Positions 1 to 64,000 of a stretch of DNA of 64,000 nucleotides are shown in pieces (position 1 is the stretch's first letter; each line of letters begins with the position of its first letter). Source of the stretch: Flavobacteriaceae bacterium F08102 (GTDB lineage Bacteria; Bacteroidota; Bacteroidia; Flavobacteriales; Flavobacteriaceae); contig JALKAY010000004.1 in assembly GCA_023015935.1 (NCBI GenBank), forward strand, positions 496,001 to 560,000, given 5' to 3'. Made by a program: the position numbers and the translations under genes. A model generated the notes under the pieces. It saw nothing but the letters and a program-made list of their open reading frames with translations, had not been told where the DNA came from and ran no database searches.

Positions 1-1
1 C

Positions 2-1696
2 GACCAGGTAAATCATTTGCAATCAAAAGGAATCAAAGCCATTGCCATTACATCTGCACTAAATCAAGAGGAAATTATTCAGGCTTTTGACAATTTACAA
101 TTTGGAAATTATAAATTCTTATACCTGTCCCCTGAAAAACTACAGTCTGATTTTATCCAACAAAAATTAAGACAACTTCAAATTAATTTAATCGCAGTAG
201 ATGAAGCCCATTGTATTTCTGAATGGGGACATGACTTTAGGCCCGCTTATTTAAAAATTCATTTACTAAGAGCACTAGACATTACAGCGCCCATTATCGC
301 TTTAACCGCTACTGCAACAAAAAGCGTAATTGAGGACATCCATAAGCAACTAGCATTAAACAATGCTGTATTAATCCAAAAATCACTTCAACGCCCTAAT
401 ATTGATCTAAAAATCATACATACTGACAATGTATATCCTCAGCTCAAAGCATTAATTAACAAAAAGAAAGAGCCTGCAATCATCTATGCTTCTAGTAGAA
501 ATAGAGTCAAAAACTACAGCGACTATCTAAATCAACACGGGTTTGAGAGTGTGTATTACCACGGAGGACTTCCAAAAGAAGATAAAAATAAGGCATTTGA
601 CCAATGGATGTCTGAAAGAAAACCGATTATGGTAGCAACAAATGCTTTTGGAATGGGGATCGATAAAGATAATGTCCGTCAGGTTTTTCATTTAGACATC
701 CCACAAAGCCTTGAAAATTACATGCAAGAATCTGGACGTGCAGGACGTGATGGGGCAAAGGCAACAGCCTATCTCTTTGTGAACGATCATTTAATAGAAA
801 ATCTAAAAACACAATACAAGAGAGGAGCCGTTACTGTAGATGCAGTTAAAAAAGTCTACACCTCACTTAACCAGTATCTCTATATTAGTTATGGAAGCCA
901 ACCTGATCAAAAATTCGAATTTAATTTAACCGAATTTTGTGCGCGGTTTAAATTGGTCATTCCACAAACGTACAATGCACTAAAAGTACTCGAAAAAGAA
1001 GGTGTACTCGTCTTTGAAGAGGGCTTTAACAAAAATTCAAGTATAAAAATAATGGGTCGTCCTTCACAAATTTTAGCCATTAATAAGAATCAAAAAAATG
1101 CTTTATTAACCTTATTACTGAGAACCTATGGAGGTATTTTTGAAAATTACGTACCTATTAACGAGACTTTTTTAGCCTCAAGATTGCACGTAAAGCCTCA
1201 GGAACTAAGACAAATGTTGATCAAACTAAATACTCATGAATGGATTGACTACCATCCTCAAAGAACGGTAAGTCATCTGCAATTTTTAATGCCACGAGAA
1301 GATAACTACACCATAAATCGGATCCGAAGAAACATTAAACATCGGCTTCAGATAAGCAAAGATAAATTAACGGCAATGATAAATTTTGTTCAGCATACTG
1401 AACATTGTCGAAACCAACGTTTACTGGCATATTTTGGTGAAACGTTAAAAAAACCTTGTGGAAATTGTGATCTTTGTCGTTCTAAGAAAACGATTACCAG
1501 TAGTCGCATAAGTCAAAAAGAACTCGCCGTCAACATTTTAGAACTACTCAAAAAAAAACCCATGAGTGTTGAGGAACTTGTCGCAAACCTCAACGACGAT
1601 AAGGCTACCATAATTTCACAACTTCGACAATTACTAGACGATCAAAAAATTACCTTAAATTTACACCAAAAATTGACGCTAAGAACGCATGATTGA
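2..1696 (+). CDS. recQ: RecQ-family ATP-dependent DNA helicase, 5' end outside window
   Basis: 3'-5' DNA helicase of the RecQ family, acting in recombinational repair and restart of stalled forks. The frame is open from base 2 and already reads DQVNHLQSKGI, a conserved stretch that follows Walker A in RecQ, so roughly 60-70 N-terminal residues including Walker A lie outside the window. The TTG at 17 is not the real start. Visible are the DEAH box (AVDEAHCISEWGHDFRP), motif III (ALTATAT), motif VI (QESGRAGRDG) and the RQC zinc site with all four cysteines (HCRNQ, then PCGNCDLC). No HRDC domain follows, so this is the short form. It overlaps fmt by 8 bases and is probably cotranscribed with it. 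A second, different RecQ lies at 33034-35229. Confidence 0.95.
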   Translation, partial: DQVNHLQSKGIKAIAITSALNQEEIIQAFDNLQFGNYKFLYLSPEKLQSDFIQQKLRQLQINLIAVDEAHCISEWGHDFRPAYLKIHLLRALDITAPIIALTATATKSVIEDIHKQLALNNAVLIQKSLQRPNIDLKIIHTDNVYPQLKALINKKKEPAIIYASSRNRVKNYSDYLNQHGFESVYYHGGLPKEDKNKAFDQWMSERKPIMVATNAFGMGIDKDNVRQVFHLDIPQSLENYMQESGRAGRDGAKATAYLFVNDHLIENLKTQYKRGAVTVDAVKKVYTSLNQYLYISYGSQPDQKFEFNLTEFCARFKLVIPQTYNALKVLEKEGVLVFEEGFNKNSSIKIMGRPSQILAINKNQKNALLTLLLRTYGGIFENYVPINETFLASRLHVKPQELRQMLIKLNTHEWIDYHPQRTVSHLQFLMPREDNYTINRIRRNIKHRLQISKDKLTAMINFVQHTEHCRNQRLLAYFGETLKKPCGNCDLCRSKKTITSSRISQKELAVNILELLKKKPMSVEELVANLNDDKATIISQLRQLLDDQKITLNLHQKLTLRTHD

Positions 1697-2633
1697 ACCA
1701 AGAATTATTTTTATGGGAACCCCTGATTTTGCAGTGGGTATATTAACTGAGATTATCGCACAAAACTACAACGTTGTTGGTGTAATTACAGCACCTGATC
1801 GACCAGCTGGACGCGGTTTAAAAATCAATGAATCTGCCGTAAAAAAATATGCAAAAACGCTAGACCTCCCGATTCTCCAACCGACCAACTTAAAAGATCC
1901 CGATTTTTTAAAAGAATTAGCCGAACTCAAGGCAAATATTCAAGTAGTAGTCGCTTTCCGCATGCTACCTAAAGTGGTGTGGGAAATGCCACAATATGGG
2001 ACGTTTAACCTACACGCTTCCTTACTCCCTGCCTATCGTGGAGCGGCCCCTATAAATTGGGCCATTATTAATGGAGAAACAGAAACTGGAGTCACTACCT
2101 TTTTTATTGATGATAAAATCGATACGGGTGCCGTCATATTACAGCATAAAACAAGCATTACACCAGAAGACAATGCCTCTTCCCTCCATGATAAATTAAT
2201 GCATCTCGGAGCAAAGACGGTCATAGAAACCTTAGAACTCATTCGAAAAGAACAAGTAAACCCACAACCACAACCAGCCTCGAACCCAAAAGAAGCACCC
2301 AAATTATTCAAACACAATTGCCAAATTAATTGGAACCTAACACGCAATGAAATTTACAATTTTATTCGAGGCTTAGACCCCTACCCTGCGGCTTGGACTA
2401 CTTTAGTCAACGGAGACCAATCTGTTTCTGTAAAAATTTATTCAATTAGTCAAATAGAAGAAGAGCACCACCTCACGCCTGGTCAAATAGAGTTAAAAAA
2501 TTCGGATTTTCGTGTCGCCGTTAAAAATGGCTTTATTAAAATTCACACGTTACAATTAGCAGGAAAACGTAAAATGAAAAGTAAAGATTTATTAAATGGA
2601 TACCGCTTTCATTCGGAGGCAAAATTCATGTAA
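1689..2633 (+). CDS. fmt: methionyl-tRNA formyltransferase
   Basis: Transfers a formyl group from 10-formyl-tetrahydrofolate to Met-tRNA(fMet) in the cytoplasm, for translation initiation. The 314-residue length is normal. Seen: the start of the catalytic domain FMGTPDFA (residues 8-15), APDRPAGRG (35-43), the folate-site motif NLHASLLPAYRGAAP (107-121), and the catalytic trio N107, H109 and D145, matching N106/H108/D144 of the E. coli enzyme. The C-terminal OB-like tRNA-binding domain covers about 205-314. The ATG lies inside the end of recQ (8-base overlap), so translation is probably coupled. Confidence 0.97.
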   Translation: MIEPRIIFMGTPDFAVGILTEIIAQNYNVVGVITAPDRPAGRGLKINESAVKKYAKTLDLPILQPTNLKDPDFLKELAELKANIQVVVAFRMLPKVVWEMPQYGTFNLHASLLPAYRGAAPINWAIINGETETGVTTFFIDDKIDTGAVILQHKTSITPEDNASSLHDKLMHLGAKTVIETLELIRKEQVNPQPQPASNPKEAPKLFKHNCQINWNLTRNEIYNFIRGLDPYPAAWTTLVNGDQSVSVKIYSISQIEEEHHLTPGQIELKNSDFRVAVKNGFIKIHTLQLAGKRKMKSKDLLNGYRFHSEAKFM

Positions 2634-2739
2634 CCCCACTATTTTAAGGTGTTAAGCGGAATTTTTTACGACAAAACAAGGTGGTTATTAACATTTCCAG
2701 GCTATTTATCAACAAAATAGTGCATTTACAGGGTAGAAT

Positions 2740-2770
2740 CTTGTGTAAACCCTTATTAAATCTATATTTG
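2740..2770 (+). promoter_or_regulatory. housekeeping promoter of the HU gene
   Basis: A TTG at 2741-2743 is followed after 19 bases by TATATTTG at 2763-2770, an exact match to the Bacteroidota consensus TTG-N19-TAnnTTTG. Taking the first T of the box as -12, transcription would start near 2775, 45 bases before the HU start codon. The tRNA-Met promoter at 5089-5118 has the same spacer and box. Confidence 0.8.
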
Positions 2771-2819
2771 TTATGCTTTTAAAGCAAAAATATATTTTAA
2801 CAAATTTAAATTAAGAATT

Positions 2820-3092
2820 ATGAACAAATCTGAATTAGTAGAAGCTATGGCTTCAGACGCAGGCATTTCAAAAGCGGCGGCTAAAAAAGCTTTAGACTCT
2901 TTAATGGGTAACGTTGAAAGTACATTGAAAAAAGGTGGAAGAGTTTCTTTAGTAGGTTTCGGTTCTTGGTCAGTTTCTAAAAGAGCTGCTAGAGATGGAA
3001 GAAATCCTCAAACTGGAAAAACAATCAAAATTGCTGCTAAAAATGTGGTTAAATTTAAACCAGGAGCTGAATTAAAAACTTCAGTAAACTAA
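2820..3092 (+). CDS. hup: HU-family nucleoid DNA-binding protein
   Basis: Small basic dimeric protein that bends and compacts DNA. The 90-residue length is exactly that of HU. It opens with MNKSELVEAMA, has the alanine-rich helix KAAAKKALDSL, the beta-saddle GRVSLVGFGSWSV, and the DNA-intercalating arm RNPQTGKTIKIAAKN with its conserved proline. A strong consensus promoter lies upstream and a UUCG hairpin terminator downstream, so it is a single-gene transcript, probably abundant. IHF-type proteins share the fold, but the sequence is closest to HU. Confidence 0.97.
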   Translation: MNKSELVEAMASDAGISKAAAKKALDSLMGNVESTLKKGGRVSLVGFGSWSVSKRAARDGRNPQTGKTIKIAAKNVVKFKPGAELKTSVN

Positions 3093-3114
3093 TTAAATAA
3101 TTTTGAAAAGCTTC

Positions 3115-3144
3115 AAAACTCTCATTTCGATGGGGGTTTTTTTT
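3115..3144 (+). terminator. intrinsic terminator of HU, UUCG tetraloop
   Basis: Stem arms at 3115-3125 and 3130-3140 (two U-G wobbles) close on a TTCG loop at 3126-3129 and run into eight T residues at 3137-3144. The UUCG loop gives an unusually stable hairpin. Confidence 0.9.
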
Positions 3145-3174
3145 GCTTTAGATTAATTTTTTTTTCTATATTAG
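3142..3174 (+). promoter_or_regulatory. probable promoter of yqgE
   Basis: TTTG at 3142-3145 and TATATTAG at 3167-3174 (one mismatch to TAnnTTTG), spaced 21 bases. This predicts a start near 3179 and a 12-base leader. The -33 element overlaps the T-run of the HU terminator. Confidence 0.5.
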
Positions 3175-3190
3175 AGGACAATTCTCTTAG

Positions 3191-3748
3191 ATGAACTCTA
3201 AAAAACTCACAAAAGGCAAACTTCTAATTGCCGAACCTTCCATATTAAATGACACTTCATTTAATCGCTCCGTCATATTACTATCAGAACACAACGACGA
3301 GGGCTCTATTGGTTTTATCCTTAACAAACCCTCTGAATTCACCTTAGGTGATTTATTGCCAGACACCAAATCTGATTTAATTATCTATAATGGAGGTCCT
3401 GTTTCTCAAGAAAATTTATACTTTGTTCATCGTGTTCCCGAATTAATTCCTGAGAGTATTCAAATTGCTGAAAACATTTATTGGGGTGGAAATTTTGAAA
3501 ATGTACAAAAACTTTTAGAACGAAACCTGCTAAAAAAACTGGATATAAGATTCTTTTTAGGTTATTCCGGGTGGAGCAAAGATCAATTGCAAAGTGAATT
3601 AGACACCACTTCATGGATTGTTATCGACAATACGTATAAAAATATCTTTGACATATCCGATCATTCTATATGGAAAGACAATCTATTGTCTTTCGGCGGT
3701 GACTATCCATTATGGGCAAATGCCCCTGAAAATATCAGTTTAAATTAG
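3191..3748 (+). CDS. YqgE/AlgH family protein
   Basis: Cytoplasmic protein of the YqgE/AlgH family, conserved in many bacteria but without a settled biochemical role. The 185 residues match the family length. Seen are the opening KGKLLIAEPSI, the motif FNRSVILLSEHNDEGSIGFILNKP (residues about 17-40), the YNGGPV loop and FFLGYSGWSKDQLQSEL. Its 3' end overlaps the convergent aminotransferase by 4 bases, with no terminator between them. Confidence 0.93.
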   Translation: MNSKKLTKGKLLIAEPSILNDTSFNRSVILLSEHNDEGSIGFILNKPSEFTLGDLLPDTKSDLIIYNGGPVSQENLYFVHRVPELIPESIQIAENIYWGGNFENVQKLLERNLLKKLDIRFFLGYSGWSKDQLQSELDTTSWIVIDNTYKNIFDISDHSIWKDNLLSFGGDYPLWANAPENISLN

Positions 3749-4572
3749 GTAGTTGAATTTAATTTCTCAAACCCCTCCCTAATCTCTTGGGTTTTAACCG
3801 TCTCAAATTCACGCTTTCTATATTTCGTAATGGGTTGGATACCAATAATACTATTACTAATAAATAATTCATCGGCTTTTAGCAATTCGAACGGTGAAAT
3901 AGCCCGCTCTTCAATAGAAAACTTCGGATGAACTTTTAACAATTCAATAAGTTTTTTTCTCACAATCCCTTTGATACAACCTTCAGACAATGCCGGTGTC
4001 GCAATCACATCCCCTTTAATTACAAACAAATTCCCATTGATGGCTTCAACCAAGTGTTTCGACTCATTCAGTAATAAACAATTATCTAATCCCTGTTCAG
4101 CTCCGTAATTACTAGCTAAAACATTGAGAATTCTATTGTTGGTTTTTAAGGTAGATAAGATGCCTGAGTAAACGTAATAATCTTTAAATAAATCTACTTC
4201 ATACGATGATTTATGAGGTATATTCAACTCAGTAGCTTCAACAAAAAAGGAACTCGTATTACGAGTTGGAAGATAGAACCCTTCAGCTTCTCTAAACACA
4301 GTAAATCGCACTCTCGCATCTGTTAAGTTTAATTGACTTAGTAATTTTAAAATTTGATCCTCAAAAAATTCCAAGGAAAAATTCATGGTTATATCCATAC
4401 GCAACATACGCATGGAAGCCATTAATCTAAAGTAGTGATCTTCGGCAAAAATAATCTTACCTCCACGTACCTTTATGGTTTCAAATAGCCCATCTCCGTA
4501 TTTAAAAGCCCTATTCGTCAATACCGTCTGAAAATCTTCAGTGGCTTTTAACTCTCCGTTATAATTAATCAT
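3745..4572 (-). CDS. class IV pyridoxal-phosphate aminotransferase / aminodeoxychorismate lyase-like
   Basis: PLP enzyme of fold type IV, the family of branched-chain aminotransferase, D-amino acid transaminase and 4-amino-4-deoxychorismate lyase (PabC). Seen: the early motif FKYGDGLFETIKV (residues 23-35) with the usual GDGLFET, the probable Schiff-base lysine K143 in LKTNNR, the phosphate-binding region SKHLVEAINGNLFVIKG and the following TPALSEGCIKGIVR. At 275 residues it is near the length of PabC. Sequence alone does not separate lyase (folate) from transaminase activity. It follows the START-like gene by 45 bases on the same strand and may share its transcript. Confidence 0.88.
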   Translation of the reverse strand: MINYNGELKATEDFQTVLTNRAFKYGDGLFETIKVRGGKIIFAEDHYFRLMASMRMLRMDITMNFSLEFFEDQILKLLSQLNLTDARVRFTVFREAEGFYLPTRNTSSFFVEATELNIPHKSSYEVDLFKDYYVYSGILSTLKTNNRILNVLASNYGAEQGLDNCLLLNESKHLVEAINGNLFVIKGDVIATPALSEGCIKGIVRKKLIELLKVHPKFSIEERAISPFELLKADELFISNSIIGIQPITKYRKREFETVKTQEIREGFEKLNSTT

Positions 4573-4617
4573 GAAATCCGTTGTAAAAAAACGTAAAATT
4601 AAAAATTCTATCGTTTA

Positions 4618-5001
4618 TTAAGCGCCAATTGTTTGTTTTAATTGCGCAATTTGATTTTCCCAAAACATTTTTGACTCATCTATTTCATCTTCTTCGGCAA
4701 AATCGGTAACAATTAATGAAACATCCTTTGTAAGCGCATCCACTTGAATTCTAAATTCAAAATAAGTAGAAGCATCATCGTCTTCTAACCATTTATATTT
4801 GATCCTTTCATTGGTTTTATGCGATAAACGTTTCGCCTTTTCCTCCGCTCCATCCCAAATAAAGGTATAAATATCACTACGCGAATTTACATTATCTGCA
4901 AACCATTCACTTAACCCATCAGGAGTAGATAAATACTGAAAGAGAAAAGCTGGCGACGAATGCAATGGGAATTCTATTTCGAATTTTATTTTTTCTGACA
5001 T
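4618..5001 (-). CDS. START-like domain (SRPBCC superfamily) protein
   Basis: Small soluble helix-grip protein of the START/AHSA1 superfamily, which usually holds a hydrophobic ligand or client. The ligand is unknown. With ATG at 5001 the protein opens MSEKIKFEIEFPLHSSPAF and has 127 residues, as in other flavobacterial START-like proteins; LSEWFADNVNSR marks the ligand-lid region. I reject the TTG start at 5028 because a likely -7 box (TATATTGG on the minus strand, 5032-5025) covers it and predicts a start near 5020, giving a 19-base leader to the ATG at 5001. Confidence 0.85.
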   Translation of the reverse strand: MSEKIKFEIEFPLHSSPAFLFQYLSTPDGLSEWFADNVNSRSDIYTFIWDGAEEKAKRLSHKTNERIKYKWLEDDDASTYFEFRIQVDALTKDVSLIVTDFAEEDEIDESKMFWENQIAQLKQTIGA

Positions 5002-5088
5002 TAATTGCTGTTTTACTTCGTTTGCCAATATATATAATATCTTAGGGTAAAAAAAACTTTTATATAAAAAAATTTAATCGCAGATAAC

Positions 5089-5118
5089 TTGTGTCAAATG
5101 AATTTGTTTTTATATTTG
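5089..5118 (+). promoter_or_regulatory. promoter of tRNA-Met
   Basis: TTG at 5089-5091, a 19-base spacer, and TATATTTG at 5111-5118: a perfect match to the Bacteroidota consensus, with box and spacer identical to the HU promoter. The predicted start near 5123 is 9 bases before the mature tRNA 5' end. Confidence 0.85.
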
Positions 5119-5131
5119 CAAACTCAAAAAT

Positions 5132-5205
5132 GGCGAGGTAGCTCAGTTGGTTAGAGCGTCGGATTCATAACCCGGAGGTCGGGGGATCGTGCCCCCCTCT
5201 CGCTA
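5132..5205 (+). tRNA. tRNA-Met (anticodon CAT)
   Basis: A 74-nt cloverleaf. Acceptor arms 5132-5138 and 5198-5204 pair with G-U at both ends; U8/A9; D stem GCTC/GAGC; anticodon loop TTCATAA with anticodon CAT; variable loop AGGTC; T stem GGGGG/CCCCC; discriminator A5205. CCA is not encoded. Anticodon CAT also fits tRNA-fMet and lysidine-modified tRNA-Ile2; the acceptor and general form fit elongator Met best. The T loop reads ATCGTGC and so lacks the usual T54 of TTCRA. Confidence 0.9.
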
Positions 5206-5206
5206 C

Positions 5207-5238
5207 AAAGAGACTGTTGAAAAACAGTCTCTTTTTTT
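5207..5238 (+). terminator. intrinsic terminator of tRNA-Met
   Basis: Twelve-base arms at 5207-5218 and 5223-5234 pair perfectly around a GAAA (GNRA) tetraloop and end in a run of T. It begins two bases after the tRNA. Confidence 0.95.
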
Positions 5239-5353
5239 ATTTACAGGAGATGCTTATCCATAATAACCATTCAATTCCTTCTATAGAATTTAGCATAGTA
5301 TGCTCATACATTGAGATCAACTTCATTTGAAAAGAAATATAATTTTATTAAAA

Positions 5354-5381
5354 AAGGCTGTAAAAGTGAATTTACAGCCTT
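5354..5381 (-). terminator. hairpin terminator, better formed on the minus strand
   Basis: Eleven-base perfect arms (5354-5364 and 5371-5381) around a 6-base loop. Read on the minus strand, six T residues follow (complement of 5350-5355), so it most likely ends a minus-strand transcript such as the small reading frame at 5410-5523. Confidence 0.7.
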
Positions 5382-5409
5382 CTTTAGTTTAGAAATAGTG
5401 CATTAAAAT

Positions 5410-5523
5410 TTACCCCCTAGACTTCCGTTTCTTCATTTTTTTTTCTTCTAATTTTTTTAAAATTTTCTCTTGTCTTTTTTCGTTTAATTCTGCTTTTGTA
5501 AGCTTTTTTCTTAATACAGCCAT
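5410..5523 (-). CDS. possible very small, highly basic protein (37 residues)
   Basis: ATG at 5523 to TAA at 5410 encodes 37 residues beginning MAVLRKKLTKAEL and ending KKRKSRG, with about 15 Lys/Arg and one predicted helix. It is not recognised. Support: it is the only reading frame of sense here, it has a clean ATG, and a strong minus-strand terminator lies 29 bases after its stop. Against: the region is purine-rich on this strand, so a lysine-rich frame could arise by chance, and no clear TAnnTTTG box is seen upstream. A ribosome- or nucleic-acid-binding role would be a guess from charge alone. Confidence 0.4.
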   Translation of the reverse strand: MAVLRKKLTKAELNEKRQEKILKKLEEKKMKKRKSRG

Positions 5524-6179
5524 GGTGTAATTATTTAAAATTCATATAATAAAAAAATCACTTAAACTCCTAAATCATACACTATTTATGTACGAGTAAC
5601 GACCTTCAATATGTTTAAAATTGAAGTTCATCTTTTAGTATATAATGTAATTAGAGTTGTACAGGCAAACTCGTATTGCCTGATTAATTCAGGAAGATAA
5701 TTTTGCGTTTTCGAGTTAATGCAAAATTAAAAATTGTACAAAACAGCACGTAGAATTTCATCTCGTATTGTTTATCTAGTCGTTTTTTAATTATTTGAAG
5801 CATCGCTATAAGAGAACAATAAACATGTTTAAAACAATGTAAACATACCTAATATATTTTAATTTCCCTAATTAAACACATGACTTTACTCCCGCTCTTA
5901 AAAAACTGGTTTTCAAGTAAGAAATAAAAAAAATATTGCTCAAAAAGCAACAAATTACTCACAGCTTGATGAGATCAATTAAATTTCTACATATAACCGT
6001 AACAACTCTCATTTATCTTATGGTATTTTTAAAAATTTCGCCGGGAAATGTAAAATAAAACTTCACATCGGCTACTTAAAGTTCAAAAGTTTTCGATATA
6101 GACCCTTAAACCCCTATCGTTAAACAATAGTTAACGCCACTAAATACAATTCTTTATTTGGTATTTCGTCCCAATTGAA
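5524..6179. other. 656-base stretch with no supported gene
   Basis: I see no convincing reading frame on either strand. It holds several dyads: AGGCAA/TTGCCT (5663-5668, 5676-5681), overlapping CCTGATTAATTCAGG (5679-5693), AATTTTGC/GCAAAATT (5699-5706, 5721-5728), TTGATGAGATCAA (5966-5978) and CGTTAA/TTAACG (6118-6136). No tRNA or known riboswitch was recognised. It may hold a small RNA or degenerate sequence. Confidence 0.5.
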
Positions 6180-7481
6180 TTACCCCTTTTTGTTGAAATC
6201 AATACGCAAAATTAAATAACCAATAAGGGCCGAAATAAACGAGCCAATCAAAACACCAATTTTAGCAGAATCTATGAATTTTGGCGTACTCGCAAATGCC
6301 AAACTTGCAATAAAAATTGCCATAGTAAATCCGATTCCTGCTAAAAAAGCAACTCCTATAATTTGTTTTATACTAATATCAGATGGTATGGTTATCAACT
6401 TTATTTTTTTTGCTAGCATCACAATGGAGGTAATTCCAATACCTTTACCCAACACTAAGCATATGGCGATATTAGTAATCAAGGCGGTATCCATATAAGC
6501 CTCACTATCAACGAGTACACCTGCATTTGCCAAGGCAAAAATTGGTATGATAAAATACGCAACCCAGCCGTGTAAACTGTGTTCTAAATGCTGTAATGGC
6601 GATTGAAATTTTGAAGACCAATCTTCTAAGTCGTCAATATACTCAATTTGCTCACTTGATAATATGGGTTTATTAGAAACACTCGCCGTTTTAATGTTGT
6701 TGCATACGGACTCCAACTGGACGAGAAATGTAGATGTATCTATTTTTTGTCTAATTGGTACAGAAAAAGCCAAAAGTATTCCAGCTACCGTAGGATGAAT
6801 TCCAGATTTCAAAAATAGAAACCAAATAACGATTCCCAAGAGCACTAAAACAAAGGTTGAATAATAGCCCTTATACGAAAGGAAAAATAAAAAAGCTAAG
6901 ATTAATAAAGCGATTAATAAAAAGGTCACATTTATAGCGCCACTATAAAATAGCGCAATCACTAAAACAGCCCCAATATCATCCACTATAGCAAAAGCAG
7001 TTAAGAAAATTTTAAGACTCAGTGGAACACGTTTTCCAAGTACATTCAAAACAGCAAGGGAGAAAGCAATATCTGTAGCCATGGGAATCCCCCACCCTTG
7101 CGAAGTGTCTGCATTATTATTGAGAAACAAAAAGAATGCAATAGGTACCAACATACCCCCTACAGCTCCCACTAAGGGAAAGGCTATTTTTTTAATGGAA
7201 TTAAGCTCTCCAATGACTAATTCTCTTTTAATTTCTAATCCAATTAAAAAAAAGAATATCGCCATTAATCCATCATTCACCCATAATATCAATGGTTTTT
7301 TAAATTCAAAACTATCGGTTACAATGCCAATATCGTACTGCCAAAGTTGTGTGTAAATATTTCCAAAAGATGAGTTGGCCCAAATAAAGGCTATAATTGT
7401 TGAAAGTAGTAATAAGATACCGCTAAAGCTTTCTATTTTGACGAATTTTTGAAATGGTGTGAGAAAGATTCTTTTTATCAT
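6180..7481 (-). CDS. nhaA: NhaA-type Na+/H+ antiporter
   Basis: Inner-membrane electrogenic antiporter expelling Na+ in exchange for H+, for pH and salt homeostasis. About 11-12 hydrophobic segments are present. Key acids are conserved: D137 in ATDIAFSLAVL and the ion-binding pair D167/D168 in FAIVDDIGAVLVIA. Other signatures are FFFLIGLEIKREL (77-89) and FALANAGV. At 433 residues it is about 40 longer than the E. coli protein; the extra is a hydrophilic stretch near residues 255-300 with IEYIDDLEDWSSKFQSPL before the LHGWVAYFIIPIF helix, common in Bacteroidota. It opens the stress island but has no clear 43-bp module of its own. Confidence 0.96.
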   Translation of the reverse strand: MIKRIFLTPFQKFVKIESFSGILLLLSTIIAFIWANSSFGNIYTQLWQYDIGIVTDSFEFKKPLILWVNDGLMAIFFFLIGLEIKRELVIGELNSIKKIAFPLVGAVGGMLVPIAFFLFLNNNADTSQGWGIPMATDIAFSLAVLNVLGKRVPLSLKIFLTAFAIVDDIGAVLVIALFYSGAINVTFLLIALLILAFLFFLSYKGYYSTFVLVLLGIVIWFLFLKSGIHPTVAGILLAFSVPIRQKIDTSTFLVQLESVCNNIKTASVSNKPILSSEQIEYIDDLEDWSSKFQSPLQHLEHSLHGWVAYFIIPIFALANAGVLVDSEAYMDTALITNIAICLVLGKGIGITSIVMLAKKIKLITIPSDISIKQIIGVAFLAGIGFTMAIFIASLAFASTPKFIDSAKIGVLIGSFISALIGYLILRIDFNKKG

Positions 7482-7707
7482 TCTTTATTGTTTAATTTGA
7501 AGATCTTAATTTTATAAGCGAATTTTCAACTTAATTTTTTCGATTCAATAATACAAAAATGTAGAAAATAATCTGGCAATTTTTTTCCAAAGCTGCATTT
7601 GGGAAGGACTATTCCTTATAAAATATAGCGCAATTTGTTTTCATCCTTTTAATTCGAATTGTAGCGTGTCGCGATTTTCAACTACCCTCTCTATAGGGCC
7701 AAAATTA

Positions 7708-7750
7708 TGATGAATATCATATTACAAGCCATCCTATTGTAGTAATTTTA
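7708..7750 (+). promoter_or_regulatory. FNR/CRP-type class II promoter module 1 (USP gene at 7772)
   Basis: Palindrome TGAT-GAAT-ATCA at 7708-7719 (with outer A and T), 23 bases, then TAATTTTA at 7743-7750. With the first T of the box at -12, the site centre is -41.5 and the start is near 7755, a 17-base leader to the ATG. Confidence 0.8.
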
Positions 7751-7771
7751 GCCTGTTATAACTAATCATCT

Positions 7772-8608
7772 ATGAAATCTATTCTCTTATTAACCGACTT
7801 TTCAGATACTTCAAAAAATGCTATTGAATATGCCATACAGCTTTTTAAAGATAAAAAATGTATGTATTATGTGTTGTATGTCCAAGATTCTACAAGACCA
7901 ATCACTACGGTTGATTTATTGACCGATTCATCGACGAGCATTTATAAGTCACTCATTAAAAAGCATCAAAAAAAATTACAAGAGTTTGTTTCTACCCTTC
8001 GGGGCACCTATGAGTCGCCCAATGCCATATTTAAACCAAAAGTGGACTACGATTCACTGGTAGATGCTGTTAAACAGCTTATTAAATCAAAAAATATTGA
8101 TGTAGTCGTTATGGGCTCCAATGGGGCAACTGGTGCCAAAGAAGTTGTCTTTGGCAGCAATACCTTAAATGTTATTAGAAAAGTTGAATGTACCACACTT
8201 ATTATTCCTGAAAATTATTCCTATACAACTCCAAAAACGATTCTGTTACCCTTAGATCCTGTAGATACCTTAAGTGGAAATGATTTTGCCGAGTTTTTAG
8301 CCTTTGTCAAACAGCATAATTTACACGTACATGTAGTTCGGGTCTACAATGAAGAGACCGATGATGAACAAGCTCAAAGAGACCAAGCTCACTTAGAACG
8401 CCATCTTTCTTCTTCAACATATGTATATCATACGCTCGACAATCTATCCATAGATCGTGCCGTAAGTACCTATATCCAATTACACCCCATCGATATGATG
8501 AGTCTCTTTGTACAGAAAGAAAACCTTCTTGAACGATTGTTTTTGGGATCAGCAACCACAAAAATAAATAAACAGAATCAAATCCCTTTATTCATCATAC
8601 ATTCATAA
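7772..8608 (+). CDS. universal stress protein, two tandem UspA domains
   Basis: Cytoplasmic stress protein of the UspA family, made of two tandem domains (about 1-150 and 150-278). The first opens KSILLLTDFSDTSKNAIEYA and keeps the nucleotide-binding pattern G-2x-G-9x-G-S in GSNGATGAKEVVFGSNT; the second is degenerate and lacks it. A family member of the ATP-binding type is expected, though binding is not shown here. Module 1 lies 53 bases upstream. It converges with the P-type ATPase, 16 bases away, and is the one USP gene here on the plus strand. Confidence 0.93.
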   Translation: MKSILLLTDFSDTSKNAIEYAIQLFKDKKCMYYVLYVQDSTRPITTVDLLTDSSTSIYKSLIKKHQKKLQEFVSTLRGTYESPNAIFKPKVDYDSLVDAVKQLIKSKNIDVVVMGSNGATGAKEVVFGSNTLNVIRKVECTTLIIPENYSYTTPKTILLPLDPVDTLSGNDFAEFLAFVKQHNLHVHVVRVYNEETDDEQAQRDQAHLERHLSSSTYVYHTLDNLSIDRAVSTYIQLHPIDMMSLFVQKENLLERLFLGSATTKINKQNQIPLFIIHS

Positions 8609-8624
8609 ACGCATCAACCTGTAG

Positions 8625-11138
8625 TTAACAATTATGACTATTTCTTCTTTTTCTCCATTTGACCATTTCATACCATAAAACGGAGACCATTCCAACCAGT
8701 ATAGACACACCCAATTGTGTGAAATTTAACACTTCAAACTTTAAAAACCTTGAAAGTGGTTCAATAAAAATAGAAAGTGCGGTTAACGTTGCCGTAATGA
8801 CAATCATTATACCCACTAAATTATTCTTAAATTTCAACGTAGTCAACAACGAATAATAAAAAGAACGATTCACTAAGGTAAGGGTTATATTTGCCATAAT
8901 CATCGTAGTAAAAACCATGGTTCTCGTCAAATTTTCATTATATCCCAAATTCACTGCATAGTGATAAATCAAAAGGATTCCTAAGGTAATCACCAATCCT
9001 TGCATTACACTCGTATACAGCTCTTTAAAATTAAAAAAGGTACGCGTAAATGGTCGTGGTTTTTGAGACATCGTGTTTTTCTCCATGGGTTCATTCTCAT
9101 AAATAATTGAGCAGGTTGGTCCCATAATTAATTCTAACAAAATTACATGGACCGGAGAAAAAATCGCTGGATAAACCCACCCTAATGCCAAGGGAATAAA
9201 CACCGTAAGTATAATGGGAATATGAATAGATATGATGTATTGAATCGCTTTCTTTAGATTAGTATATATTCGACGTCCCATCGCTACTGCATCGACCATT
9301 TTTGAGAGATCGTCTTCTAAGAGGATCATAGAAGCCGCTTGTTTGGCAATTTCAGTTCCTCTTTTCCCCATAGCAACCCCTATATGAGCCGATTTTAAAG
9401 CCGGGGCATCATTGATTCCATCTCCTGTCATTGCTACAATTTCATGCTGCTCCTTTAAGGCATTAACAATTTTCAATTTGGCGGCAGGAAACATGCGCGT
9501 AAATAAAAAATTATCAATCGATGCCACTCGTAATTCTTCGTTGGATAACTTCATTAATTCACTACCGGTAATGTGTTTCTCTGCATGTTTAAACTGAATT
9601 TGTTTTGCAATTGCCAGTGAGGTTGTTTCATTATCACCTGTAATTATTTTCACGTTAATCCCAGCGGTATCAAATGCGTCAAAAACTTTTTGAATATTTT
9701 CTTTTGGAGGATCATAAAAAGCGACTATTCCTTTAAATTGAAAAGTAAACGCTTGCTGAGTCGCAGGATAATGATTCCCTGAAAAATCAGTCTCCCCTAC
9801 AGCTAACATACGATATCCATCAGCGCCCAAGGCTTCCATAATTTCTCCGATATGTTTTTTCTCTTCGTCCGCAAGTTGAGATACCTCCAAGATAGCTTCA
9901 GGAGCACCTTTTGCCGCAATAATGCGTTTGCCTTTTTTATTCTCAAACACATGAGTCATCATCGGCGGCTTACCACCCAGTGGATACTCGTGTACCATAG
10001 TGAAATTTGAACGTTCATCTTCTAATACAAATGCTGAATACGCATTGTGTAACGCTATTTCCATAGGATCAAAAGGGATGGGTTCACTCGCCCACATTGC
10101 CAGTTTAAGAAGCGCTAACTCGTCCTCATTAATGTCCTTGCCTTCGGTATCGAAAATACGATTCGATTTAGCCGCAAAGAGCTTAACAAGCTTCATTTCA
10201 TTCTTTGTTATCGTACCGGTCTTATCTACACAAATCGTTGTTGCACTCCCTAGGGTTTCCACAGTTTTCATTTGTTTCACTATGATTCCCATTTTCATCA
10301 ATCGCCAGGTTCCTAGGGCCATAAATGTGGTAAATGCAACGGGGATTTCTTCAGGTAAAACACTCATCGCTAGCGTCAACGCTTTCAACAAGCTTTCTAA
10401 TACATCGTAGCTTCGCAAATAATTAAGTAGCCAAACTCCTAGAAATATAATACTTCCCGCAATGACCATCTTTTCAACAAAACTTCGAATTTGAATTTCG
10501 ATAGGCGTTTTTTCTTCTTTTATACCTTCAATACTTTTTCCTATTTCGCCAAGCTTCGTCTTCTCTCCTATTTGAGTAACTATGGCAATGGCTAAACCAC
10601 TTGCAACTGTTGTCCCTTGAAAAACAAAATTATCTTCCTTATCCTTGTCTTTATACACTGGAAGTGACTCCCCTGTCAGTAAGGATTCATTGACTGAAAA
10701 ATCATTAGAATGAATAATATAACCATCAGCTGGTATTGCATAACCTTCCTCTACCATCATGGCGTCTCCAATCACCATATCTTCAATAGGAATGGTAGTA
10801 ACCGTTCCATTGCGAATAACCGTACCCTTCGGTTTTGTGAGATCCTTTAGTTTATCAAGCGCATTTCGACTTCTTGAATCTTGATATAAAGAGATGGTTG
10901 ATACGAGTACAACGGCAATCGATAAAAACAAACCGTCTCCAGAATTACCTGTAATGAAATAAATAGAAGCAGTAATTAACAACAAAAGAACCATCGGTTC
11001 TTTAACTAAATTCTTTATTCCTTTGACAAACTCATTCTGTTTTTTATAATTGACACGATTAAAACCAAATTTTTCTCTTGCGTGTAAAACTTGCTCATCG
11101 GTAAGTCCGTCAATATTGACATTTTCTGTTGTAATCAT
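8625..11138 (-). CDS. P-type cation-transporting ATPase (Ca2+-ATPase-like)
   Basis: Membrane pump of the P-type ATPase family, 837 residues. Seen: N-terminal cation-ATPase region (LTDEQVLHAREKFGFN), the actuator loop NESLLTGES, the phosphorylation site CVDKTGTIT, the nucleotide-binding domain KGAPEAIL, and the hinge MTGDGINDAPALKSAHIGVAMG. TM4 carries LPEEIPVAF, as in bacterial type II (Ca2+-like) pumps rather than the CPC or SPC of heavy-metal pumps, so divalent cation export is the best guess. No N-terminal metal-binding CxxC. It follows the lipoprotein gene by 67 bases and probably shares its promoter. Confidence 0.93.
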   Translation of the reverse strand: MITTENVNIDGLTDEQVLHAREKFGFNRVNYKKQNEFVKGIKNLVKEPMVLLLLITASIYFITGNSGDGLFLSIAVVLVSTISLYQDSRSRNALDKLKDLTKPKGTVIRNGTVTTIPIEDMVIGDAMMVEEGYAIPADGYIIHSNDFSVNESLLTGESLPVYKDKDKEDNFVFQGTTVASGLAIAIVTQIGEKTKLGEIGKSIEGIKEEKTPIEIQIRSFVEKMVIAGSIIFLGVWLLNYLRSYDVLESLLKALTLAMSVLPEEIPVAFTTFMALGTWRLMKMGIIVKQMKTVETLGSATTICVDKTGTITKNEMKLVKLFAAKSNRIFDTEGKDINEDELALLKLAMWASEPIPFDPMEIALHNAYSAFVLEDERSNFTMVHEYPLGGKPPMMTHVFENKKGKRIIAAKGAPEAILEVSQLADEEKKHIGEIMEALGADGYRMLAVGETDFSGNHYPATQQAFTFQFKGIVAFYDPPKENIQKVFDAFDTAGINVKIITGDNETTSLAIAKQIQFKHAEKHITGSELMKLSNEELRVASIDNFLFTRMFPAAKLKIVNALKEQHEIVAMTGDGINDAPALKSAHIGVAMGKRGTEIAKQAASMILLEDDLSKMVDAVAMGRRIYTNLKKAIQYIISIHIPIILTVFIPLALGWVYPAIFSPVHVILLELIMGPTCSIIYENEPMEKNTMSQKPRPFTRTFFNFKELYTSVMQGLVITLGILLIYHYAVNLGYNENLTRTMVFTTMIMANITLTLVNRSFYYSLLTTLKFKNNLVGIMIVITATLTALSIFIEPLSRFLKFEVLNFTQLGVSILVGMVSVLWYEMVKWRKRRNSHNC

Positions 11139-11154
11139 GTCTAAAATGTTGTAC

Positions 11155-11180
11155 GTGTGTATTGCCGTTCAATAACACAC
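11155..11180 (-). other. hairpin between lipoprotein and P-type ATPase genes
   Basis: GTGTGT-ATTG (11155-11164) pairs with CAAT-A-ACACAC (11170-11180) with one bulged base and a 5-base loop. It lies 17 bases before the ATPase start codon, without a following T-run, so it is more likely an mRNA leader or processing structure than a terminator. Confidence 0.4.
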
Positions 11181-11205
11181 ATAGATCTATACGCAATGTA
11201 ACGTA

Positions 11206-11838
11206 TTATTCCTTGAGAATCAACCGTTTTTTTTCAAGCGATCTGCACACTGCTTTTATATATTTATCTATCGTTTTTGAGGAGGTATCTGGGTTAATTA
11301 AATCGTAAAAACCCGACCAAACTAAGGTCATTTCTGGATGAGAATTTAAGCTATAAATTGACGTCTGAAGATTGAGAACTCGGTAATCTGCATCTTTATT
11401 TTTGTCGTAATCTGCCTTACTAAATACAGCATAATAAGCTGAAAAACGCCGTAAATAATAGTCAAATTTGACATGTTCACCACTACGAGACTGAAAGCGA
11501 TCAATTCCATTGACTGAAGTAACTAATACCGCATCATAGCCTTTAGATTTCAACAATGCTATTTGGGCTAAAATATCTGATTCGAATTGTGCAGCATTCT
11601 TAAAAGAAGTTTTAAAAACCACTGAACTTTGTAATGCATTTATATTGTATTCATTTAACTTTTTTACGAATTTGAACTCAAATTCTTTCCGCAAGTCCTC
11701 ATCGGGTGTTACACCAATGACCAATACATTTTTAAGTGCCACTGCTGGTAACTCAGGATTGATATTTTGGTTAACTAGATTGAGGGATGCACATCCTGAA
11801 CACAGGAATAGAAGAAATAAAATAGTGCGAATATTCAT
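11206..11838 (-). CDS. putative lipoprotein of unknown function
   Basis: Begins with a lipoprotein signal (MNIRTILFLLFLCSGC), whose lipobox C is followed by ASLN, so the mature protein is probably membrane-anchored. The body (210 residues total) alternates beta and alpha with VLVIGVTPDEDLRKEFEFKF near the start and AVLVTSVNGIDRF in the middle, reminiscent of periplasmic lipoproteins that follow a nucleotide- or peptide-binding-like fold; I do not recognise the family. It precedes the P-type ATPase on the same strand. A 17-base palindrome lies 40 bases upstream. Confidence 0.75.
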   Translation of the reverse strand: MNIRTILFLLFLCSGCASLNLVNQNINPELPAVALKNVLVIGVTPDEDLRKEFEFKFVKKLNEYNINALQSSVVFKTSFKNAAQFESDILAQIALLKSKGYDAVLVTSVNGIDRFQSRSGEHVKFDYYLRRFSAYYAVFSKADYDKNKDADYRVLNLQTSIYSLNSHPEMTLVWSGFYDLINPDTSSKTIDKYIKAVCRSLEKKRLILKE

Positions 11839-11877
11839 CTTATAATCAAATAGTATAATGTTAGGTATTCTTCCAGC

Positions 11878-11894
11878 TTGGAAATCATTTCCAA
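11878..11894. promoter_or_regulatory. 17-base palindrome TTGGAAATCATTTCCAA
   Basis: Perfect dyad of eight-base arms around a central C, 40 bases upstream of the lipoprotein/P-type ATPase genes. It looks like an operator for a dimeric regulator. It differs from the TGAT-N4-ATCA modules, so these two genes may answer to another regulator. Confidence 0.5.
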
Positions 11895-11984
11895 CGGTAA
11901 ATTACATATCAATCTTTTACTTCAACCCAGACAAGATTCATAGATACATGGATGATTTTTGACATGTTTTTCTAAGTGTTATCT

Positions 11985-12434
11985 TCAAAGTTTGTCTAGT
12001 AAACGTTTTTGCTTATCTTTTTTTAGCACCTCTTGGATAAGCCCAAAAAGGGCCGATTTAAGCGATTTAACCTCAGCTAAAAAGTCACGAACTAAAACAA
12101 TGAGACGCATATGCTCTTTTTTGTAATTTTCTTCCTCAGATAACTGATCAACTTGATCTACCATAATTTTAAGTTCATTTCTATGTTTAGTGATAATCTT
12201 AACAAGGTCTTTGTTGCTCTTTTCGGTTTGGCTAATCTGACCAACAAGCAATTTACTTTTTGAAAACCATTGGGTATCTACAAGCTGAAATGTAAAAGAA
12301 TTAATAAGCTCTTCAAAGAATTGAAGTTCATCGTGTGTAAATGCTAACTCCGAAAGCCAATCCATCGTATTGTGATGCATTTCATCTGCACTCAACCATT
12401 TGACATACTTGATCGTTTGAGTTCTTGTTTTCAT
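11985..12434 (-). CDS. helical protein of unknown function, FNR-module controlled
   Basis: 149 residues, almost wholly helical, charged, with coiled-coil-like stretches (about 65-100 and 108-149), no signal peptide and no membrane segment. It is not recognised. It has its own 43-bp module (12484-12526) with a 45-base leader. Placed between the P-type ATPase/lipoprotein pair and the nuclease-USP operon, it is likely part of the same stress response. Confidence 0.8.
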   Translation of the reverse strand: MKTRTQTIKYVKWLSADEMHHNTMDWLSELAFTHDELQFFEELINSFTFQLVDTQWFSKSKLLVGQISQTEKSNKDLVKIITKHRNELKIMVDQVDQLSEEENYKKEHMRLIVLVRDFLAEVKSLKSALFGLIQEVLKKDKQKRLLDKL

Positions 12435-12483
12435 ATATCACTTTTTAGTATATAGCAAGGTACCATCACCTACCTTAAACACA

Positions 12484-12526
12484 TAAAGGTACTTGTTGCC
12501 TGTACTTTAAAAAATGATAATAATCA
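12484..12526 (-). promoter_or_regulatory. FNR/CRP-type class II promoter module 2 (gene 11985-12434)
   Basis: Palindrome TGAT-AATA-ATCA at 12515-12526 and, on the minus strand, box TACCTTTA at 12491-12484, with the same centre-to-box spacing of 29.5 bases as the other modules. Predicted start near 12479. It begins just 3' of the nuclease operon, whose stop is at 12539. Confidence 0.75.
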
Positions 12527-12538
12527 GTTTAATAGGAC

Positions 12539-13912
12539 TTAACATTGTATTTTTTCAACTGATAAGAGGGTGGGCACTTCAACATCCCAATGAAATGTAT
12601 CTTTTACTTTCACCCTAAATGCATTTAATGCAGATGATTCTCCATGAATTAAATATACCTTTTCAGGGGTGTTTTGAATAGCACTCATCCAGTAGATAAG
12701 CCCCGATTGATCTGCATGTGCAGATAAACTGTCAAGATGTTTAATTTTAGCTTTAACAGGATGATATTTCCCAAAAAATTTAAGTTCATGAGCACCATCT
12801 AACAGTTGTCTACCACGCGTTCCTTCAGCCTGATACCCAACCAATAAAACCGTAGTAGAAGGTTCGTCAATTAATTGTTGTAAATAGGTCAAAACCCTTC
12901 CTCCTGTTACCATTCCACTTCCGGCAATAATTATCTTTGACCGTTTATCATCAATGGTTTCCCAGGTTTCTTTATACGATTGTACGATAGTAATATGTTT
13001 AATCATCGCACGAAAATCTTCTATCGAACGCTTATGCCATTCAGGAAAATGATAAAACAGTTCTAATACCTTATCTCCCATAGGGCTATCCATAAAAATA
13101 GGAATATTGGGGATTTTTTTATTTTTGAAAAGCTTCCATAAAAGGTACATTAACATCTGAATACGCTCAACCGCAAAACTCGGAATAATAAGATTTCCTT
13201 TTTCGCGAAGGGTCGTTAAAATGAGGTCGGTCAAAATTTCTTCAACATCTTCGACTGGGTGTAATTTATTACCATATGTACTTTCCATAAAAAGATAATC
13301 AGCCTTTTCAGGTCGTTTCGGATCATAGAGCAAGTAATCATTAATTCTACCCACATCACCTGAAAACACAAATCGTTTGGTATATATCTCTAATTCAATA
13401 AAAGTTGCTCCAAGAATATGTCCGTTATACATAAAACGGTATGCTATATTTTCAGCTAAATAAACCCAAACATCCACTTTTGCTTCTTGAAATAATTTAC
13501 ACGTTTTTTCTACATCGCTAGTTGTGTAAAATGGTAAGGCTGGATGATGTTTAGAATAATTTTCACGATTGGCTTTTTTAGCATCTTCTTCCTGAATTTT
13601 CGCACTGTCTTTTAAGATAATTTCAGCAATAGCCAAAGTTGGTTTTGTCCCTATAATTTTCCCTTTAAACCCTTGTTTTATCAAACGTGGTAGATACCCT
13701 ACATGATCTAAATGTCCATGGGTAAGTAAAACCACTTCAATAGAACTTACGTCTATCGGTAGATCCAGCCAATTGAGCTCTCGAAGTTCCTTTACACCTT
13801 GAAACATTCCGCAGTCTACAAGAATATTCATCTCTCCTGTTTCAAGTAAAAATTTAGACCCCGTGACACTATTTGCAGCTCCAAAGAAATTGACCTTCAC
13901 TTCATTCTTCAT
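12539..13912 (-). CDS. metallo-beta-lactamase/beta-CASP nuclease family protein
   Basis: Zinc hydrolase of the beta-CASP branch, most of whose members (CPSF-73-like, RNase J-like) cut RNA. Seen in order: motif 1 region, the zinc motif H65-G-H67-L-D69-H70, HILGATFIEL and FSGDVGRIND with further ligands, the beta-CASP motif A in FMESTYGNKLHP, SGMVTGGR (motif B area) and HLDSLSAHADQSG with the motif C histidine. Length 457 is usual for bacterial CPSF-like proteins; no KH domain is attached. It is the last gene of a six-gene minus-strand run starting at 17914. RNA cleavage is inferred from the family. Confidence 0.9.
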   Translation of the reverse strand: MKNEVKVNFFGAANSVTGSKFLLETGEMNILVDCGMFQGVKELRELNWLDLPIDVSSIEVVLLTHGHLDHVGYLPRLIKQGFKGKIIGTKPTLAIAEIILKDSAKIQEEDAKKANRENYSKHHPALPFYTTSDVEKTCKLFQEAKVDVWVYLAENIAYRFMYNGHILGATFIELEIYTKRFVFSGDVGRINDYLLYDPKRPEKADYLFMESTYGNKLHPVEDVEEILTDLILTTLREKGNLIIPSFAVERIQMLMYLLWKLFKNKKIPNIPIFMDSPMGDKVLELFYHFPEWHKRSIEDFRAMIKHITIVQSYKETWETIDDKRSKIIIAGSGMVTGGRVLTYLQQLIDEPSTTVLLVGYQAEGTRGRQLLDGAHELKFFGKYHPVKAKIKHLDSLSAHADQSGLIYWMSAIQNTPEKVYLIHGESSALNAFRVKVKDTFHWDVEVPTLLSVEKIQC

Positions 13913-13933
13913 AATAACGCTATTGTTAATCGT

Positions 13934-14764
13934 TTAGGCTTGACACAAAATTTTCATTTCATTTAGCACCTTTTGTTTTCGTAATTCAGATACCCCCAAA
14001 TGATCAAGGAAGTAAAAATCTTTCATCAATTGTTTACATAGTACCACATTTTTACTCAATAAAAACTGTTTTTCGCGTCTAGTCAATAAAGTTGAAACCG
14101 TAATAGGATATAATCCCAAACGGTCAATACGATCTCTTAAACCATTATTTTTGGGGTAATCCCAACTCAACAAATAAAGTCCAGCACACTTGCCATATTG
14201 AATTGCATCTACTGTAAAACGGGTATTAGTTACAACCCATCCTGCCTCAAGATTGGTTTCCCTATTTTTTGTATCCCAATGACTTTTCACATCCAAATAT
14301 CGCGAAGCGATATACAAGGGAACCTTAACATTGCAATTCCTTCCTTCTTCACTGTGAAATTTACATTCAACAACAATGGTATTCCTATTATTATGAGCAA
14401 CAACATCTATTTCGTGTTTAACACATTTACCTTGTAAAACCTCACTAACAGTCGTGCGGTAACCAGTATGTTTTAATATTGCCTCAATAAAGCGTTCGAA
14501 AGGGAATCCAGTCGGGCCCAACTCATAAATTGCCTTCTTAAGCTTGTACTTTGACGCCAAAAACCGGTCTTTCTTTTTAAGTAGAGCGAAGGCTCTATTG
14601 TAAATCTCACGCGTGGTAATCCCCTCGTACAATTCTGATTGGACCATCTCAATTATCTGGTTAACGGTTTGCCTATCAGCCCCAGATTTTTTCAACGATG
14701 AACGTAACTTATCTAATGAAAACCTCACCTTTTTTCCTGAAGATTTAATTATCTCAACATCCAT
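13934..14764 (-). CDS. ATP-cone domain fused to Mrr-like PD-(D/E)XK nuclease
   Basis: 276 residues. Residues 1-85 form an ATP-cone, the nucleotide-sensing domain known from ribonucleotide reductase and NrdR (VEIIKSSGKKVRFSLDKL). Residues about 86-205 form a restriction-endonuclease-like fold with the catalytic set D120, E133 and K135 (HEID, then VVECK). The tail is helical. This suggests a nuclease gated by ATP/dATP level, though the target is unknown. No methyltransferase is nearby, so it is not a normal restriction gene. It sits 21 bases before the beta-CASP gene in the USP operon. Confidence 0.85.
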   Translation of the reverse strand: MDVEIIKSSGKKVRFSLDKLRSSLKKSGADRQTVNQIIEMVQSELYEGITTREIYNRAFALLKKKDRFLASKYKLKKAIYELGPTGFPFERFIEAILKHTGYRTTVSEVLQGKCVKHEIDVVAHNNRNTIVVECKFHSEEGRNCNVKVPLYIASRYLDVKSHWDTKNRETNLEAGWVVTNTRFTVDAIQYGKCAGLYLLSWDYPKNNGLRDRIDRLGLYPITVSTLLTRREKQFLLSKNVVLCKQLMKDFYFLDHLGVSELRKQKVLNEMKILCQA

Positions 14765-14803
14765 AAGTATATTGGGTTAGTACAATTTATATTTCACTAT
14801 GTA

Positions 14804-15205
14804 TCAACTATTTTCTATAAAAAAATTCCTCACCAAGGCCTTCACTTGATTGTCGGTCATACTGTCAGCTTTTTGAATTTCTTTAACCTTCGCACTAAGG
14901 GTTTTATAGTGTTCTTTTAACGCTTTACTAAATTTTTTATAGGTTTCACCTGGACCCGCAATAAAAATAGATTCACTGTCCAACAATTCCTTAGTAATTG
15001 CTTTAAAATAGGCTTTAAACTGATGTTTTTCACGTTCTAAATAATCTCGATCTTTAGCAATTTCCCGCGCCCCTCCAAGATGTTTATTCGACGTAACGTG
15101 AAAATCTTCTATGTCAGAAAAAATCACTTTTTCAGTTTCCTTTCCATCGCTAATGGCTACTATAATGGCCTTGGTTTTATCTAACCACACTCCTGTATTT
15201 TTCAT
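14804..15205 (-). CDS. small protein resembling eRF1/Pelota-type domains
   Basis: 133 residues. It begins KNTGVWLDKTKAIIVAISDG, and the centre carries SIFIAGPGETYKKFSKALKE, a pattern found in release-factor-like (eRF1 domain 3, bacterial archaeo-eukaryotic release factor) proteins. No GGQ peptide-hydrolysis motif is present, so any link to termination is structural at most. It is placed between USP genes and the ATP-cone nuclease. Family assignment is from pattern memory and moderate only. Confidence 0.7.
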   Translation of the reverse strand: MKNTGVWLDKTKAIIVAISDGKETEKVIFSDIEDFHVTSNKHLGGAREIAKDRDYLEREKHQFKAYFKAITKELLDSESIFIAGPGETYKKFSKALKEHYKTLSAKVKEIQKADSMTDNQVKALVRNFFIENS

Positions 15206-15276
15206 CCTGTCTTTTTTTTTTTACAAATAAATTATTTGACTTCCTTAGCTACTTAGCATCTAGTCAACTATTTTCT

Positions 15277-16131
15277 TCAATTCCTTAAATCGTGCATTAC
15301 GAGAATAGGCACACTAGAGTTATAACTTATACCCTTAACCAAAGGTTGCGTAAGAATACTTCCAAACAAGCTGTGTTTACTGTTTATAAATGCAACCATA
15401 TCACTTTCTCTACTCTCAACAAAACAATTGATTGCCGCGGGCACAGGCATTTGACTTAATGTGTGAAACGAGTACTCCACTTCTTCAAAACACTCCATCA
15501 AAAGTTCTTTCCCATTTAATTGTTTCGGACTCAATGTACGGTCATTGGCTATATGTAAAATCCGAATCGATGCCCTACAATTTTTAGCAATATCAATGAG
15601 GTAGCTCAATTCTCTCTTTTTAAAATGTGTTTCATAACTCGTAGGAAAAACAATTTCAGAAGGTGGGTGAAGTTTTGCTAATTGAGGGACCACCACCACT
15701 GGGCAATTTCTTGCTTTTTCCATAACATCAATCGCCGTACTACCAAACAATATACTTTTCGCATTTGTTTTCCCTCGCGTCCCCATAACAATCATATCAA
15801 TATCTTTTTCCTCAACGACGCTTTTAATCACATCTAAAGGATCTCCAAAACGCGAAATAATTTGAAAACTGTGATGTGTATTTTGATAATTCCCAACCGA
15901 ATAATCATCTAACAATTTTGCAAGACCTAATTCCGATTTCGACTTTTCCTCATCATTCCAATGTTCTTTTGACTTTTTCTTCATAAAACTACCTCCTCCC
16001 TCCGAAGCTTTAGCATACACATTTAAAAAATAAAACACACATTCTTTATTCTTAAAGAGTTGTAATGCATAATTTATGGCCTGGGTAGCATTTAGAGAAA
16101 AGTCTGTAGGTAATACAATTTTATATTTCAT
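15277..16131 (-). CDS. universal stress protein, two tandem UspA domains
   Basis: 284 residues, two UspA domains. Domain 1 opens KYKIVLPTDFSLNATQAINYA and keeps G-2x-G-9x-G-S in GTRGKTNAKSILFGST. Domain 2 (from about 155) is divergent. A short Gly/Ser-Lys-rich insert (SEGGGSFMKKKSKEHWNDEE, about 44-63) marks it off from its neighbours. Third gene of the minus-strand run from 17914, followed after 71 bases by the eRF1-like gene. Confidence 0.92.
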   Translation of the reverse strand: MKYKIVLPTDFSLNATQAINYALQLFKNKECVFYFLNVYAKASEGGGSFMKKKSKEHWNDEEKSKSELGLAKLLDDYSVGNYQNTHHSFQIISRFGDPLDVIKSVVEEKDIDMIVMGTRGKTNAKSILFGSTAIDVMEKARNCPVVVVPQLAKLHPPSEIVFPTSYETHFKKRELSYLIDIAKNCRASIRILHIANDRTLSPKQLNGKELLMECFEEVEYSFHTLSQMPVPAAINCFVESRESDMVAFINSKHSLFGSILTQPLVKGISYNSSVPILVMHDLRN

Positions 16132-16192
16132 AATTACTTCTTTTTTAAAGTGAATTTTATAGTAAACTTCTATTGGTACTATTTAATATTTA

Positions 16193-17041
16193 CTACCTTT
16201 TCTTACCCGAGAGAACCAAAAAAGGAATATTCAAATGGAATCCTATTTTATTAATTGAATTTTTAAAAAATAGATTTTCAAAAAATGAATGCTTATTATT
16301 GATCATTGCCAACAGGTTGATTTTATATCTAATTTGAAATTTATTAATCGCTTCTGGAACTTCCATACTTTCAACATCGTGAAACAAATAAGCAACACCT
16401 TTAAAATATGATTTCAAGGCAGACTCATTTTGTTGTTGAAATTCGGTTAAATCATATCCAGTAGACACATGTAAGGCATTGACTCTTGAATTATGAGCAA
16501 CCGCAATTTCTCTCAATAAATTCAAGCGTGTTTCATTATAATTAACCGACAAATCAGTTGGAAAGAGGATTTCTTTGGGAGCTTCATAGGTAAACCCTGA
16601 CGGGATAGCCAAAATTGGACAGTGAATATTGTTAAATGCATGAACCGTATTACTTCCGAACAAAACCTCTTTTGCACCGGTAGCTCCTTTAGTCCCCATT
16701 ATAATAAGGTCAATATCTTCTGATTCCACCACTTCTTTTATCGCAAAAACCAATGTGTTAAATTTAGAAACTAGTTCAAATTCATGTGTTTTAAGCGATG
16801 GAAATTTTTTCAAAATCGAATTGTGAAGCTTTTCTAAATTTTCAGTTGAAATCTTTTTTGCAGCATCATTTAACGCATATTGAGCCGTAGTTTCAAGTCC
16901 GAAGCCCACATTGTAAATCACCGAGGTATACGCATTTAGTAAATAAAATTTACAAGGCTCTTTTTTATAGAGTTGAATTGCATATTGAATGGCATTCCAT
17001 GAATTTTCAGAAAAATCAGTAGGTAACAAAATATGTTTCAT
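16193..17041 (-). CDS. universal stress protein, two tandem UspA domains
   Basis: 282 residues, two UspA domains. Domain 1 has KHILLPTDFSENSWNAIQYA and the nucleotide motif GTKGATGAKEVLFGSNT; domain 2 opens KEILFPTDLSVNYNE but lacks the second glycine loop. It starts three bases after the stop of the upstream USP gene, so they are surely one transcript. The N-terminus is very close to that of the USP at 18168, which suggests recent local duplication. Confidence 0.93.
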   Translation of the reverse strand: MKHILLPTDFSENSWNAIQYAIQLYKKEPCKFYLLNAYTSVIYNVGFGLETTAQYALNDAAKKISTENLEKLHNSILKKFPSLKTHEFELVSKFNTLVFAIKEVVESEDIDLIIMGTKGATGAKEVLFGSNTVHAFNNIHCPILAIPSGFTYEAPKEILFPTDLSVNYNETRLNLLREIAVAHNSRVNALHVSTGYDLTEFQQQNESALKSYFKGVAYLFHDVESMEVPEAINKFQIRYKINLLAMINNKHSFFENLFFKNSINKIGFHLNIPFLVLSGKKR

Positions 17042-17044
17042 CGT

Positions 17045-17914
17045 TTACAAGATTTTAATTTTAGGTATTGTACGTGTTGCATTTTGCAGTGCCAATAGCG
17101 GTATTTTAAGGTCAACACTCACCGTATCAAGTGTAGAAGAAAATAACATATCTTCTAAAAATGAATGCTGTGTATTAACCATAACCAAAAGATCTATGGC
17201 GTTATTTTTAATATATGTTGTAATTGACTTCGCTATCTGCCCGTCACTTGCTCTATAAACATTCACTTCACAACCATCTAACCCTTTTTTAATAATTTCC
17301 AAATTGTCTTCTTGCCACAAGGTTAGCTTGGCTCTTTTTGATACGTATAACACATCAATCACACTTTGATTTGAATTAGCCAACAAATGTAGCAGTGCTA
17401 ACTCTCGATGTTGATAAGCATACAGGTAATCTGTTGGAAACAAAATATGTTTTATAGGTAATTTTGGATGAGTAGATGGGACCGCTAAAACAGGACATTT
17501 TACATATTTTAAAACTTGGAAGGTGTTACTTCCAAAAACAATATGACGTTCGTTTGATTTTCCCTTAGTACCCATGACAATGAGATCTATATTTTTTCCC
17601 TCCGCAATAAGATTAGCCTCTTCAATTAAGGTGTTATAAGCCGAAATTGTATGAAAACGAAAGTTTGGATTTGAAGCATTCGATTCAACTTGTATCCTCA
17701 GTTTTTCAAGATTGCTTAACGACTCATTTCTGACTTGGTCAAGCACATCTTCAAAAACAGCTCGTGACACCAATTCATCATGATCATAGAATTCATTTTG
17801 ATATGCATGTAATAAATAGAATTCTACCTTTTGCGATTTAAAAAGCTCCAAGGCATACGCTATAGCATTTTTTGAGTTTTGTGAAAAATCGGTGGGGAGA
17901 AGAATGGAAATCAT
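17045..17914 (-). CDS. universal stress protein, two tandem UspA domains; first gene of the USP-nuclease operon
   Basis: 289 residues. Domain 1 opens SILLPTDFSQNSKNAIAYA and has GTKGKSNERHIVFGSNT; domain 2 begins KHILFPTDYLYAYQHRE and is degenerate. The gene heads a same-strand run 17914 to 12539 with gaps of 3, 61, 71, 39 and 21 bases: USP, USP, USP, eRF1-like, ATP-cone nuclease, beta-CASP nuclease. Module 3 drives it, with a 21-base leader. Confidence 0.93.
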   Translation of the reverse strand: MISILLPTDFSQNSKNAIAYALELFKSQKVEFYLLHAYQNEFYDHDELVSRAVFEDVLDQVRNESLSNLEKLRIQVESNASNPNFRFHTISAYNTLIEEANLIAEGKNIDLIVMGTKGKSNERHIVFGSNTFQVLKYVKCPVLAVPSTHPKLPIKHILFPTDYLYAYQHRELALLHLLANSNQSVIDVLYVSKRAKLTLWQEDNLEIIKKGLDGCEVNVYRASDGQIAKSITTYIKNNAIDLLVMVNTQHSFLEDMLFSSTLDTVSVDLKIPLLALQNATRTIPKIKIL

Positions 17915-17939
17915 AGGTTTTTTTATTGATTACAAAGTT

Positions 17940-17982
17940 TAAAAGTAGCGTATCTAACAACTTAAAACTATGATATATATCA
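17940..17982 (-). promoter_or_regulatory. FNR/CRP-type class II promoter module 3 (USP-nuclease operon)
   Basis: Palindrome TGAT-ATAT-ATCA at 17971-17982 and minus-strand box TACTTTTA at 17947-17940, spacing 29.5 bases from centre to box. Predicted start near 17935. It would control six genes down to 12539. Confidence 0.8.
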
Positions 17983-18167
17983 GATTAAGCTAATCAATAA
18001 TCGCAATAACCCTAAAGATTCATAAATCATAAAACAAAAAGAAACAAAGTAATAGTAAAATGACTTCAGTTACGCATTTATAACCAAAATCCGCTATCAC
18101 CACAGCCAAACCAAGACCTCTTTTGTTTAGTAAAAAATCGGTAAAATTAGATACTTCCATCACCATT

Positions 18168-19013
18168 CTACGTATCGTGAATAACTAAAAAAGGAATTCG
18201 TATATGATACGTTATGTCTTCTATTTTAGAATGAAAGAGAATTTGTTGAAAGTAATTTAGATTTTTAGCTACCATCACGACCATTTTGACACCTCTACTT
18301 TGTACAAAACAATCAATAGCATTTTCTACTTTCTTATTTACGAGGTGGTGAAATGTCGTTTCAAAACTACTAAAATAGTCTTGTAATAAATCTCTATTAT
18401 CCACCTGACTCATTGTTAGTTCTTCTGGCTTATTGGTAATGTGAATGACATGCAAATTTGAATGATGAATTTGTAGTAATTCATAGATAGGTTTTAACAA
18501 ACCTACACCAAAAGACAAATAATAATCAGTAGGGAAAGCCACCTCATCCAATCCAGTGAATTTGGCATTTTCAGGCACCACCAAGGTAGTACATTTAACT
18601 TTTTTTATCACATCAGCTGCATTACTTCCAACAATCACTTTTTTTAACCCACTCGCCCCTTTTGTACCCATCACAATAATGTCTATTTGTCTTTCCAAGA
18701 CGTGATTTCGTATAGAATCAATAAAAAAGTTATGATCGGGTAGTATAAAAAAATGATGTTTTTTATTTGTAGGAAATGCTTTGGAAATACGCTTTAAGAC
18801 CGATCGTAACTTCTCTTTAGACGGCAAGGTGAATTCATTTTCTATTAAATTAATTGGGTTTGTGTAAGTTGCATTATTTACACGCGCATAACTCATGGTA
18901 TTTACATGTAATAGATAAAAAGTGCAGGTTGTCTCTTTAAATAAGTTCAGTGCATAGACAATCGCATTCCACGAGTTTTCAGAAAAATCAGTAGGTAATA
19001 AAACGTTTTTCAT
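18168..19013 (-). CDS. universal stress protein, two tandem UspA domains
   Basis: 281 residues. Domain 1 opens KNVLLPTDFSENSWNAIVYA and keeps GTKGASGLKKVIVGSNA; domain 2 begins DEVAFPTDYYLSFG and is degenerate. It is transcribed on its own from module 4 with a 15-base leader. About 250 bases without a gene separate it from the USP operon that follows, but no good terminator was recognised there. Confidence 0.93.
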   Translation of the reverse strand: MKNVLLPTDFSENSWNAIVYALNLFKETTCTFYLLHVNTMSYARVNNATYTNPINLIENEFTLPSKEKLRSVLKRISKAFPTNKKHHFFILPDHNFFIDSIRNHVLERQIDIIVMGTKGASGLKKVIVGSNAADVIKKVKCTTLVVPENAKFTGLDEVAFPTDYYLSFGVGLLKPIYELLQIHHSNLHVIHITNKPEELTMSQVDNRDLLQDYFSSFETTFHHLVNKKVENAIDCFVQSRGVKMVVMVAKNLNYFQQILFHSKIEDITYHIRIPFLVIHDT

Positions 19014-19032
19014 TTACATTGCTCTTAAAAGT

Positions 19033-19075
19033 CAAATGTAAATGCTATCCTTCGATCAATAAATGATATTTGTCA
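19033..19075 (-). promoter_or_regulatory. FNR/CRP-type class II promoter module 4 (USP gene at 18168)
   Basis: Palindrome TGAT-ATTT-GTCA at 19064-19075 (flanks extend it to AAATGA/TCATTT) and minus-strand box TACATTTG at 19040-19033, a perfect -7 consensus at the standard 29.5-base spacing. Predicted start near 19028. This is one of the best copies. Confidence 0.85.
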
Positions 19076-19216
19076 TTTATTGCTATTTTTTTTTACCGTT
19101 TTTAATGATTTTCTCAATAAAAAAAATAAGCTTAAACCCCTTAATTTAGTAGCGTCCTATAAATTTGTAAGCTCCCTGCTGATATGTATTAATCATCCTG
19201 ATATATGGAGGCCATT

Positions 19217-20272
19217 TTAATAGATTTCTTTCAGTTTTTGAAGGTCTAGTATTCTTATATTTCGCCCTTCTATGGCAATAATCCCTTCTTTTTTAAAACT
19301 CGAAATTGTTCTAATTAAGGTTTCTGTTGCAATTCCAGCAACACTGGCCAAATCGCTTCGTGATATTCGAATAGGATCTTCGGGCTTACGGTTTAATTTT
19401 TCAGCAAATTTTAAGATCGTATTGGCTGTTTTCTTGTTCACTGAACTATATGCCATTTGCAACAACTGATCTTTTATTCCCTTGAGGTCATCTGTTAATA
19501 ATTGAATAAGTGCTAAGGTCACTTTGTGGTTCTTATCTAAAACATCTTTTAATTGATTTTTTGAAATCCCTACTAATTCGACTGGTTTTATCGCAGTAGC
19601 TGTTTCTAGATAAGGTATATTTTGAATAAAGGAAGTATATCCAAATAAATCATCTTCTTTGTACAAAGCAGTTGTTAATTCTTTTCCTTGTTCATCAAAT
19701 TTAAAACACTTTACCAAACCACTGTGTATCAAGAAGATATAGTTTGAATGTTGACCTTCTTTATAGATTACCTCACCCTGTGAATATGTAAAGGGTTCAC
19801 CATGATCATCAAAAAAATTTTTGAGATCATTAAGTGTTCTAATTGTATCTTCAGTTTCAGCCGTTACATTCCCATTGTTTAATCTGCTCTCTTTTAAAAT
19901 GGCTGTTTTAGCCAATCGACTTTCAATGGCACTGATTAATTCATTTTCATTAAAAGGTTTCGTAATGTAATCGTCTGCACCTAAATCCATCCCCTTTCTC
20001 ACATCTTGTCTTTCAGTCTTTGCAGATAAAAAGATAAATGGAATATACTTGGTGTTCTCATTCTTGGCCAATGCTTCTATCACGCCATACCCATCTAATT
20101 CGGGCATCATAATATCACAAACCACAATATCAGGAAGATAATGAAGTGCTTTTTCCACCCCAATTTTTCCGTTTGCTGCTGTAATTACATTATAGTTTGA
20201 GAGTTCCAATAACTCAGCCGTATTCTCTCTCAAAACCGCATCGTCTTCTATCAATAAAACTTGTCTTTTCAT
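19217..20272 (-). CDS. response regulator: receiver domain fused to Crp/Fnr DNA-binding module
   Basis: 351 residues. Residues 1-122 form a CheY-like receiver with acidic pair D10/D11, phosphoacceptor D53 (VVCDIMMPELDG), S83 and K105 (TKPF). Residues about 150-265 form a cyclic-nucleotide-binding-like beta barrel (YSQGEVIYKEGQHSNYIFLI) without the cAMP-binding RTA-type motif and without Fnr iron-sulfur cysteines. Residues 280-351 form the winged helix, with recognition helix ATETLIRTISSF. E317 and R321 align with FNR E209 and R213, which read the TGA core; FNR S212 is replaced by I320. Its ATG overlaps the kinase stop by 4 bases. It is the prime candidate for binding the nine modules. Confidence 0.93.
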   Translation of the reverse strand: MKRQVLLIEDDAVLRENTAELLELSNYNVITAANGKIGVEKALHYLPDIVVCDIMMPELDGYGVIEALAKNENTKYIPFIFLSAKTERQDVRKGMDLGADDYITKPFNENELISAIESRLAKTAILKESRLNNGNVTAETEDTIRTLNDLKNFFDDHGEPFTYSQGEVIYKEGQHSNYIFLIHSGLVKCFKFDEQGKELTTALYKEDDLFGYTSFIQNIPYLETATAIKPVELVGISKNQLKDVLDKNHKVTLALIQLLTDDLKGIKDQLLQMAYSSVNKKTANTILKFAEKLNRKPEDPIRISRSDLASVAGIATETLIRTISSFKKEGIIAIEGRNIRILDLQKLKEIY

Positions 20273-22149
20273 TTTCCTTTATTTGGAATGGTTAATATAA
20301 AGGTAGATCCACTATTTTCAACACTTTCAAAGGTAATTGTACCTCCTAAGTTTTCAATATGTGATTTTACGATGTTTAATCCAATACCCGTTCCTTGCGT
20401 CGTAAGTGCATTTTCCGCTCTAAAATAACGATTAAAAATATTCTTCTGATCCTTTTTAGGAATTCCAATACCAGAATCTTTAATGCGGAAAGTCGTTTGA
20501 TGTGCATTGTGGTTAATTCCAATATCAATTATGGTGTTTTCTGAGGAATATTTTATCGCATTGTGCACTAAATTCGACAAAGCCAATTCTAAGGTTTTCT
20601 CATCTTGAATTAACGTAATCTCATCTATCTCTTCTGGATACTTGATCTGTTGCCCTTCTTTTAACAGCATGTTGGCATTGTAAATCACCTCGTTCAGTAC
20701 TTTACTCAATTTAAAAGGCGTAAACTTATAATTTATTTTCCCCGTCTCTAATTTTTCAATAGATAAAAAATCATTGAGAATATTGTTGAGATAATGAACT
20801 TTATCAGTAATTGTTTTAATGTGTTTATCTCGTTTATCTTGCTGATCAGCTGACGTGTATTTACTTAACAACATGGTAGACGTTAAAATCCCGCTTAAGG
20901 GCGTCTTAAACTCATGAGAAACTAGGGATAAAAACTTTGTCTTAAGCTCATTGAGTTCTTTTTCATTTTCCAGTGCTTTTTGGAGTTGTTTTGTTCTCAA
21001 GGCAACTGTTTCCTCCAGCTTTTTAGTATAGTTTTTTTGTTCAGTAATATCTAGTACAATAGCCACATAAACATCGCGATCTCCTAAAGTAGATCTTTCC
21101 ATGTTTACATAAACTGGATATAAGGTACCATCTTTTCGTTGATGCCTTGTCTCAAACTCCATTTTACTAACGCGATTTTCAGCTAAAGGCGCTAGTAACT
21201 CATTAAATTTTTCTACGGTATAATCTGGTTTTATATCCACAGGGGTTTTCTCTTTGAGTTCCTCTAAGGTATACCCTAAATTTTTCAATGCGCCAAAATT
21301 GACATTGATAAATTTTAGCGTTATTAAATCAAAAACAAAGATTTCATTTAGAGAATCATTAAATATTTTGGAAAGATAGTTCCTCTCTTGCTCTGCCTGT
21401 TTACGTTGGGTAATATCATTTTGGATACCTATATAATGTGTTAACTTACCGTGTTTATCTTTAATTGGAGTTACATATAAATCGTTCCAAAATAGCGTTC
21501 CATCTTTTTTATAGTTTCGCAAAACAATCTGGCAACTTTCTCCTTTCTTTATTGCCTCACTCATCTTAGCAATACCTTCTTGGTCTCTATCATCAGCCTG
21601 CAAAAAACGACAATTGTTACCCAAAATTTCATCTGCCTCATATCCTGTTAATGCTTGAAATGCAGGGTTAAAATAAATTATAGGATTGTCTTTTTGCGTT
21701 GCATCACTAATCACAATTCCATTACCGGCCGATTGCAATGCCTCACTTCTCAATGTGAGGTTTTTCTCGTTTTCTTTACGCTCGGTAATATCGATAACTA
21801 AGGCCATAACATAAGTCTTGCCATATACCGTAAAGGGATTTAAACCCACCTCAACAGGGAATTGTACCCCATCCTTTCGCATTCCAAATAAATCGCGCCC
21901 ATGCCCCATTTTTCGCTGTTCGCTTTTCTTGTAAAACGATTCAAAATATCCACTGTGATGGGTGTGATACTCTGAAGGAATAAGCGTATTCAAAGGCTTC
22001 CCGTTTAACTCTTGAGGTGCATAGCCAAACATGTCATCTGTAGAAGAATTGGTTGACACAATTTTCTGTTCATCATTGACAATTATTATTCCTTCCGATA
22101 CCGCATCGGAAAGAATTTTCAAAATATCATTATTGTCTCTAAAAATCAT
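20269..22149 (-). CDS. multi-PAS sensor histidine kinase with LOV flavin domain and FixL-like PAS
   Basis: 626 residues, soluble, no membrane segment. PAS1 (about 8-124) has H65 and R85 at the spacing of the FixL heme ligand and oxygen-gating arginine (THHSGY, GHGRD), so heme binding is possible but unproven. PAS2 (about 135-250) is a canonical LOV domain: GNNCRFLQ with adduct-forming C180, flavin contacts N212 (RNYKKDG) and N222 (FWND), and Q243 (IGIQND). PAS3 (about 258-372) and a coiled coil (375-400) follow. HisKA has H412 in VSHEFKTPLS; HATPase has N530, DSGIGIP and GTGIGLNIVK. It is read first, then the Crp-type regulator with ATGA overlap. I infer blue-light and possibly gas or redox sensing. 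Confidence 0.95.
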   Translation of the reverse strand: MIFRDNNDILKILSDAVSEGIIIVNDEQKIVSTNSSTDDMFGYAPQELNGKPLNTLIPSEYHTHHSGYFESFYKKSEQRKMGHGRDLFGMRKDGVQFPVEVGLNPFTVYGKTYVMALVIDITERKENEKNLTLRSEALQSAGNGIVISDATQKDNPIIYFNPAFQALTGYEADEILGNNCRFLQADDRDQEGIAKMSEAIKKGESCQIVLRNYKKDGTLFWNDLYVTPIKDKHGKLTHYIGIQNDITQRKQAEQERNYLSKIFNDSLNEIFVFDLITLKFINVNFGALKNLGYTLEELKEKTPVDIKPDYTVEKFNELLAPLAENRVSKMEFETRHQRKDGTLYPVYVNMERSTLGDRDVYVAIVLDITEQKNYTKKLEETVALRTKQLQKALENEKELNELKTKFLSLVSHEFKTPLSGILTSTMLLSKYTSADQQDKRDKHIKTITDKVHYLNNILNDFLSIEKLETGKINYKFTPFKLSKVLNEVIYNANMLLKEGQQIKYPEEIDEITLIQDEKTLELALSNLVHNAIKYSSENTIIDIGINHNAHQTTFRIKDSGIGIPKKDQKNIFNRYFRAENALTTQGTGIGLNIVKSHIENLGGTITFESVENSGSTFILTIPNKGK

Positions 22150-22250
22150 TTGGAACGTATAAAATGAAGCATAAAGATAATTAATCCCAAAGAGGTATCC
22201 TGCATTTTTTTATGACAAATTTTAACATATCCTTTGAAGGCAAAACAGTA

Positions 22251-22293
22251 TGATAATTATCATTTTAAGATTTGCCAACATCCCCTAACTTCG
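22251..22293 (+). promoter_or_regulatory. FNR/CRP-type class II promoter module 5 (22314-23412 operon)
   Basis: Palindrome TGAT-AATT-ATCA at 22251-22262 (perfect, extends to ATGAT...ATCAT) and box TAACTTCG at 22286-22293, one mismatch to TAnnTTTG. Predicted start near 22298, leader 16 bases. It sits between the kinase gene (opposite strand) and the thioredoxin operon. Confidence 0.8.
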
Positions 22294-22313
22294 TCCTGTT
22301 AATTTCACCCCAC

Positions 22314-22724
22314 ATGGAAGCTAAAAAAAAATTAACCCTTACGTTTTACCAAAAACTCGGTGCATTATTTTATGCATTTGCAGCTATTGATAATTCAATT
22401 AGGGAAGAAGAAATAAAAAAACTCAAAGAATTTGTTAAAAAAAAGTGGCTCACCATTGATGAGCTTGACGATGCTTTTGGTACGGATGCTGCGTATCAAA
22501 TAGAAATCGTTTTTGACTGGCTATCACAGCAAGAACACAATGACATTCACGCATATTTCGACGAATTTGTAGCCTATAAAAACGAACAAAAACACTTTTT
22601 TACTCGACCCGTAAAAAAATTGATTTTAGAAACAGCAAGTGCAATTTCCGAAAGCTTCTCGGGTAAAAACAAATCGGAATTAATGCTTTTAGCAAAATTA
22701 GCGATTGAATTAAAAAAAGAATAA
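22314..22724 (+). CDS. helical protein of unknown function, TerB-like in appearance
   Basis: 136 residues from the ATG at 22314; the longer frame would need a TTG at 22272 that lies before the promoter box. The protein is predicted to be all helical: YQKLGALFYAFAAIDNSIRE, then a second acidic-basic pattern. It resembles TerB-type proteins in length and in its first helix pair, but I do not claim the family. First of three genes, 3 bases before DUF302. Confidence 0.75.
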   Translation: MEAKKKLTLTFYQKLGALFYAFAAIDNSIREEEIKKLKEFVKKKWLTIDELDDAFGTDAAYQIEIVFDWLSQQEHNDIHAYFDEFVAYKNEQKHFFTRPVKKLILETASAISESFSGKNKSELMLLAKLAIELKKE

Positions 22725-22727
22725 GAC

Positions 22728-23126
22728 ATGAATTATTATTTTAACACAACAACGAAAGGAACTTTTGAAGAAATCATAGCAAAAGTTACTGATTTACTCA
22801 AACAGGAGGGATTTGGTGTACTCACAAAAATTGACATTCAACAAACCCTAAAAGCCAAATTAGACGTATCATTTTCTAAGTACACTATTCTTGGAGCTTG
22901 CAATCCTCAATTCGCATATAAGGCACTTACGGCAGAAAACAAAGTGGGTACAATGCTTCCTTGTAATGTCATCGTTCAAGAGCTTGAACCAAATAGCATT
23001 GAAGTAGCGGCTGTTAATCCACTACAATCCATGCAGGCCATTGAAAATCCCGCTTTAGAATCGATTGCCAATGAAGTTAGTGAAAAATTAAAAAAAGTGA
23101 TTAAACATTTAGCAAATGAAAAGTAA
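22728..23126 (+). CDS. DUF302 family protein
   Basis: 132 residues, single DUF302 domain. Seen are the strand-turn pattern GTFEEIIAKVTDLLKQEGFGVL and the conserved centre YTILGACNPQFAYKAL. The biochemical role of the family is not known; members are often linked to stress or redox genes. It sits between the helical protein and thioredoxin, overlapping the latter by 11 bases (ATGAAAAGTAA), so translation is probably coupled. Confidence 0.9.
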   Translation: MNYYFNTTTKGTFEEIIAKVTDLLKQEGFGVLTKIDIQQTLKAKLDVSFSKYTILGACNPQFAYKALTAENKVGTMLPCNVIVQELEPNSIEVAAVNPLQSMQAIENPALESIANEVSEKLKKVIKHLANEK

Positions 23127-23412
23127 TTTTAATTCAATAATCCAAGGAACCACTCCTGTTTTGGTTGATTTTTATGCAGATTGGTGTGGGCCTTGTAAAA
23201 TGCTTGCTCCAATATTAAAAGAGGTAAAAGCTGAACTTAAAGACACTGTTAAAATCATTAAAATTGACGTTGATAAAAACCCCAACTTGGCATCTCAATT
23301 TCAAGTTAGAGGGGTTCCTACACTCTTATTATTTAAAGATGGTAAACAACGTTGGCGACAATCAGGAGTGCTTCAAAAATCAGAACTTATTTCAATCATT
23401 AAGAACCACTAA
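23116..23412 (+). CDS. thioredoxin
   Basis: 98 residues, standard thioredoxin fold with active site W-C24-G-P-C27-K and the cis-proline in GVPTLLLF. It reduces protein disulfides in the cytoplasm; no signal peptide is present. Last gene of the module 5 operon. With the peroxiredoxin under module 9 this puts thiol redox repair in the regulon. It is slightly shorter than E. coli TrxA (about 108). Confidence 0.95.
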   Translation: MKSNFNSIIQGTTPVLVDFYADWCGPCKMLAPILKEVKAELKDTVKIIKIDVDKNPNLASQFQVRGVPTLLLFKDGKQRWRQSGVLQKSELISIIKNH

Positions 23413-23443
23413 GTTTCCGTTTCTAATAACAAAACAAAGTAAG

Positions 23444-23470
23444 AATCGCCTAATTTAGGGTGATTTTTAG
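23444..23470 (+). terminator. weak hairpin after thioredoxin
   Basis: AATCGCC (23444-23450) pairs with GGTGATT (23459-23465), with one G-U, and is followed by TTT. It is a modest terminator and a second hairpin lies just after it. Confidence 0.45.
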
Positions 23471-23478
23471 CACCCCGC

Positions 23479-23516
23479 TTCCTGTTCCATTGAGTACAGG
23501 GGCCTTTTATTTTTTT
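23479..23516 (+). terminator. second hairpin terminator after thioredoxin
   Basis: CCTGT (23481-23485) pairs with ACAGG (23496-23500), extended by T-G wobbles, followed by a T-rich tract to 23516. It isolates the thioredoxin operon from module 6. Confidence 0.55.
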
Positions 23517-23655
23517 GAACATGTATCCCCACGCATTACTGGATAATGTATCTTTTTTTTAATAAAAAACCACATCAAGTACACCTGAAAGCAATTTTTA
23601 CGATGACCAGCATTGAATTAAAGAGGTGATTAAAATAAATTTCATAACCACGATA

Positions 23656-23698
23656 TGATACTTGTCATAAACTAGGGGCACAAATCAACGTATTTTTA
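23656..23698 (+). promoter_or_regulatory. FNR/CRP-type class II promoter module 6 (CoA-transferase gene)
   Basis: Palindrome TGAT-ACTT-GTCA at 23656-23667 and box TATTTTTA at 23691-23698, spacing 29.5 bases. Predicted start near 23703 and a 52-base leader. The dyad TGACAT/ATGTCA (23700-23705, 23712-23717) overlaps the start point and may be a further control element. Confidence 0.75.
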
Positions 23699-23754
23699 CT
23701 GACATCGTGCAATGTCACAAATTTATTTTCTCATTATCAAACTAACAAAATCAA

Positions 23755-25044
23755 ATGAATAAAAAGGGGGTAACCATACTATCAAAAGATCAAATCATTT
23801 CACACATTTCATCTGGAGACAGAATATTTATACAAGGAGCTGCCATGACACCCAATGCATTGATTGATGCATTGTGTCTTCACTGTGACAATCTAAAGGA
23901 TGTAGAAATTATTCAACTACACACAGAAGGAACCGCTGAATACACGCAATATCCCTGTAACCAATCCTTTAAGGTAAATAGTTGTTTTGTTGGAAGCAAC
24001 GTTCGAGGAGCTGTAAATTCAGTAAATGGCGATTATATTCCCATTTTTTTAAGTGAAGTCCACTTATTATTTAAACGCAAAATATTAGCGATTGATGTAG
24101 CTTTTATTCAGGTTTCCCCACCAGATAACCACGGTTTCTGCTCCTTAGGAACTTCTGTAGATGTAACACTTTCTGCTATAGAAGCGGCTAAATTGGTCAT
24201 CGCTCAGATAAATCCGAATGTCCCTAGAACCCACGGAGATGGAATTATTCATATATCTAAAATAGATTATGCTATTGACGTTGATGTCCCCATTCATACA
24301 TCTAGCATAGAATCCCCTTCGGATATTGAAGAAAAAATTGGCAAACATGTCGCTTCGCTTGTAGAAGATGGCGCCACTTTACAAATGGGTATCGGAAATA
24401 TCCCTAATGCCGTTTTAAAGAATTTATTTCATCACAAACGGCTAGGTATCCATACAGAAATGTTCTCTGATGGAATTCTCCCCTTAGTTGAAAATGGAAT
24501 TATTACCGGAGAAGAAAAAGTTGTCAAAAAGGGAAAAATCGTTACTTGTTTTGCTATGGGAACTAAGAAACTCTACGACTTTGTCGACGATAACCCCATC
24601 GTTCACTTTAAAGAAGCATCCTATACCAACGACACGAAACTCATTCGTAAAAATCCAAAAGTTACCGCTATTAACAGTGCAATAGAAATCGATTTAACAG
24701 GTCAAGTATGTGCTGACACCATCGGTAAATATCAATACTCAGGGGTTGGCGGACAAATGGATTTTATTCGTGGTGCATCGCTATCAGAGGGAGGAAAAGC
24801 CATTATCGCGATTCCTTCTTTAACTACCAAAGGGTATTCTAAAATTGTTCCTTTTCTTAAAGAAGGAGCTGCCGTTACTACCACGAGAGCCCACGTTCAT
24901 TTTGTTGTTACAGAGTATGGGGTTGTTGATCTTTTTGGTAAAAACTTAAAACAACGCGCAAAAGCATTAATTCAAATTGCTCACCCGAGTGTACGCGAAT
25001 CACTTTCAAAGGAAGTTTTTGATCGGTTTCAAATGGTTCTTTAA
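23755..25044 (+). CDS. acetyl-CoA hydrolase/transferase family protein (4-hydroxybutyrate CoA-transferase-like)
   Basis: 429 residues. Acyl-CoA hydrolase or CoA-transferase of the family containing 4-hydroxybutyrate and butyryl-CoA:acetate CoA-transferases, using acetate and acyl-CoA. Seen are the N-terminal Rossmann-like domain with RIFIQGAAMTPNALIDAL, and the C-terminal domain with LQMGIGNIPNAV, the family signature GVGGQMDFIRGASLSEGG and VTEYGVVDLFGK. The substrate cannot be told from sequence. Controlled by module 6 and followed 15 bases later by an MscS channel gene. An anaerobic or low-oxygen acetate role would fit its control, but that is inference. Confidence 0.9.
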   Translation: MNKKGVTILSKDQIISHISSGDRIFIQGAAMTPNALIDALCLHCDNLKDVEIIQLHTEGTAEYTQYPCNQSFKVNSCFVGSNVRGAVNSVNGDYIPIFLSEVHLLFKRKILAIDVAFIQVSPPDNHGFCSLGTSVDVTLSAIEAAKLVIAQINPNVPRTHGDGIIHISKIDYAIDVDVPIHTSSIESPSDIEEKIGKHVASLVEDGATLQMGIGNIPNAVLKNLFHHKRLGIHTEMFSDGILPLVENGIITGEEKVVKKGKIVTCFAMGTKKLYDFVDDNPIVHFKEASYTNDTKLIRKNPKVTAINSAIEIDLTGQVCADTIGKYQYSGVGGQMDFIRGASLSEGGKAIIAIPSLTTKGYSKIVPFLKEGAAVTTTRAHVHFVVTEYGVVDLFGKNLKQRAKALIQIAHPSVRESLSKEVFDRFQMVL

Positions 25045-25059
25045 AAACCCGAATAAATT

Positions 25060-25962
25060 ATGGAAAATATACAACAATGGCTCACAAATAACCCTATCCT
25101 TTCTAACATCATCCGGTATATTTTAATCGTTATGGTGATCCTTGTTGTAATTTACTACATACGAAAAGGGTTAAAACGACATTTACCAAATAGCACGATT
25201 CGTTATAAGTCTCAGAAAGGGATAGAAATCTTTGGTTATATTTTAATTATCATATTGTCTTTTTCCTACTTTACGGGAAATATTAAAGATTTTACCATAG
25301 CCATCGGATTATTTTCGGCCAGTATTGCCTTTACGTTACAAGAATTAATTTTAAGTATTGCTGGGTCGCTGTACATTTTCATTGTAAAGGTTTACACCCC
25401 AGGAGATCGAATTGAAATTAATGGAATCAAAGGCGATGTAATTGATGTTGATAGTATTTATACAACGCTCATGGAAATTGGTCAATGGGTAGAAAGTGAC
25501 AATTACAGTGGGCGTATTGTAAAGCTGAGTAATGCTTTTGTGTTTAAAGGACCTATTTATAATTATTCTCAAGATTTTCCTTTTATCTGGGATCAATTCA
25601 ATTTACCTATACGGTATGGATCTGATATGGAACTAGCAAAATCTATCGTTCTTAAAATTGCTTCTGAAACCCTCTTAGATTATACGAAAGCTTCAAAAAG
25701 TCAGTGGGAATCGGTAGTGAAAAAATATTATATTGAAGATGCCGAAGTTGAATCGACCCTAGCCATTACCTTAACAGATAATTGGGCCGAATTTAATATA
25801 CGATATATTGTCGATTACAAAAAACGACGTTATACCAAGAACCTGCTAAGTGAACGTATTCACAAAGCCTTTGAACAAACAAATGGCAAGGTAGTTTTAG
25901 CTTCTTCTACGGTAGAACTAATAAAAATACCCTCCCTTAACGTAGCTGTAAACAAGGGATAA
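25060..25962 (+). CDS. MscS-family mechanosensitive ion channel
   Basis: 300 residues, inner-membrane. Three to four N-terminal hydrophobic segments (about 15-38, 60-80, 85-110) and the MscS core: the pore helix area SIAFTLQELILSIAGSLYIF, then the beta domain VYTPGDRIEINGIKGDVIDVD and SNAFVFKGPIYNYSQD. Opens under membrane tension to release solutes. It shares the CoA-transferase transcript. A second MscS gene is at 48119. Confidence 0.92.
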   Translation: MENIQQWLTNNPILSNIIRYILIVMVILVVIYYIRKGLKRHLPNSTIRYKSQKGIEIFGYILIIILSFSYFTGNIKDFTIAIGLFSASIAFTLQELILSIAGSLYIFIVKVYTPGDRIEINGIKGDVIDVDSIYTTLMEIGQWVESDNYSGRIVKLSNAFVFKGPIYNYSQDFPFIWDQFNLPIRYGSDMELAKSIVLKIASETLLDYTKASKSQWESVVKKYYIEDAEVESTLAITLTDNWAEFNIRYIVDYKKRRYTKNLLSERIHKAFEQTNGKVVLASSTVELIKIPSLNVAVNKG

Positions 25963-25985
25963 TTCATCAAGTATTCCCTTTTTTT
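25954..25985 (+). terminator. terminator after mscS
   Basis: AAGGGA (25954-25959) pairs with TCCCTT (25975-25980), followed by seven T residues. The stop codon of mscS lies in the loop. It separates it from the convergent DUF2892 gene. Confidence 0.55.
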
Positions 25986-26005
25986 ATCAACAGTTCGCTT
26001 CGCTA

Positions 26006-26221
26006 TTACTTTTTGTTTTTGTGAACTTGACAGGTATTTATTCCAAATAACGTGTATAGTGGACAAAAACTAATAAAGCTCGTAAGAATAAAGACTCCTG
26101 CCAATACTAAAAGTACTATACCCAACGTTCCTGAAATTATATTTAATGCATACAGAATTACGACAATTGCCGCAATTATGAATCTACTTATTCGATCTGT
26201 TTTACCCATATTTGTTTTCAT
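26006..26221 (-). CDS. DUF2892 (YgaP-like) small membrane protein
   Basis: 71 residues with two adjacent transmembrane segments (about 12-30 and 33-50) and a short tail ending in CPLYTLFGINT, the hallmark of DUF2892. The opening MKTNMGKTDRISRFIIA is typical. In YgaP this domain anchors a rhodanese; here it stands alone. Its own module 7 lies upstream with a 14-base leader. Confidence 0.9.
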   Translation of the reverse strand: MKTNMGKTDRISRFIIAAIVVILYALNIISGTLGIVLLVLAGVFILTSFISFCPLYTLFGINTCQVHKNKK

Positions 26222-26239
26222 ACACTTCTACTTTTTAAG

Positions 26240-26282
26240 CAAAAATATACGCAAATGTCGAGATTAGAAATGATAAATATCA
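26240..26282 (-). promoter_or_regulatory. FNR/CRP-type class II promoter module 7 (DUF2892 gene)
   Basis: Palindrome TGAT-AAAT-ATCA at 26271-26282 (extends to ATGAT...ATCAT) and minus-strand box TATTTTTG at 26247-26240, a perfect consensus. Predicted start near 26235. Confidence 0.85.
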
Positions 26283-26416
26283 TGCTTACGTTAAGCTCAT
26301 TCGTTTCTCATTCATTTCGATCTCATTGAAATCCATCATCTTAAGTATAAAAAAACAGTAAACCTCGAACGAATATCCACAAATACTATCCAGTTTAGGT
26401 TCTTTCCTCTTTTAGC

Positions 26417-27397
26417 TTATTTTTCATTCTTTTTTTGCTGTTTTTCCAATTTCCTAAAATATCCCCGGGTTAAAAAATTATGCTTTAACGCTTCCATATT
26501 CTGATTAAATTTATCTGTGCCATCCTTAATATTATCTAAGGTCGACTTCAAACTATGTACTGCTAAGCTATCCCTTAAAAGGTAATTCATCGCCCCTTGG
26601 CTATGCGCTATATCATCTACCAATGTATTTGCCGTATTTAATACCGTCTTCATAGTACTGCTTGAATTTTCTAAATTGTTTAGCGTTGTACGTAATTTCT
26701 CACCCATAACACGATCATTTAATAGTAGCCCTAAGATAGATTCGTCATCCGTTTTAAAGTTGTGAACAAGATTAGAAAACGCTTTCATTGTAGAAGATGC
26801 ATTTTGACTAGTTACCTGAATATCCTTTAGCGAATTTTTCAAGTTCGATGCCATAATCGTATCATTTAACAATACGGCCAAGGTTCCGCCACCGCTCTTT
26901 AGCGCCCCCGTAATTTTCAATAAATCTTCAGTTAACGCTTCGGTGTTTTGAATGGTAACACTTAGGTTGCTCAAGATGTCATCTGGTCCAATTTTACTAA
27001 AGGACTGAATAATGTCTCCATCTTGTATAAACGCTGCATCTCCATCTCCAGGAGCTATATTGATAATCATATTACCAACCAACCCATCAGAACCTATTGT
27101 TGCCACTGCATTTTTCTTAATGAATGACATTATTTTTTCTTCAATACTCATCACTACTTTTATGGTAGAGTCGTTCACCATGTCAACCGTTTTTACCGTA
27201 CCAATATTAATCCCAGAATAACGAACGTTATTTCCTTTTTGTAAGCCATTTACATTTTCAAAATACGCTGAAATTGTATAGGTTTTTCTAAACATATTCT
27301 GCCGTTGTCCAATTAAATAAACGGCTACAATAAAAAGTATGGTTCCTAGAATAACAAATAACCCTAACCGCGTTTTTTGAGAATTGGTCTTTTTCAT
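26417..27397 (-). CDS. MCE/MlaD family protein
   Basis: 326 residues. An N-terminal membrane anchor (about 9-28) is followed by one MCE domain (about 35-115) with VNGLQKGNNVRYSGINIGTV, then a long helical tail with repeated NLEN/TMKT-like stretches that probably forms a periplasmic coiled bundle. MCE proteins form the substrate tunnel of Mla-type phospholipid transporters across the envelope. Third gene of the MlaEFD-like set after permease and ATPase, 10 bases after the ATPase stop. Confidence 0.93.
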   Translation of the reverse strand: MKKTNSQKTRLGLFVILGTILFIVAVYLIGQRQNMFRKTYTISAYFENVNGLQKGNNVRYSGINIGTVKTVDMVNDSTIKVVMSIEEKIMSFIKKNAVATIGSDGLVGNMIINIAPGDGDAAFIQDGDIIQSFSKIGPDDILSNLSVTIQNTEALTEDLLKITGALKSGGGTLAVLLNDTIMASNLKNSLKDIQVTSQNASSTMKAFSNLVHNFKTDDESILGLLLNDRVMGEKLRTTLNNLENSSSTMKTVLNTANTLVDDIAHSQGAMNYLLRDSLAVHSLKSTLDNIKDGTDKFNQNMEALKHNFLTRGYFRKLEKQQKKNEK

Positions 27398-27407
27398 AAG
27401 TTTAAAT

Positions 27408-28190
27408 TTAGCGTTTAAAAAATGCTTTTACTTTTGGATCCTTTGAAACTGATAAGGCTTCAAAAGTACCTTCGGCATAGTTCGTCCCATCAATTAATAA
27501 GATCATTCGGTCTGCAATTACGCGGGCACAATCCACATCGTGGGTAATGATTATTGAAGAGGTTTTATATTTTTTTTGAATGTCTTGCATCAACTGAATA
27601 ATTTCTTTTGAAGTAATGGGGTCCAAACCACTGGTAGGCTCATCATAAAGGATGATTTTCGGTTGTAAAATCAAGGTCCTTGCCAAGGCAACTCTTCGTT
27701 TCATACCCCCCGACAGCGCTGACGGCATAAGATCTAAGGTATGAGCTAAGCCTACATTCTCTAACGCTTCAAGGACTCGCTGATCAACATCCATCGAAGT
27801 ATCAAATAAATGTGAATGTCGACGTAAAGGGAATTCCAAATTCTCACGTACCGTCATCGAATCATATAATGCACTTCCTTGAAATAAAAAACCAATATCT
27901 CCGCGTAAAATATCCAACGAAGATTGATCTAAACTAGTAATATCCTTATGCATTACGGATATTACCCCACTGTCAAATTCCATAAGTCCCACAAGACATT
28001 TTATCATAACTGATTTTCCAGAACCTGACTTCCCCATAATGACAAGGTTTTCTCCTTTGAACAATTTTAAATTAAAATTTTTAAGCACAACATGGTCGCC
28101 AAAACTTTTATTTAAATTTCTAATTTCAAGGACTAATTCTCTCGATTCAGGCGTTTCTTTCTGTAATTGATTTGTAGATAATTCATTCAT
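27408..28190 (-). CDS. MlaF-type ABC transporter ATP-binding protein
   Basis: 260 residues, ABC ATPase. Walker A GKSGSGKS (about 54-61), Q-loop in FLFQGSALYDSM, signature LSGGMKRR, Walker B ILYDEPTSGLDP and H-loop ITHD. The LSGGM signature and the neighbouring MlaE/MlaD genes point to lipid transport. Its ATG overlaps the permease stop (ATGA). Confidence 0.95.
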   Translation of the reverse strand: MNELSTNQLQKETPESRELVLEIRNLNKSFGDHVVLKNFNLKLFKGENLVIMGKSGSGKSVMIKCLVGLMEFDSGVISVMHKDITSLDQSSLDILRGDIGFLFQGSALYDSMTVRENLEFPLRRHSHLFDTSMDVDQRVLEALENVGLAHTLDLMPSALSGGMKRRVALARTLILQPKIILYDEPTSGLDPITSKEIIQLMQDIQKKYKTSSIIITHDVDCARVIADRMILLIDGTNYAEGTFEALSVSKDPKVKAFFKR

Positions 28191-28969
28191 AATTCATAAA
28201 ATATGTCTGTTACAAAAACAGCAACAAAGTCAATAACAAACAACAATAGAGAAGTGAAAACAACAGCTGAATTTGCCGCTCTCCCCACCCCTGCAGTTCC
28301 TTTTTCACAGTAATATCCTTTAAAACATCCTACAAGTCCAATGGCTAATCCAAAAAATATAGACTTTATCGTAGCGGGTAATAGATCTCCAAATTCTAAA
28401 GACGCAAAAACTTGACTAAAAAATAACTCAAATGAAACTGCTCCTTTTGCATTTTCAACAAGAAATGATCCAAATAATCCAATTGCATCGCCAACAATTA
28501 CTAATAACGGAATCATTAAAGTCGATGCTAACACCCGCGTAACCACGAGGTATTTAAATGGATTCGTACCTGAAACTTCCATGGCATCGATTTGTTCTGT
28601 AACCCGCATAGAGCCCAATTCAGCTCCAATACCAGACCCTATTCGTCCTGCACAGACCAACGCCGTAATCATAGGGCCAATTTCTCTAATTAAGGAAATA
28701 CCCACCATCGATGGCATCCAAGAAACTGCCCCAAACTCTAATAAGGTAGGTCTTGTTTGTAAAGTCAAAACAAGTCCAATAATAAACCCTGTAATCCCTA
28801 CTAAAACAAGAGATCGATTCCCCATATAATAGCATTGGCGTAAAAACTCTTTAAATTCAAAGGGTCTTTTCACTGATTCTTTAAAAAAACGAGCCGTAAA
28901 ATAAGAAAGGTCTCCAATTTCAATTAAAAATGATTGTATGGGAATTGTTAAACTTCGAATGGATGACAT
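28187..28969 (-). CDS. MlaE-type ABC transporter permease
   Basis: 260 residues from ATG 28969. Five or six membrane segments and the MlaE signature region with EIGPMITALVCAGRIGSGIGAELGSM, followed by EQIDAMEVSGTNPFKYLV. The longer frame starts with ATG at 29008, but that lies upstream of the predicted start (about 28985) of module 8, whose perfect box is at 28997-28990; from ATG 28969 the leader is 16 bases, as in the other modules. If the box is not used, 29008 remains possible. First gene of the operon with mlaF and mlaD. Confidence 0.88.
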   Translation of the reverse strand: MSSIRSLTIPIQSFLIEIGDLSYFTARFFKESVKRPFEFKEFLRQCYYMGNRSLVLVGITGFIIGLVLTLQTRPTLLEFGAVSWMPSMVGISLIREIGPMITALVCAGRIGSGIGAELGSMRVTEQIDAMEVSGTNPFKYLVVTRVLASTLMIPLLVIVGDAIGLFGSFLVENAKGAVSFELFFSQVFASLEFGDLLPATIKSIFFGLAIGLVGCFKGYYCEKGTAGVGRAANSAVVFTSLLLFVIDFVAVFVTDIFYEL

Positions 28970-28989
28970 CACAGAATCTCTTAGAATCC

Positions 28990-29032
28990 CAAATATATTG
29001 AAGAACATACGGATTTAAAATGATAAAAATCA
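28990..29032 (-). promoter_or_regulatory. FNR/CRP-type class II promoter module 8 (MlaEFD-like operon)
   Basis: Palindrome TGAT-AAAA-ATCA at 29021-29032 and minus-strand box TATATTTG at 28997-28990, a perfect -7 consensus at the standard spacing. Predicted start near 28985. The palindrome lies 11 bases from the one of module 9, which faces the other way. Confidence 0.85.
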
Positions 29033-29043
29033 TATCCTTAACA

Positions 29044-29086
29044 TGACCTAAGTCATTTTGATATCGTATTACTTCAATTACTTTTA
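29044..29086 (+). promoter_or_regulatory. FNR/CRP-type class II promoter module 9 (peroxiredoxin gene)
   Basis: Palindrome TGAC-CTAA-GTCA at 29044-29055 (ATGAC...GTCAT) and box TACTTTTA at 29079-29086, spacing 29.5 bases. Predicted start near 29091 and a leader of about 146 bases, much longer than for the other modules, with a hairpin at 29105-29129. The site pair 29026.5/29049.5 is 23 bp apart. Confidence 0.65.
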
Positions 29087-29104
29087 TGGTGTATACATTA
29101 ATCT

Positions 29105-29129
29105 TTAGCATACAAAAACGACATGCTAA
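29105..29129 (+). other. inverted repeat in the peroxiredoxin leader
   Basis: TTAGCAT (29105-29111) and ATGCTAA (29123-29129) pair perfectly around 11 bases. It lies in the predicted untranslated leader from module 9 and has no T-run, so it is a leader structure or operator, not a terminator. Confidence 0.4.
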
Positions 29130-29236
29130 GGCGTATTTTATTACATCTAACGTTGTAGTGCTAACGAACTATTATAGATTGAATTAGTATCGCAAACAAA
29201 TTAACAACACAATAAATTCACTTAAATCAATTACGT

Positions 29237-29959
29237 ATGGAACTTATACAAGAACAAGAAAAAGCAACATCAATGCCAAGAATTGGAGATGAAGCTCCCG
29301 CCTTTAATGCAATCACTACACAAGGTGAAATAGATTTTCCAAATGACTACGCAGGAGAATGGGTCATCTTATTTAGTCATCCCGCAGATTTCACACCTGT
29401 TTGCACCTCCGAGTTCATCACCTTTGCACACCTTGAAGAAAAATTTGCTAAGGCGAATTGTAAATTGGTTGGACTTTCTATTGATGGACTTTATAGCCAC
29501 ATTGCATGGCTTCGAACGATCAAAGAAAAGATCGAATTTAATGGCATGAAAAACATTGAAGTGAAATTTCCTCTGATTGAAGATATTAGTATGGAAATTG
29601 CCAAAAAATATGGAATGATTCAACCTGGAGAGAGTAAAACCCAAGCGGTAAGAGCTGTTTTCTTTATCGATCCAAAAGGGGTTATTAGAGCCATTATCTA
29701 TTATCCGCTCAGTTTAGGTCGAAATTTTGACGAAATATACCGGGCCTTAATTGCTATGCAAACGTCTGATAAGTTTTCAGTAGCTACTCCAGCTGACTGG
29801 AATCCAGGAGATGACGTGATTGTTTCTCCTGCTGGTTCATGTGGAGTTGCGGAAGAACGCATGACATCGAGCGAAGATTTAGACTGTAAAGATTGGTTTT
29901 TCTGTACAAAAAAGCTTCCAAAAGAAACAGTTTTGAAGGAAATTCTCAAAAAAGAATAA
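29237..29959 (+). CDS. peroxiredoxin, Prx6/archaeal ApTPx-like
   Basis: 240 residues. Thiol peroxidase reducing H2O2 and organic peroxides. Peroxidatic C56 lies in HPADFTPVCTSEF; the conserved arginine is R139 (AVRAVFF). The C-terminal arm carries C202, C217 and C223, the last two as C-x5-C (CKDWFFC), the arrangement of the archaeal ApTPx type, so it may use resolving cysteines rather than act as a pure 1-Cys enzyme. M13 (29273) is an alternative start. Controlled by module 9, opposite to MlaEFD. Confidence 0.93.
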   Translation: MELIQEQEKATSMPRIGDEAPAFNAITTQGEIDFPNDYAGEWVILFSHPADFTPVCTSEFITFAHLEEKFAKANCKLVGLSIDGLYSHIAWLRTIKEKIEFNGMKNIEVKFPLIEDISMEIAKKYGMIQPGESKTQAVRAVFFIDPKGVIRAIIYYPLSLGRNFDEIYRALIAMQTSDKFSVATPADWNPGDDVIVSPAGSCGVAEERMTSSEDLDCKDWFFCTKKLPKETVLKEILKKE

Positions 29960-30002
29960 TTGAGAAAAACCGTTTAATAATTAAATTACAGATGGTAAAT
30001 AG

Positions 30003-30032
30003 AGGTCTAGCTGTTTGTGGCTAGGCCTTTTT
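30003..30032 (+). terminator. terminator after peroxiredoxin
   Basis: Nine-base arms 30003-30011 and 30020-30028 (one T-G wobble), 8-base loop, and five T residues. Confidence 0.85.
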
Positions 30033-30117
30033 ATATCCTAATGATATGGGCGTAAACAAATTTCTTATCTGTAGCTTAGCCTAAACAACCTTAAAACTAT
30101 ACAAATGATCTTCAATG

Positions 30118-30135
30118 ATACCATGAAGATGGTAT
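30118..30135. other. short perfect dyad ATACCAT-GAAG-ATGGTAT
   Basis: Perfect seven-base arms around GAAG, beyond the 3' end of the RNA methyltransferase. It has a run of A after it on the plus strand rather than T, so it is not a clear terminator on either strand. Between 29960 and 30166 nothing else was seen. Confidence 0.35.
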
Positions 30136-30166
30136 AAAAAAATGACGGTATTCGGTAAGCATAAAC

Positions 30167-31348
30167 TTAATCGACTGAAGGTTTACTTGGTTTATTTTTA
30201 GATGCCTTACGGCTTCCAGCATACATTTCATACATTGCAAATCTACACTCTAATTTTCCGTTAAACACTTTTATTTTTCTAGATGTTCTCAAGCCGACAT
30301 TTTTAAGACCTTGTTGAAAATCTGATGTTATTAACCATGCTTTCGTATCAGGATACCCTCTTTTTAGCGTATCTCCAATGGATTTATAAAAAACAGGTAC
30401 GTCAATGGGCAATCGTTCCCCATAAGGTGGATTAAATAAAATGATGGTTCTGCTATAATTTTCCTTTTCTGTTTGGAAAAAGTCCTGCTCTTTTACCGTA
30501 ATAAATTCGTCCAAATTTGCATTGCGAATATTTTCTTGAGCTTTGCGTATGGCTGAAGGCGACTTATCATAGCCTACAATGCTTCTATCACTTCCGCGTA
30601 CCTTATTTAACAGTGAATTCCGAATAACTTCAAACAAAGACGCGTCAAAATCTTGCCACTTTTCAAACCCAAATTCTCGGCGATTTATATTTGCAGGTAT
30701 TTGATGCGCTATCATAGCTGCTTCAATTAAAATTGTACCACTTCCACACATCGGATCTAAAAAATCTTGTGTACCGTCATACCCGGTCATTAATACTAAT
30801 CCTGCGGCGAGTACTTCATTAATAGGTGCAATATTGGTTGCAGATCGGTATCCTCTTTTATGTAGTGAATCCCCAGAACTATCTAAAGAAATGGTACAAA
30901 ATTCATCTTGTATATGAATATTGATTTGTACATCTGGATGATCAACATCAACACTGGGTCTTTTTCCATATTTATTTCGAAAATAATCTGCGATCGCATC
31001 CTTCGATTTTAACGATACATAATGAGAATGTGTAAAATTATCTGAATTGCTCACAGCATCAATGGCAAAAGTACTGTTTACATCAAGATAGTTTTCCCAT
31101 CGTAATTTTTGCAACTGATCATAGAGTTCATTTTCATCTTTCACCTTAAAATTCCGAATGGGTTTTAAAATTCGAACTGCCGTACGTAATGCTATATTGG
31201 CTTTATACATAAACCCCAAATCTCCTACAAAACTCACATTTCTCACCCCTGGTTTAATGTTTTTTGCACCTAAATGAGCCAATTCTTTTGCTAATAAATC
31301 TTCAAACCCATATAAGGTTTTCGCCAACATTTTAAATTCTTTGTTCAT
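30167..31348 (-). CDS. THUMP-domain class I rRNA methyltransferase (RlmL N-terminal type)
   Basis: 393 residues, cytoplasmic. N-terminal THUMP RNA-binding region (about 45-165), then an AdoMet-dependent methyltransferase with LDPMCGSGTILIEAA (about 197-211) and catalytic FNPPYGERL. This is the YcbY/RlmL N-terminal type that makes m2G in 23S rRNA (G2445 in E. coli); the second, RlmK part is not fused. A perfect TAnnTTTG box on the minus strand (TATTTTTG, 31374-31367) predicts a start near 31362. The last 20 residues are Lys/Ser-rich. Confidence 0.93.
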   Translation of the reverse strand: MNKEFKMLAKTLYGFEDLLAKELAHLGAKNIKPGVRNVSFVGDLGFMYKANIALRTAVRILKPIRNFKVKDENELYDQLQKLRWENYLDVNSTFAIDAVSNSDNFTHSHYVSLKSKDAIADYFRNKYGKRPSVDVDHPDVQINIHIQDEFCTISLDSSGDSLHKRGYRSATNIAPINEVLAAGLVLMTGYDGTQDFLDPMCGSGTILIEAAMIAHQIPANINRREFGFEKWQDFDASLFEVIRNSLLNKVRGSDRSIVGYDKSPSAIRKAQENIRNANLDEFITVKEQDFFQTEKENYSRTIILFNPPYGERLPIDVPVFYKSIGDTLKRGYPDTKAWLITSDFQQGLKNVGLRTSRKIKVFNGKLECRFAMYEMYAGSRKASKNKPSKPSVD

Positions 31349-31366
31349 AATAACATCTTAACCGGA

Positions 31367-31374
31367 CAAAAATA
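31367..31374 (-). promoter_or_regulatory. -7 box of the RlmL-like gene
   Basis: Minus-strand TATTTTTG, an exact TAnnTTTG match, about 19 bases before the start codon at 31348. No clear TTG at the right distance, so the promoter is incomplete as judged. Confidence 0.5.
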
Positions 31375-31628
31375 CAATCTAGCCGATTAAACTATCTACA
31401 TTTAATCAAAAATAAATCATTTTTTATCTTATGCTCCGATAAAGGCATCCAACTACTTCATACTTCCCATTAAGAGTAGTCGATTGATTTTTTAACAATA
31501 CTACGGTTCACTTCACCTCGACATATGAATTGTTCGTATCGGTTCAAACTAATCTCAATATTTTAGTTGATCTACGTTACTGTTTTATTAATTTAGCCCA
31601 CGCAAAGTTAACATCAATAATAAGAAAT

Positions 31629-32363
31629 ATGTCAGAAGTTTCAGTCGACCCTTGGTTTATTGAATGGTTTGACTCCCCATATTATCACATTTTATACGAT
31701 CATCGTGACCATCGCGAGGCAGAATTTTTTATGAAAAATCTCGTAGCCTATTTACAGCTTAAAAAGGGAGAAAAAATCTTAGATTTGCCATGTGGAAAAG
31801 GTAGACACGCTTTATATTTAAATAAATTAGGCTATGACGTTATCGGTGCGGATCTTTCTGAAAATAGCATTCGATACGCAAAACAGTTTGAAAATGAACA
31901 ACTCAAATTCGAACAACACGATATGAGGGAGCCGTTTACTACAAAGTTTAAGGCCATTTTTAATCTTTTTACGAGCTTTGGATATTTCGATTCACAACAG
32001 GAAAACATTGCTGTATTGAAAAATTTAAAAAATGGACTTGAGCCCAATGGATATCTAGTCATTGACTTTATGAATGTAAATTATGTGCAAAAACACCTCG
32101 TACAACGAGAAACTATCGTTAAAAAAGGGATTCATTTTAATATATCGCGTACGCTTAATAACGATTTTATCCTGAAAAGAATTTCATTTAACATTGGCGA
32201 AAAAGCGTTTAACTATACTGAAAAAGTTGCATTTTTACCTTATAATCGATTAAAACAAATGGTTAAAGCCGCCAATTTATCAATAAAAAATTGCTTTGGA
32301 GACTATGATTTATCTCCATTTAATGAAAATGACTCCCAACGACTAATCCTTATCCTCTCATGA
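31629..32363 (+). CDS. class I SAM-dependent methyltransferase
   Basis: 244 residues from ATG 31629 (MSEVSVDPWFIEWFDSPYY), the usual family start; the longer frame from 31530 adds a poorly conserved stretch. The AdoMet motif is ILDLPCGKGRHALYLNKLGY, then VIGADLSENSIRYAK and VIDFMNVNYV. The substrate is unknown; similar genes occur throughout Bacteroidota. It overlaps the ZIP gene by 4 bases. Confidence 0.9.
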   Translation: MSEVSVDPWFIEWFDSPYYHILYDHRDHREAEFFMKNLVAYLQLKKGEKILDLPCGKGRHALYLNKLGYDVIGADLSENSIRYAKQFENEQLKFEQHDMREPFTTKFKAIFNLFTSFGYFDSQQENIAVLKNLKNGLEPNGYLVIDFMNVNYVQKHLVQRETIVKKGIHFNISRTLNNDFILKRISFNIGEKAFNYTEKVAFLPYNRLKQMVKAANLSIKNCFGDYDLSPFNENDSQRLILILS

Positions 32364-33037
32364 GTATTGTTATATTAATTGCTTCGATTATTGCTGGAAT
32401 AGCCATCGTTCTTTTGCTTAAACCTACAAGACAAATAGTTCAATTATTATTGGCCTTTAGCGGAGCATATTTACTGTCAATGACGGTACTTCATTTAATG
32501 CCTGAAGTTTTTACGGAACACAACCATCAAATCGGCCTCTTTGTACTCTTAGGGATTTTAATTCAAACGATACTAGAATTTTTCTCAAAAGGGGCTGAAC
32601 ACGGACACGTTCACGGTCATGACAACGGCGTACCAACACTTTTAATGATTAGTCTTTGTATCCATGCACTCATTGAAGGTTTGCCATTAGGACAGGCTAC
32701 CAATACACTATTACTTTGGTCAATTGTTATTCACAAAGTTCCCATCGCCATCGTTTTGTTTTCATTTCTACGTGCATCTCATCTAAAAAATAGCCAAGTA
32801 TATGTGTTAATGTTGATTTTCGCACTAATGAGTCCACTTGGTTTTTTATTAAGTTCAAACGCGTGGTTACACGCTTATCACCAACAAATTTCAGCGGTAG
32901 TCATCGGTGTATTTCTACATATAGCGACAGCAATTTTATTTGAAAATTCACAAAATCACCAATTTAATTTCAGGAAATTTATTGTGGTTTTAATAGGCTT
33001 CGCTTTGGCGTTTTTAGGCACACAACTCGGACATTAA
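32360..33037 (+). CDS. ZIP-family metal transporter
   Basis: 225 residues, about eight membrane segments. A His-rich loop (EHGHVHGHDNG, about 90-100) and the ZIP metal-binding helix with HALIEGLPLG and, further on, IVIHKVPIA. The family moves Zn2+ and related divalent cations into the cytoplasm. It is coupled to the methyltransferase by an ATGA overlap, and its stop overlaps convergent recQ by 4 bases. Confidence 0.93.
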   Translation: MSIVILIASIIAGIAIVLLLKPTRQIVQLLLAFSGAYLLSMTVLHLMPEVFTEHNHQIGLFVLLGILIQTILEFFSKGAEHGHVHGHDNGVPTLLMISLCIHALIEGLPLGQATNTLLLWSIVIHKVPIAIVLFSFLRASHLKNSQVYVLMLIFALMSPLGFLLSSNAWLHAYHQQISAVVIGVFLHIATAILFENSQNHQFNFRKFIVVLIGFALAFLGTQLGH

Positions 33038-35229
33038 TTGGCCACTTCACTGATGAATTTAATTCGCATTAAACGCAATTCTTCTTCGTCGTAATCTCCT
33101 TCAAATTCATCCAACGCATCTTGGATTCGATCGGTACTGGCCTCCATAAAATACTCAAAAATATCCTCTTGTTGATCCTCATCCAATAAATCATCTAAAC
33201 TATATGAAATATTTAACTTTGTCCCAGCATACACAATCCGCTCCATTTCTTTCGTTAATTCATCCATCGTTAACCCTTTAGACTTAGCAATGTCTATCAA
33301 TGGTAACTTTCGATCTGTGTTTTGAATAATAAACAACTTAAGCGCCGAATTCGTCCCCGTACTTTTCACAACCAAATCATCTGGTCGAACAATATCATTC
33401 TCTTCGACGTATTTAGCGATTAACTCGACAAATTCCTTTCCATATTTTTTAGCTTTACCATCCCCAACGCCATGTACATTCGATAATTCTTCTATGGTAA
33501 TTGGATATTTTAGGGTCATATCCTCCATGGAAGGATCTTGAAAAACGGCAAAGGGAGGTACGCCTAGTTTTTTTCCTACACTTTTCCGTAAATCCTTTAA
33601 CAATTTCATTAACTTTTCATCGGGACCTCCACCAGAACCACGCTTTGTATTGGTAATTATTCCATCATCATCATCTTTGAGGTAATCATGATCTGCCGTC
33701 ATCATAAATGATACTGGCGAATTGATAAAGTCATAACTTCTTTTGGTAAGCTTTAAGACACCATATTGTTCAATCTCCTTGTGAATATACCCTGCAACTA
33801 AAATTTGTCTAATTAAGGCCATCCAAAAACTCCCCGGTTTTCCACTTCCACAACCAAAAAAGGGTTGCTGATCTGTTTTTCGCGATTTCAAGAGGGCATT
33901 TGATTTACCTGTAAGAATATTCACAATTTCTTTAGGTTTATACTCTTGATTGCTATCACGGATGACTTCTAGTAAAGTTTTTACTTCATCTTTCGCTTCT
34001 ATTTTCATTTTAGGATTGCGCACATTGTCATCCATATCATGGCCCTCTCCATTCACTTCATCAAATTCCTCTCCGAAGTAATGCAATAAAAATTTCCTTC
34101 TAGACATAGAGGTTTCCGCATAGGCTACAACTTCCTGTAACAATGCGTGTCCAATTTCTTGCTCTGCTACAGGCTTACCAGATAGAAATTTTTCTAATTT
34201 TTCTATATCTTTATAGGAGTAAAAAGCCAAGCAATACCCTTCACCATCATCTCTTCCAGCTCTCCCAGTTTCTTGATAATAACTTTCTAAACTTTTAGGA
34301 ATGTCGTGATGAATCACAAATCGCACATCCGGTTTGTCAATTCCCATTCCAAATGCTATCGTAGCAACCACCACATCAACATCCTCCATTAAAAACATGT
34401 CTTGGTGCTTCGCTCTTGTTTTTGCGTCAAGTCCTGCGTGATAAGGAATTGCCTTAATCCCATTTACCTGTAATACCTGAGCAATTTCCTCAACTTTTTT
34501 ACGACTCAAACAATAGATAATTCCCGACTTATTCTCAAATTTTCGAACAAAACGAATAATATCTCTATCTACATCTTTTGTTTTCGGTCGTACTTCATAA
34601 AACAAATTGGGTCTATTAAAGGATGCTTTAAAGGTATTTGCTCCTGAAATTCCTAAGTTTTTTAAAATATCTTCTTGTACTTTTGGCGTAGCAGTAGCTG
34701 TCAAACCAATGATTGGTACGTCGTCAATTCGTTCAATGATACTCCGTAAATTTCTGTATTCAGGTCTGAAATCATGTCCCCATTCTGAAATACAATGCGC
34801 CTCATCGATTGCAACAAAGGAAATATTTTGATTTTTCAAGAAATTTATATATTCCTCTTTGGTCAAAGACTCTGGAGCTACATAGAGTAATTTTGTTATA
34901 CCATTTTCAATATCCGACATTACTTGACTAATTTCACCCTTATTAAGCGATGAATTTAAGACATGAGCAATGCCATCATTAGTAGATATCCCTCTAAGGG
35001 CATCCACTTGATTCTTCATTAAGGCGATTAAAGGAGATATTACAATGGCGGTTCCATCCTGCACTAAAGCAGGCAATTGGTAACATAATGATTTACCTCC
35101 ACCAGTAGGCATAATAACAAAAGTATCCTTTTTGTCGAGGATACTATTTATAACTACTTCTTGTAATCCTTTAAATTGATTGAAGCCAAAATATTTCTTT
35201 AATGCTTCGTGCAAGTTTAATTTTGTCAC
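33034..35229 (-). CDS. recQ: RecQ-family DNA helicase, long form lacking the zinc cysteines
   Basis: 731 residues. Walker A TGGGKS (about 42-47), DEAH in AIDEAHCISEWGHDFRP, SAT-type LTATAT, motif VI YQETGRAGRDD. The RQC region keeps RRKFLLHYFGEEF but has no cysteine at the four zinc positions (ETSMSRRK, then NGEGHDMDD). An HRDC domain (about 535-615) and an acidic C-terminal extension follow. The start codon is GTG at 35229, the only one that fits the family N-terminus MTKLNLHEALKK. Distinct from the short RecQ at the left edge, which has its zinc site. Confidence 0.95.
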   Translation of the reverse strand: MTKLNLHEALKKYFGFNQFKGLQEVVINSILDKKDTFVIMPTGGGKSLCYQLPALVQDGTAIVISPLIALMKNQVDALRGISTNDGIAHVLNSSLNKGEISQVMSDIENGITKLLYVAPESLTKEEYINFLKNQNISFVAIDEAHCISEWGHDFRPEYRNLRSIIERIDDVPIIGLTATATPKVQEDILKNLGISGANTFKASFNRPNLFYEVRPKTKDVDRDIIRFVRKFENKSGIIYCLSRKKVEEIAQVLQVNGIKAIPYHAGLDAKTRAKHQDMFLMEDVDVVVATIAFGMGIDKPDVRFVIHHDIPKSLESYYQETGRAGRDDGEGYCLAFYSYKDIEKLEKFLSGKPVAEQEIGHALLQEVVAYAETSMSRRKFLLHYFGEEFDEVNGEGHDMDDNVRNPKMKIEAKDEVKTLLEVIRDSNQEYKPKEIVNILTGKSNALLKSRKTDQQPFFGCGSGKPGSFWMALIRQILVAGYIHKEIEQYGVLKLTKRSYDFINSPVSFMMTADHDYLKDDDDGIITNTKRGSGGGPDEKLMKLLKDLRKSVGKKLGVPPFAVFQDPSMEDMTLKYPITIEELSNVHGVGDGKAKKYGKEFVELIAKYVEENDIVRPDDLVVKSTGTNSALKLFIIQNTDRKLPLIDIAKSKGLTMDELTKEMERIVYAGTKLNISYSLDDLLDEDQQEDIFEYFMEASTDRIQDALDEFEGDYDEEELRLMRIKFISEVAN

Positions 35230-35258
35230 TTTGGTTTATGATTTACCTATATTTTAGA

Positions 35259-35266
35259 TACATTTG
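35259..35266 (+). promoter_or_regulatory. -7 box of the kpsF-tatC operon
   Basis: TACATTTG, an exact TAnnTTTG match. Predicted transcription start near 35271. It overlaps the TTG at 35264, which excludes that codon as the start of the protein. Confidence 0.65.
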
Positions 35267-35299
35267 CAACTAAAGATACTACTTTATTTTATATTCATT

Positions 35300-36265
35300 T
35301 TGAACGTTACAAAACACATACTTGATATTGCCAAAGAAACAATATCAACTGAAAGTACAGCGATAGCGAATTTAGTAAATTTTTTGGATATCGAATTCGA
35401 AAATGCTGTTAATTTTATTTACAAAACCAAGGGACGTGTAATCGTTACAGGAATTGGCAAAAGTGCCAATATTGCTACCAAAATAGTAGCTACTTTTAAC
35501 TCTACCGGAACCCCTGCAATTTTTATGCACGCGGCGGATGCTATTCATGGCGATTTAGGAATTGTCCAAGAAGATGATGTGGTGATTTGTATTTCAAAAA
35601 GTGGAAACACACCTGAAATCAAAGTGCTCATTCCGTTAATTAAAGATGCAAAAAATAAAATTATCGCTATTACTGGGAACCGAAAATCATACTTAGGTAC
35701 ACAGGCAGATTTTGTCTTAAATACCTTTGTCGAACAAGAAGCCTGTCCAAATAACCTTGCTCCAACGACAAGCACCACGGCACAGCTGGTGATGGGGGAT
35801 GCGTTGGCAGTATGCCTCTTGCATTTACGCAATTTTGACAGTAAAGATTTTGCGAAATATCATCCGGGAGGAGCATTGGGAAAACGCTTATACCTACGGG
35901 TAGATGATCTTTTAGAAAAAAATGAAATTCCACAAGTGTCAAAAGATGCAAGTATTGCTGATGTACTTATGGAAATTACAGAAAAACGATTGGGTGCTAC
36001 GGCCGTGTTAGATCAGGATAAAGTCATTGGAATTATCACTGATGGAGATATCAGAAGAATGCTCAAAAAGTCTCCTGACTTCAGCGGTTTAAAAGCCTTA
36101 GATATCATGGGTGGAAATCCAAAGAAAATTGAAAGTAATAGTATGGCGGTAGACGCGCTTGACCTAATGGAAAAAAACAATATTACACAAATCATCGTGA
36201 TGGATGGTCATAAATACAAAGGGATTGTTCACCTTCACGATTTAATTAAAGAAGGTATATTCTAA
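35300..36265 (+). CDS. arabinose-5-phosphate isomerase (KpsF/GutQ family)
   Basis: 321 residues from a TTG start at 35300 (reads MNVTKHILDIAKETI). No in-frame ATG exists before it (stop TAG at 35255), and the earlier TTG at 35264 lies in the -7 box. It interconverts ribulose-5-P and arabinose-5-P, the first step to KDO for lipopolysaccharide. SIS domain with GIGKSANIATKIVATFNSTG, HAADAIHGDLG and ISKSGNTPEI, then two CBS domains (about 200-321). Two bases before tatC; the LPS export ATPase gene follows. Confidence 0.94.
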   Translation: MNVTKHILDIAKETISTESTAIANLVNFLDIEFENAVNFIYKTKGRVIVTGIGKSANIATKIVATFNSTGTPAIFMHAADAIHGDLGIVQEDDVVICISKSGNTPEIKVLIPLIKDAKNKIIAITGNRKSYLGTQADFVLNTFVEQEACPNNLAPTTSTTAQLVMGDALAVCLLHLRNFDSKDFAKYHPGGALGKRLYLRVDDLLEKNEIPQVSKDASIADVLMEITEKRLGATAVLDQDKVIGIITDGDIRRMLKKSPDFSGLKALDIMGGNPKKIESNSMAVDALDLMEKNNITQIIVMDGHKYKGIVHLHDLIKEGIF

Positions 36266-36267
36266 CC

Positions 36268-37104
36268 ATGGCAAAAATAAAAGAAAAAGAAGCCAACGAA
36301 ATGTCATTTCTAGATCATCTAGAAGTTTTACGTTGGACCCTAGTTAGATCAGCAGTCGCTGTCTTTATAGGAAGTGCTTTAGCTTTTATCATGAAAGGTT
36401 TTATTTTCAATCAGATTATCCTTTTACCAAAAGATCCCCGTTTTTTTACCTATCGATTTTTATGTACAATTTCAAAGAAATTTGGTTTTGAAGATATGTG
36501 TATTACCGATATCCCTTTCATTGTTCAAAGCAGAACCATGGCGGGACAATTTTCTGCACATATTTGGACTTCCATAACGGTTGGTTTTATCCTAGCCTTT
36601 CCATTTATTATTTATGAAATTTGGAAGTTTATAAAGCCTGGACTCTATCCAAAAGAACAAAAAAATGCGAAGAGCTTTATAATCATTTCATCTTTATTAT
36701 TTTTTATAGGAATTGTATTTGGATATTATGTAATCACCCCATTGTCTGTAAATTTCTTTGGAGGTTATCGCGTGGCAGATCAAATTGAAAATAATATCGA
36801 CTTAACTTCTTATATCGCTTTACTTCGCGCTGGCGTTTTATCATCTGGGTTGCTTTTTGAAATTCCCATCATCATCTATTTCCTAACCAAACTAGGCTTA
36901 GTAACTCCAGCCTTCTTAAAAAAATACAGGAAATATGCGTTGGTTATCGTTCTCATTCTCGCTGCCCTTATTACTCCGCCAGATGTTATTAGTCAAATAA
37001 TTGTGACCATCCCAATGATGATTTTGTACGAAATCAGTATTTATATATCAAAATTTGTGACAAAAAAGGAAAATCAAAAATCAACATTGCCAAAAAAAGT
37101 TTAA
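36268..37104 (+). CDS. tatC: Sec-independent protein translocase TatC
   Basis: 278 residues, six membrane segments. Core of the twin-arginine translocase that exports folded proteins. Seen: the first-loop signature MSFLDHLEVLRWTLVRSAV (about 12-30) and WKFIKPGLYPKEQKNAK. An insertion between TM1 and TM2 (about 45-95) is longer than in E. coli TatC, usual for Bacteroidota. Neighbouring tatA/B are not in the window. Confidence 0.95.
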   Translation: MAKIKEKEANEMSFLDHLEVLRWTLVRSAVAVFIGSALAFIMKGFIFNQIILLPKDPRFFTYRFLCTISKKFGFEDMCITDIPFIVQSRTMAGQFSAHIWTSITVGFILAFPFIIYEIWKFIKPGLYPKEQKNAKSFIIISSLLFFIGIVFGYYVITPLSVNFFGGYRVADQIENNIDLTSYIALLRAGVLSSGLLFEIPIIIYFLTKLGLVTPAFLKKYRKYALVIVLILAALITPPDVISQIIVTIPMMILYEISIYISKFVTKKENQKSTLPKKV

Positions 37105-37286
37105 GTACATTTATCGCATGAATTTTGTCGTTACCCATATTATAACGCACGATCGATTTTCTGTATTGAGTAGAATTCTTTTTCGTGAATCGAAATAAGT
37201 CGTGACAAAACAGCCATAGTTGAACACCCCATGTCAAGAAATTAGAAAATAAAATTAACCTACACGATCACTATAAAAATTGCTAA

Positions 37287-38030
37287 ATGAAATTAAGAGC
37301 AGAGAATATTCAAAAAGTTTACGGCAGCAGAAAAGTTGTTAAGGGTATTTCCTTAGAGGTCTCTCAAGGCGAAATTGTAGGTTTACTAGGCCCTAATGGC
37401 GCTGGAAAAACCACCTCTTTTTATATGATAGTGGGAATGATTAAACCGAATGAAGGCAGCATCTATCTAGACGAAGAAAATATCACAAAAGACTCAATGT
37501 ATAAACGTGCTCAAAAAGGCGTTGGATATTTAGCGCAAGAAGCATCGGTCTTTAGAAAGTTGTCTGTAGAAGAAAACATCTTAGCCGTATTACAATTCAC
37601 AAACCTATCTAAAAAAGAACAAAAGCTAAAATTAGAATCATTAATCGATGAATTTAGTTTAGGACATGTGCGTAAAAATAGAGGGGATCTACTCTCTGGA
37701 GGGGAACGAAGACGTACTGAGATTGCACGAGCCTTAGCCTCAGACCCTAATTTCATCCTATTAGACGAGCCTTTTGCTGGTGTTGATCCCATTGCCGTAG
37801 AAGATATTCAAAGCATCGTTTCTCACCTAAAAGATAGAAATATAGGTATTTTAATTACTGACCACAATGTTCAAGAAACCTTAGCCATAACAGACAAAAC
37901 GTATCTAATGTTTGAAGGTAAAATTTTAAAAGAAGGGACTCCTGAAGAATTGGCCGCAGATGAAATGGTGCGAAAAGTATATTTAGGCGAATCATTTGAG
38001 CTTAAAAAAGCAAGAAAAAGAATTAAATAA
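37287..38030 (+). CDS. lptB: LPS export ABC transporter ATP-binding protein
   Basis: 247 residues. Walker [10 protein letters not shown], signature LSGGERRR, Walker [15 protein letters not shown]-loop ITDHNVQET. Energises LPS transport to the outer membrane with LptFG, which are not in the window. The LSGGERRR form and GVDPI are typical of LptB. The 182 bases upstream hold no gene and no clear TAnnTTTG box. Confidence 0.95.
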
Positions 38031-38032
38031 AA

Positions 38033-38054
38033 AAGGTCATCAAATGATGACCTT
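38033..38054 (-). terminator. bidirectional terminator between lptB and the gliding operon
   Basis: Nine-base perfect arms (38033-38041 and 38046-38054) with loop AAAT. On the minus strand six T residues follow, on the plus strand only a weak T-run, so it best ends the minus-strand operon from 42617. Confidence 0.85.
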
Positions 38055-38082
38055 CATGTTTATAAAATAATGTTTCTGTACC

Positions 38083-38385
38083 TTACTCTTCATTTCGCAA
38101 ACCAAGCACTTTTCCTTTGTGATCGATCATGAGGTAAGTAGTCCAATTCCCTTTTACTAATTTAAACGTATACACTTTTTTATTTCCGCTTTTTTGAGTG
38201 ATTGTAGCTTCTTTGGAAATTTCATACCCAGCATAACTCTTTAAGGCTTCCTTTACTTTATTAGGAGCATCTATGGCACCAATTTTTTGTTCAATTTGTG
38301 TTTTTTTTGTGTCTTGTGCTTGTGCATATTGAATTCCAAAAGCGGTAATTAAACATACCAAGACGGCTATTCTCATATTTTTCAT
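38083..38385 (-). CDS. small secreted protein, PepSY-like in outline
   Basis: 100 residues with a signal peptide cut near AQAQ|DTKK. The mature part (about 75 residues) alternates helix and beta: KVKEALKSYAGYEISKEATI then KKVYTFKLVKGNWTTYLMID and GKVLGL, as in PepSY-type domains, which bind or inhibit proteases or heme. This is a resemblance, not a firm family call. Last gene of the gliding operon, 11 bases after the PorP gene. Confidence 0.8.
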   Translation of the reverse strand: MKNMRIAVLVCLITAFGIQYAQAQDTKKTQIEQKIGAIDAPNKVKEALKSYAGYEISKEATITQKSGNKKVYTFKLVKGNWTTYLMIDHKGKVLGLRNEE

Positions 38386-38396
38386 GATTATTCTTT

Positions 38397-39362
38397 TTAA
38401 TTATTATTACTCCAACTTGTACTATACTTTCCATTGTCAAAGTTATATCCAAGTGTTATAAGATGAGTACCACTATTATTAAAGGTTTTTGCTTCGTTAA
38501 TATTTAATTGAAACCCATACCCTACATAAAATTTCTTTTTATTCATCCCTATTAATGGTGAAATAGATACCGGTTCAAAACTTTGATCATTAATAAACCG
38601 CGTGTTGATGCCAGCCCAGAAATAACCATCATCAACGAGCATTCTCGCCTTAAAATTTAGATCTGTTGCAGAACGTCCATCCCCTTCAAAATACTTAAAA
38701 TAAATGGATGGCTCATACTCGTACTCCTCACTCCTACTTAAAAAGCTATACCCCGTATAGAAGTAATAATTTCTGAGTTTTGTTGGCTCATCTCCTTCAA
38801 AAATACTTATCTTTTTATTTAAAATATTAGAGGCGTTGATAGCCACAAAAAATCTATCTAAACGGTATAAAGCACCTACTTCAAAATTGTGATTTGACAT
38901 TTTTTGACCTGCACCTACATGTGGGTCGTTATGCCCATTTCCACTACCATCATCAAAATCATCCGTATCAATACTAAATTGATTAAATTTATAAGAAAGT
39001 CCAAATGATAAAAATTCATATTTATCATAATTCAATTCCAAATGGTAAGCATAGGTCAATTGCCCTCCAATTTGTTTGGTGTGGCCATTTTTATCATTAT
39101 ACATAATAATACCTACCCCTGAATTCTCATCTAACCTCGTATCAAAAGATAGGGTCTGTGTACTCGGTGCATTTGATAAACCTAACCATTGAGCAACACC
39201 GCTTATTCTCAATTTATACACTTCCTCATCAACCCCGGCAAAGGCAGGAGAGATAACAAAAGGATTCTCTACCAAGTACTGCGAATATGGAGTTAGTTTT
39301 AATTCCTGGGCTTTTACAAAGAACACACAGAAACAGAACAATATAGTTAAATAGTTTTTCAT
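38397..39362 (-). CDS. PorP/SprF-type type IX secretion membrane protein
   Basis: 321 residues, signal peptide then a beta-barrel-like body. The start after the signal, LKLTPYSQYLVENPFVISPAFAG, is the PorP/SprF hallmark. These outer-membrane proteins are partner-specific carriers for type IX secretion and gliding adhesins such as SprB. It lies 21 bases after the large adhesin gene, the usual pair order, so it likely serves that protein. Confidence 0.95.
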   Translation of the reverse strand: MKNYLTILFCFCVFFVKAQELKLTPYSQYLVENPFVISPAFAGVDEEVYKLRISGVAQWLGLSNAPSTQTLSFDTRLDENSGVGIIMYNDKNGHTKQIGGQLTYAYHLELNYDKYEFLSFGLSYKFNQFSIDTDDFDDGSGNGHNDPHVGAGQKMSNHNFEVGALYRLDRFFVAINASNILNKKISIFEGDEPTKLRNYYFYTGYSFLSRSEEYEYEPSIYFKYFEGDGRSATDLNFKARMLVDDGYFWAGINTRFINDQSFEPVSISPLIGMNKKKFYVGYGFQLNINEAKTFNNSGTHLITLGYNFDNGKYSTSWSNNN

Positions 39363-39383
39363 TTTAATTAGATTAATTTAGGT

Positions 39384-42300
39384 TTATCTATAAAGTGTGA
39401 AGTTTCCTTTAAATGTTCTTTTGTCATTGGCCTCGTTGAGTTCAACATAGTACCAGTAATCTCCAGAAGGCAGTAATTTATTGTTATAGTACCCATTCCA
39501 TGATGCTTGATTCCCTTTGAATTTAGCAATTATGCGCTGGTATCTATCAAATATGGTTACTGTAATGTTTGGATATATTTCAATATTTCTAGGATACCAT
39601 GTATCGTTAATACCATCTCCATCTGGCGTAAAGAAATTAGGTATTTCAATATCTAGGAACTCTAATTCAATTTCCTGCTCTACAATACATCCTTTACTAT
39701 CTTGAACATAGAAGGTATATAATCCTGACTTATGAATGGTAAACACATTGCTTTCACCAAAGGCAGACTCATCGTTCATTGCGTATTCATAGGCTGGTTC
39801 ACCTCCGGTTGCATTCACTGTATACTCATTAATTCCTGAATTATAAATTGAAAACGTTACTGGGGTATAAGCATCTACGGTTACCGTAATTGGTTCTGCT
39901 GAACACCCGGTACTGTTATTTACCACCGTCACAGTATGCGTACCATCTGAAACATCTTTAAACAAACCAGTAGTACTTGTAATATTTCCATCTAAGGTGT
40001 ACGTTACGTCATTACTATAGGTTGGATCAACACTTGCAATAATTTGATTAAATGATCCTTCACAAGAGAAATTAGCAGCTGCTGTAAACCCTAAATGAAC
40101 TGTTTGAGCTATCGAAACAGGCACAATAGTTTCACATGTATTTACACCTTTCACCTTTTTAATAATCACTTCATAATCACCAACGCTGAGGCCTGTGAAT
40201 TTAGGCGAACTTTGAAAGGATGCCCCATCATTAATACTGTAAGTTATCGTGTTTCCTGCTGTATTACTCGTTAAGTTTATATTTATTTCTCCATCAGATC
40301 CTTGATAACACGTCACATCTTTCTTCGTCGTGGTATACGTAATCTCTTCATCAAAATCGATCATTGCTGTAGTAGTGGTTATACAACCATTTGCATCTTT
40401 AATTGTAATGATATGCTCTCCTTCTTCTGTCACTTCAAATACATTCTCGTCTTGATAGGTTGCTCCATTATTAATACTGTACTGGTATCTCGGCGTACCG
40501 CCTGTTGCTGTCACTTCGATTCGACCACTTAAACGATTCCCATTACACGGCATAATATTGTCAAGCACGGTATTTGTAGCTTCCAATAAGGTCGGCTCAT
40601 TTATCGTAACTTCTTGCACATTATAACAACCGTTATTATTGGTGGTTCTTACACTGTACGTGCCAATATCTAAACCGGTAAAGGTATTTGAAAGAGAAGC
40701 TGTTGGACCAACTGTACTAATTACGCTGCCCCCTTTGGAAAGTTCATACGTATAAGGAGGTGCCGTATCATCAATATCGACTTTAATAGTCCCATTCTCA
40801 CTGTCCTTACAAAGTGCATCGGTAGGGGTTAATGTTACATCAAGCCCAAGCACTGTTACGACCCGTGTAGTTACTGTACAGCCTGTTTTAGTCTGCGTAA
40901 CGGTATACACCCCAGGTCCAGTAACCGTAATTTCTTTTGTATTTCCCACATCATTTCCATCTTCATCTTTCCATTCATATGTATTATAGCCATCATGACC
41001 AGAAATAGTTAAATTATTATTACAGAAAGTTACTGTACTGTCGAACTGACATGAACTGGTATCCACGTATAAATCCATAGAACCTACATTTCCTAGTCCA
41101 CAACCATTAATTCCATTCAACCCTGGTTGTCCAGACACATTTTGGCCTGAAGTTTCACCGTCATAATAGGAAGATATTTCATTTTCTAATAGATTCGTAC
41201 ACGCATCTGTATAATCAAAACAATCATTTGAAGCTTTAACTTGATAGCGTATGTCAAAAGAATCAGGTAAATCACGCTTAACTAACTCATCATCAATATA
41301 AAATCGTAATAGTCGCGTTGCTTCCGTATAGGTATACGTAACACCCGCAGGTAAAATGATAGAATCCTCATCAAGGGTTACATTGATTGGTAAGGTATTA
41401 TCTATATAGGTATTTTGCGCATTGTCTGTACCTATATTTTTAAAGTTTATATTATACCACACCGTCGCTCCTAAGGGAACTGGGGAATTGTGGGTTATCG
41501 GATTTAAATCCGTATCTTGAACACTGGTAACTACCTGTAAAATAGGCTCTATAATATTTATCGAGAAGGTATTTAAAAAAGTGTAAATATGATCTCCTCC
41601 TGTATTATTTCTAACGCGAACAGTTGCTCCAGTCTCTCCATTTCCTATCAAATTATTTCCAGCATTAAGTGCTGTGAAATCTAAAATTTTCTGATCCCAC
41701 CCTAAGGTATTTTCACTGTTTAGATTTCTATTCGACACTACCACACCATCATGTGTAATATTACTACTAAAGAAGTTGTTAACGTCATTCGCATCGTCAT
41801 ACAGTGCCGTAAAGTTCGCATTACTATCTCCTGGATCAATATTTGCATCGGCACGTAGTAACATTTGATCTCCGTATAAACGCAAATCACCTTCCAAGGC
41901 CACTACCCCAACTTTCCCTTCTACAGGTCCAGAAGGTGGTGTTGTAAACCCTGAATAGTTAAAATCTACTTGTTGATAAGGCCAATTTCGTACAGCAGAA
42001 AATCCGTCAAAGGTCGATATGTATTTTCTCGACTCATTTGGATCCTCATAAACAATAACAAGTGACCATCCTGCGGAGGCATTCCGCCCCTGCGTAGAAC
42101 TCAAATTAGCTACAAAATAATCTCCATTAGGATTGGTTAAGGCGGTAACGATTGAAGTTACATCCTTATAATACACATTATTGTCAATGTTTTCATCTGC
42201 CTCTAAATCCAAATAATTTCCTCCTGGAATTTTAAATTTAATGAACTTTGGGTCAGGATCAGACGGTGCCGAAACTGTCCCCCAATACAATCCTGCATAA

Positions 42301-42617
42301 ACCACTCTATTACAAGAATTCGTAGTGAAATTGGCGCTACTTGAATTGAAGGTATCATCATCTCCATCAATATCTACCCACACCATGTTAATGCTATTGT
42401 TTTGTGAAGTTCCATTATACGGAGTATCACTGGAATCTCCCATAATAGAATTTCCAATAATGGTGAGTTCACCATTAATTCCTTTGTTCTCATACCTTAT
42501 GGTAAAAGGTACTGTAGTTTGTGCTTGTGAAACTGCTGGTAATAATAAAAGTGTCAGTAACATTAAAAAAGTTACGTAAATAAAGACACACTTCTGCTTA
42601 GTTTGGGTTGATTTCAT
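39384..42617 (-). CDS. large secreted adhesin with SprB-like repeats and type B C-terminal sorting domain
   Basis: 1077 residues from ATG 42617 (signal MKSTQTKQKCVFIYVTF, cut near VSQAQ); the longer GTG frame from 42674 would bury the signal. The N-terminal half is a large beta domain, followed by a DUF11-like repeat (about 345-460), SprB-type repeats (about 575-900) with YSINNGA patterns, and the C-terminal gliding-motility domain beginning IPNFFTPDGDGINDTWYP and ending GNFTLYR. That tail directs type IX export and anchoring. The following PorP/SprF gene supports this. Candidate surface adhesin. Confidence 0.92.
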   Translation of the reverse strand: MKSTQTKQKCVFIYVTFLMLLTLLLLPAVSQAQTTVPFTIRYENKGINGELTIIGNSIMGDSSDTPYNGTSQNNSINMVWVDIDGDDDTFNSSSANFTTNSCNRVVYAGLYWGTVSAPSDPDPKFIKFKIPGGNYLDLEADENIDNNVYYKDVTSIVTALTNPNGDYFVANLSSTQGRNASAGWSLVIVYEDPNESRKYISTFDGFSAVRNWPYQQVDFNYSGFTTPPSGPVEGKVGVVALEGDLRLYGDQMLLRADANIDPGDSNANFTALYDDANDVNNFFSSNITHDGVVVSNRNLNSENTLGWDQKILDFTALNAGNNLIGNGETGATVRVRNNTGGDHIYTFLNTFSINIIEPILQVVTSVQDTDLNPITHNSPVPLGATVWYNINFKNIGTDNAQNTYIDNTLPINVTLDEDSIILPAGVTYTYTEATRLLRFYIDDELVKRDLPDSFDIRYQVKASNDCFDYTDACTNLLENEISSYYDGETSGQNVSGQPGLNGINGCGLGNVGSMDLYVDTSSCQFDSTVTFCNNNLTISGHDGYNTYEWKDEDGNDVGNTKEITVTGPGVYTVTQTKTGCTVTTRVVTVLGLDVTLTPTDALCKDSENGTIKVDIDDTAPPYTYELSKGGSVISTVGPTASLSNTFTGLDIGTYSVRTTNNNGCYNVQEVTINEPTLLEATNTVLDNIMPCNGNRLSGRIEVTATGGTPRYQYSINNGATYQDENVFEVTEEGEHIITIKDANGCITTTTAMIDFDEEITYTTTKKDVTCYQGSDGEININLTSNTAGNTITYSINDGASFQSSPKFTGLSVGDYEVIIKKVKGVNTCETIVPVSIAQTVHLGFTAAANFSCEGSFNQIIASVDPTYSNDVTYTLDGNITSTTGLFKDVSDGTHTVTVVNNSTGCSAEPITVTVDAYTPVTFSIYNSGINEYTVNATGGEPAYEYAMNDESAFGESNVFTIHKSGLYTFYVQDSKGCIVEQEIELEFLDIEIPNFFTPDGDGINDTWYPRNIEIYPNITVTIFDRYQRIIAKFKGNQASWNGYYNNKLLPSGDYWYYVELNEANDKRTFKGNFTLYR

Positions 42618-42729
42618 ACAAATGTGTTTAGCGATTGTTAACATAAACGGAGGAAATCTCCATTTATTATACACACAACTTACATCTGTTTAAAATTGCC
42701 CAAACACATAAAACGCTATGGCTTCAGAA

Positions 42730-43521
42730 TTAGTGAGATGGACTTTTTTTTACGATAAAATTTTGTATCATTGAAAGCAATACGTAGAGTAAAATTATTA
42801 ATGGAATTGCAACCCATTGAAAAAAAAGTACTGCGAGTAACGAAAGAAAAAGCAGTAATATTGGAAACACTATATCTATTTTTCGAGGTTTTTTAAATTT
42901 CAACGAAAACAACGGAAGTTCTGCATTCATTAAAAAACTAAAAAGTACAACAATCCCTATCAATACGTATGGATTTTCTAAAAGTGCATGAAGAAAACCA
43001 ACATCAGAATGAAGTTGAATTAAGGGCAATGATAACATAAACAAAGCCATTGCAGGGACAGGTAGTCCTACAAAAGATGTTGATTGCCGATCATCGAGAT
43101 TAAATTTAGCCAGTCTATAAGCCCCAGCAAGAGTTAACAGAATGCCAACAAGAGGAATGAATAATTCCGCGGTAAATTCAATAGCTATCTGCCGATTAAA
43201 AAGAGCGGTCTTTGCCTCAAAAAGATGAGGAGCAAAAGATTCTTTACGCACACTATGCGAAAGCAAATGATACATAACAATTCCTGGTACCACACACGAA
43301 GTCACTAAATCCGCTAATGAATCAAGCTCTAACCCTAGTTTACTTTGCACGTTTAATAAACGCGCTACTAAACCATCAAAGAAATCAAAAAAGATTCCCA
43401 TCAATACAAATAAAGCGGCATATTCATACTGCTCAACAACCGCAAACATAACGGCTATGGTACCACAAAACAAGTTGAGTAAGGTAATAAAATTAGGTAT
43501 GTGCTTTTTGATAGTATTCAA
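42730..43521 (-). CDS. pssA: CDP-diacylglycerol--serine O-phosphatidyltransferase
   Basis: 263 residues, membrane enzyme making phosphatidylserine. The CDP-alcohol phosphotransferase motif D-G-x2-A-R-x8-G-x3-D-x3-D is complete (DGLVARLLNVQSKLGLELDS, then LAD). Start is TTG at 43521 (reads MNTIKKHIPNF), matching the family N-terminus; no ATG fits. A box TACATTTA (43544-43537) predicts a start near 43532. The dyad TTAACAA-TTTTT-TTGTTAA (43553-43571) lies between it and parE. Confidence 0.92.
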   Translation of the reverse strand: MNTIKKHIPNFITLLNLFCGTIAVMFAVVEQYEYAALFVLMGIFFDFFDGLVARLLNVQSKLGLELDSLADLVTSCVVPGIVMYHLLSHSVRKESFAPHLFEAKTALFNRQIAIEFTAELFIPLVGILLTLAGAYRLAKFNLDDRQSTSFVGLPVPAMALFMLSLPLIQLHSDVGFLHALLENPYVLIGIVVLFSFLMNAELPLFSLKFKKPRKIDIVFPILLLFLSLLAVLFFQWVAIPLIILLYVLLSMIQNFIVKKSPSH

Positions 43522-43659
43522 TTTTAAAATTTAGTGTAAATGTAAAGAAATATTAACAATTTTTTTGTTAATTGGAACTGTTAATAAAATCTTGCTATAG
43601 CTTTTTATTTATACTAGTGAAGTGTTATTTTAGCTTCTCGTAAATTTTTGCAATTCTCC

Positions 43660-45528
43660 ATGACAAAAGAAACAACATATACCGAAGACAATATACGCTC
43701 ATTAGACTGGAAAGAACACATCCGTTTGAGACCTGGTATGTATATCGGAAAACTGGGGGATGGCTCTTCACCAGATGATGGAATTTATATTTTAATCAAG
43801 GAAGTTGTGGATAACGCCATTGACGAATATGTTATGGGCGCTGGAAAAACTATTGAACTGTCAATCAAAGACAAAACAGTTACGGTTCGAGATTATGGTC
43901 GTGGAATTCCCTTAGGAAAAGTTGTTGATGTTGTATCTAAAATGAATACCGGAGGGAAATACGATTCACGAGCTTTTAAAAAATCGGTGGGACTAAACGG
44001 TGTCGGGACCAAAGCTGTCAATGCCTTATCTTCACATTTCAGGGTTCAATCTATCCGGGAAGAACAAACAAAAATTGCCGAATTCCACAAAGGAGCTCTC
44101 GTCCTTGATGAAAAAATAACCAAATCAAGCTTGAGAAAGGGAACCAAAGTAACCTTTGTACCCGATGAAAGTATCTTTCAGAATTTCAAATTCAGAAATG
44201 AGTATGTAATTAAAATGATTAAAAATTACGTTTATCTCAATCCTGGATTAACGATTGTGTATAATGGAGAAAAGTACTATTCTGAAAATGGACTTAAAGA
44301 CCTATTGGAAGAAAATATCAATAGTGAAGATCGATTATACCCAATTATTCACTTAAAAGACGACGATATTGAAATTGCTTTAACACATAGTAAAACTCAA
44401 TATAGCGAAGAGTTTCATTCCTTTGTTAATGGGCAACACACCACACAAGGAGGAACACATCAAAATGCCTTTCGAGAGGCCATCGTAAAGACCGTACGCG
44501 AATTTTTTGGAAAAAATTACGATGCATCTGACATTCGGAAATCTGTCGTATCAGCCATATCAATCAAGGTTATGGAACCCGTTTTTGAGAGTCAAACCAA
44601 AACAAAGCTGGGTTCTACTGAAATGGGAGGTGATTTACCCACTGTAAGAACGTTTATCAATGATTTTATTAAGACAAGTCTAGATAATTATCTTCATAAA
44701 AATCCAGAAACCGCCGAACAATTACACCGTAAAATACTTCAAGCTGAACGAGAACGGAAAGATTTATCCGGCATCCGAAAATTAGCGCGTGAACGAGCAA
44801 AAAAAGCAAATCTTCACAACAAAAAATTACGCGACTGTCGAGTTCATTTAGGCGACATGAAAAAGGATAACAGGTTGGACAGTACGCTATTTATAACAGA
44901 AGGAGACTCTGCAAGTGGATCTATTACTAAATCGAGAGATGTCAATACGCAAGCGGTATTTAGCCTTCGAGGAAAGCCCTTGAATTCCTTTGGCATGAGT
45001 AAAAAAATAGTCTATGAAAATGAAGAATTCAACCTACTTCAAGCAGCCTTAAATATTGAAGATGGCATAGAGAATTTACGTTATAACAATATCGTAATTG
45101 CTACCGATGCGGACGTTGACGGAATGCATATTCGGCTTTTATTGATCACATTTTTCCTGCAATTTTTCCCTGAATTGATCAAGGAAGGCCATTTGTATAT
45201 ATTAGACACCCCACTGTTTAGGGTAAGAGATAAAAACGTTACCCACTATTGCTATTCTGAAAGTGAAAAAGAGGCTGCTATTAAATCACTTCGAGGAAAA
45301 GCCGAAATTACCCGATTTAAAGGATTAGGAGAAATTTCACCAGATGAATTTTCTCATTTTATCGGTGACAATATTCGTTTAGACCCTATCATGTTAGACA
45401 AAGAAATGTCTATTGAACAACTCCTCTCTTTTTATATGGGTAAAAATACACCTGATCGCCAAAAATTTATCATTAATAATTTGAAGATTGAACATGATTT
45501 AATCGTCGAAGAGCAAGTGCAAGTATAA
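43660..45528 (+). CDS. parE: DNA topoisomerase IV subunit B
   Basis: 622 residues from ATG 43660; the longer frame uses TTG 43648. GHKL ATPase: [34 protein letters not shown]; transducer; TOPRIM with EGDSASGS and DADVDGMHI. With ParC it decatenates daughter chromosomes. Distinguished from GyrB by the shorter TOPRIM-tail and by its position three bases before parC. It may also be called gyrB-like, but the pair arrangement favours Topo IV. Confidence 0.92.
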
Positions 45529-45530
45529 CC

Positions 45531-48119
45531 ATGGAAGAAAACGAATCACAGAACCCACAACAGTCACCTGAAGAAACCATCACCAAGGTTACCGGTATGT
45601 ACAAGGACTGGTTCTTGGATTACGCCTCCTATGTAATTTTAGAAAGAGCCGTGCCTGCCATTGCCGATGGCCTAAAACCTGTACAACGAAGAATCATGCA
45701 GTCTATGAAAGATTTAGACGATGGTAGGTATAATAAAGTGGCCAATTTAGTCGGACACACTATGCAATATCACCCACATGGTGACGCTAGTATCGCAGAC
45801 GCAATGGTACAAATCGGGCAAAAAGAACTATTAATCGATATGCAAGGTAACTGGGGAAACACCCTCACAGGAGACCGTGCAGCAGCTTCGAGATATATTG
45901 AAGCGCGACTTTCAAAGTTTGCCCTTAAAGTCGTATTTAACCCCAAAACAACGATATGGCAATCTTCCTATGACGGTCGACGAAAAGAACCAGTCAATTT
46001 ACCTGTAAAATTCCCCTTATTACTAGCGCAAGGTGCAGAAGGAATTGCCGTCGGTTTATCAACCAAAATCCTTCCACACAATTTTAATGAACTCATTGAC
46101 GCTTCAATTAAACACCTCAAAGGTCGGAGTTTTACAATTTTACCCGATTTTTTGACAGGAGGAATTGCTGACGTTACCAATTATAATGATGGAAAACGTG
46201 GAGGAAAGGTTCGCGTTCGAGCTAAAATTAGTCAGTTAGACAAAAACACACTCGTTATCAGTGAGATACCATACGGAACCACCACTTCTACTTTAATAGA
46301 TTCCATCCTTAAAGCCAACGATAAAGGTAAAATTAAAATCAAAAAAATTGAAGACAATACCTCTGCAAATGTTGAAATTTTAATTCATCTTCCTAGTGGC
46401 ATCTCTCCAGACAAAACCATTGATGCACTTTATGCGTTTACAAATTGCGAACAAGCTATTTCACCACTCTGTTGTGTTATAGAAAATAATAAACCCATTT
46501 TTTGTGGAGTTTCCGAAATGTTACGAAAGTCAACCGACCATACGGTTGCCTTACTTAAACAAGAACTAGAAATTCAATTAGACGAATTAGAAGAACAATG
46601 GCATTTCGCATCGTTAGAACGCATCTTCATTGAAAATAGAATCTATCGCGATATTGAAAATGAAGCGACTTGGGAAGGCGTTATTCAAGCTATTGACGAG
46701 GGTTTAAAACCGCATATTTCACACCTTAAACGTCCTATTACAGAAGAAGACATCACACGTCTCACAGAAATTAAAATCAAGAAAATTTCCAAATTTGACA
46801 TTGATAAGGCCAAGCAATTAATTGAAAGTCTTGAGGACAAAATCGCTGAAACGAAGCATCATCTCGCCAACATCGTAGCATTTGCTATTGAATATTTTAA
46901 GGATTTAAAAAAGACTTTCGGAAAAGACAAAGACCGTAAAACTGAAATCCGCGTTTTCGAAGATATCGAAGCGACAAAAGTGGCCATGAAAAATGCTAAA
47001 CTCTATGTAAACCGAGAAGAAGGATTTATCGGAACATCGCTAAAACGCGATGAATTTGTGGAAGATTGTGCAGATATTGATGACATTATTGTATTCAGAG
47101 AAGATGGCCACATGATTGTAACCAAACTCGATAGCAAAACATTTGTTGGTAAAAATATCATTCACGTAGCTGTATTCAAGAAAAAAGACAAACGAACAGT
47201 ATACAATATGATCTATCGAGATGGAAAATCGGGCCCTACCTATATGAAACGTTTCTCTGTCACTTCTATTACACGTGATAAAGAGTACGATTTAACAACG
47301 GGAACAAAAGGCTCTAAAGTCTTGTATTTTACCGCAAATCCGAATGGCGAAGCCGAGGTAGTGACTGTTCACCTCCGAGCCGTTGGAAGTATAAAAAAAT
47401 TAAAATGGGATATTGATTTTGCAGACCTAGCCATTAAAGGAAGGGCTAGTAGAGGTAATACAGTTACCAAATACGCTGTAAAACGCATTGAACTAAAAGA
47501 GGAAGGAATCTCAACACTAAAACCTCGAAAAATTTGGTTTGACGACACAGTTCAACGCCTCAACGTAGAAAATAGAGGACAACTATTAGGCGAATTTACC
47601 GCAGAAGATCGGCTGCTAATCATTAGACAAAATGGCATTGTAAAAACAATTAACCCTAATCTTAGTACCCATTTTGATGAAGATATGATCGTTTTAGAAA
47701 AGTGGATTCCTAACAAACCGATTTCTGCCATCCATTACGATGGTGAAAGACAACGTTATTACGTAAAACGTTTTATGATTGACAATCCCAATAAGGAAGA
47801 ACTTATTATAACCGAACACCCCGATTCGCATTTAGAAATTGTGGCAACCGATTTTAGACCTATGGCCGAAATTGTTTTTTCTAAAAGAAGTCTGAAAAAC
47901 GAAACCCTTAACTTTGAAGAATTCATTGCGATAAAAGGAATAAAGGCTACTGGAAATCAGCTAACAACAGAAAAAATAAAACAGGTCAATTTGCTTGATC
48001 CCCTCCCGTATGACGAACCTCAAACAAATGGCCTTGATGTGGTAGATGAGGAGGAAATTTCAAACAAAAAACAACAGGATACACCTCAAGAAGATGATAC
48101 ACAACCAACCTTGTTCTAA
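45531..48119 (+). CDS. parC: DNA topoisomerase IV subunit A
   Basis: 862 residues. Catalytic tyrosine Y122 in ASRYIEARL; the quinolone region has YHPHGDASIAD with Ala-Ser in place of Ser-Ala, the form seen in this group. A helical core follows, then a C-terminal beta-pinwheel with no GyrA box, which supports ParC rather than GyrA. Gene follows parE by 2 bases; its stop overlaps the mscS start by 1 base. Confidence 0.93.
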   Translation: MEENESQNPQQSPEETITKVTGMYKDWFLDYASYVILERAVPAIADGLKPVQRRIMQSMKDLDDGRYNKVANLVGHTMQYHPHGDASIADAMVQIGQKELLIDMQGNWGNTLTGDRAAASRYIEARLSKFALKVVFNPKTTIWQSSYDGRRKEPVNLPVKFPLLLAQGAEGIAVGLSTKILPHNFNELIDASIKHLKGRSFTILPDFLTGGIADVTNYNDGKRGGKVRVRAKISQLDKNTLVISEIPYGTTTSTLIDSILKANDKGKIKIKKIEDNTSANVEILIHLPSGISPDKTIDALYAFTNCEQAISPLCCVIENNKPIFCGVSEMLRKSTDHTVALLKQELEIQLDELEEQWHFASLERIFIENRIYRDIENEATWEGVIQAIDEGLKPHISHLKRPITEEDITRLTEIKIKKISKFDIDKAKQLIESLEDKIAETKHHLANIVAFAIEYFKDLKKTFGKDKDRKTEIRVFEDIEATKVAMKNAKLYVNREEGFIGTSLKRDEFVEDCADIDDIIVFREDGHMIVTKLDSKTFVGKNIIHVAVFKKKDKRTVYNMIYRDGKSGPTYMKRFSVTSITRDKEYDLTTGTKGSKVLYFTANPNGEAEVVTVHLRAVGSIKKLKWDIDFADLAIKGRASRGNTVTKYAVKRIELKEEGISTLKPRKIWFDDTVQRLNVENRGQLLGEFTAEDRLLIIRQNGIVKTINPNLSTHFDEDMIVLEKWIPNKPISAIHYDGERQRYYVKRFMIDNPNKEELIITEHPDSHLEIVATDFRPMAEIVFSKRSLKNETLNFEEFIAIKGIKATGNQLTTEKIKQVNLLDPLPYDEPQTNGLDVVDEEEISNKKQQDTPQEDDTQPTLF

Positions 48120-48976
48120 TGGATTTCTTTGGCTATAAATACCCATTAGATTCTGGACTGTCAATTATTGCGTATTGCCTATTTGTAATTCTCATTTTTT
48201 GGCTGATTTCACGCTTAGCTCGATTTTTACTAGTCACGTATATCAAACGAAACAATAAAGATGACCTTTATCGCATTACGCGTTTAAAATTTATTAAAAA
48301 CTCTATTAAATTTTTCGCTGGCGTAGGCATTTTCTTTGTCCTCGTATTTACCGTTCCTGCTTTCCGTAGTAAGGCTACACTTATTTTTTCTGGAGCCGGT
48401 ATTCTCGCTGCTATTATTGGTTTTGCCGCACAGGCTGCTGTTTCTAACTTAATTGCTGGGTTGTTTATCGTTATATTCAAACCGTTTAGAGTAGGAGACT
48501 ACATTCGATTAGACACTACAAGAGTCGGTATTGTAGAGGATATTACCCTCAGACATACGGTCATTAATAATTTTGAAAACAAACGCTTAATTATTCCTAA
48601 TTCGATTATAAGTACTGAATCTATCCTTAATCACACCATTCAAGATTCTTACATCCTTAGTTTTAACAATTTTCACGTCAGCCACCTGGCCGATATTGAT
48701 CAGGTCAAAAAAATTATAAAAGAAGAAGCGCTCAAACTCAATTATGTCATTGACAACAGAACACCTGAAGCCGTTTTAGCCAATGCAGAATACGTAGAAG
48801 TACGCGTGATTGAAATTGAAGATTACCGCATCTTGTTAAGGGCTTATATCTGGATTAACGAACCTTTCAATGAGTTTAAATTACAATGTGCTTTACGCGA
48901 AGCTGTACACAAAAGGTTTTTAGCTGAAAATATTCCACTACCAGTGCCCCGTCATATTATTCTCAAAGATCAATGA
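48119..48976 (+). CDS. MscS-family mechanosensitive channel
   Basis: 285 residues. Three membrane segments (about 12-35, 58-80 and 83-110) and the MscS core: GAGILAAIIGFAAQAAVSNLIAG (the pore helix), then FKPFRVGDYIRLD and the beta domain with NSIISTESILNHT. It is much closer to the classic MscS pattern than the one at 25060. Coupled to parC by a 1-base overlap; the last 7 bases overlap convergent rdgB. Confidence 0.93.
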   Translation: MDFFGYKYPLDSGLSIIAYCLFVILIFWLISRLARFLLVTYIKRNNKDDLYRITRLKFIKNSIKFFAGVGIFFVLVFTVPAFRSKATLIFSGAGILAAIIGFAAQAAVSNLIAGLFIVIFKPFRVGDYIRLDTTRVGIVEDITLRHTVINNFENKRLIIPNSIISTESILNHTIQDSYILSFNNFHVSHLADIDQVKKIIKEEALKLNYVIDNRTPEAVLANAEYVEVRVIEIEDYRILLRAYIWINEPFNEFKLQCALREAVHKRFLAENIPLPVPRHIILKDQ

Positions 48977-49557
48977 GATGCTCCTTGCTTTTTTAGAAAA
49001 TTCACCAACTGTTTCATGGCCAATCCACGATGACTAATTTTATTTTTCTCCTTCAAAGTCATCGAAGCAAACGACTGATTAGATACGAGAGGTTTAAAAA
49101 TTGGATCATACCCAAAACCTTTTTCTCCACTGCGATTTTCTAATATCTCACCTTTACATACTCCTTCAAACTCATACGTTTTACCTTGAAAATTTAATAC
49201 AATAACCGTTCTAAATTGAGCCAATCGGTTTGGGCTATTTCGCATTGCATTGAGCAATTTATTCATGTTTTTTTCTGCATTGGAATGCTCTCCCGCATAT
49301 CTAGCCGAATACACTCCAGGCAAACCGTTCAACGCCTCAACTTCTAACCCCGTATCATCCGCAAAACAGTCATACCCATATTGCTTCGTTACATAATTAG
49401 CCTTTAATACAGCATTGTCTTCAAGCGTTTCCCCCGTCTCGAGAATTTCCTCTGTACAATTAATATCATTGAGACTCAATACCTTAATCGATGTCGGAAG
49501 TACAGCCTGAACTTCTTTCAGCTTCTCCGAATTATGGGTTGCAAAAACTATTTTCAT
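48970..49557 (-). CDS. rdgB: XTP/dITP diphosphatase (RdgB/HAM1)
   Basis: 195 residues from ATG 49557; the TTG at 49584 adds nine residues unlike the family. Hydrolyses dITP, XTP and related purines to keep them out of DNA. Motifs: ATHNSEKLKEV (5-15), CFADDTGLEVEAL, GVYSARYAGEH and EKGFGYDPIF. Divergent from the S10 peptidase gene. Confidence 0.94.
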   Translation of the reverse strand: MKIVFATHNSEKLKEVQAVLPTSIKVLSLNDINCTEEILETGETLEDNAVLKANYVTKQYGYDCFADDTGLEVEALNGLPGVYSARYAGEHSNAEKNMNKLLNAMRNSPNRLAQFRTVIVLNFQGKTYEFEGVCKGEILENRSGEKGFGYDPIFKPLVSNQSFASMTLKEKNKISHRGLAMKQLVNFLKKQGASH

Positions 49558-49610
49558 ACAACAAATATATAGAATATCCTCCAACCAAAGGAGAAATGCT
49601 CAATGAACAA

Positions 49611-49642
49611 TTTGTTGATATCAACATAAAAAACTATTTTCG
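49611..49642 (+). promoter_or_regulatory. probable promoter of the S10 peptidase operon
   Basis: TTTG at 49611-49614, 20-base spacer, TATTTTCG at 49635-49642 (one mismatch to TAnnTTTG). Predicted start near 49647 and a leader of about 15 bases to ATG 49662. Confidence 0.55.
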
Positions 49643-49661
49643 TAAATCTAATTTTAATGCC

Positions 49662-51152
49662 ATGAAGTTCAATATTTTTTACCTTATTCTATTCGTTTAT
49701 TGCAATCTCAGCGCACAACAAATTAAGATACCCGTTGACACTACCGTAACAACCCAACACCAAGTAACCATTAACGGGAAATCCTTAAGCTATACAGCGA
49801 CGACAGGAATGCAACCTCTATGGGATCAGGAGGGTAAGCCCATCGCTGCTATTCAATATACCTATTACACAAAAAACAACGTTAAAGATATAGATCGTAG
49901 ACCTTTACTTATCTCTTTTAACGGTGGACCAGGTTCTGCTTCTGCTTGGATGCATTTAGCATATACTGGCCCCAGAATACTGAATATTGATGATGAAGGC
50001 TACCCTGTTCAACCCTATGGCGTAAAAGAAAATCCTTTTTCCGTCTTAGATGTTACCGACATCGTCTATGTTAATCCTGTAAATACAGGATACTCTAGAC
50101 CACTAAAAATAGACGGAAAAGACGTTGATCGAAAAAAATTCTTTGGAATCAATGCCGATATTAGCTACTTAGCTGACTGGCTAAATACCTTTGTAACCAG
50201 ATACAACCGTTGGAGATCTCCAAAATATTTAATAGGAGAAAGTTATGGAGGGACTCGTGTTATGGGATTAGCTTTGGCTCTACAAGATCAACAATGGATG
50301 TATTTGAATGGAGTGATTATGGTTTCGCCCGCAGACTATAAAGTACTTCGAAAAGGGGGACCAGTTTCGGATGCAATCAACCTCCCCTATTTTACCGCTA
50401 CGGCTTGGCATCACAAAGTTTTACCCAAGACATTACAAGACAAAGATCTTCTGGAAATTTTACCCGAAGTGGAAGATTTTACCATAAATAAACTGATCCC
50501 AGCCATAGCGAAAGGTGGATTTTTACCCATTGAGGAGAAAAAAGAAATTGCTAAAAAAATGAGCTATTACTCTGGACTAAATCAAAAAGATATTGAAGCC
50601 CATAATTTAGTAGTGCCTACTTCCTTTTTTTGGAAAGCCTTGTTACGAGATAACGGTGGCTATACCATTGGCCGATTGGACTCAAGGTACTTAGGTATAG
50701 ACAAACAACTCGCTGGAACGAAACCGGATTACAATGCTGAATTAACATCTTGGCTCCATTCTTTTACCCCAGCCATTAACTATTACCTTCGCGAAGAACT
50801 CAATTTCAAAACTGATTTAAAATACAACCTGTTTGGCCCCGTTCACCCTTGGGATAACAGTAATGACAATACCCGAGAAAATCTACGGCAAGCCATGGCA
50901 CAAAATCCCTATTTAAACGTCTTATTTCAAACAGGATATTACGATGGAGCCACTACCTATTTTAACTCAAAATACACCATGTGGCAAATAGATCCAAGTG
51001 GACAGATGAAGGATCGTTTTACCTTTAAAGGATATCGCTCAGGTCATATGATGTATTTGAGAAAAGAAGATTTAAAAACAGCTAATGATGACATCCGATC
51101 CTTCATACAAAAAACCAGTAATCATGGGAAACCAGCAAAATATGAAAAGTAA
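49662..51152 (+). CDS. S10 family serine carboxypeptidase
   Basis: 496 residues from ATG 49662; the longer frame runs back into the opposite rdgB gene. Signal peptide (about 1-19, ending LSAQ). Alpha/beta-hydrolase with oxyanion motif NGGPGSASAWMHL, nucleophile in GESYGGTR, the acid in GYYDGATT and histidine in SGHMMYLR. Periplasmic or secreted peptidase. First gene of a run through 53215. Confidence 0.9.
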   Translation: MKFNIFYLILFVYCNLSAQQIKIPVDTTVTTQHQVTINGKSLSYTATTGMQPLWDQEGKPIAAIQYTYYTKNNVKDIDRRPLLISFNGGPGSASAWMHLAYTGPRILNIDDEGYPVQPYGVKENPFSVLDVTDIVYVNPVNTGYSRPLKIDGKDVDRKKFFGINADISYLADWLNTFVTRYNRWRSPKYLIGESYGGTRVMGLALALQDQQWMYLNGVIMVSPADYKVLRKGGPVSDAINLPYFTATAWHHKVLPKTLQDKDLLEILPEVEDFTINKLIPAIAKGGFLPIEEKKEIAKKMSYYSGLNQKDIEAHNLVVPTSFFWKALLRDNGGYTIGRLDSRYLGIDKQLAGTKPDYNAELTSWLHSFTPAINYYLREELNFKTDLKYNLFGPVHPWDNSNDNTRENLRQAMAQNPYLNVLFQTGYYDGATTYFNSKYTMWQIDPSGQMKDRFTFKGYRSGHMMYLRKEDLKTANDDIRSFIQKTSNHGKPAKYEK

Positions 51153-51687
51153 ATTTTTACTAAATGAATTTTTTACACTTTCAATATCAGGTGCTTTACA
51201 ACGTGCAAATGTCTATGCAAAATCAGCTACAAGTGATGAAAAAGATCGCTTTAAAAAAGACCTTCGCAATTATTTAAATAAAATTGTTGAAAAGTATTTC
51301 AGCCCGGTGTCAGAAGCTGATCACATTTCCCATATTGAGAATTTAGCTTCCTTTTCTACAAAACATGGGGCCACATTAAAAAATAAAGCCTTGTCCTTTG
51401 GAGTAAGTCAACACATCTTAAATTTATTTCTAAAATACATTTGGTGTTTAAAATTAATTCCAGACCCACCCCACTTTCCCTTAGATGGAAAAATCCAAGA
51501 ACAATTAAATACCCTAGCAGAAACGCTAGATACAACTACTTTACCTAGTATCCCTTGGACAAAAATACAGACAGCAGCCCCCTATTTAAAATCAATTAAT
51601 TTCGCTAGAAAGGTTCAAAACCTAACGGGAAAACAAGATATTTCACTCGCAGAATTTGAACTCGCATTCTACCTTAATCCCGCTTAA
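51142..51687 (+). CDS. protein of unknown function in the peptidase operon
   Basis: 181 residues from ATG 51142, which overlaps the peptidase stop by 11 bases (ATGAAAAGTAA, the same overlap sequence as at DUF302/thioredoxin); 51124 is also possible. Soluble, mostly helical, no signal peptide. It is not recognised. It carries a Trp-containing patch (IWCLKLIPDPPHFPLDGK, about 95-112). Three bases before the NlpC gene. Confidence 0.75.
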   Translation: MKSKFLLNEFFTLSISGALQRANVYAKSATSDEKDRFKKDLRNYLNKIVEKYFSPVSEADHISHIENLASFSTKHGATLKNKALSFGVSQHILNLFLKYIWCLKLIPDPPHFPLDGKIQEQLNTLAETLDTTTLPSIPWTKIQTAAPYLKSINFARKVQNLTGKQDISLAEFELAFYLNPA

Positions 51688-51689
51688 TT

Positions 51690-52880
51690 ATGATACGACA
51701 ACTCATCTATATCTCCTGTATTGCATTCCTCATAATAGGGTGTGAAACAAAACCCAACGCAACCGAAGAACCTTTATCGAACTATATTGAAGCCATAAAA
51801 GCTTCATACGCTCCGGACAAACGCGTTGCCTTATTTGATGTGCATTCAAAATCTGTTCAAGGTAAAATATTGCTAACAGGGATGACCAATTTACCAGAAG
51901 CCTTAGCTGACTTAAAAGCTAAACTTGATCAAGATCACATCAAATATATCGATAGCATAGAACAACTACCCACTCAAGACCTCATACATACACAAAACGG
52001 CCTCATAAATATATCTGTTGCGAATTTAAGATCTACTCCAAAGCACTCCGCAGAATTAGCCACCCAAGCTACCTTAGGGACTCCAGTAAAAGTCTATAAA
52101 AAAATAAGCAATTGGTATTTAATTCAAACCCCGGATCGCTATTTGTCTTGGGTTGATAGTGGTGGAATCACCCTCTTAGAAGAAGCGCAATTTGAACGTT
52201 GGTCACATGCCCCAAAAGTAATATTCTTAGCTATTTATGGGGTAAGTTATGAAGAACCAAATACCCAATCCCAAGTTATTTCAGACGTAGTAGCTGGAAA
52301 TATTTTTGAACTCCTTGAAACAATAAACGGTTTTTATAAAATTGCCTACCCTGATGGTCGAATTGCTTACCTCGAAAAACAAAATGTAATGCCATACGAC
52401 CAATGGCTGTCAAACCTTCGCCCCACAGAAGAACAACTGGTACGTGTTGGAAAAAAAATGATGGGTACTCCTTATTTATGGGGTGGAACTTCGAGTAAAG
52501 GTGTTGACTGTAGTGGTTTTACTAAAACCATTTACTTTTTAAATGGTATGATAATTCCAAGAGATGCCTCGCAACAAATTCACACCGGAAAACTGGTAGA
52601 TGATCAAAAAGATTTTAGTAAGCTACAACCTGGGGATTTATTGTTTTTCGGAACTCCAGCTACGAAAACTGAAAAAGAACGCGTCGTACATGTAGGAATG
52701 TGGATAGGAAATAATCAATTTATTCATTCATCAGGACGTGTTCATATCAGCAGTATGGACCCTAATTCAGAAAATTACGATGCATACAACCGACAACGGT
52801 ATTTGCGAAGTAAACGACTCTTAAATCAACCCGATCCAAATATTATTGACTTAACTAAAAGTGCTGTTTTTAAAAATTAA
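51690..52880 (+). CDS. NlpC/P60 (C40) peptidase lipoprotein with SH3 domains
   Basis: 396 residues. Lipobox FLIIGC near residue 18 points to a membrane anchor. The middle (about 105-250) holds two SH3b-like repeats (ISVANLRSTPKHSAELATQ, then VISDVVAGNIFELLE), then the C40 peptidase with catalytic C in KGVDCSGFTKTIYF and H in HVGMWIGNNQFIHSSG. Such enzymes cut cell-wall peptides between D-Glu and the diamino acid. Confidence 0.92.
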   Translation: MIRQLIYISCIAFLIIGCETKPNATEEPLSNYIEAIKASYAPDKRVALFDVHSKSVQGKILLTGMTNLPEALADLKAKLDQDHIKYIDSIEQLPTQDLIHTQNGLINISVANLRSTPKHSAELATQATLGTPVKVYKKISNWYLIQTPDRYLSWVDSGGITLLEEAQFERWSHAPKVIFLAIYGVSYEEPNTQSQVISDVVAGNIFELLETINGFYKIAYPDGRIAYLEKQNVMPYDQWLSNLRPTEEQLVRVGKKMMGTPYLWGGTSSKGVDCSGFTKTIYFLNGMIIPRDASQQIHTGKLVDDQKDFSKLQPGDLLFFGTPATKTEKERVVHVGMWIGNNQFIHSSGRVHISSMDPNSENYDAYNRQRYLRSKRLLNQPDPNIIDLTKSAVFKN

Positions 52881-52882
52881 CC

Positions 52883-53215
52883 ATGAAACACCTACCCTCT
52901 CTCATTCTACTCATTTTCATTTACTCCTGTAATTCAATCGATAAAGAAACGTATTTAACAAACACCTGTGATTGCCTAAAAAAAGTTGAAGTAACTTCTA
53001 AAGAACTCAAAGAAGATATCGCTGATTGCCTGCAATCTAATTTCGTGGCTTACCGTAAAGGTGCCAACTACGCCGTACAGAAATTTATGGATGAACACCC
53101 TTCTGCAACAAAAGAAGAAGCCCAAAATCAAGTGGTGGAAAATTTACATGTAGAACTCCTTGAAAAATGTCCAAAATACAAAGAACTCAATGATAAACTC
53201 ACAGAAAAAAATTAA
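52883..53215 (+). CDS. small lipoprotein of unknown function
   Basis: 110 residues, lipobox LIFIYSC near residue 16. The rest is helical and has four cysteines (CDCLKK, DIADC, EKCPKY), perhaps two disulfides in the periplasm. It is not recognised. Two bases after the NlpC gene; last in the operon. Confidence 0.8.
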   Translation: MKHLPSLILLIFIYSCNSIDKETYLTNTCDCLKKVEVTSKELKEDIADCLQSNFVAYRKGANYAVQKFMDEHPSATKEEAQNQVVENLHVELLEKCPKYKELNDKLTEKN

Positions 53216-53263
53216 GCCAACTAAATAAAAATACTTAATAATCAGATTGTTATAAATTAATAT

Positions 53264-53271
53264 TATCTTTG
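53264..53271 (+). promoter_or_regulatory. -7 box of the cold-shock gene
   Basis: TATCTTTG, exact TAnnTTTG. Predicted start near 53276, leader 22 bases. The nearest TTG (53247) is 14 bases off, not the usual 19. Confidence 0.55.
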
Positions 53272-53297
53272 ATATTATTAATTTATAAAACATTATC

Positions 53298-53489
53298 ATG
53301 AGTAAAGGCACAGTAAAATTCTTCAATGAATCAAAAGGGTTTGGATTTGTAACCGAAGAAGAATCGAACAAAGAATATTTTGTTCACGTTTCAGGCTTAA
53401 TCGACGAAATTAAAGAAGGCGATGAAGTAGAATTCGATTTAGCAGACGGTAGAAAAGGATTGAATGCAATAAATGTAAAAGTAGTATAA
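53298..53489 (+). CDS. CspA-family cold-shock protein
   Basis: 63 residues, single-stranded nucleic-acid-binding OB fold. RNP-1 GFGFVT and RNP-2 FVHVSG are intact, with KGTVKFFNESKGFGFV at the start. Single-gene transcript with a strong terminator. Leader is short, unlike the long thermosensing leader of E. coli cspA. Confidence 0.97.
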   Translation: MSKGTVKFFNESKGFGFVTEEESNKEYFVHVSGLIDEIKEGDEVEFDLADGRKGLNAINVKVV

Positions 53490-53513
53490 ATATATTTTGA
53501 CATCTTATTCATT

Positions 53514-53541
53514 AAACCCATTCGCTGTAGCGAATGGGTTT
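53514..53541. terminator. terminator between cold-shock gene and rlmH
   Basis: Twelve-base perfect arms (53514-53525, 53530-53541) around TGTA. Short T-runs follow on both strands, so it probably serves the cold-shock gene and convergent rlmH. Confidence 0.88.
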
Positions 53542-53555
53542 ATTAATTTTAAGGG

Positions 53556-54029
53556 TTATCGGTGATGATACGGTTCATTCTTTAAAATAGTCATTGCACG
53601 ATAGCATTGTTCTATAGCAAATAGTCGAACCATTTGATGAGAAAAAGTCATTTTTGACAAGGATATCTTCTGATTTCCACGTGCATATAACGCTTCTGAA
53701 AACCCATACGGCCCGCCAATAACAAATAGTAACCGTTTATGACCAGCATTCATCATCTTTTGAAAAAAATCGGCAAATTGAATTGAACTAAATTGTTTTC
53801 CATGCTCATCTAACAAAACAACAACGTCTGATTTGTTGATTTTTTTCAAAACCAATTCTCCTTCCCGCTCCTTTTGTTCATTCACTGACATTTTCTTTGT
53901 ATTCTTAAGGTCCGGAATATAAACCAATTCAAAATTTAAATAGTGTGCTAAACGTGCCCTATACACCTCAATTAGCGCAGAAAGCTGAGGGTTATCGGTC
54001 TTACCAACCGCCATTATTATTACATCCAT
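53556..54029 (-). CDS. rlmH: 23S rRNA pseudouridine-1915 N3-methyltransferase
   Basis: 157 residues, SPOUT knot methyltransferase acting on assembled ribosomes. Seen: FVIGGPYGFSEALYARG with the knot glycines and ISLSKMTFSHQMVRLF, ending in the conserved QCYRAMTILKNEPYHH. Length is exactly that of the family. Confidence 0.97.
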   Translation of the reverse strand: MDVIIMAVGKTDNPQLSALIEVYRARLAHYLNFELVYIPDLKNTKKMSVNEQKEREGELVLKKINKSDVVVLLDEHGKQFSSIQFADFFQKMMNAGHKRLLFVIGGPYGFSEALYARGNQKISLSKMTFSHQMVRLFAIEQCYRAMTILKNEPYHHR

Positions 54030-54388
54030 CCCCTAAGTGTTATTAAGAATCATACTTCCTTTAATTATTATCATCAACTATTCGTACCCACAACATAAAG
54101 CCACCAATATAAGAAGATCTTATAAATGCACTTAACCTACTTTATAATTATTTTAAAACTTCTTACCAAGAGAACAGTTCAAGATACATAGCCGTGAAAC
54201 ACAAGGTGTGAAATCGAAATTTAACTTGGTTGAATCGCTTCCAATTTCCCCTATTCCTATTGAGAAGAAAAAAAAACGCTTTCAGGGCATGAACACATCT
54301 ACGTACTAAAACCGTATTAAAATTATAAGTCTAAGCATATGTTTTCATAAAATCAATGCGTATTTTTGACCCGTAAAACGTAGACCTT
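54030..54388. other. 359-base intergenic stretch between rlmH and nadC
   Basis: No gene supported. It holds the palindrome TATAAGA-AGA-TCTTATA (54108-54124) and, at its right end, an exact -7 box TATTTTTG (54361-54368) for nadC. The middle (54130-54340) shows nothing clear. Confidence 0.5.
54361..54368 (+). promoter_or_regulatory. -7 box of nadC
   Basis: TATTTTTG, exact TAnnTTTG. Predicted start near 54373, leader 16 bases. The -33 element is weak. Confidence 0.6.
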
Positions 54389-55249
54389 ATGATTAGTCAA
54401 GATCAATTTAATAAAGAATTAGACCTTATAATAACAAATGCAATCCGTGAAGATGTAGGTGATGGTGATCACAGCTCATTAGCTTGTATCCCTGCAGATG
54501 CAACAGGAAAAGCTAAGCTCTTAGTTAAAGACGAAGGAATCATCGCGGGAGTTGAATTTGCGCAACAAATCTTTGCGTACGTAGACCCCCATTTAAAAGT
54601 AGACGTTTTAATCGAAGATGGAAATAGAGTACAGCACGGAGATATTGTGTTTTATGTAAGCGGACGTGCTCAATCTATTTTAAAATGTGAACGCCTCGTA
54701 TTAAATAGTATGCAACGCATGAGTGCGATTGCCACAAAGACAAAACACTTTGCCAATTTATTAGAAGGTACCAAAACAAAGATCTTAGATACACGTAAGA
54801 CAACACCAGGGATTAGGGCAATTGAAAAATGGGCTGTAAAAATTGGAGGTGGAGAAAATCATCGTTTTGCCCTATACGATATGATTATGCTAAAAGATAA
54901 CCATATTGATTTCGCAGGAGGTATCACAAAAGCAATTCAAAAAACGAAAGCTTATTTACAAGATACTCATCGAGACCTTAAAATAATCGTTGAAGCACGT
55001 AATTTAGCCGAAATAGAAGAGATTTTATCAAATGATGGAGTGTATCGGATTTTAATTGATAACTTCAATTATGAAGACACGCGTAAAGCAGTGGAGTTAA
55101 TTGGAAATAAATGCTTAACTGAATCTTCAGGAGGCATTACAGAACAAACAGTACGAACTTATGCAGAATGTGGGGTAGATTTTATCTCCTCAGGAGCATT
55201 AACGCATTCAGTATCTAATATGGATCTCAGTTTAAAAGCGGTTGATTAG
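54389..55249 (+). CDS. nadC: nicotinate-nucleotide pyrophosphorylase (carboxylating)
   Basis: 286 residues. Makes nicotinate mononucleotide from quinolinate and PRPP in NAD synthesis. Seen: EDVGDGDHSS at the start, the RKTTPGIR phosphate-binding motif, the catalytic KIGGGENHR, and MLKDNHI. Stop adjoins convergent pcm. The other NAD genes are not here. Confidence 0.97.
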   Translation: MISQDQFNKELDLIITNAIREDVGDGDHSSLACIPADATGKAKLLVKDEGIIAGVEFAQQIFAYVDPHLKVDVLIEDGNRVQHGDIVFYVSGRAQSILKCERLVLNSMQRMSAIATKTKHFANLLEGTKTKILDTRKTTPGIRAIEKWAVKIGGGENHRFALYDMIMLKDNHIDFAGGITKAIQKTKAYLQDTHRDLKIIVEARNLAEIEEILSNDGVYRILIDNFNYEDTRKAVELIGNKCLTESSGGITEQTVRTYAECGVDFISSGALTHSVSNMDLSLKAVD

Positions 55250-55897
55250 TTATTTTTGACTCTCTTTCAACAAAGGAACAAATCTAAAATTCCCATATTC
55301 ATATTTTTGAAAATCCTTCTCACTTGTACGGATAAACAAAGTCATAACCTGTACATCATTTCCCACAGGAATCACCAATCTACCACCAATTTTCAATTGA
55401 CTCATTAGGGCTTTTGGAACAAAAGGAGCTCCTGCTGTCACAATTATTTTGTCAAACGGAGCTTCAGATTCCCACCCGAGATAACCATCTCCAAACTTTA
55501 ATCTCTTTGCTACATACCCTACTTTAGGAAGAAATTTACGCGTCTTTTCGTAAAGTTCTTTTTGTCGCTCAATACTGTAAACAACGGCTTTTAACGAAAC
55601 CAATACTGCCGTTTGATATCCAGAACCAGTCCCTATTTCCAGTACCTTATCACCGGGTTCAATTTTCAATAATTCAGTTTGAAAAGCAACTGTATATGGT
55701 TGCGAAATAGTTTGGTCTGCTGCAATGGGAAAAGCTTTATCTTGGTAAGCAAAATCAATAAAACTTGAATCCATAAATAAGTGTCGTGGAATCTCTCTAA
55801 TACATTCCAGCACTTTAGTGTCGACAATTCCTTTGTCAACTAATGTTTTAACCAACTGGTTTCTAAGCCCTTTATGTTTTGCGGTATCTTGCATCAT
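55250..55897 (-). CDS. pcm: protein-L-isoaspartate O-methyltransferase
   Basis: 215 residues. Repairs isoaspartyl residues with AdoMet. Motif I VLEIGTGSGYQTAVL, AdoMet-loop FDKIIVTAGA, and post-motif GGRLVIPVG are intact. Length typical. Its neighbour nadC is convergent without any gap. Confidence 0.96.
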   Translation of the reverse strand: MMQDTAKHKGLRNQLVKTLVDKGIVDTKVLECIREIPRHLFMDSSFIDFAYQDKAFPIAADQTISQPYTVAFQTELLKIEPGDKVLEIGTGSGYQTAVLVSLKAVVYSIERQKELYEKTRKFLPKVGYVAKRLKFGDGYLGWESEAPFDKIIVTAGAPFVPKALMSQLKIGGRLVIPVGNDVQVMTLFIRTSEKDFQKYEYGNFRFVPLLKESQK

Positions 55898-55956
55898 TTG
55901 ACCCCCAAAGTAATTAAATATTTTGCTAAAAAAACAATTTAAAAACCCTTATTTCA

Positions 55957-55964
55957 TACATTTG
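55957..55964 (+). promoter_or_regulatory. -7 box of the Gfo/Idh/MocA gene
   Basis: TACATTTG, exact TAnnTTTG. Predicted start near 55969, leader 13 bases. Confidence 0.55.
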
Positions 55965-55981
55965 CTAAAAATCTTTTTTAT

Positions 55982-56947
55982 ATGTATAAAGTAGGGGTTC
56001 TCGGCGCTGGTCATCTCGGAAAAATTCACTTAAAACTATTACAACAATCAAAAAAATATGAACTCATCGGTTTTTATGATCCAAATACAGAAAATGCTAA
56101 AAAAGTAGCTGCTGAATTTGGATATACTGCATTTGATTCAATTTCGTCTTTAATTGATGCCGTAGAAGTAGTCGATATCGTTACCCCTACGCTTTCTCAT
56201 TTTGATTGTGCAAAAGAAGCCATTACCAAAGGTAGGCATATTTTTATTGAAAAACCCATCACACATACGGTTGGAGAAGCTGAAGCAATAAGAACTTTAG
56301 CGAGTGCACATCATGTAAAAGGGCAAGTTGGTCATGTTGAGCGATTTAATCCGGCCTTTAAAGCCGTTAGAAATACCATTAAAAACCCCATGTTTATCGA
56401 AGCGCATCGCTTAGCTGAATTTAATCCACGCGGAACAGACGTACCCGTAGTATTAGATTTAATGATTCACGATATTGATATTATTTTAAGTGTTGTTGAT
56501 TCAGAAATAAAAAACATACAAGCAAGTGGAGTCGCTGTAATTAGCGAAACCCCAGACATTGCCAATGCCAGAATTGAATTCCACAATGGATGTGTAGCTA
56601 ACTTAACGGCAAGTAGAATTTCTTTGAAAAACATGCGAAAATCGAGATTCTTCCAAAAGGATGCCTATATCTCTGTGGATTTCTTCGAAAAGAAAAGTGA
56701 AATTGTAAAAATGCAGGATGCCCCTGTAAACCCAGGGGAATATGCTATGATTTTGCAAAATGCAGAAGGAGTTAAAAAGCAAATTTACTTTGAAAACCCT
56801 ACAATTGAACCAAATAATGCGATTTTAGAAGAACTCGAATCCTTTGCTGTTGCCATTATGCTAGATCAAACTCCCGTAGTTAGTTTAACACAAGGTGCTG
56901 AAGCTTTAAGAGTCGCTAATGAAATTATTAATTGTTTTAAATCTTAA
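55982..56947 (+). CDS. Gfo/Idh/MocA family NAD(P)-dependent oxidoreductase
   Basis: 321 residues. Rossmann nucleotide-binding GVLGAGHLGKIH (5-16), the EKPI loop (HIFIEKPITHT) that carries the catalytic lysine, and the C-terminal beta-sheet domain. The substrate is unknown. Ten bases before the 3-hydroxyacyl-CoA dehydrogenase gene. Confidence 0.93.
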   Translation: MYKVGVLGAGHLGKIHLKLLQQSKKYELIGFYDPNTENAKKVAAEFGYTAFDSISSLIDAVEVVDIVTPTLSHFDCAKEAITKGRHIFIEKPITHTVGEAEAIRTLASAHHVKGQVGHVERFNPAFKAVRNTIKNPMFIEAHRLAEFNPRGTDVPVVLDLMIHDIDIILSVVDSEIKNIQASGVAVISETPDIANARIEFHNGCVANLTASRISLKNMRKSRFFQKDAYISVDFFEKKSEIVKMQDAPVNPGEYAMILQNAEGVKKQIYFENPTIEPNNAILEELESFAVAIMLDQTPVVSLTQGAEALRVANEIINCFKS

Positions 56948-56956
56948 GAATATACT

Positions 56957-57847
56957 ATGGAAAATATTGCAGTAATTGGTGCAGGTACTATGGGAAATGG
57001 AATTGCACATACATTCGCCCAATTTGGCTACCAAGTTCAACTAATTGATATCTCTCAGGCTTCGCTTGATAAAGGAATTGCTACGATTACAACCAATTTA
57101 AACCGAATGGTCGCTAAAGAAAAAATTTCAGATACCGATAAAGCACAAATCTTATCAAATATTGAAACCTTTACGGATTTGAAAAAGGGCTTAGAAAAAG
57201 CAAGTTTGGTTGTTGAGGCTGCTACAGAAAATATTGATTTAAAGTTAAAAATCTTTAAAGATATGGATACTTTTTGCCCAAAAGACACCATCTTAGCCAC
57301 CAACACTTCGTCAATTTCCATTACAAAAATTGCCTCAGTAACAACAAGACCTGATAAAGTTATTGGAATGCACTTTATGAATCCAGTTCCTATTATGAAA
57401 CTTGTGGAAGTAATTCGAGGGTATTCAACCTCGGATACCGTAACAAATTTCGTTATGGAAATGTCAAAAAAATTAGGAAAAACCCCAGTTGAAGTTAATG
57501 ACTATCCTGGATTTATTGCCAATAGAATTTTAATGCCCATGCTCAATGAAGCTATTTATTCTCTTTATGAAGGCGTGGCCGGTGTTTATGAAATAGACAC
57601 CGTGATGAAATTGGGTATGGCACATCCGATGGGGCCTTTACAATTAGCTGACTTTATTGGTTTAGATGTTTGTCTTTCTATTTTAAACGTCTTACACGAT
57701 GGCTTTGGCAATCCTAAATACGCCCCCTGCCCATTACTTGTTAACATGGTAACAGCTGGTAAGTTAGGTGTAAAATCTGGAGAAGGTTTTTACGATTATG
57801 CTGAAAGTAGAAAGGCAGAAAAAATAGCTAGTCAATTTTCTTCTTAA
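56957..57847 (+). CDS. 3-hydroxybutyryl/3-hydroxyacyl-CoA dehydrogenase
   Basis: 296 residues. NAD fold IGAGTMGNGIAHTFA, the catalytic serine region ATNTSSISIT, H in GMHFMNPVPIMKLVEVI and the second domain NDYPGFIANRIL then GMAHPMGPLQLADFIGLD. Typical single-function enzyme of fatty-acid or butanoate metabolism. It could act on 3-hydroxybutyryl-CoA; no other beta-oxidation gene is next to it. Confidence 0.94.
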   Translation: MENIAVIGAGTMGNGIAHTFAQFGYQVQLIDISQASLDKGIATITTNLNRMVAKEKISDTDKAQILSNIETFTDLKKGLEKASLVVEAATENIDLKLKIFKDMDTFCPKDTILATNTSSISITKIASVTTRPDKVIGMHFMNPVPIMKLVEVIRGYSTSDTVTNFVMEMSKKLGKTPVEVNDYPGFIANRILMPMLNEAIYSLYEGVAGVYEIDTVMKLGMAHPMGPLQLADFIGLDVCLSILNVLHDGFGNPKYAPCPLLVNMVTAGKLGVKSGEGFYDYAESRKAEKIASQFSS

Positions 57848-57891
57848 TTCAACTCACATTACACTCGTTTTTCGGGAATACACTTATAAAA

Positions 57892-57916
57892 AAAGCCATC
57901 GTGAGATGGCTTTTTT
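57892..57916. terminator. bidirectional terminator
   Basis: Nine-base arms 57892-57900 and 57905-57913 with loop GTGA, flanked by A-runs and six T residues. It lies between two converging transcripts. Confidence 0.92.
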
Positions 57917-57935
57917 ACATAGTAAAAAGAGTTAA

Positions 57936-59042
57936 CTATACACCTTCTTCATCTTTTTCATCCTTAGAAACTTTGTTCCATACTTTTATTTTGTCTCCCA
58001 TAGATATACCGGATAAAATTTCAACATTAATTCCATCAGAGATACCAATCTCCACATCTCTGCGCTCATATTCATCTTTACTTATTTCTACCTCCACATA
58101 CGGTTTTTCTGTCTTATTATCGAATTGTAAAACAGCTTCTTTAATTGCCATAACACTATCTTTTCTTTCTAAAACAATATCGGCATTAGCACTGTATCCA
58201 GCTCTCACAAAATATTCATCATCTAAAGTTACATCTGCTTTCACTTTAAACTGAACGGCCCCATTTTCTTCCGTTCCTTTGGGTGCAATAAAATTTAATT
58301 TTGCTGGAAATTTCTTATTCTCAATGGCTCCAAGTACCACATCAATTTCTGTATCAACCTTTAGCTTCCCTACCTCCGATTCATCTACTTTCCCTTCAAA
58401 AATCATTTTTGTCATGTCTGCAATAAACGCAATTGTAGTACCTGCATTAAAATTATTACTCTCAATTACTTGATACCCTTCTTTAACAGGAATTTCTAAA
58501 ATCATCCCTGAGGTAGTTGCTCGAATATTTGTATTGGCCAAACCTGAACCTGTTGATCCACTTTTAATTATTTGATAATCTGTTTGGGCATTAGCTAAAT
58601 CATTCTTTGCTTGGGTATAAGCCAACTCAATTCCTTCAAATTCACTTCGAGAAATAACCCCCTTTTCAAAGAGTTTTTTATTTCTATCATAAGATATTTT
58701 GGCATTATTCAATTGAATTTGCACACTACTTATTCTTCCTCGTGCACTTGACAACGATTGTTCATTAGGCACCACACGCACTTTAGCAATTAAATCTCCT
58801 TTATTTACCTTAGCCCCTTCCTCTACGTATATCTTATCAATAATTCCTGAAATTTGTGGTTTAATCTCTACCTCTTCCAAAGGAATAACCTTCCCCGTTG
58901 CAACAGCCTTTTTTACGATAGACGTTATAAATGGTTCTTGGGTTTTATATTCAATGGGGGGTTTACTATTCATTTTCCCAAACCATATTAACACCGCAAA
59001 GAGTGCTACAATCCCAATCCCTAAGATTATTTTTTTTGTCAT
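57936..59042 (-). CDS. MacA/HlyD-like periplasmic adaptor of an export system
   Basis: 368 residues. N-terminal membrane anchor (about 5-20), two barrel-sandwich lobes with GKVIPLEEVEIKPQISGII and TSGMILEIPVKEG, a coiled coil between (about 95-165) and a beta-barrel domain. Bridges inner-membrane ABC pump to an outer-membrane channel. Last gene of the operon 62257 to 57936. No ATPase domain of its own. Confidence 0.9.
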   Translation of the reverse strand: MTKKIILGIGIVALFAVLIWFGKMNSKPPIEYKTQEPFITSIVKKAVATGKVIPLEEVEIKPQISGIIDKIYVEEGAKVNKGDLIAKVRVVPNEQSLSSARGRISSVQIQLNNAKISYDRNKKLFEKGVISRSEFEGIELAYTQAKNDLANAQTDYQIIKSGSTGSGLANTNIRATTSGMILEIPVKEGYQVIESNNFNAGTTIAFIADMTKMIFEGKVDESEVGKLKVDTEIDVVLGAIENKKFPAKLNFIAPKGTEENGAVQFKVKADVTLDDEYFVRAGYSANADIVLERKDSVMAIKEAVLQFDNKTEKPYVEVEISKDEYERRDVEIGISDGINVEILSGISMGDKIKVWNKVSKDEKDEEGV

Positions 59043-59082
59043 TTTATATGCTTTTATCAGTTGATACTTTATTGATTTTCAT

Positions 59083-60327
59083 TTATTCTTCTCTCAATGC
59101 TTCTATCGGTCTAATACTAACTGCTTTTTGAGCAGGTATGAGTCCAATGAGTGTTCCTAATGTAATTAGTGTAGCAAATGCAATTAATATCACGGTAATA
59201 TCTACCGTAGGATTAATGAGTATTGCATCATCGCCTTGACCTATCATTTGGTATACTAGCATTAAGACTAAGCCTCCCAAAATAATCCCCAAGCAACCGG
59301 CTACTGTTGTTAACAATACAGATTCTAAGACAATTTGTCGCCTAATTTCACTGGGTTTCGCTCCTAAAGCTCGACGTATTCCAATTTCCTTTGTACGTTC
59401 TTTCACGGTAATCAGCAAAATATTGCCAATCGCAAAGACTCCAGCAATTAAAGTTGCAATCCCCACAAACCACGTTAAAAATTGCATCCCTATTAAAAAC
59501 CCATTTACCTTTTTAATTTGGCTTCCCAAGTTAAAACTTCCAAATGCACGTACATCTTCCGGATGTACATCATGTAAATTTCTAAGCAACAATTTTATAT
59601 CGGCTTCTAACTGAACGATATCACTTCCTTCTTTTCCTGTAATCATAAGCCAACCAATATTATCTCCTCTATTGTAGACCTGTTGGAACGTACTAAATGG
59701 GATGTGCATCCCTCCTCCCGGACCTCCCATTTGCATTTTTTCTTTGTACAAACCAACGACTTGATATGCACCATTATTAATTGTTATATATTTTCCTATA
59801 GGATTTACTCCTTCGTCGAATAACTGTTTATACGTATCATCTTCAAGTACTACTACTTTGCGTTTATATATGATGTCACTTTCATTAATAAACCTTCCAT
59901 ACGTCAAGTGCTTTTTTTGTAATTTATCGAGCGCTGGATAATCTCCAAACACGCCAACATTGAGCGTTTTAGTTTTGTGTACAGCTAAACTTTGACCTGT
60001 AGTCCTCGGTACAACAAATTCAACTTCTGGGATTTCAGCTTCGATAACTTCAACATCCTTCATTTTCAACCCCACTTGTCTCCCCTCTTGAAATCCTCGA
60101 AAGGGTTTACTCGTTTGTTGCCCCCAGATAAATACACTATTGGTTGCGAAATTTCCAAAAAGCCTTTTAAAATTATTTTCCATTCCGCGTGCAGCTCCAA
60201 GCAGAACAACTAATAAAAATATCCCCCATAACACGCCAATAATGGTAATGCCTGTACGCAATTTATTTTTACGTATACTTCCGTAAATCTCCTGCCAAGT
60301 ATCTTTATCAAAAATGAATTTCAACAT
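59083..60327 (-). CDS. MacB-type ABC transporter permease
   Basis: 414 residues. FtsX/MacB permease with one N-terminal TM (about 20-45), a large periplasmic MacB-PCD domain (about 50-260) and three C-terminal TMs. GTKEIG-like motif KERTKEIGIRRALGA is present. Paired with the next permease gene (3 bases before it). The two make a heterodimer by inference. Confidence 0.92.
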   Translation of the reverse strand: MLKFIFDKDTWQEIYGSIRKNKLRTGITIIGVLWGIFLLVVLLGAARGMENNFKRLFGNFATNSVFIWGQQTSKPFRGFQEGRQVGLKMKDVEVIEAEIPEVEFVVPRTTGQSLAVHKTKTLNVGVFGDYPALDKLQKKHLTYGRFINESDIIYKRKVVVLEDDTYKQLFDEGVNPIGKYITINNGAYQVVGLYKEKMQMGGPGGGMHIPFSTFQQVYNRGDNIGWLMITGKEGSDIVQLEADIKLLLRNLHDVHPEDVRAFGSFNLGSQIKKVNGFLIGMQFLTWFVGIATLIAGVFAIGNILLITVKERTKEIGIRRALGAKPSEIRRQIVLESVLLTTVAGCLGIILGGLVLMLVYQMIGQGDDAILINPTVDITVILIAFATLITLGTLIGLIPAQKAVSIRPIEALREE

Positions 60328-60330
60328 AAT

Positions 60331-61560
60331 TTATTCGTCTCTTAGCGCTACAATTGGTTTAATTTTTGCGGCATTTTTTGCCGGTAAGTATCCTGCAATC
60401 GTTCCTGCAAGTATCAAGAGGATTGTAGCCCCAAATACAACCCATGAGTCTACACTTGGATCTGTGATAAAATATTCTTCAAAACTATCGCCAATTAAAG
60501 CCAGTAACCCCGTACCAATTAGCAATCCAATATAACCCGCTATGGCTGTTATCAAGATAGACTCCATCATAATCATCATAATTATGGACATTGGGGTAGC
60601 GCCCAAGGCTTTTCGAATACCCAATTCTTTGGTTCGTTCTTTCACTATAAATACCATAATATTACTGATTCCAATGACGCCAGCTATAAGTGTACCAATA
60701 CCAATAAAAACAATAATAACATTGAGTACTAACATAATCGTAGAAACATCTCGATTGGCCTCTGCATAATTATTAATTCTCAATCCGCGTTGATCTCGAG
60801 GCGCAACAAAGTGTTTTTCCTTCAAACTTGCCTCTAATTGCTCTCCAAAATCAACGGCCTCATCAACAGACAATGCTGGATTATAAATTATGCCAAATGA
60901 CTCTAAATCATCTGAGTTCCCATAAAGACGCTGAATCGTGGTAAACGGCGCATAGATATAACGCTCATCATTATCTCCTCCTGGATCTGAAAAGGTACCA
61001 ATTACCTTATAAGAAATACCATTAATATTTATCTCTTTCCCAAGTGCTTTAAGTTGACCAAATAAATCCTTTTCTACCAACCTTCCTATCGCAATAACTT
61101 TTGCCCTCCGATCAAGATCGAGTTTATTGATAAATCTTCCTGACAGCAGTTCAGCAGATTCTAATGTTTGATAACTAGGGTAAACCCCTCGCATCGTGTA
61201 CGAATTCTGTTCGGTTTTATACACCGCTCTTACTTGACGCTGAATACGTGGGCTAATCGAATTAATCTTATCATCAAACTCTTTCTTTATAAAGGTAAAG
61301 TCGTCATTTTTTAATTTAATTTCTCGTCCACTTTGCCTTCCTTTATACGGCTTGGTCGTTTTACCAGCCCGAACAAAAATAGACAACATTGAATCACCTG
61401 CAAATTCTTTTTTAAACGTGTTTTGCAAACCATTCCCTATGCCAAACAACAACGTGAATAACAAGATCGCAAAAGCAATGGTAAAGCCTGAAAGAACAGT
61501 ACGCAGCCTATTTTTATTAATGGATTGGAAAATCTCTCTCCAGCGATCTAAATCAAACAT
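60331..61560 (-). CDS. MacB-type ABC transporter permease
   Basis: 409 residues, same plan as the previous permease: TM1 (about 18-40), periplasmic MacB-PCD, then TMs and KERTKELGIRKALGATP. Homologous to but clearly distinct from the neighbour, which suggests an ancient duplication. Five bases downstream of the ATPase gene. Confidence 0.92.
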   Translation of the reverse strand: MFDLDRWREIFQSINKNRLRTVLSGFTIAFAILLFTLLFGIGNGLQNTFKKEFAGDSMLSIFVRAGKTTKPYKGRQSGREIKLKNDDFTFIKKEFDDKINSISPRIQRQVRAVYKTEQNSYTMRGVYPSYQTLESAELLSGRFINKLDLDRRAKVIAIGRLVEKDLFGQLKALGKEININGISYKVIGTFSDPGGDNDERYIYAPFTTIQRLYGNSDDLESFGIIYNPALSVDEAVDFGEQLEASLKEKHFVAPRDQRGLRINNYAEANRDVSTIMLVLNVIIVFIGIGTLIAGVIGISNIMVFIVKERTKELGIRKALGATPMSIIMMIMMESILITAIAGYIGLLIGTGLLALIGDSFEEYFITDPSVDSWVVFGATILLILAGTIAGYLPAKNAAKIKPIVALRDE

Positions 61561-61564
61561 ATAC

Positions 61565-62257
61565 TTATGCTTTTACCTGTATATTTTCTTCTGAATTTGA
61601 CGTAATGATCCCGTCTTTTAATCGAATAATTCGATCTGTTTTTGCGGCAATATCTTCCTCGTGAGTAATCACTACAATGGTCATGCCTTCATCATTAATC
61701 TTTTGTAACATTTCCATAACAGCTCCAGATGTAGTTGAATCTAAAGCTCCTGTTGGTTCGTCTGCCAAGATAACCTTCGGATTAGAGACCAAAGCTCTTG
61801 CAATTGCAACGCGTTGTTTTTGACCCCCTGATAATTCATTCGGCAAATGTTCGGCCCAATCGGTAAGACCAACTTTATCGAGATATTCCATGGCAATTTT
61901 ATACCGCTCTTTCCTCGGGACACCTTTATAATACAATGGCAATGCCACATTTTCAACAGCCGTTTTATAGCCTATTAAATTAAACGATTGAAAAATAAAA
62001 CCTAAAAATTTATTCCGTAGACCCGCAGCTTTGGTTTCGTTTAAATTTTGAATCAGTTCCCCATTTAATCGATACTCTCCTTCATCATGCTCGTCTAATA
62101 ATCCCAATATATTTAATAAGGTCGACTTTCCCGATCCTGAAGATCCCATGATTGCCACGAATTCTCCCTCCTTAATATGCATATTTAATCCTTTTAGCAC
62201 ATGTAAGGAATCTTTTCCAATTGGGTACGATTTATGTAAGTTTTTAATTTGTATCAT
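61565..62257 (-). CDS. LolD/MacB-type ABC transporter ATP-binding protein
   Basis: 230 residues. Walker [11 protein letters not shown]-loop FIFQSFNLI, signature [15 protein letters not shown], Walker [14 protein letters not shown]-loop VITHEED. First gene of the operon with two permeases and the adaptor; the full set is a MacAB-like tripartite exporter core lacking an outer-membrane channel. Substrate is unknown. Confidence 0.94.
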
Positions 62258-62341
62258 TCACTCAATATTTGTGCTTAATTACGAATTGGACCGCTATGTC
62301 ACATCTAATGATTAGCCAAAACCAAATCAGATCCTTTTTAG

Positions 62342-62349
62342 TAACTTTG
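62342..62349 (+). promoter_or_regulatory. -7 box directly before the DCC gene
   Basis: TAACTTTG, exact TAnnTTTG, four bases before the ATG at 62354. Counting as for the other promoters, the start falls at 62354, the A of the ATG: a leaderless transcript. No TTG is seen at the -33 position. Confidence 0.45.
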
Positions 62350-62353
62350 CCCT

Positions 62354-62764
62354 ATGATTTCTATAGCACAACATAAAATTATACTCTTTGATGGTGTATG
62401 TAATTTGTGCAATAAGTCAGTACAATTTATTATAAACCACGACAAAAAAGATCAGTTCCTATTCGGCTCCCTACAATCAGACGCGGCACAGGAAATATTG
62501 TTACAATTTCAACTTAATATTTCTGATTTTAACACCATAATTTATATTGAACACGGAAAGGTTTATCAAAAATCAACGGCTATTTTAACTATTTTCAAAC
62601 GGTTGCCAGGTCTTTGGAAATTATGCTACGGGTTCATCATTATTCCTGTTTGTTTTCGTGATACTGTGTATCAATGGATTTCCAATCATCGCTACAAGTG
62701 GTTTGGTCGGAAAAATCAATGTATGATTCCCACAAAAAGATTACGAGAAAAATTTATTTCCTAA
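62354..62764 (+). CDS. DCC-family thiol-disulfide oxidoreductase-like protein
   Basis: 136 residues. The family motif DxxCxxC is present as LFDGVCNLCNKSVQFII (about 11-27), and further on FGSLQSDAAQEIL and YRWFG-like HRYKWFGRKNQC. The exact activity of the family is unsettled; the name comes from thioredoxin-like features. Predicted start coincides with the first transcribed base. Confidence 0.92.
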   Translation: MISIAQHKIILFDGVCNLCNKSVQFIINHDKKDQFLFGSLQSDAAQEILLQFQLNISDFNTIIYIEHGKVYQKSTAILTIFKRLPGLWKLCYGFIIIPVCFRDTVYQWISNHRYKWFGRKNQCMIPTKRLREKFIS

Positions 62765-62898
62765 AGAAGGGATCTCAATAAATAAAAATTTCCTAAAAGG
62801 TCTAGTTTAACTTAAAGGTAAATTTCAATTTAGTGCTAAGGTACATTGATAATATGTGTAAAAACCGTGTCAACCTTTTTCTCCTCTTCAAATTTTAA

Positions 62899-62928
62899 AA
62901 AGATAACACCTACAAACGCCTTATCTTT
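62899..62928 (-). terminator. probable terminator of the sulfurtransferase gene
   Basis: AAAGATAA (62899-62906) pairs with TTATCTTT (62921-62928) around 14 bases, followed on the minus strand by T residues. The stem is AT-rich, so it is weak. Confidence 0.45.
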
Positions 62929-62930
62929 CT

Positions 62931-63743
62931 TTATGGCTCAATGGGTAATTCTTGTAGACTTCCCCATTCAGTCCATGACCCATCATATACCGCATGGTTA
63001 TCCAGCCCTACAAGGGTTGCACCCAAAGCTAAAACACAAGCTGTTACACCAGAACCACAAGAAAAAATCACTTTATTTTTATCCTTAAATAAGGAGTTCA
63101 ATTGCGCGGGTGACAACATAAATCCGTCATTCAACAGACGTGTATAAGGTAGATTTTTCGAACTAGGAATATGTCCGCTTCGCAAACCCGGTCTCGGTTC
63201 TTGTACCTGTGCTAAAAAACGTTCAGGAGACCTTGCATCTACAATAGGCAAGCCTTCATCAATGGCTTGTAACACGTCTTTATAGGAAACGAATGCATTT
63301 TGAATTGGATTTACTGAAAAATTACCAAGAGGATACTTCTTATTCTTTGGGATTTCAATTGGGTACCCCTTCTGTTTCCATGCAGGGAGTCCTCCATCTA
63401 ATACCGCAACTTGCTGGTGCCCCATAGCTTTTAACATATACCACGCTCGAGCACTTGAATAAATCCCATACCGATCGTAAACAACGATCATACTTGATGA
63501 ATTAAGCCCTAATGATCGGGCTTTTTGCTCAAAAACTTCAGCCGACACCATGGTATTTGGAAACGGAGCTTTTGGCTCACTGAATTCCTTTTTTATATCA
63601 AAAAATCGTGCATTTTTAATTTGTTCACTATCTCCAACAGCTTCCGTATCTATTACCTTAGGAATCGTAGCATCCAATATGATTAAATTGGGATCAGTAA
63701 AGTTATTATATAACCAATCAATCGACACTATAGGGGTATTCAT
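62931..63743 (-). CDS. thiosulfate/3-mercaptopyruvate sulfurtransferase
   Basis: 270 residues from ATG 63743; the longer frame uses GTG 63779. Two rhodanese domains. Active-site loop FSCGSGVTACVLAL, CGSGVT as in 3-mercaptopyruvate sulfurtransferases (SseA). Transfers sulfane sulfur to a thiol acceptor or cyanide. Mostly plain; no signal peptide. Confidence 0.93.
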   Translation of the reverse strand: MNTPIVSIDWLYNNFTDPNLIILDATIPKVIDTEAVGDSEQIKNARFFDIKKEFSEPKAPFPNTMVSAEVFEQKARSLGLNSSSMIVVYDRYGIYSSARAWYMLKAMGHQQVAVLDGGLPAWKQKGYPIEIPKNKKYPLGNFSVNPIQNAFVSYKDVLQAIDEGLPIVDARSPERFLAQVQEPRPGLRSGHIPSSKNLPYTRLLNDGFMLSPAQLNSLFKDKNKVIFSCGSGVTACVLALGATLVGLDNHAVYDGSWTEWGSLQELPIEP

Positions 63744-63811
63744 CTTCACAATTTTTCTATTTATATGTCTTTCACGCACTTTTTTAAATCAAATTTATGC
63801 CTAAAAACATC

Positions 63812-64000
63812 TCATGGTTCCACGAATTTAGGCTCTAAGAAATCTATAACTTTTTCTTGTAAACGCATTTTATACACCTTATTCATATAATTCCATACAG
63901 CAAATCTATACGATCTTATTACACCTTCATGAACGAGGGTAAGGGAAGGGGCATTCTTAAAGGGTTTGTTAGATTTAAAAGGATACATAAAAAACAAACA
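63812..64000 (-). CDS. C-terminal part of an unknown protein, cut by window edge
   Basis: The minus-strand frame is open from the right edge to TGA at 63812, ending FLEPKFVEP. 62 residues are visible, with VHEGVIRSYRFAVWNYMNKVY. It is not recognised. An ATG at 63997 exists but sits at the edge, so a larger gene is as likely as a small one. Confidence 0.5.
   Translation of the reverse strand, partial: CLFFMYPFKSNKPFKNAPSLTLVHEGVIRSYRFAVWNYMNKVYKMRLQEKVIDFLEPKFVEP

Follow-up and report, generated by a model that had tools for sequence, protein, structure and literature searches.

In the 64,000-nucleotide stretch of Flavobacteriaceae bacterium F08102 DNA analysed here (the window), nine copies of one intergenic module raise the question of what kind of promoter they form, which protein reads them and which signal they serve. 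The modules are found, as the initial annotation had claimed, at 7708, 12484, 17940, 19033, 22251, 23656, 26240, 28990 and 29044. Each is 43 bp in length and comprises a palindrome, a 23-bp spacer and a box. They had been called identical, which is true of their layout but not of their sequences. Eight of the nine match TGAYN4RTCA-N23-TANNTTT exactly, while the ninth (22251) has a weaker box, TAACTTCG. The fixed spacing is beyond chance, as had been argued: the exact pattern occurs 8 times in the window, compared to a mean of 0.04 and a maximum of 1 in 300 dinucleotide shuffles of the same DNA. With the relaxed pattern TGA-N6-TCA-Nn-TANNTT, 9 matches are obtained at N23, and no other spacing from 8 to 40 gives more than 3. 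Thirteen TGAYN4RTCA palindromes are present in total: the nine intergenic ones all belong to modules, leaving none in the window's other intergenic regions (also as annotated), and the remaining four (30939, 33947, 51926 and 54460) lie within ORFs.

All nine modules are upstream of a gene, in agreement with the annotation, with predicted leaders of 14–52 nt at seven modules and 146 nt at the peroxiredoxin gene. The first (7708–7750, plus strand; palindrome 7708–7719, box 7743–7750) precedes a universal stress protein (Usp) gene (7772–8608, plus; PF00582). The module at 12484–12526 (minus) precedes a gene for a 149-aa protein of unknown function (11985–12434, minus; homologue in 20/40 of the type A loci described below); the cluster also contains a gene for a metallo-beta-lactamase/beta-CASP protein with an RMMBL domain by Pfam (12539–13912, minus; homologue in 21/40 type A loci). 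Behind the module at 17940–17982 (minus) is a run in which a Usp gene comes first (17045–17914, minus) and which includes two more (16193–17041 and 15277–16131, both minus), and the first gene behind 19033–19075 (minus) likewise encodes a Usp (18168–19013, minus). The module with the weaker box (22251–22293, plus) lies ahead of orf150, whose product is of unknown function (22314–22724, plus, ATG at 22314; homologue in 23/40 type A loci), and of genes for a DUF302 protein (22728–23126, plus) and a thioredoxin (23116–23412, plus). An acetyl-CoA hydrolase/transferase family gene (23755–25044, plus) follows the module at 23656–23698 (plus), and that at 26240–26282 (minus) is upstream of an ORF missed under the 80-aa size cut, encoding a 71-aa YgaP-like transmembrane protein (26006–26221, minus; PF11127). 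The last two modules are back to back: 28990–29032 (minus) serves the gene for an MlaE permease (called at 28187–29008, minus), which heads an MlaE-ABC-MlaD run that extends to 26417, and 29044–29086 (plus) serves a peroxiredoxin gene (AhpC-TSA/1-Cys Prx; 29237–29959, plus). The called MlaE start needs shifting to a downstream ATG, the true start probably being downstream of 28985. The genes behind the modules probably make up a survival set of universal stress proteins and thiol enzymes, together with functions in lipid transport and acetyl-CoA turnover.

A distance of 29.5 bp separates the centre of the palindrome from the first base of the downstream box in all nine modules. Mapped Flavobacterium psychrophilum promoters are reported to carry TAnnTTTG at -12 to -5 (PMC9723704); because of this register and the 29.5-bp offset, the dyad centre is placed at -41.5. 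All nine modules thus have a TGA-N6-TCA dyad at the position expected for a CRP/FNR class II promoter (with the register taken from F. psychrophilum), which supports the class II assignment of the initial annotation. Its label "FNR/CRP" fits the type of site; the likely local activator is a receiver-CRP response regulator that is neither FNR nor CRP proper. Housekeeping promoters with TTG-N19-TATATTTG are indeed present upstream of HU and tRNA-Met. The further suggestion that the site replaces the -33 element is mostly right: of the 573 modules counted in the loci described below, 553 are distinct, and in these TTG-N19 is not enriched (5 versus approximately 13 expected), although TTG-N20 is (50), an excess for which base preferences in the columns next to the half-site would be sufficient. 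A count of TTG-Nn-TANNTTTG over all loci, made with coding sequence unmasked, has no peak at N19 and weighs neither for nor against this. Judging from this layout, the nine modules would be class II activator promoters at which the housekeeping polymerase is engaged at TAnnTTTR; we give this, jointly with the complete explanation set out below, a probability of about 70%. Strand and position are by themselves no proof of activation, and the sites could instead be repressor sites or the hallmark of a constitutive class of promoters. This is improbable, as a class II activator is what the layout indicates, with its centre fixed at -41.5 and TTG-N19 not enriched, and repressor sites are usually variable in position.

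The most likely local reader of the modules is the 351-aa response regulator encoded at 19217–20272 (minus), which is predicted to consist of a receiver, a cNMP-binding-like domain and HTH_Crp_2 (PF00072, PF00027 and PF13545, all above cut-off). Its gene has a 4-bp overlap with that of a histidine kinase, forming one operon. In an alignment of 13 regulators, the phospho-Asp D53 and K105 of the receiver are invariant and S83 is Ser or Thr; E317, I320 and R321 of the recognition helix (ExxIR) are also invariant, and this helix, together with PF00027 and PF13545, places the protein in the CRP/FNR superfamily. The same ExxIR helix is found in its paralogue and in a stand-alone FNR-like protein of the same genome. 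A structure model (mean pLDDT 81.9; 13 sequences in its alignment) matches CRP-family folds and supports the predicted domain folds; superposed as a whole chain, however, it fits PDB chains of the CRP family poorly (TM 0.26–0.31 by query and 0.41–0.50 by target, rmsd 14–18, among the 50 matches listed). The initial annotation left the likely regulator unnamed.

Four known identities were considered for this protein and rejected. FNR proper would need four cysteines as [4Fe-4S] ligands, and only one cysteine is present in the CRP part. In CRP, the Arg-Ser/Thr residues of the phosphate-binding cassette bind cAMP; the regulator has Tyr-Leu where M. tuberculosis CRP aligns Arg-Thr, which argues against CRP proper. 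FixJ has a LuxR/GerE-type output, and the output here is HTH_Crp_2 with no LuxR-type Pfam match. Lastly, the CRP/FNR part is fused to a receiver, which sets it apart from FixK. Among the titles and abstract openings listed in searches of open-access literature, none describes a receiver-CRP regulator for Bacteroidetes. Compared to the FNR, DNR and NnrR regulons, the TGAY-N4-RTCA core, the class II position and the presence of cbb3 and nos behind modules are shared; the single cysteine, the receiver in front and the recognition helix (ExxIR rather than the ExxSR of E. coli FNR) are not.

A genome-wide pattern search, proposed in the initial annotation, identified 29 exact modules, compared to 1 match for a reversed-pattern control. 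Over 29 spacings there are 106 matches in this genome, 29 of them at N23; the 77 at other spacings exceed the 27 of the reversed control in all, so that this control understates the background and the comparison between spacings is safer. Eighteen of the 29 modules are within 15 kb of two paralogous receiver-CRP genes versus 0.5 expected (a relation examined post hoc). Sixty of the 104 regulator places outside this genome were chosen as type A (40 loci, higher identity) and type B (20 loci, 11 of which were taken as the true paralogue type for site comparison). Type A loci contain 162 modules at N23 versus 92 over 30 other spacings, and type B loci contain 72 versus 49 over other spacings; 160/162 and 71/72 of these, respectively, are outside called ORFs. 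In the named loci (the best 80 of at least 578 confirmed stretches, which lean to close relatives and in part come from the same genomes as other loci), 339 modules are found at N23 versus 199 at other spacings (mean 6.6), with at least one at every locus. The search of related genomes that had also been proposed therefore shows the N23 spacing to recur. Four of the 29 modules in the genome do resemble chance matches (two within ORFs and two with the nearest same-strand ORF more than 3.5 kb away), but nothing was found to favour chance, or the copying around of promoter DNA, for the window cluster. Both are very nearly excluded there: the shuffle counts leave no room for the window set, and the module sequences, of which 140 loci yield 553 distinct ones whose spacers vary past a T-rich start, speak against copying.

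Other genes behind modules include those for cbb3 oxidase, the nos region, phosphate acetyltransferase and PPDK. In F. psychrophilum, cbb3 oxidase is reported to be induced under oxygen limitation (PMC9723704), and the module targets cbb3 and nos point to this condition. The kinase or response regulator gene is the first gene for only 3/150 type A and 7/65 type B modules, such that the operon rarely has a module of its own. The proposal of "one local regulon" holds insofar as the modules cluster around the likely regulator. A single private regulon is rejected: with 29 exact copies in the genome, the same module is found at the second paralogous cluster, at nos and cbb3, and across much of the family.

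Module numbers in 199 family genomes (raw counts, uncorrected for genome size) vary with the regulators present: the average is 3.0 with neither regulator (n=45), 12.3 with an FNR homologue only (n=68), 16.9 with the response regulator only (n=37) and 27.6 with both (n=49), with eight genomes whose best FNR match is 4e-43 or weaker counted as lacking FNR. Reversed-pattern controls are 1.0–1.3 in all four classes. Three genomes with neither regulator hold 11–31 modules: G048 (31), G147 (18) and G138 (11, control 7); the completeness of G048 and G147 is 82 and 73%, respectively. The module seems to have readers of two or more kinds, probably including stand-alone FNR-type proteins. FNR-only genomes also carry modules, so the window sites could be recognised by FNR, and the FNR-like protein encoded separately in this genome (C44:237142–237825) might even be their main reader, with the receiver-CRP protein secondary or acting on other sites. 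This protein has the same ExxIR helix, and its gene is near cbb3 oxidase genes bearing a module. We consider this unlikely, though less so than the other alternatives, as the genomes with the response regulator and without a close FNR homologue exceed those with neither by 16.9 to 3.0, and modules concentrate around the two response regulator genes. The response regulator thus stays the preferred reader.

The partner histidine kinase (20269–22149, minus; 626 aa) is directly upstream of the regulator in 134/138 loci and comprises a FixL-like PAS, a LOV, a further PAS, a HisKA and an HATPase domain. The best PDB match of PAS1 is FixL (2e-14), with DosP-type PAS domains scoring just behind; the PAS subtype involved is a common one. 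FixL binds haem through the proximal His H200, with R220 as the distal Arg, and both residues are present in the window kinase; R206 of FixL shows no conservation in kinase PAS1. Residue counts are based on 106 kinases (34 type A including that of the window, 61 named and 11 type B), reached through a regular expression for response regulators that matched 108 in 142 sources: the histidine is kept in 32/34 type A, 59/61 named and 7/11 type B kinases, and R220 in 27/34, 49/61 and 2/11, respectively. PAS2 matches sensory box/LOV proteins (best 1.9e-37), and phototropin is among its PDB matches, as is a chain titled LOV domain. The window kinase has the GxNCRFLQ cysteine motif (as GNNCRFLQ), NYKKDG..FWN and IGIQ; in LOV domains, the cysteine forms the flavin adduct and the other residues contact the flavin. 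LOV is present in 7/40 type A, 8/19 type B and 10/75 named kinases (absent from 33/40 type A), and its presence switches repeatedly on the tree. The kinase is probably an oxygen sensor, with haem in its FixL-like PAS domain, and low oxygen is most likely the main cue; its LOV domain would bind flavin and respond to blue light, making light a possible modulator. A kinase that senses mainly blue light, with the cluster forming a regulon for light stress and not for oxygen, is rather unlikely: LOV-type domains with NCRFLQ occur in both kinases of this genome, and Usp, the ferritin-family protein and peroxiredoxin would suit photo-oxidative stress, but the FixL-like histidine is widely kept where LOV is sporadic, and cbb3 and nos are oxygen-limitation genes. 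A light-only regulon is rejected.

The preferred explanation, to which the probability of about 70% applies as a whole, is that the receiver-CRP protein and its partner kinase drive class II stress modules with low oxygen as the main cue. The kinase would sense oxygen through its FixL-like PAS (probably with haem), possibly modulated in this lineage by light through LOV. The fusion of a receiver to a CRP/FNR activator would place the latter under control of phosphorylation rather than of an iron-sulfur cluster or cAMP. Its dimer would bind TGAYN4RTCA centred at -41.5 and recruit the housekeeping polymerase to TAnnTTTR, largely substituting for the -33 element, and the survival set would be switched on. 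The module shows the class II activation layout on the Bacteroidetes TAnnTTTG promoter, and its fixed 43 bp offer a direct means of deriving regulons across a large family from sequence. A 2021 study (PMC8510549) is reported to have tied a Flavobacteriales CRP/FNR homologue only loosely to MalR, and to have predicted the targets of this homologue with a Bacteroides MalR matrix.

The closest parallel is FixLJ-FixK of rhizobia and Burkholderia, which shares a FixL-resembling PAS kinase, a CRP/FNR-type activator and a related palindrome, the FixK2 box, with cbb3 (fixNOQP) among the targets as here (PMC9104804). Here, by contrast, receiver and CRP-type activator are in one protein, the LuxR-type output of FixJ is missing and some kinases add LOV. 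A more tentative reading is that Flavobacteriaceae control an oxygen regulon by a short-circuited Fix system, in which a FixL-like kinase, sometimes with LOV, would phosphorylate a receiver-CRP protein that merges FixJ and FixK and acts directly at -41.5; light would join oxygen where LOV is present, and the paralogues would have diverged (TGAT.. versus TGAC..), giving each cluster a partly insulated regulon. LOV histidine kinases likewise have a LOV-type domain with an adduct cysteine, but in the FixL-like kinases LOV is optional, and these are paired with a CRP-type response regulator. A functional LOV branch would make light and oxygen converge in one switch. Usp-rich low-oxygen survival sets similar to this one are reported for the Burkholderia lxa locus, which also includes heat-shock and metallo-beta-lactamase proteins, and for mycobacterial DosR (PMC6127331, PMC9104464); these belong to different phyla, and the cluster described here includes a two-component pair of its own, the output of which is of the CRP type.

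The window carries nine copies of a 43-bp module (the palindrome TGAYN4RTCA, 23 bases and the box TANNTTT) between 7708 and 29086, and direct reading of the window sequence found each of them where the initial annotation had placed it. Eight match the pattern exactly; the ninth, at 22251, has TAACTTCG as its box. The nine-module pattern is real and strong: 300 dinucleotide shuffles of the window yielded a mean of 0.04 and a maximum of 1 exact module, against the eight observed. There are 13 palindromes in the window, four inside ORFs and nine intergenic, and all nine intergenic palindromes are part of a module, as claimed. If the transcription start is set 12 bases past the box T, seven genes have predicted leaders of 14-52 nt, and the peroxiredoxin gene has one of 146 nt. 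The module at MlaE fits only if the called start is shifted to a downstream ATG, and the module at 26240, behind which no gene was at first apparent, precedes that of a 71-aa YgaP-like membrane protein. The HU and tRNA-Met promoters do have TTG-N19-TATATTTG, as the annotation stated. While its pattern and position argument hold, its regulator identity and regulon scope required correction.

A search of the whole 3.32 Mb genome found 29 exact modules, compared to one match for the reversed pattern. When the spacer was left free (9-37 bases), there were 106 matches and 27 with the reversed pattern; N23, one of the 29 spacings allowed, accounts for 29 of the 106, and since the 77 matches at other spacings also exceed the reversed control, that control understates the background. 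Eight of the exact modules lie in the window, ten in a second cluster (C44:317-344 kb, on the window's contig) and 11 elsewhere. These 11 comprise two at the nos region, one located 275 bp ahead of a fused cbb3 gene, four ahead of genes for a lysine-decarboxylase-like protein, a 128-aa ORF, nadA and an arsR-type gene, and four apparent chance matches, of which two fall inside ORFs and two lack any same-strand ORF within 3.5 kb. The nos modules (L012:6985 and 6996) lie divergently in the gap separating an Rrf2-type gene from one with a fasciclin domain, ahead of nosZ; that of the fused cbb3 oxidase gene is at L013:4637. Within 15 kb of the two receiver-CRP response regulator genes, a distance picked post hoc, are 18 of the 29 modules (0.5 expected). 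The second cluster (L010 and L011, G000:C44:310001-350000) has an eleventh module with the box TAATTTCG and encodes its own receiver-CRP regulator, a 1084-aa PAS/GAF/LOV kinase, Usp, Hsp20, a ferritin-family protein, HlyD/ABC/MacB export proteins and patatin.

The window's response regulator (19217-20272, minus strand) has a receiver with Asp, Ser and Lys all present, a cNMP-binding-like domain and a Crp-type HTH. Its CRP part has one cysteine, and Tyr-Leu aligns with the Arg-Thr of the M. tuberculosis CRP cAMP site, so that neither an iron-sulfur cluster nor cAMP would be expected to drive it. An ExxIR recognition helix is found in 13 of 13 aligned relatives, in the second-cluster paralogue and in the stand-alone FNR-like protein of the same genome. 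The AlphaFold model (mean pLDDT 81.9) has CRP-superfamily structures as its 50 best Foldseek matches, with poor whole-chain superposition.

The partner histidine kinase gene (20269-22149, minus strand) overlaps the regulator gene by 4 bp, and a kinase is directly upstream in 134 of 138 relatives' loci with a complete regulator gene. PAS1 best matches FixL (2e-14), with DosP close behind, and retains a His and an Arg, which we take to be the proximal and one of the distal haem-PAS residues of FixL. For PAS2 the matches are to proteins of the sensory box and LOV kinds (best 1.9e-37), and the cysteine motif is present in this domain. PAS1 of the second cluster's 1084-aa kinase is similar but lacks the distal Arg; that kinase also contains a LOV-type domain.

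Relatives' loci were compared as type A (40 loci, higher identity), type B (20 loci, 11 with a true paralogue-type regulator) and named loci, the best 80 of at least 578 matching stretches from Winogradskyella, Algibacter, Maribacter, Arenibacter, Aquimarina and others, which lean to close relatives. The NCRFL motif is carried by seven of the 40 kinases in type A, eight of the 19 in type B and ten of the 75 in the named loci (from these best 80 stretches). On a FastTree of 139 regulators the partner kinase gains or loses LOV repeatedly (10-12 changes, seven forced by well-supported branches). Thus, what stays constant in type A and named loci is the FixL-like part, to which LOV is an optional additional input. 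Among 11 type B kinases, seven retain the His and two the Arg.

The module is widespread: 186 of 199 same-family genomes have at least one, with 2948 in total versus 233 for the reversed control. The N23 spacing dominates in type A (162 versus approximately 3 per other spacing), type B (72 versus 1.6) and the best 80 named loci (339 versus 6.6). The response regulator (E 1e-40) is present in 86 genomes and a stand-alone FNR homologue (1e-30) in 125, or 117 once weak ones are dropped. Mean modules per genome are 3.0 with neither regulator, 12.3 with FNR only, 16.9 with the response regulator only and 27.6 with both; G048, G147 and G138 have neither, yet 11 to 31 modules. Among modules with a start within 300 bp, Usp is the first gene behind 72 of 150 in type A and 7 of 65 in type B. 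Ten of the 66 first genes unlike the clusters' own proteins were inspected: they encode a fused cbb3 oxidase, DnaJ, a rhodanese/MBL protein, a radical SAM protein (HemN_C match weak), a YkuD protein, a PLD-like protein, PPDK, phosphate acetyltransferase, a DsbD-like protein and an outer membrane efflux protein. Window gene 22314-22724 has homologues in 23 of 40 type A loci (first behind 17 modules) and 11985-12434 in 20 (first behind five); neither protein matches NCBIfam or Pfam (the former searched against Pfam in a longer reading).

For Flavobacterium psychrophilum, mapped promoters are described as carrying TAnnTTTG at -12 to -5 (PMC9723704), a register that puts the palindrome centre at -41.5, the class II position originally proposed. 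The box consensus is TAnnTTTR, its eighth base being A in 98 and G in 57 type A modules, and A in 20 and G in 32 in the 11 paralogue-type B loci. Type A palindromes favour TGAT...ATCA and those of the 11 B loci lean to TGAC...GTCA (half-sites 232:88 versus 48:56, P 1.5e-6, a figure inflated by related sequences); in the window genome the ratios are 14:4 for window-type and 7:13 for second-cluster sites (P 0.011). The site is not symmetric: directly after the palindrome comes T in 95% of the 553 distinct modules (140 loci), and directly before it A or C in 151 of the 160 modules of type A. In the same 553, the bases after this T are rich in T, and 28% have G in third place, which may be what is left of the -33 element; TTG-N20 occurs 50 times versus 13 expected from spacer composition, but the T-rich columns next to the half-site would by themselves predict a number at least roughly as high.

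We infer a chain in which the kinase would act on the response regulator and the latter on the module palindrome, with both the signal and the direction of control (activation) presumed. Oxygen limitation is described as strongly inducing cbb3 oxidase in F. psychrophilum (PMC9723704). A Burkholderia low-oxygen locus is described as rich in Usp, with heat-shock and metallo-beta-lactamase proteins, and FixLJ-FixK is discussed as its regulator (PMC6127331, PMC9104464); the same job would be done here, but with receiver and activator joined in one chain.

In G061, G071, G110, G121, G134, G153, G159 and G173 (same-family genomes), the stand-alone FNR gene and the response regulator gene are approximately 1 kb apart, which suggests a linked pair or a cascade. 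In the window genome a distance of approximately 278 kb separates them, on the same contig.
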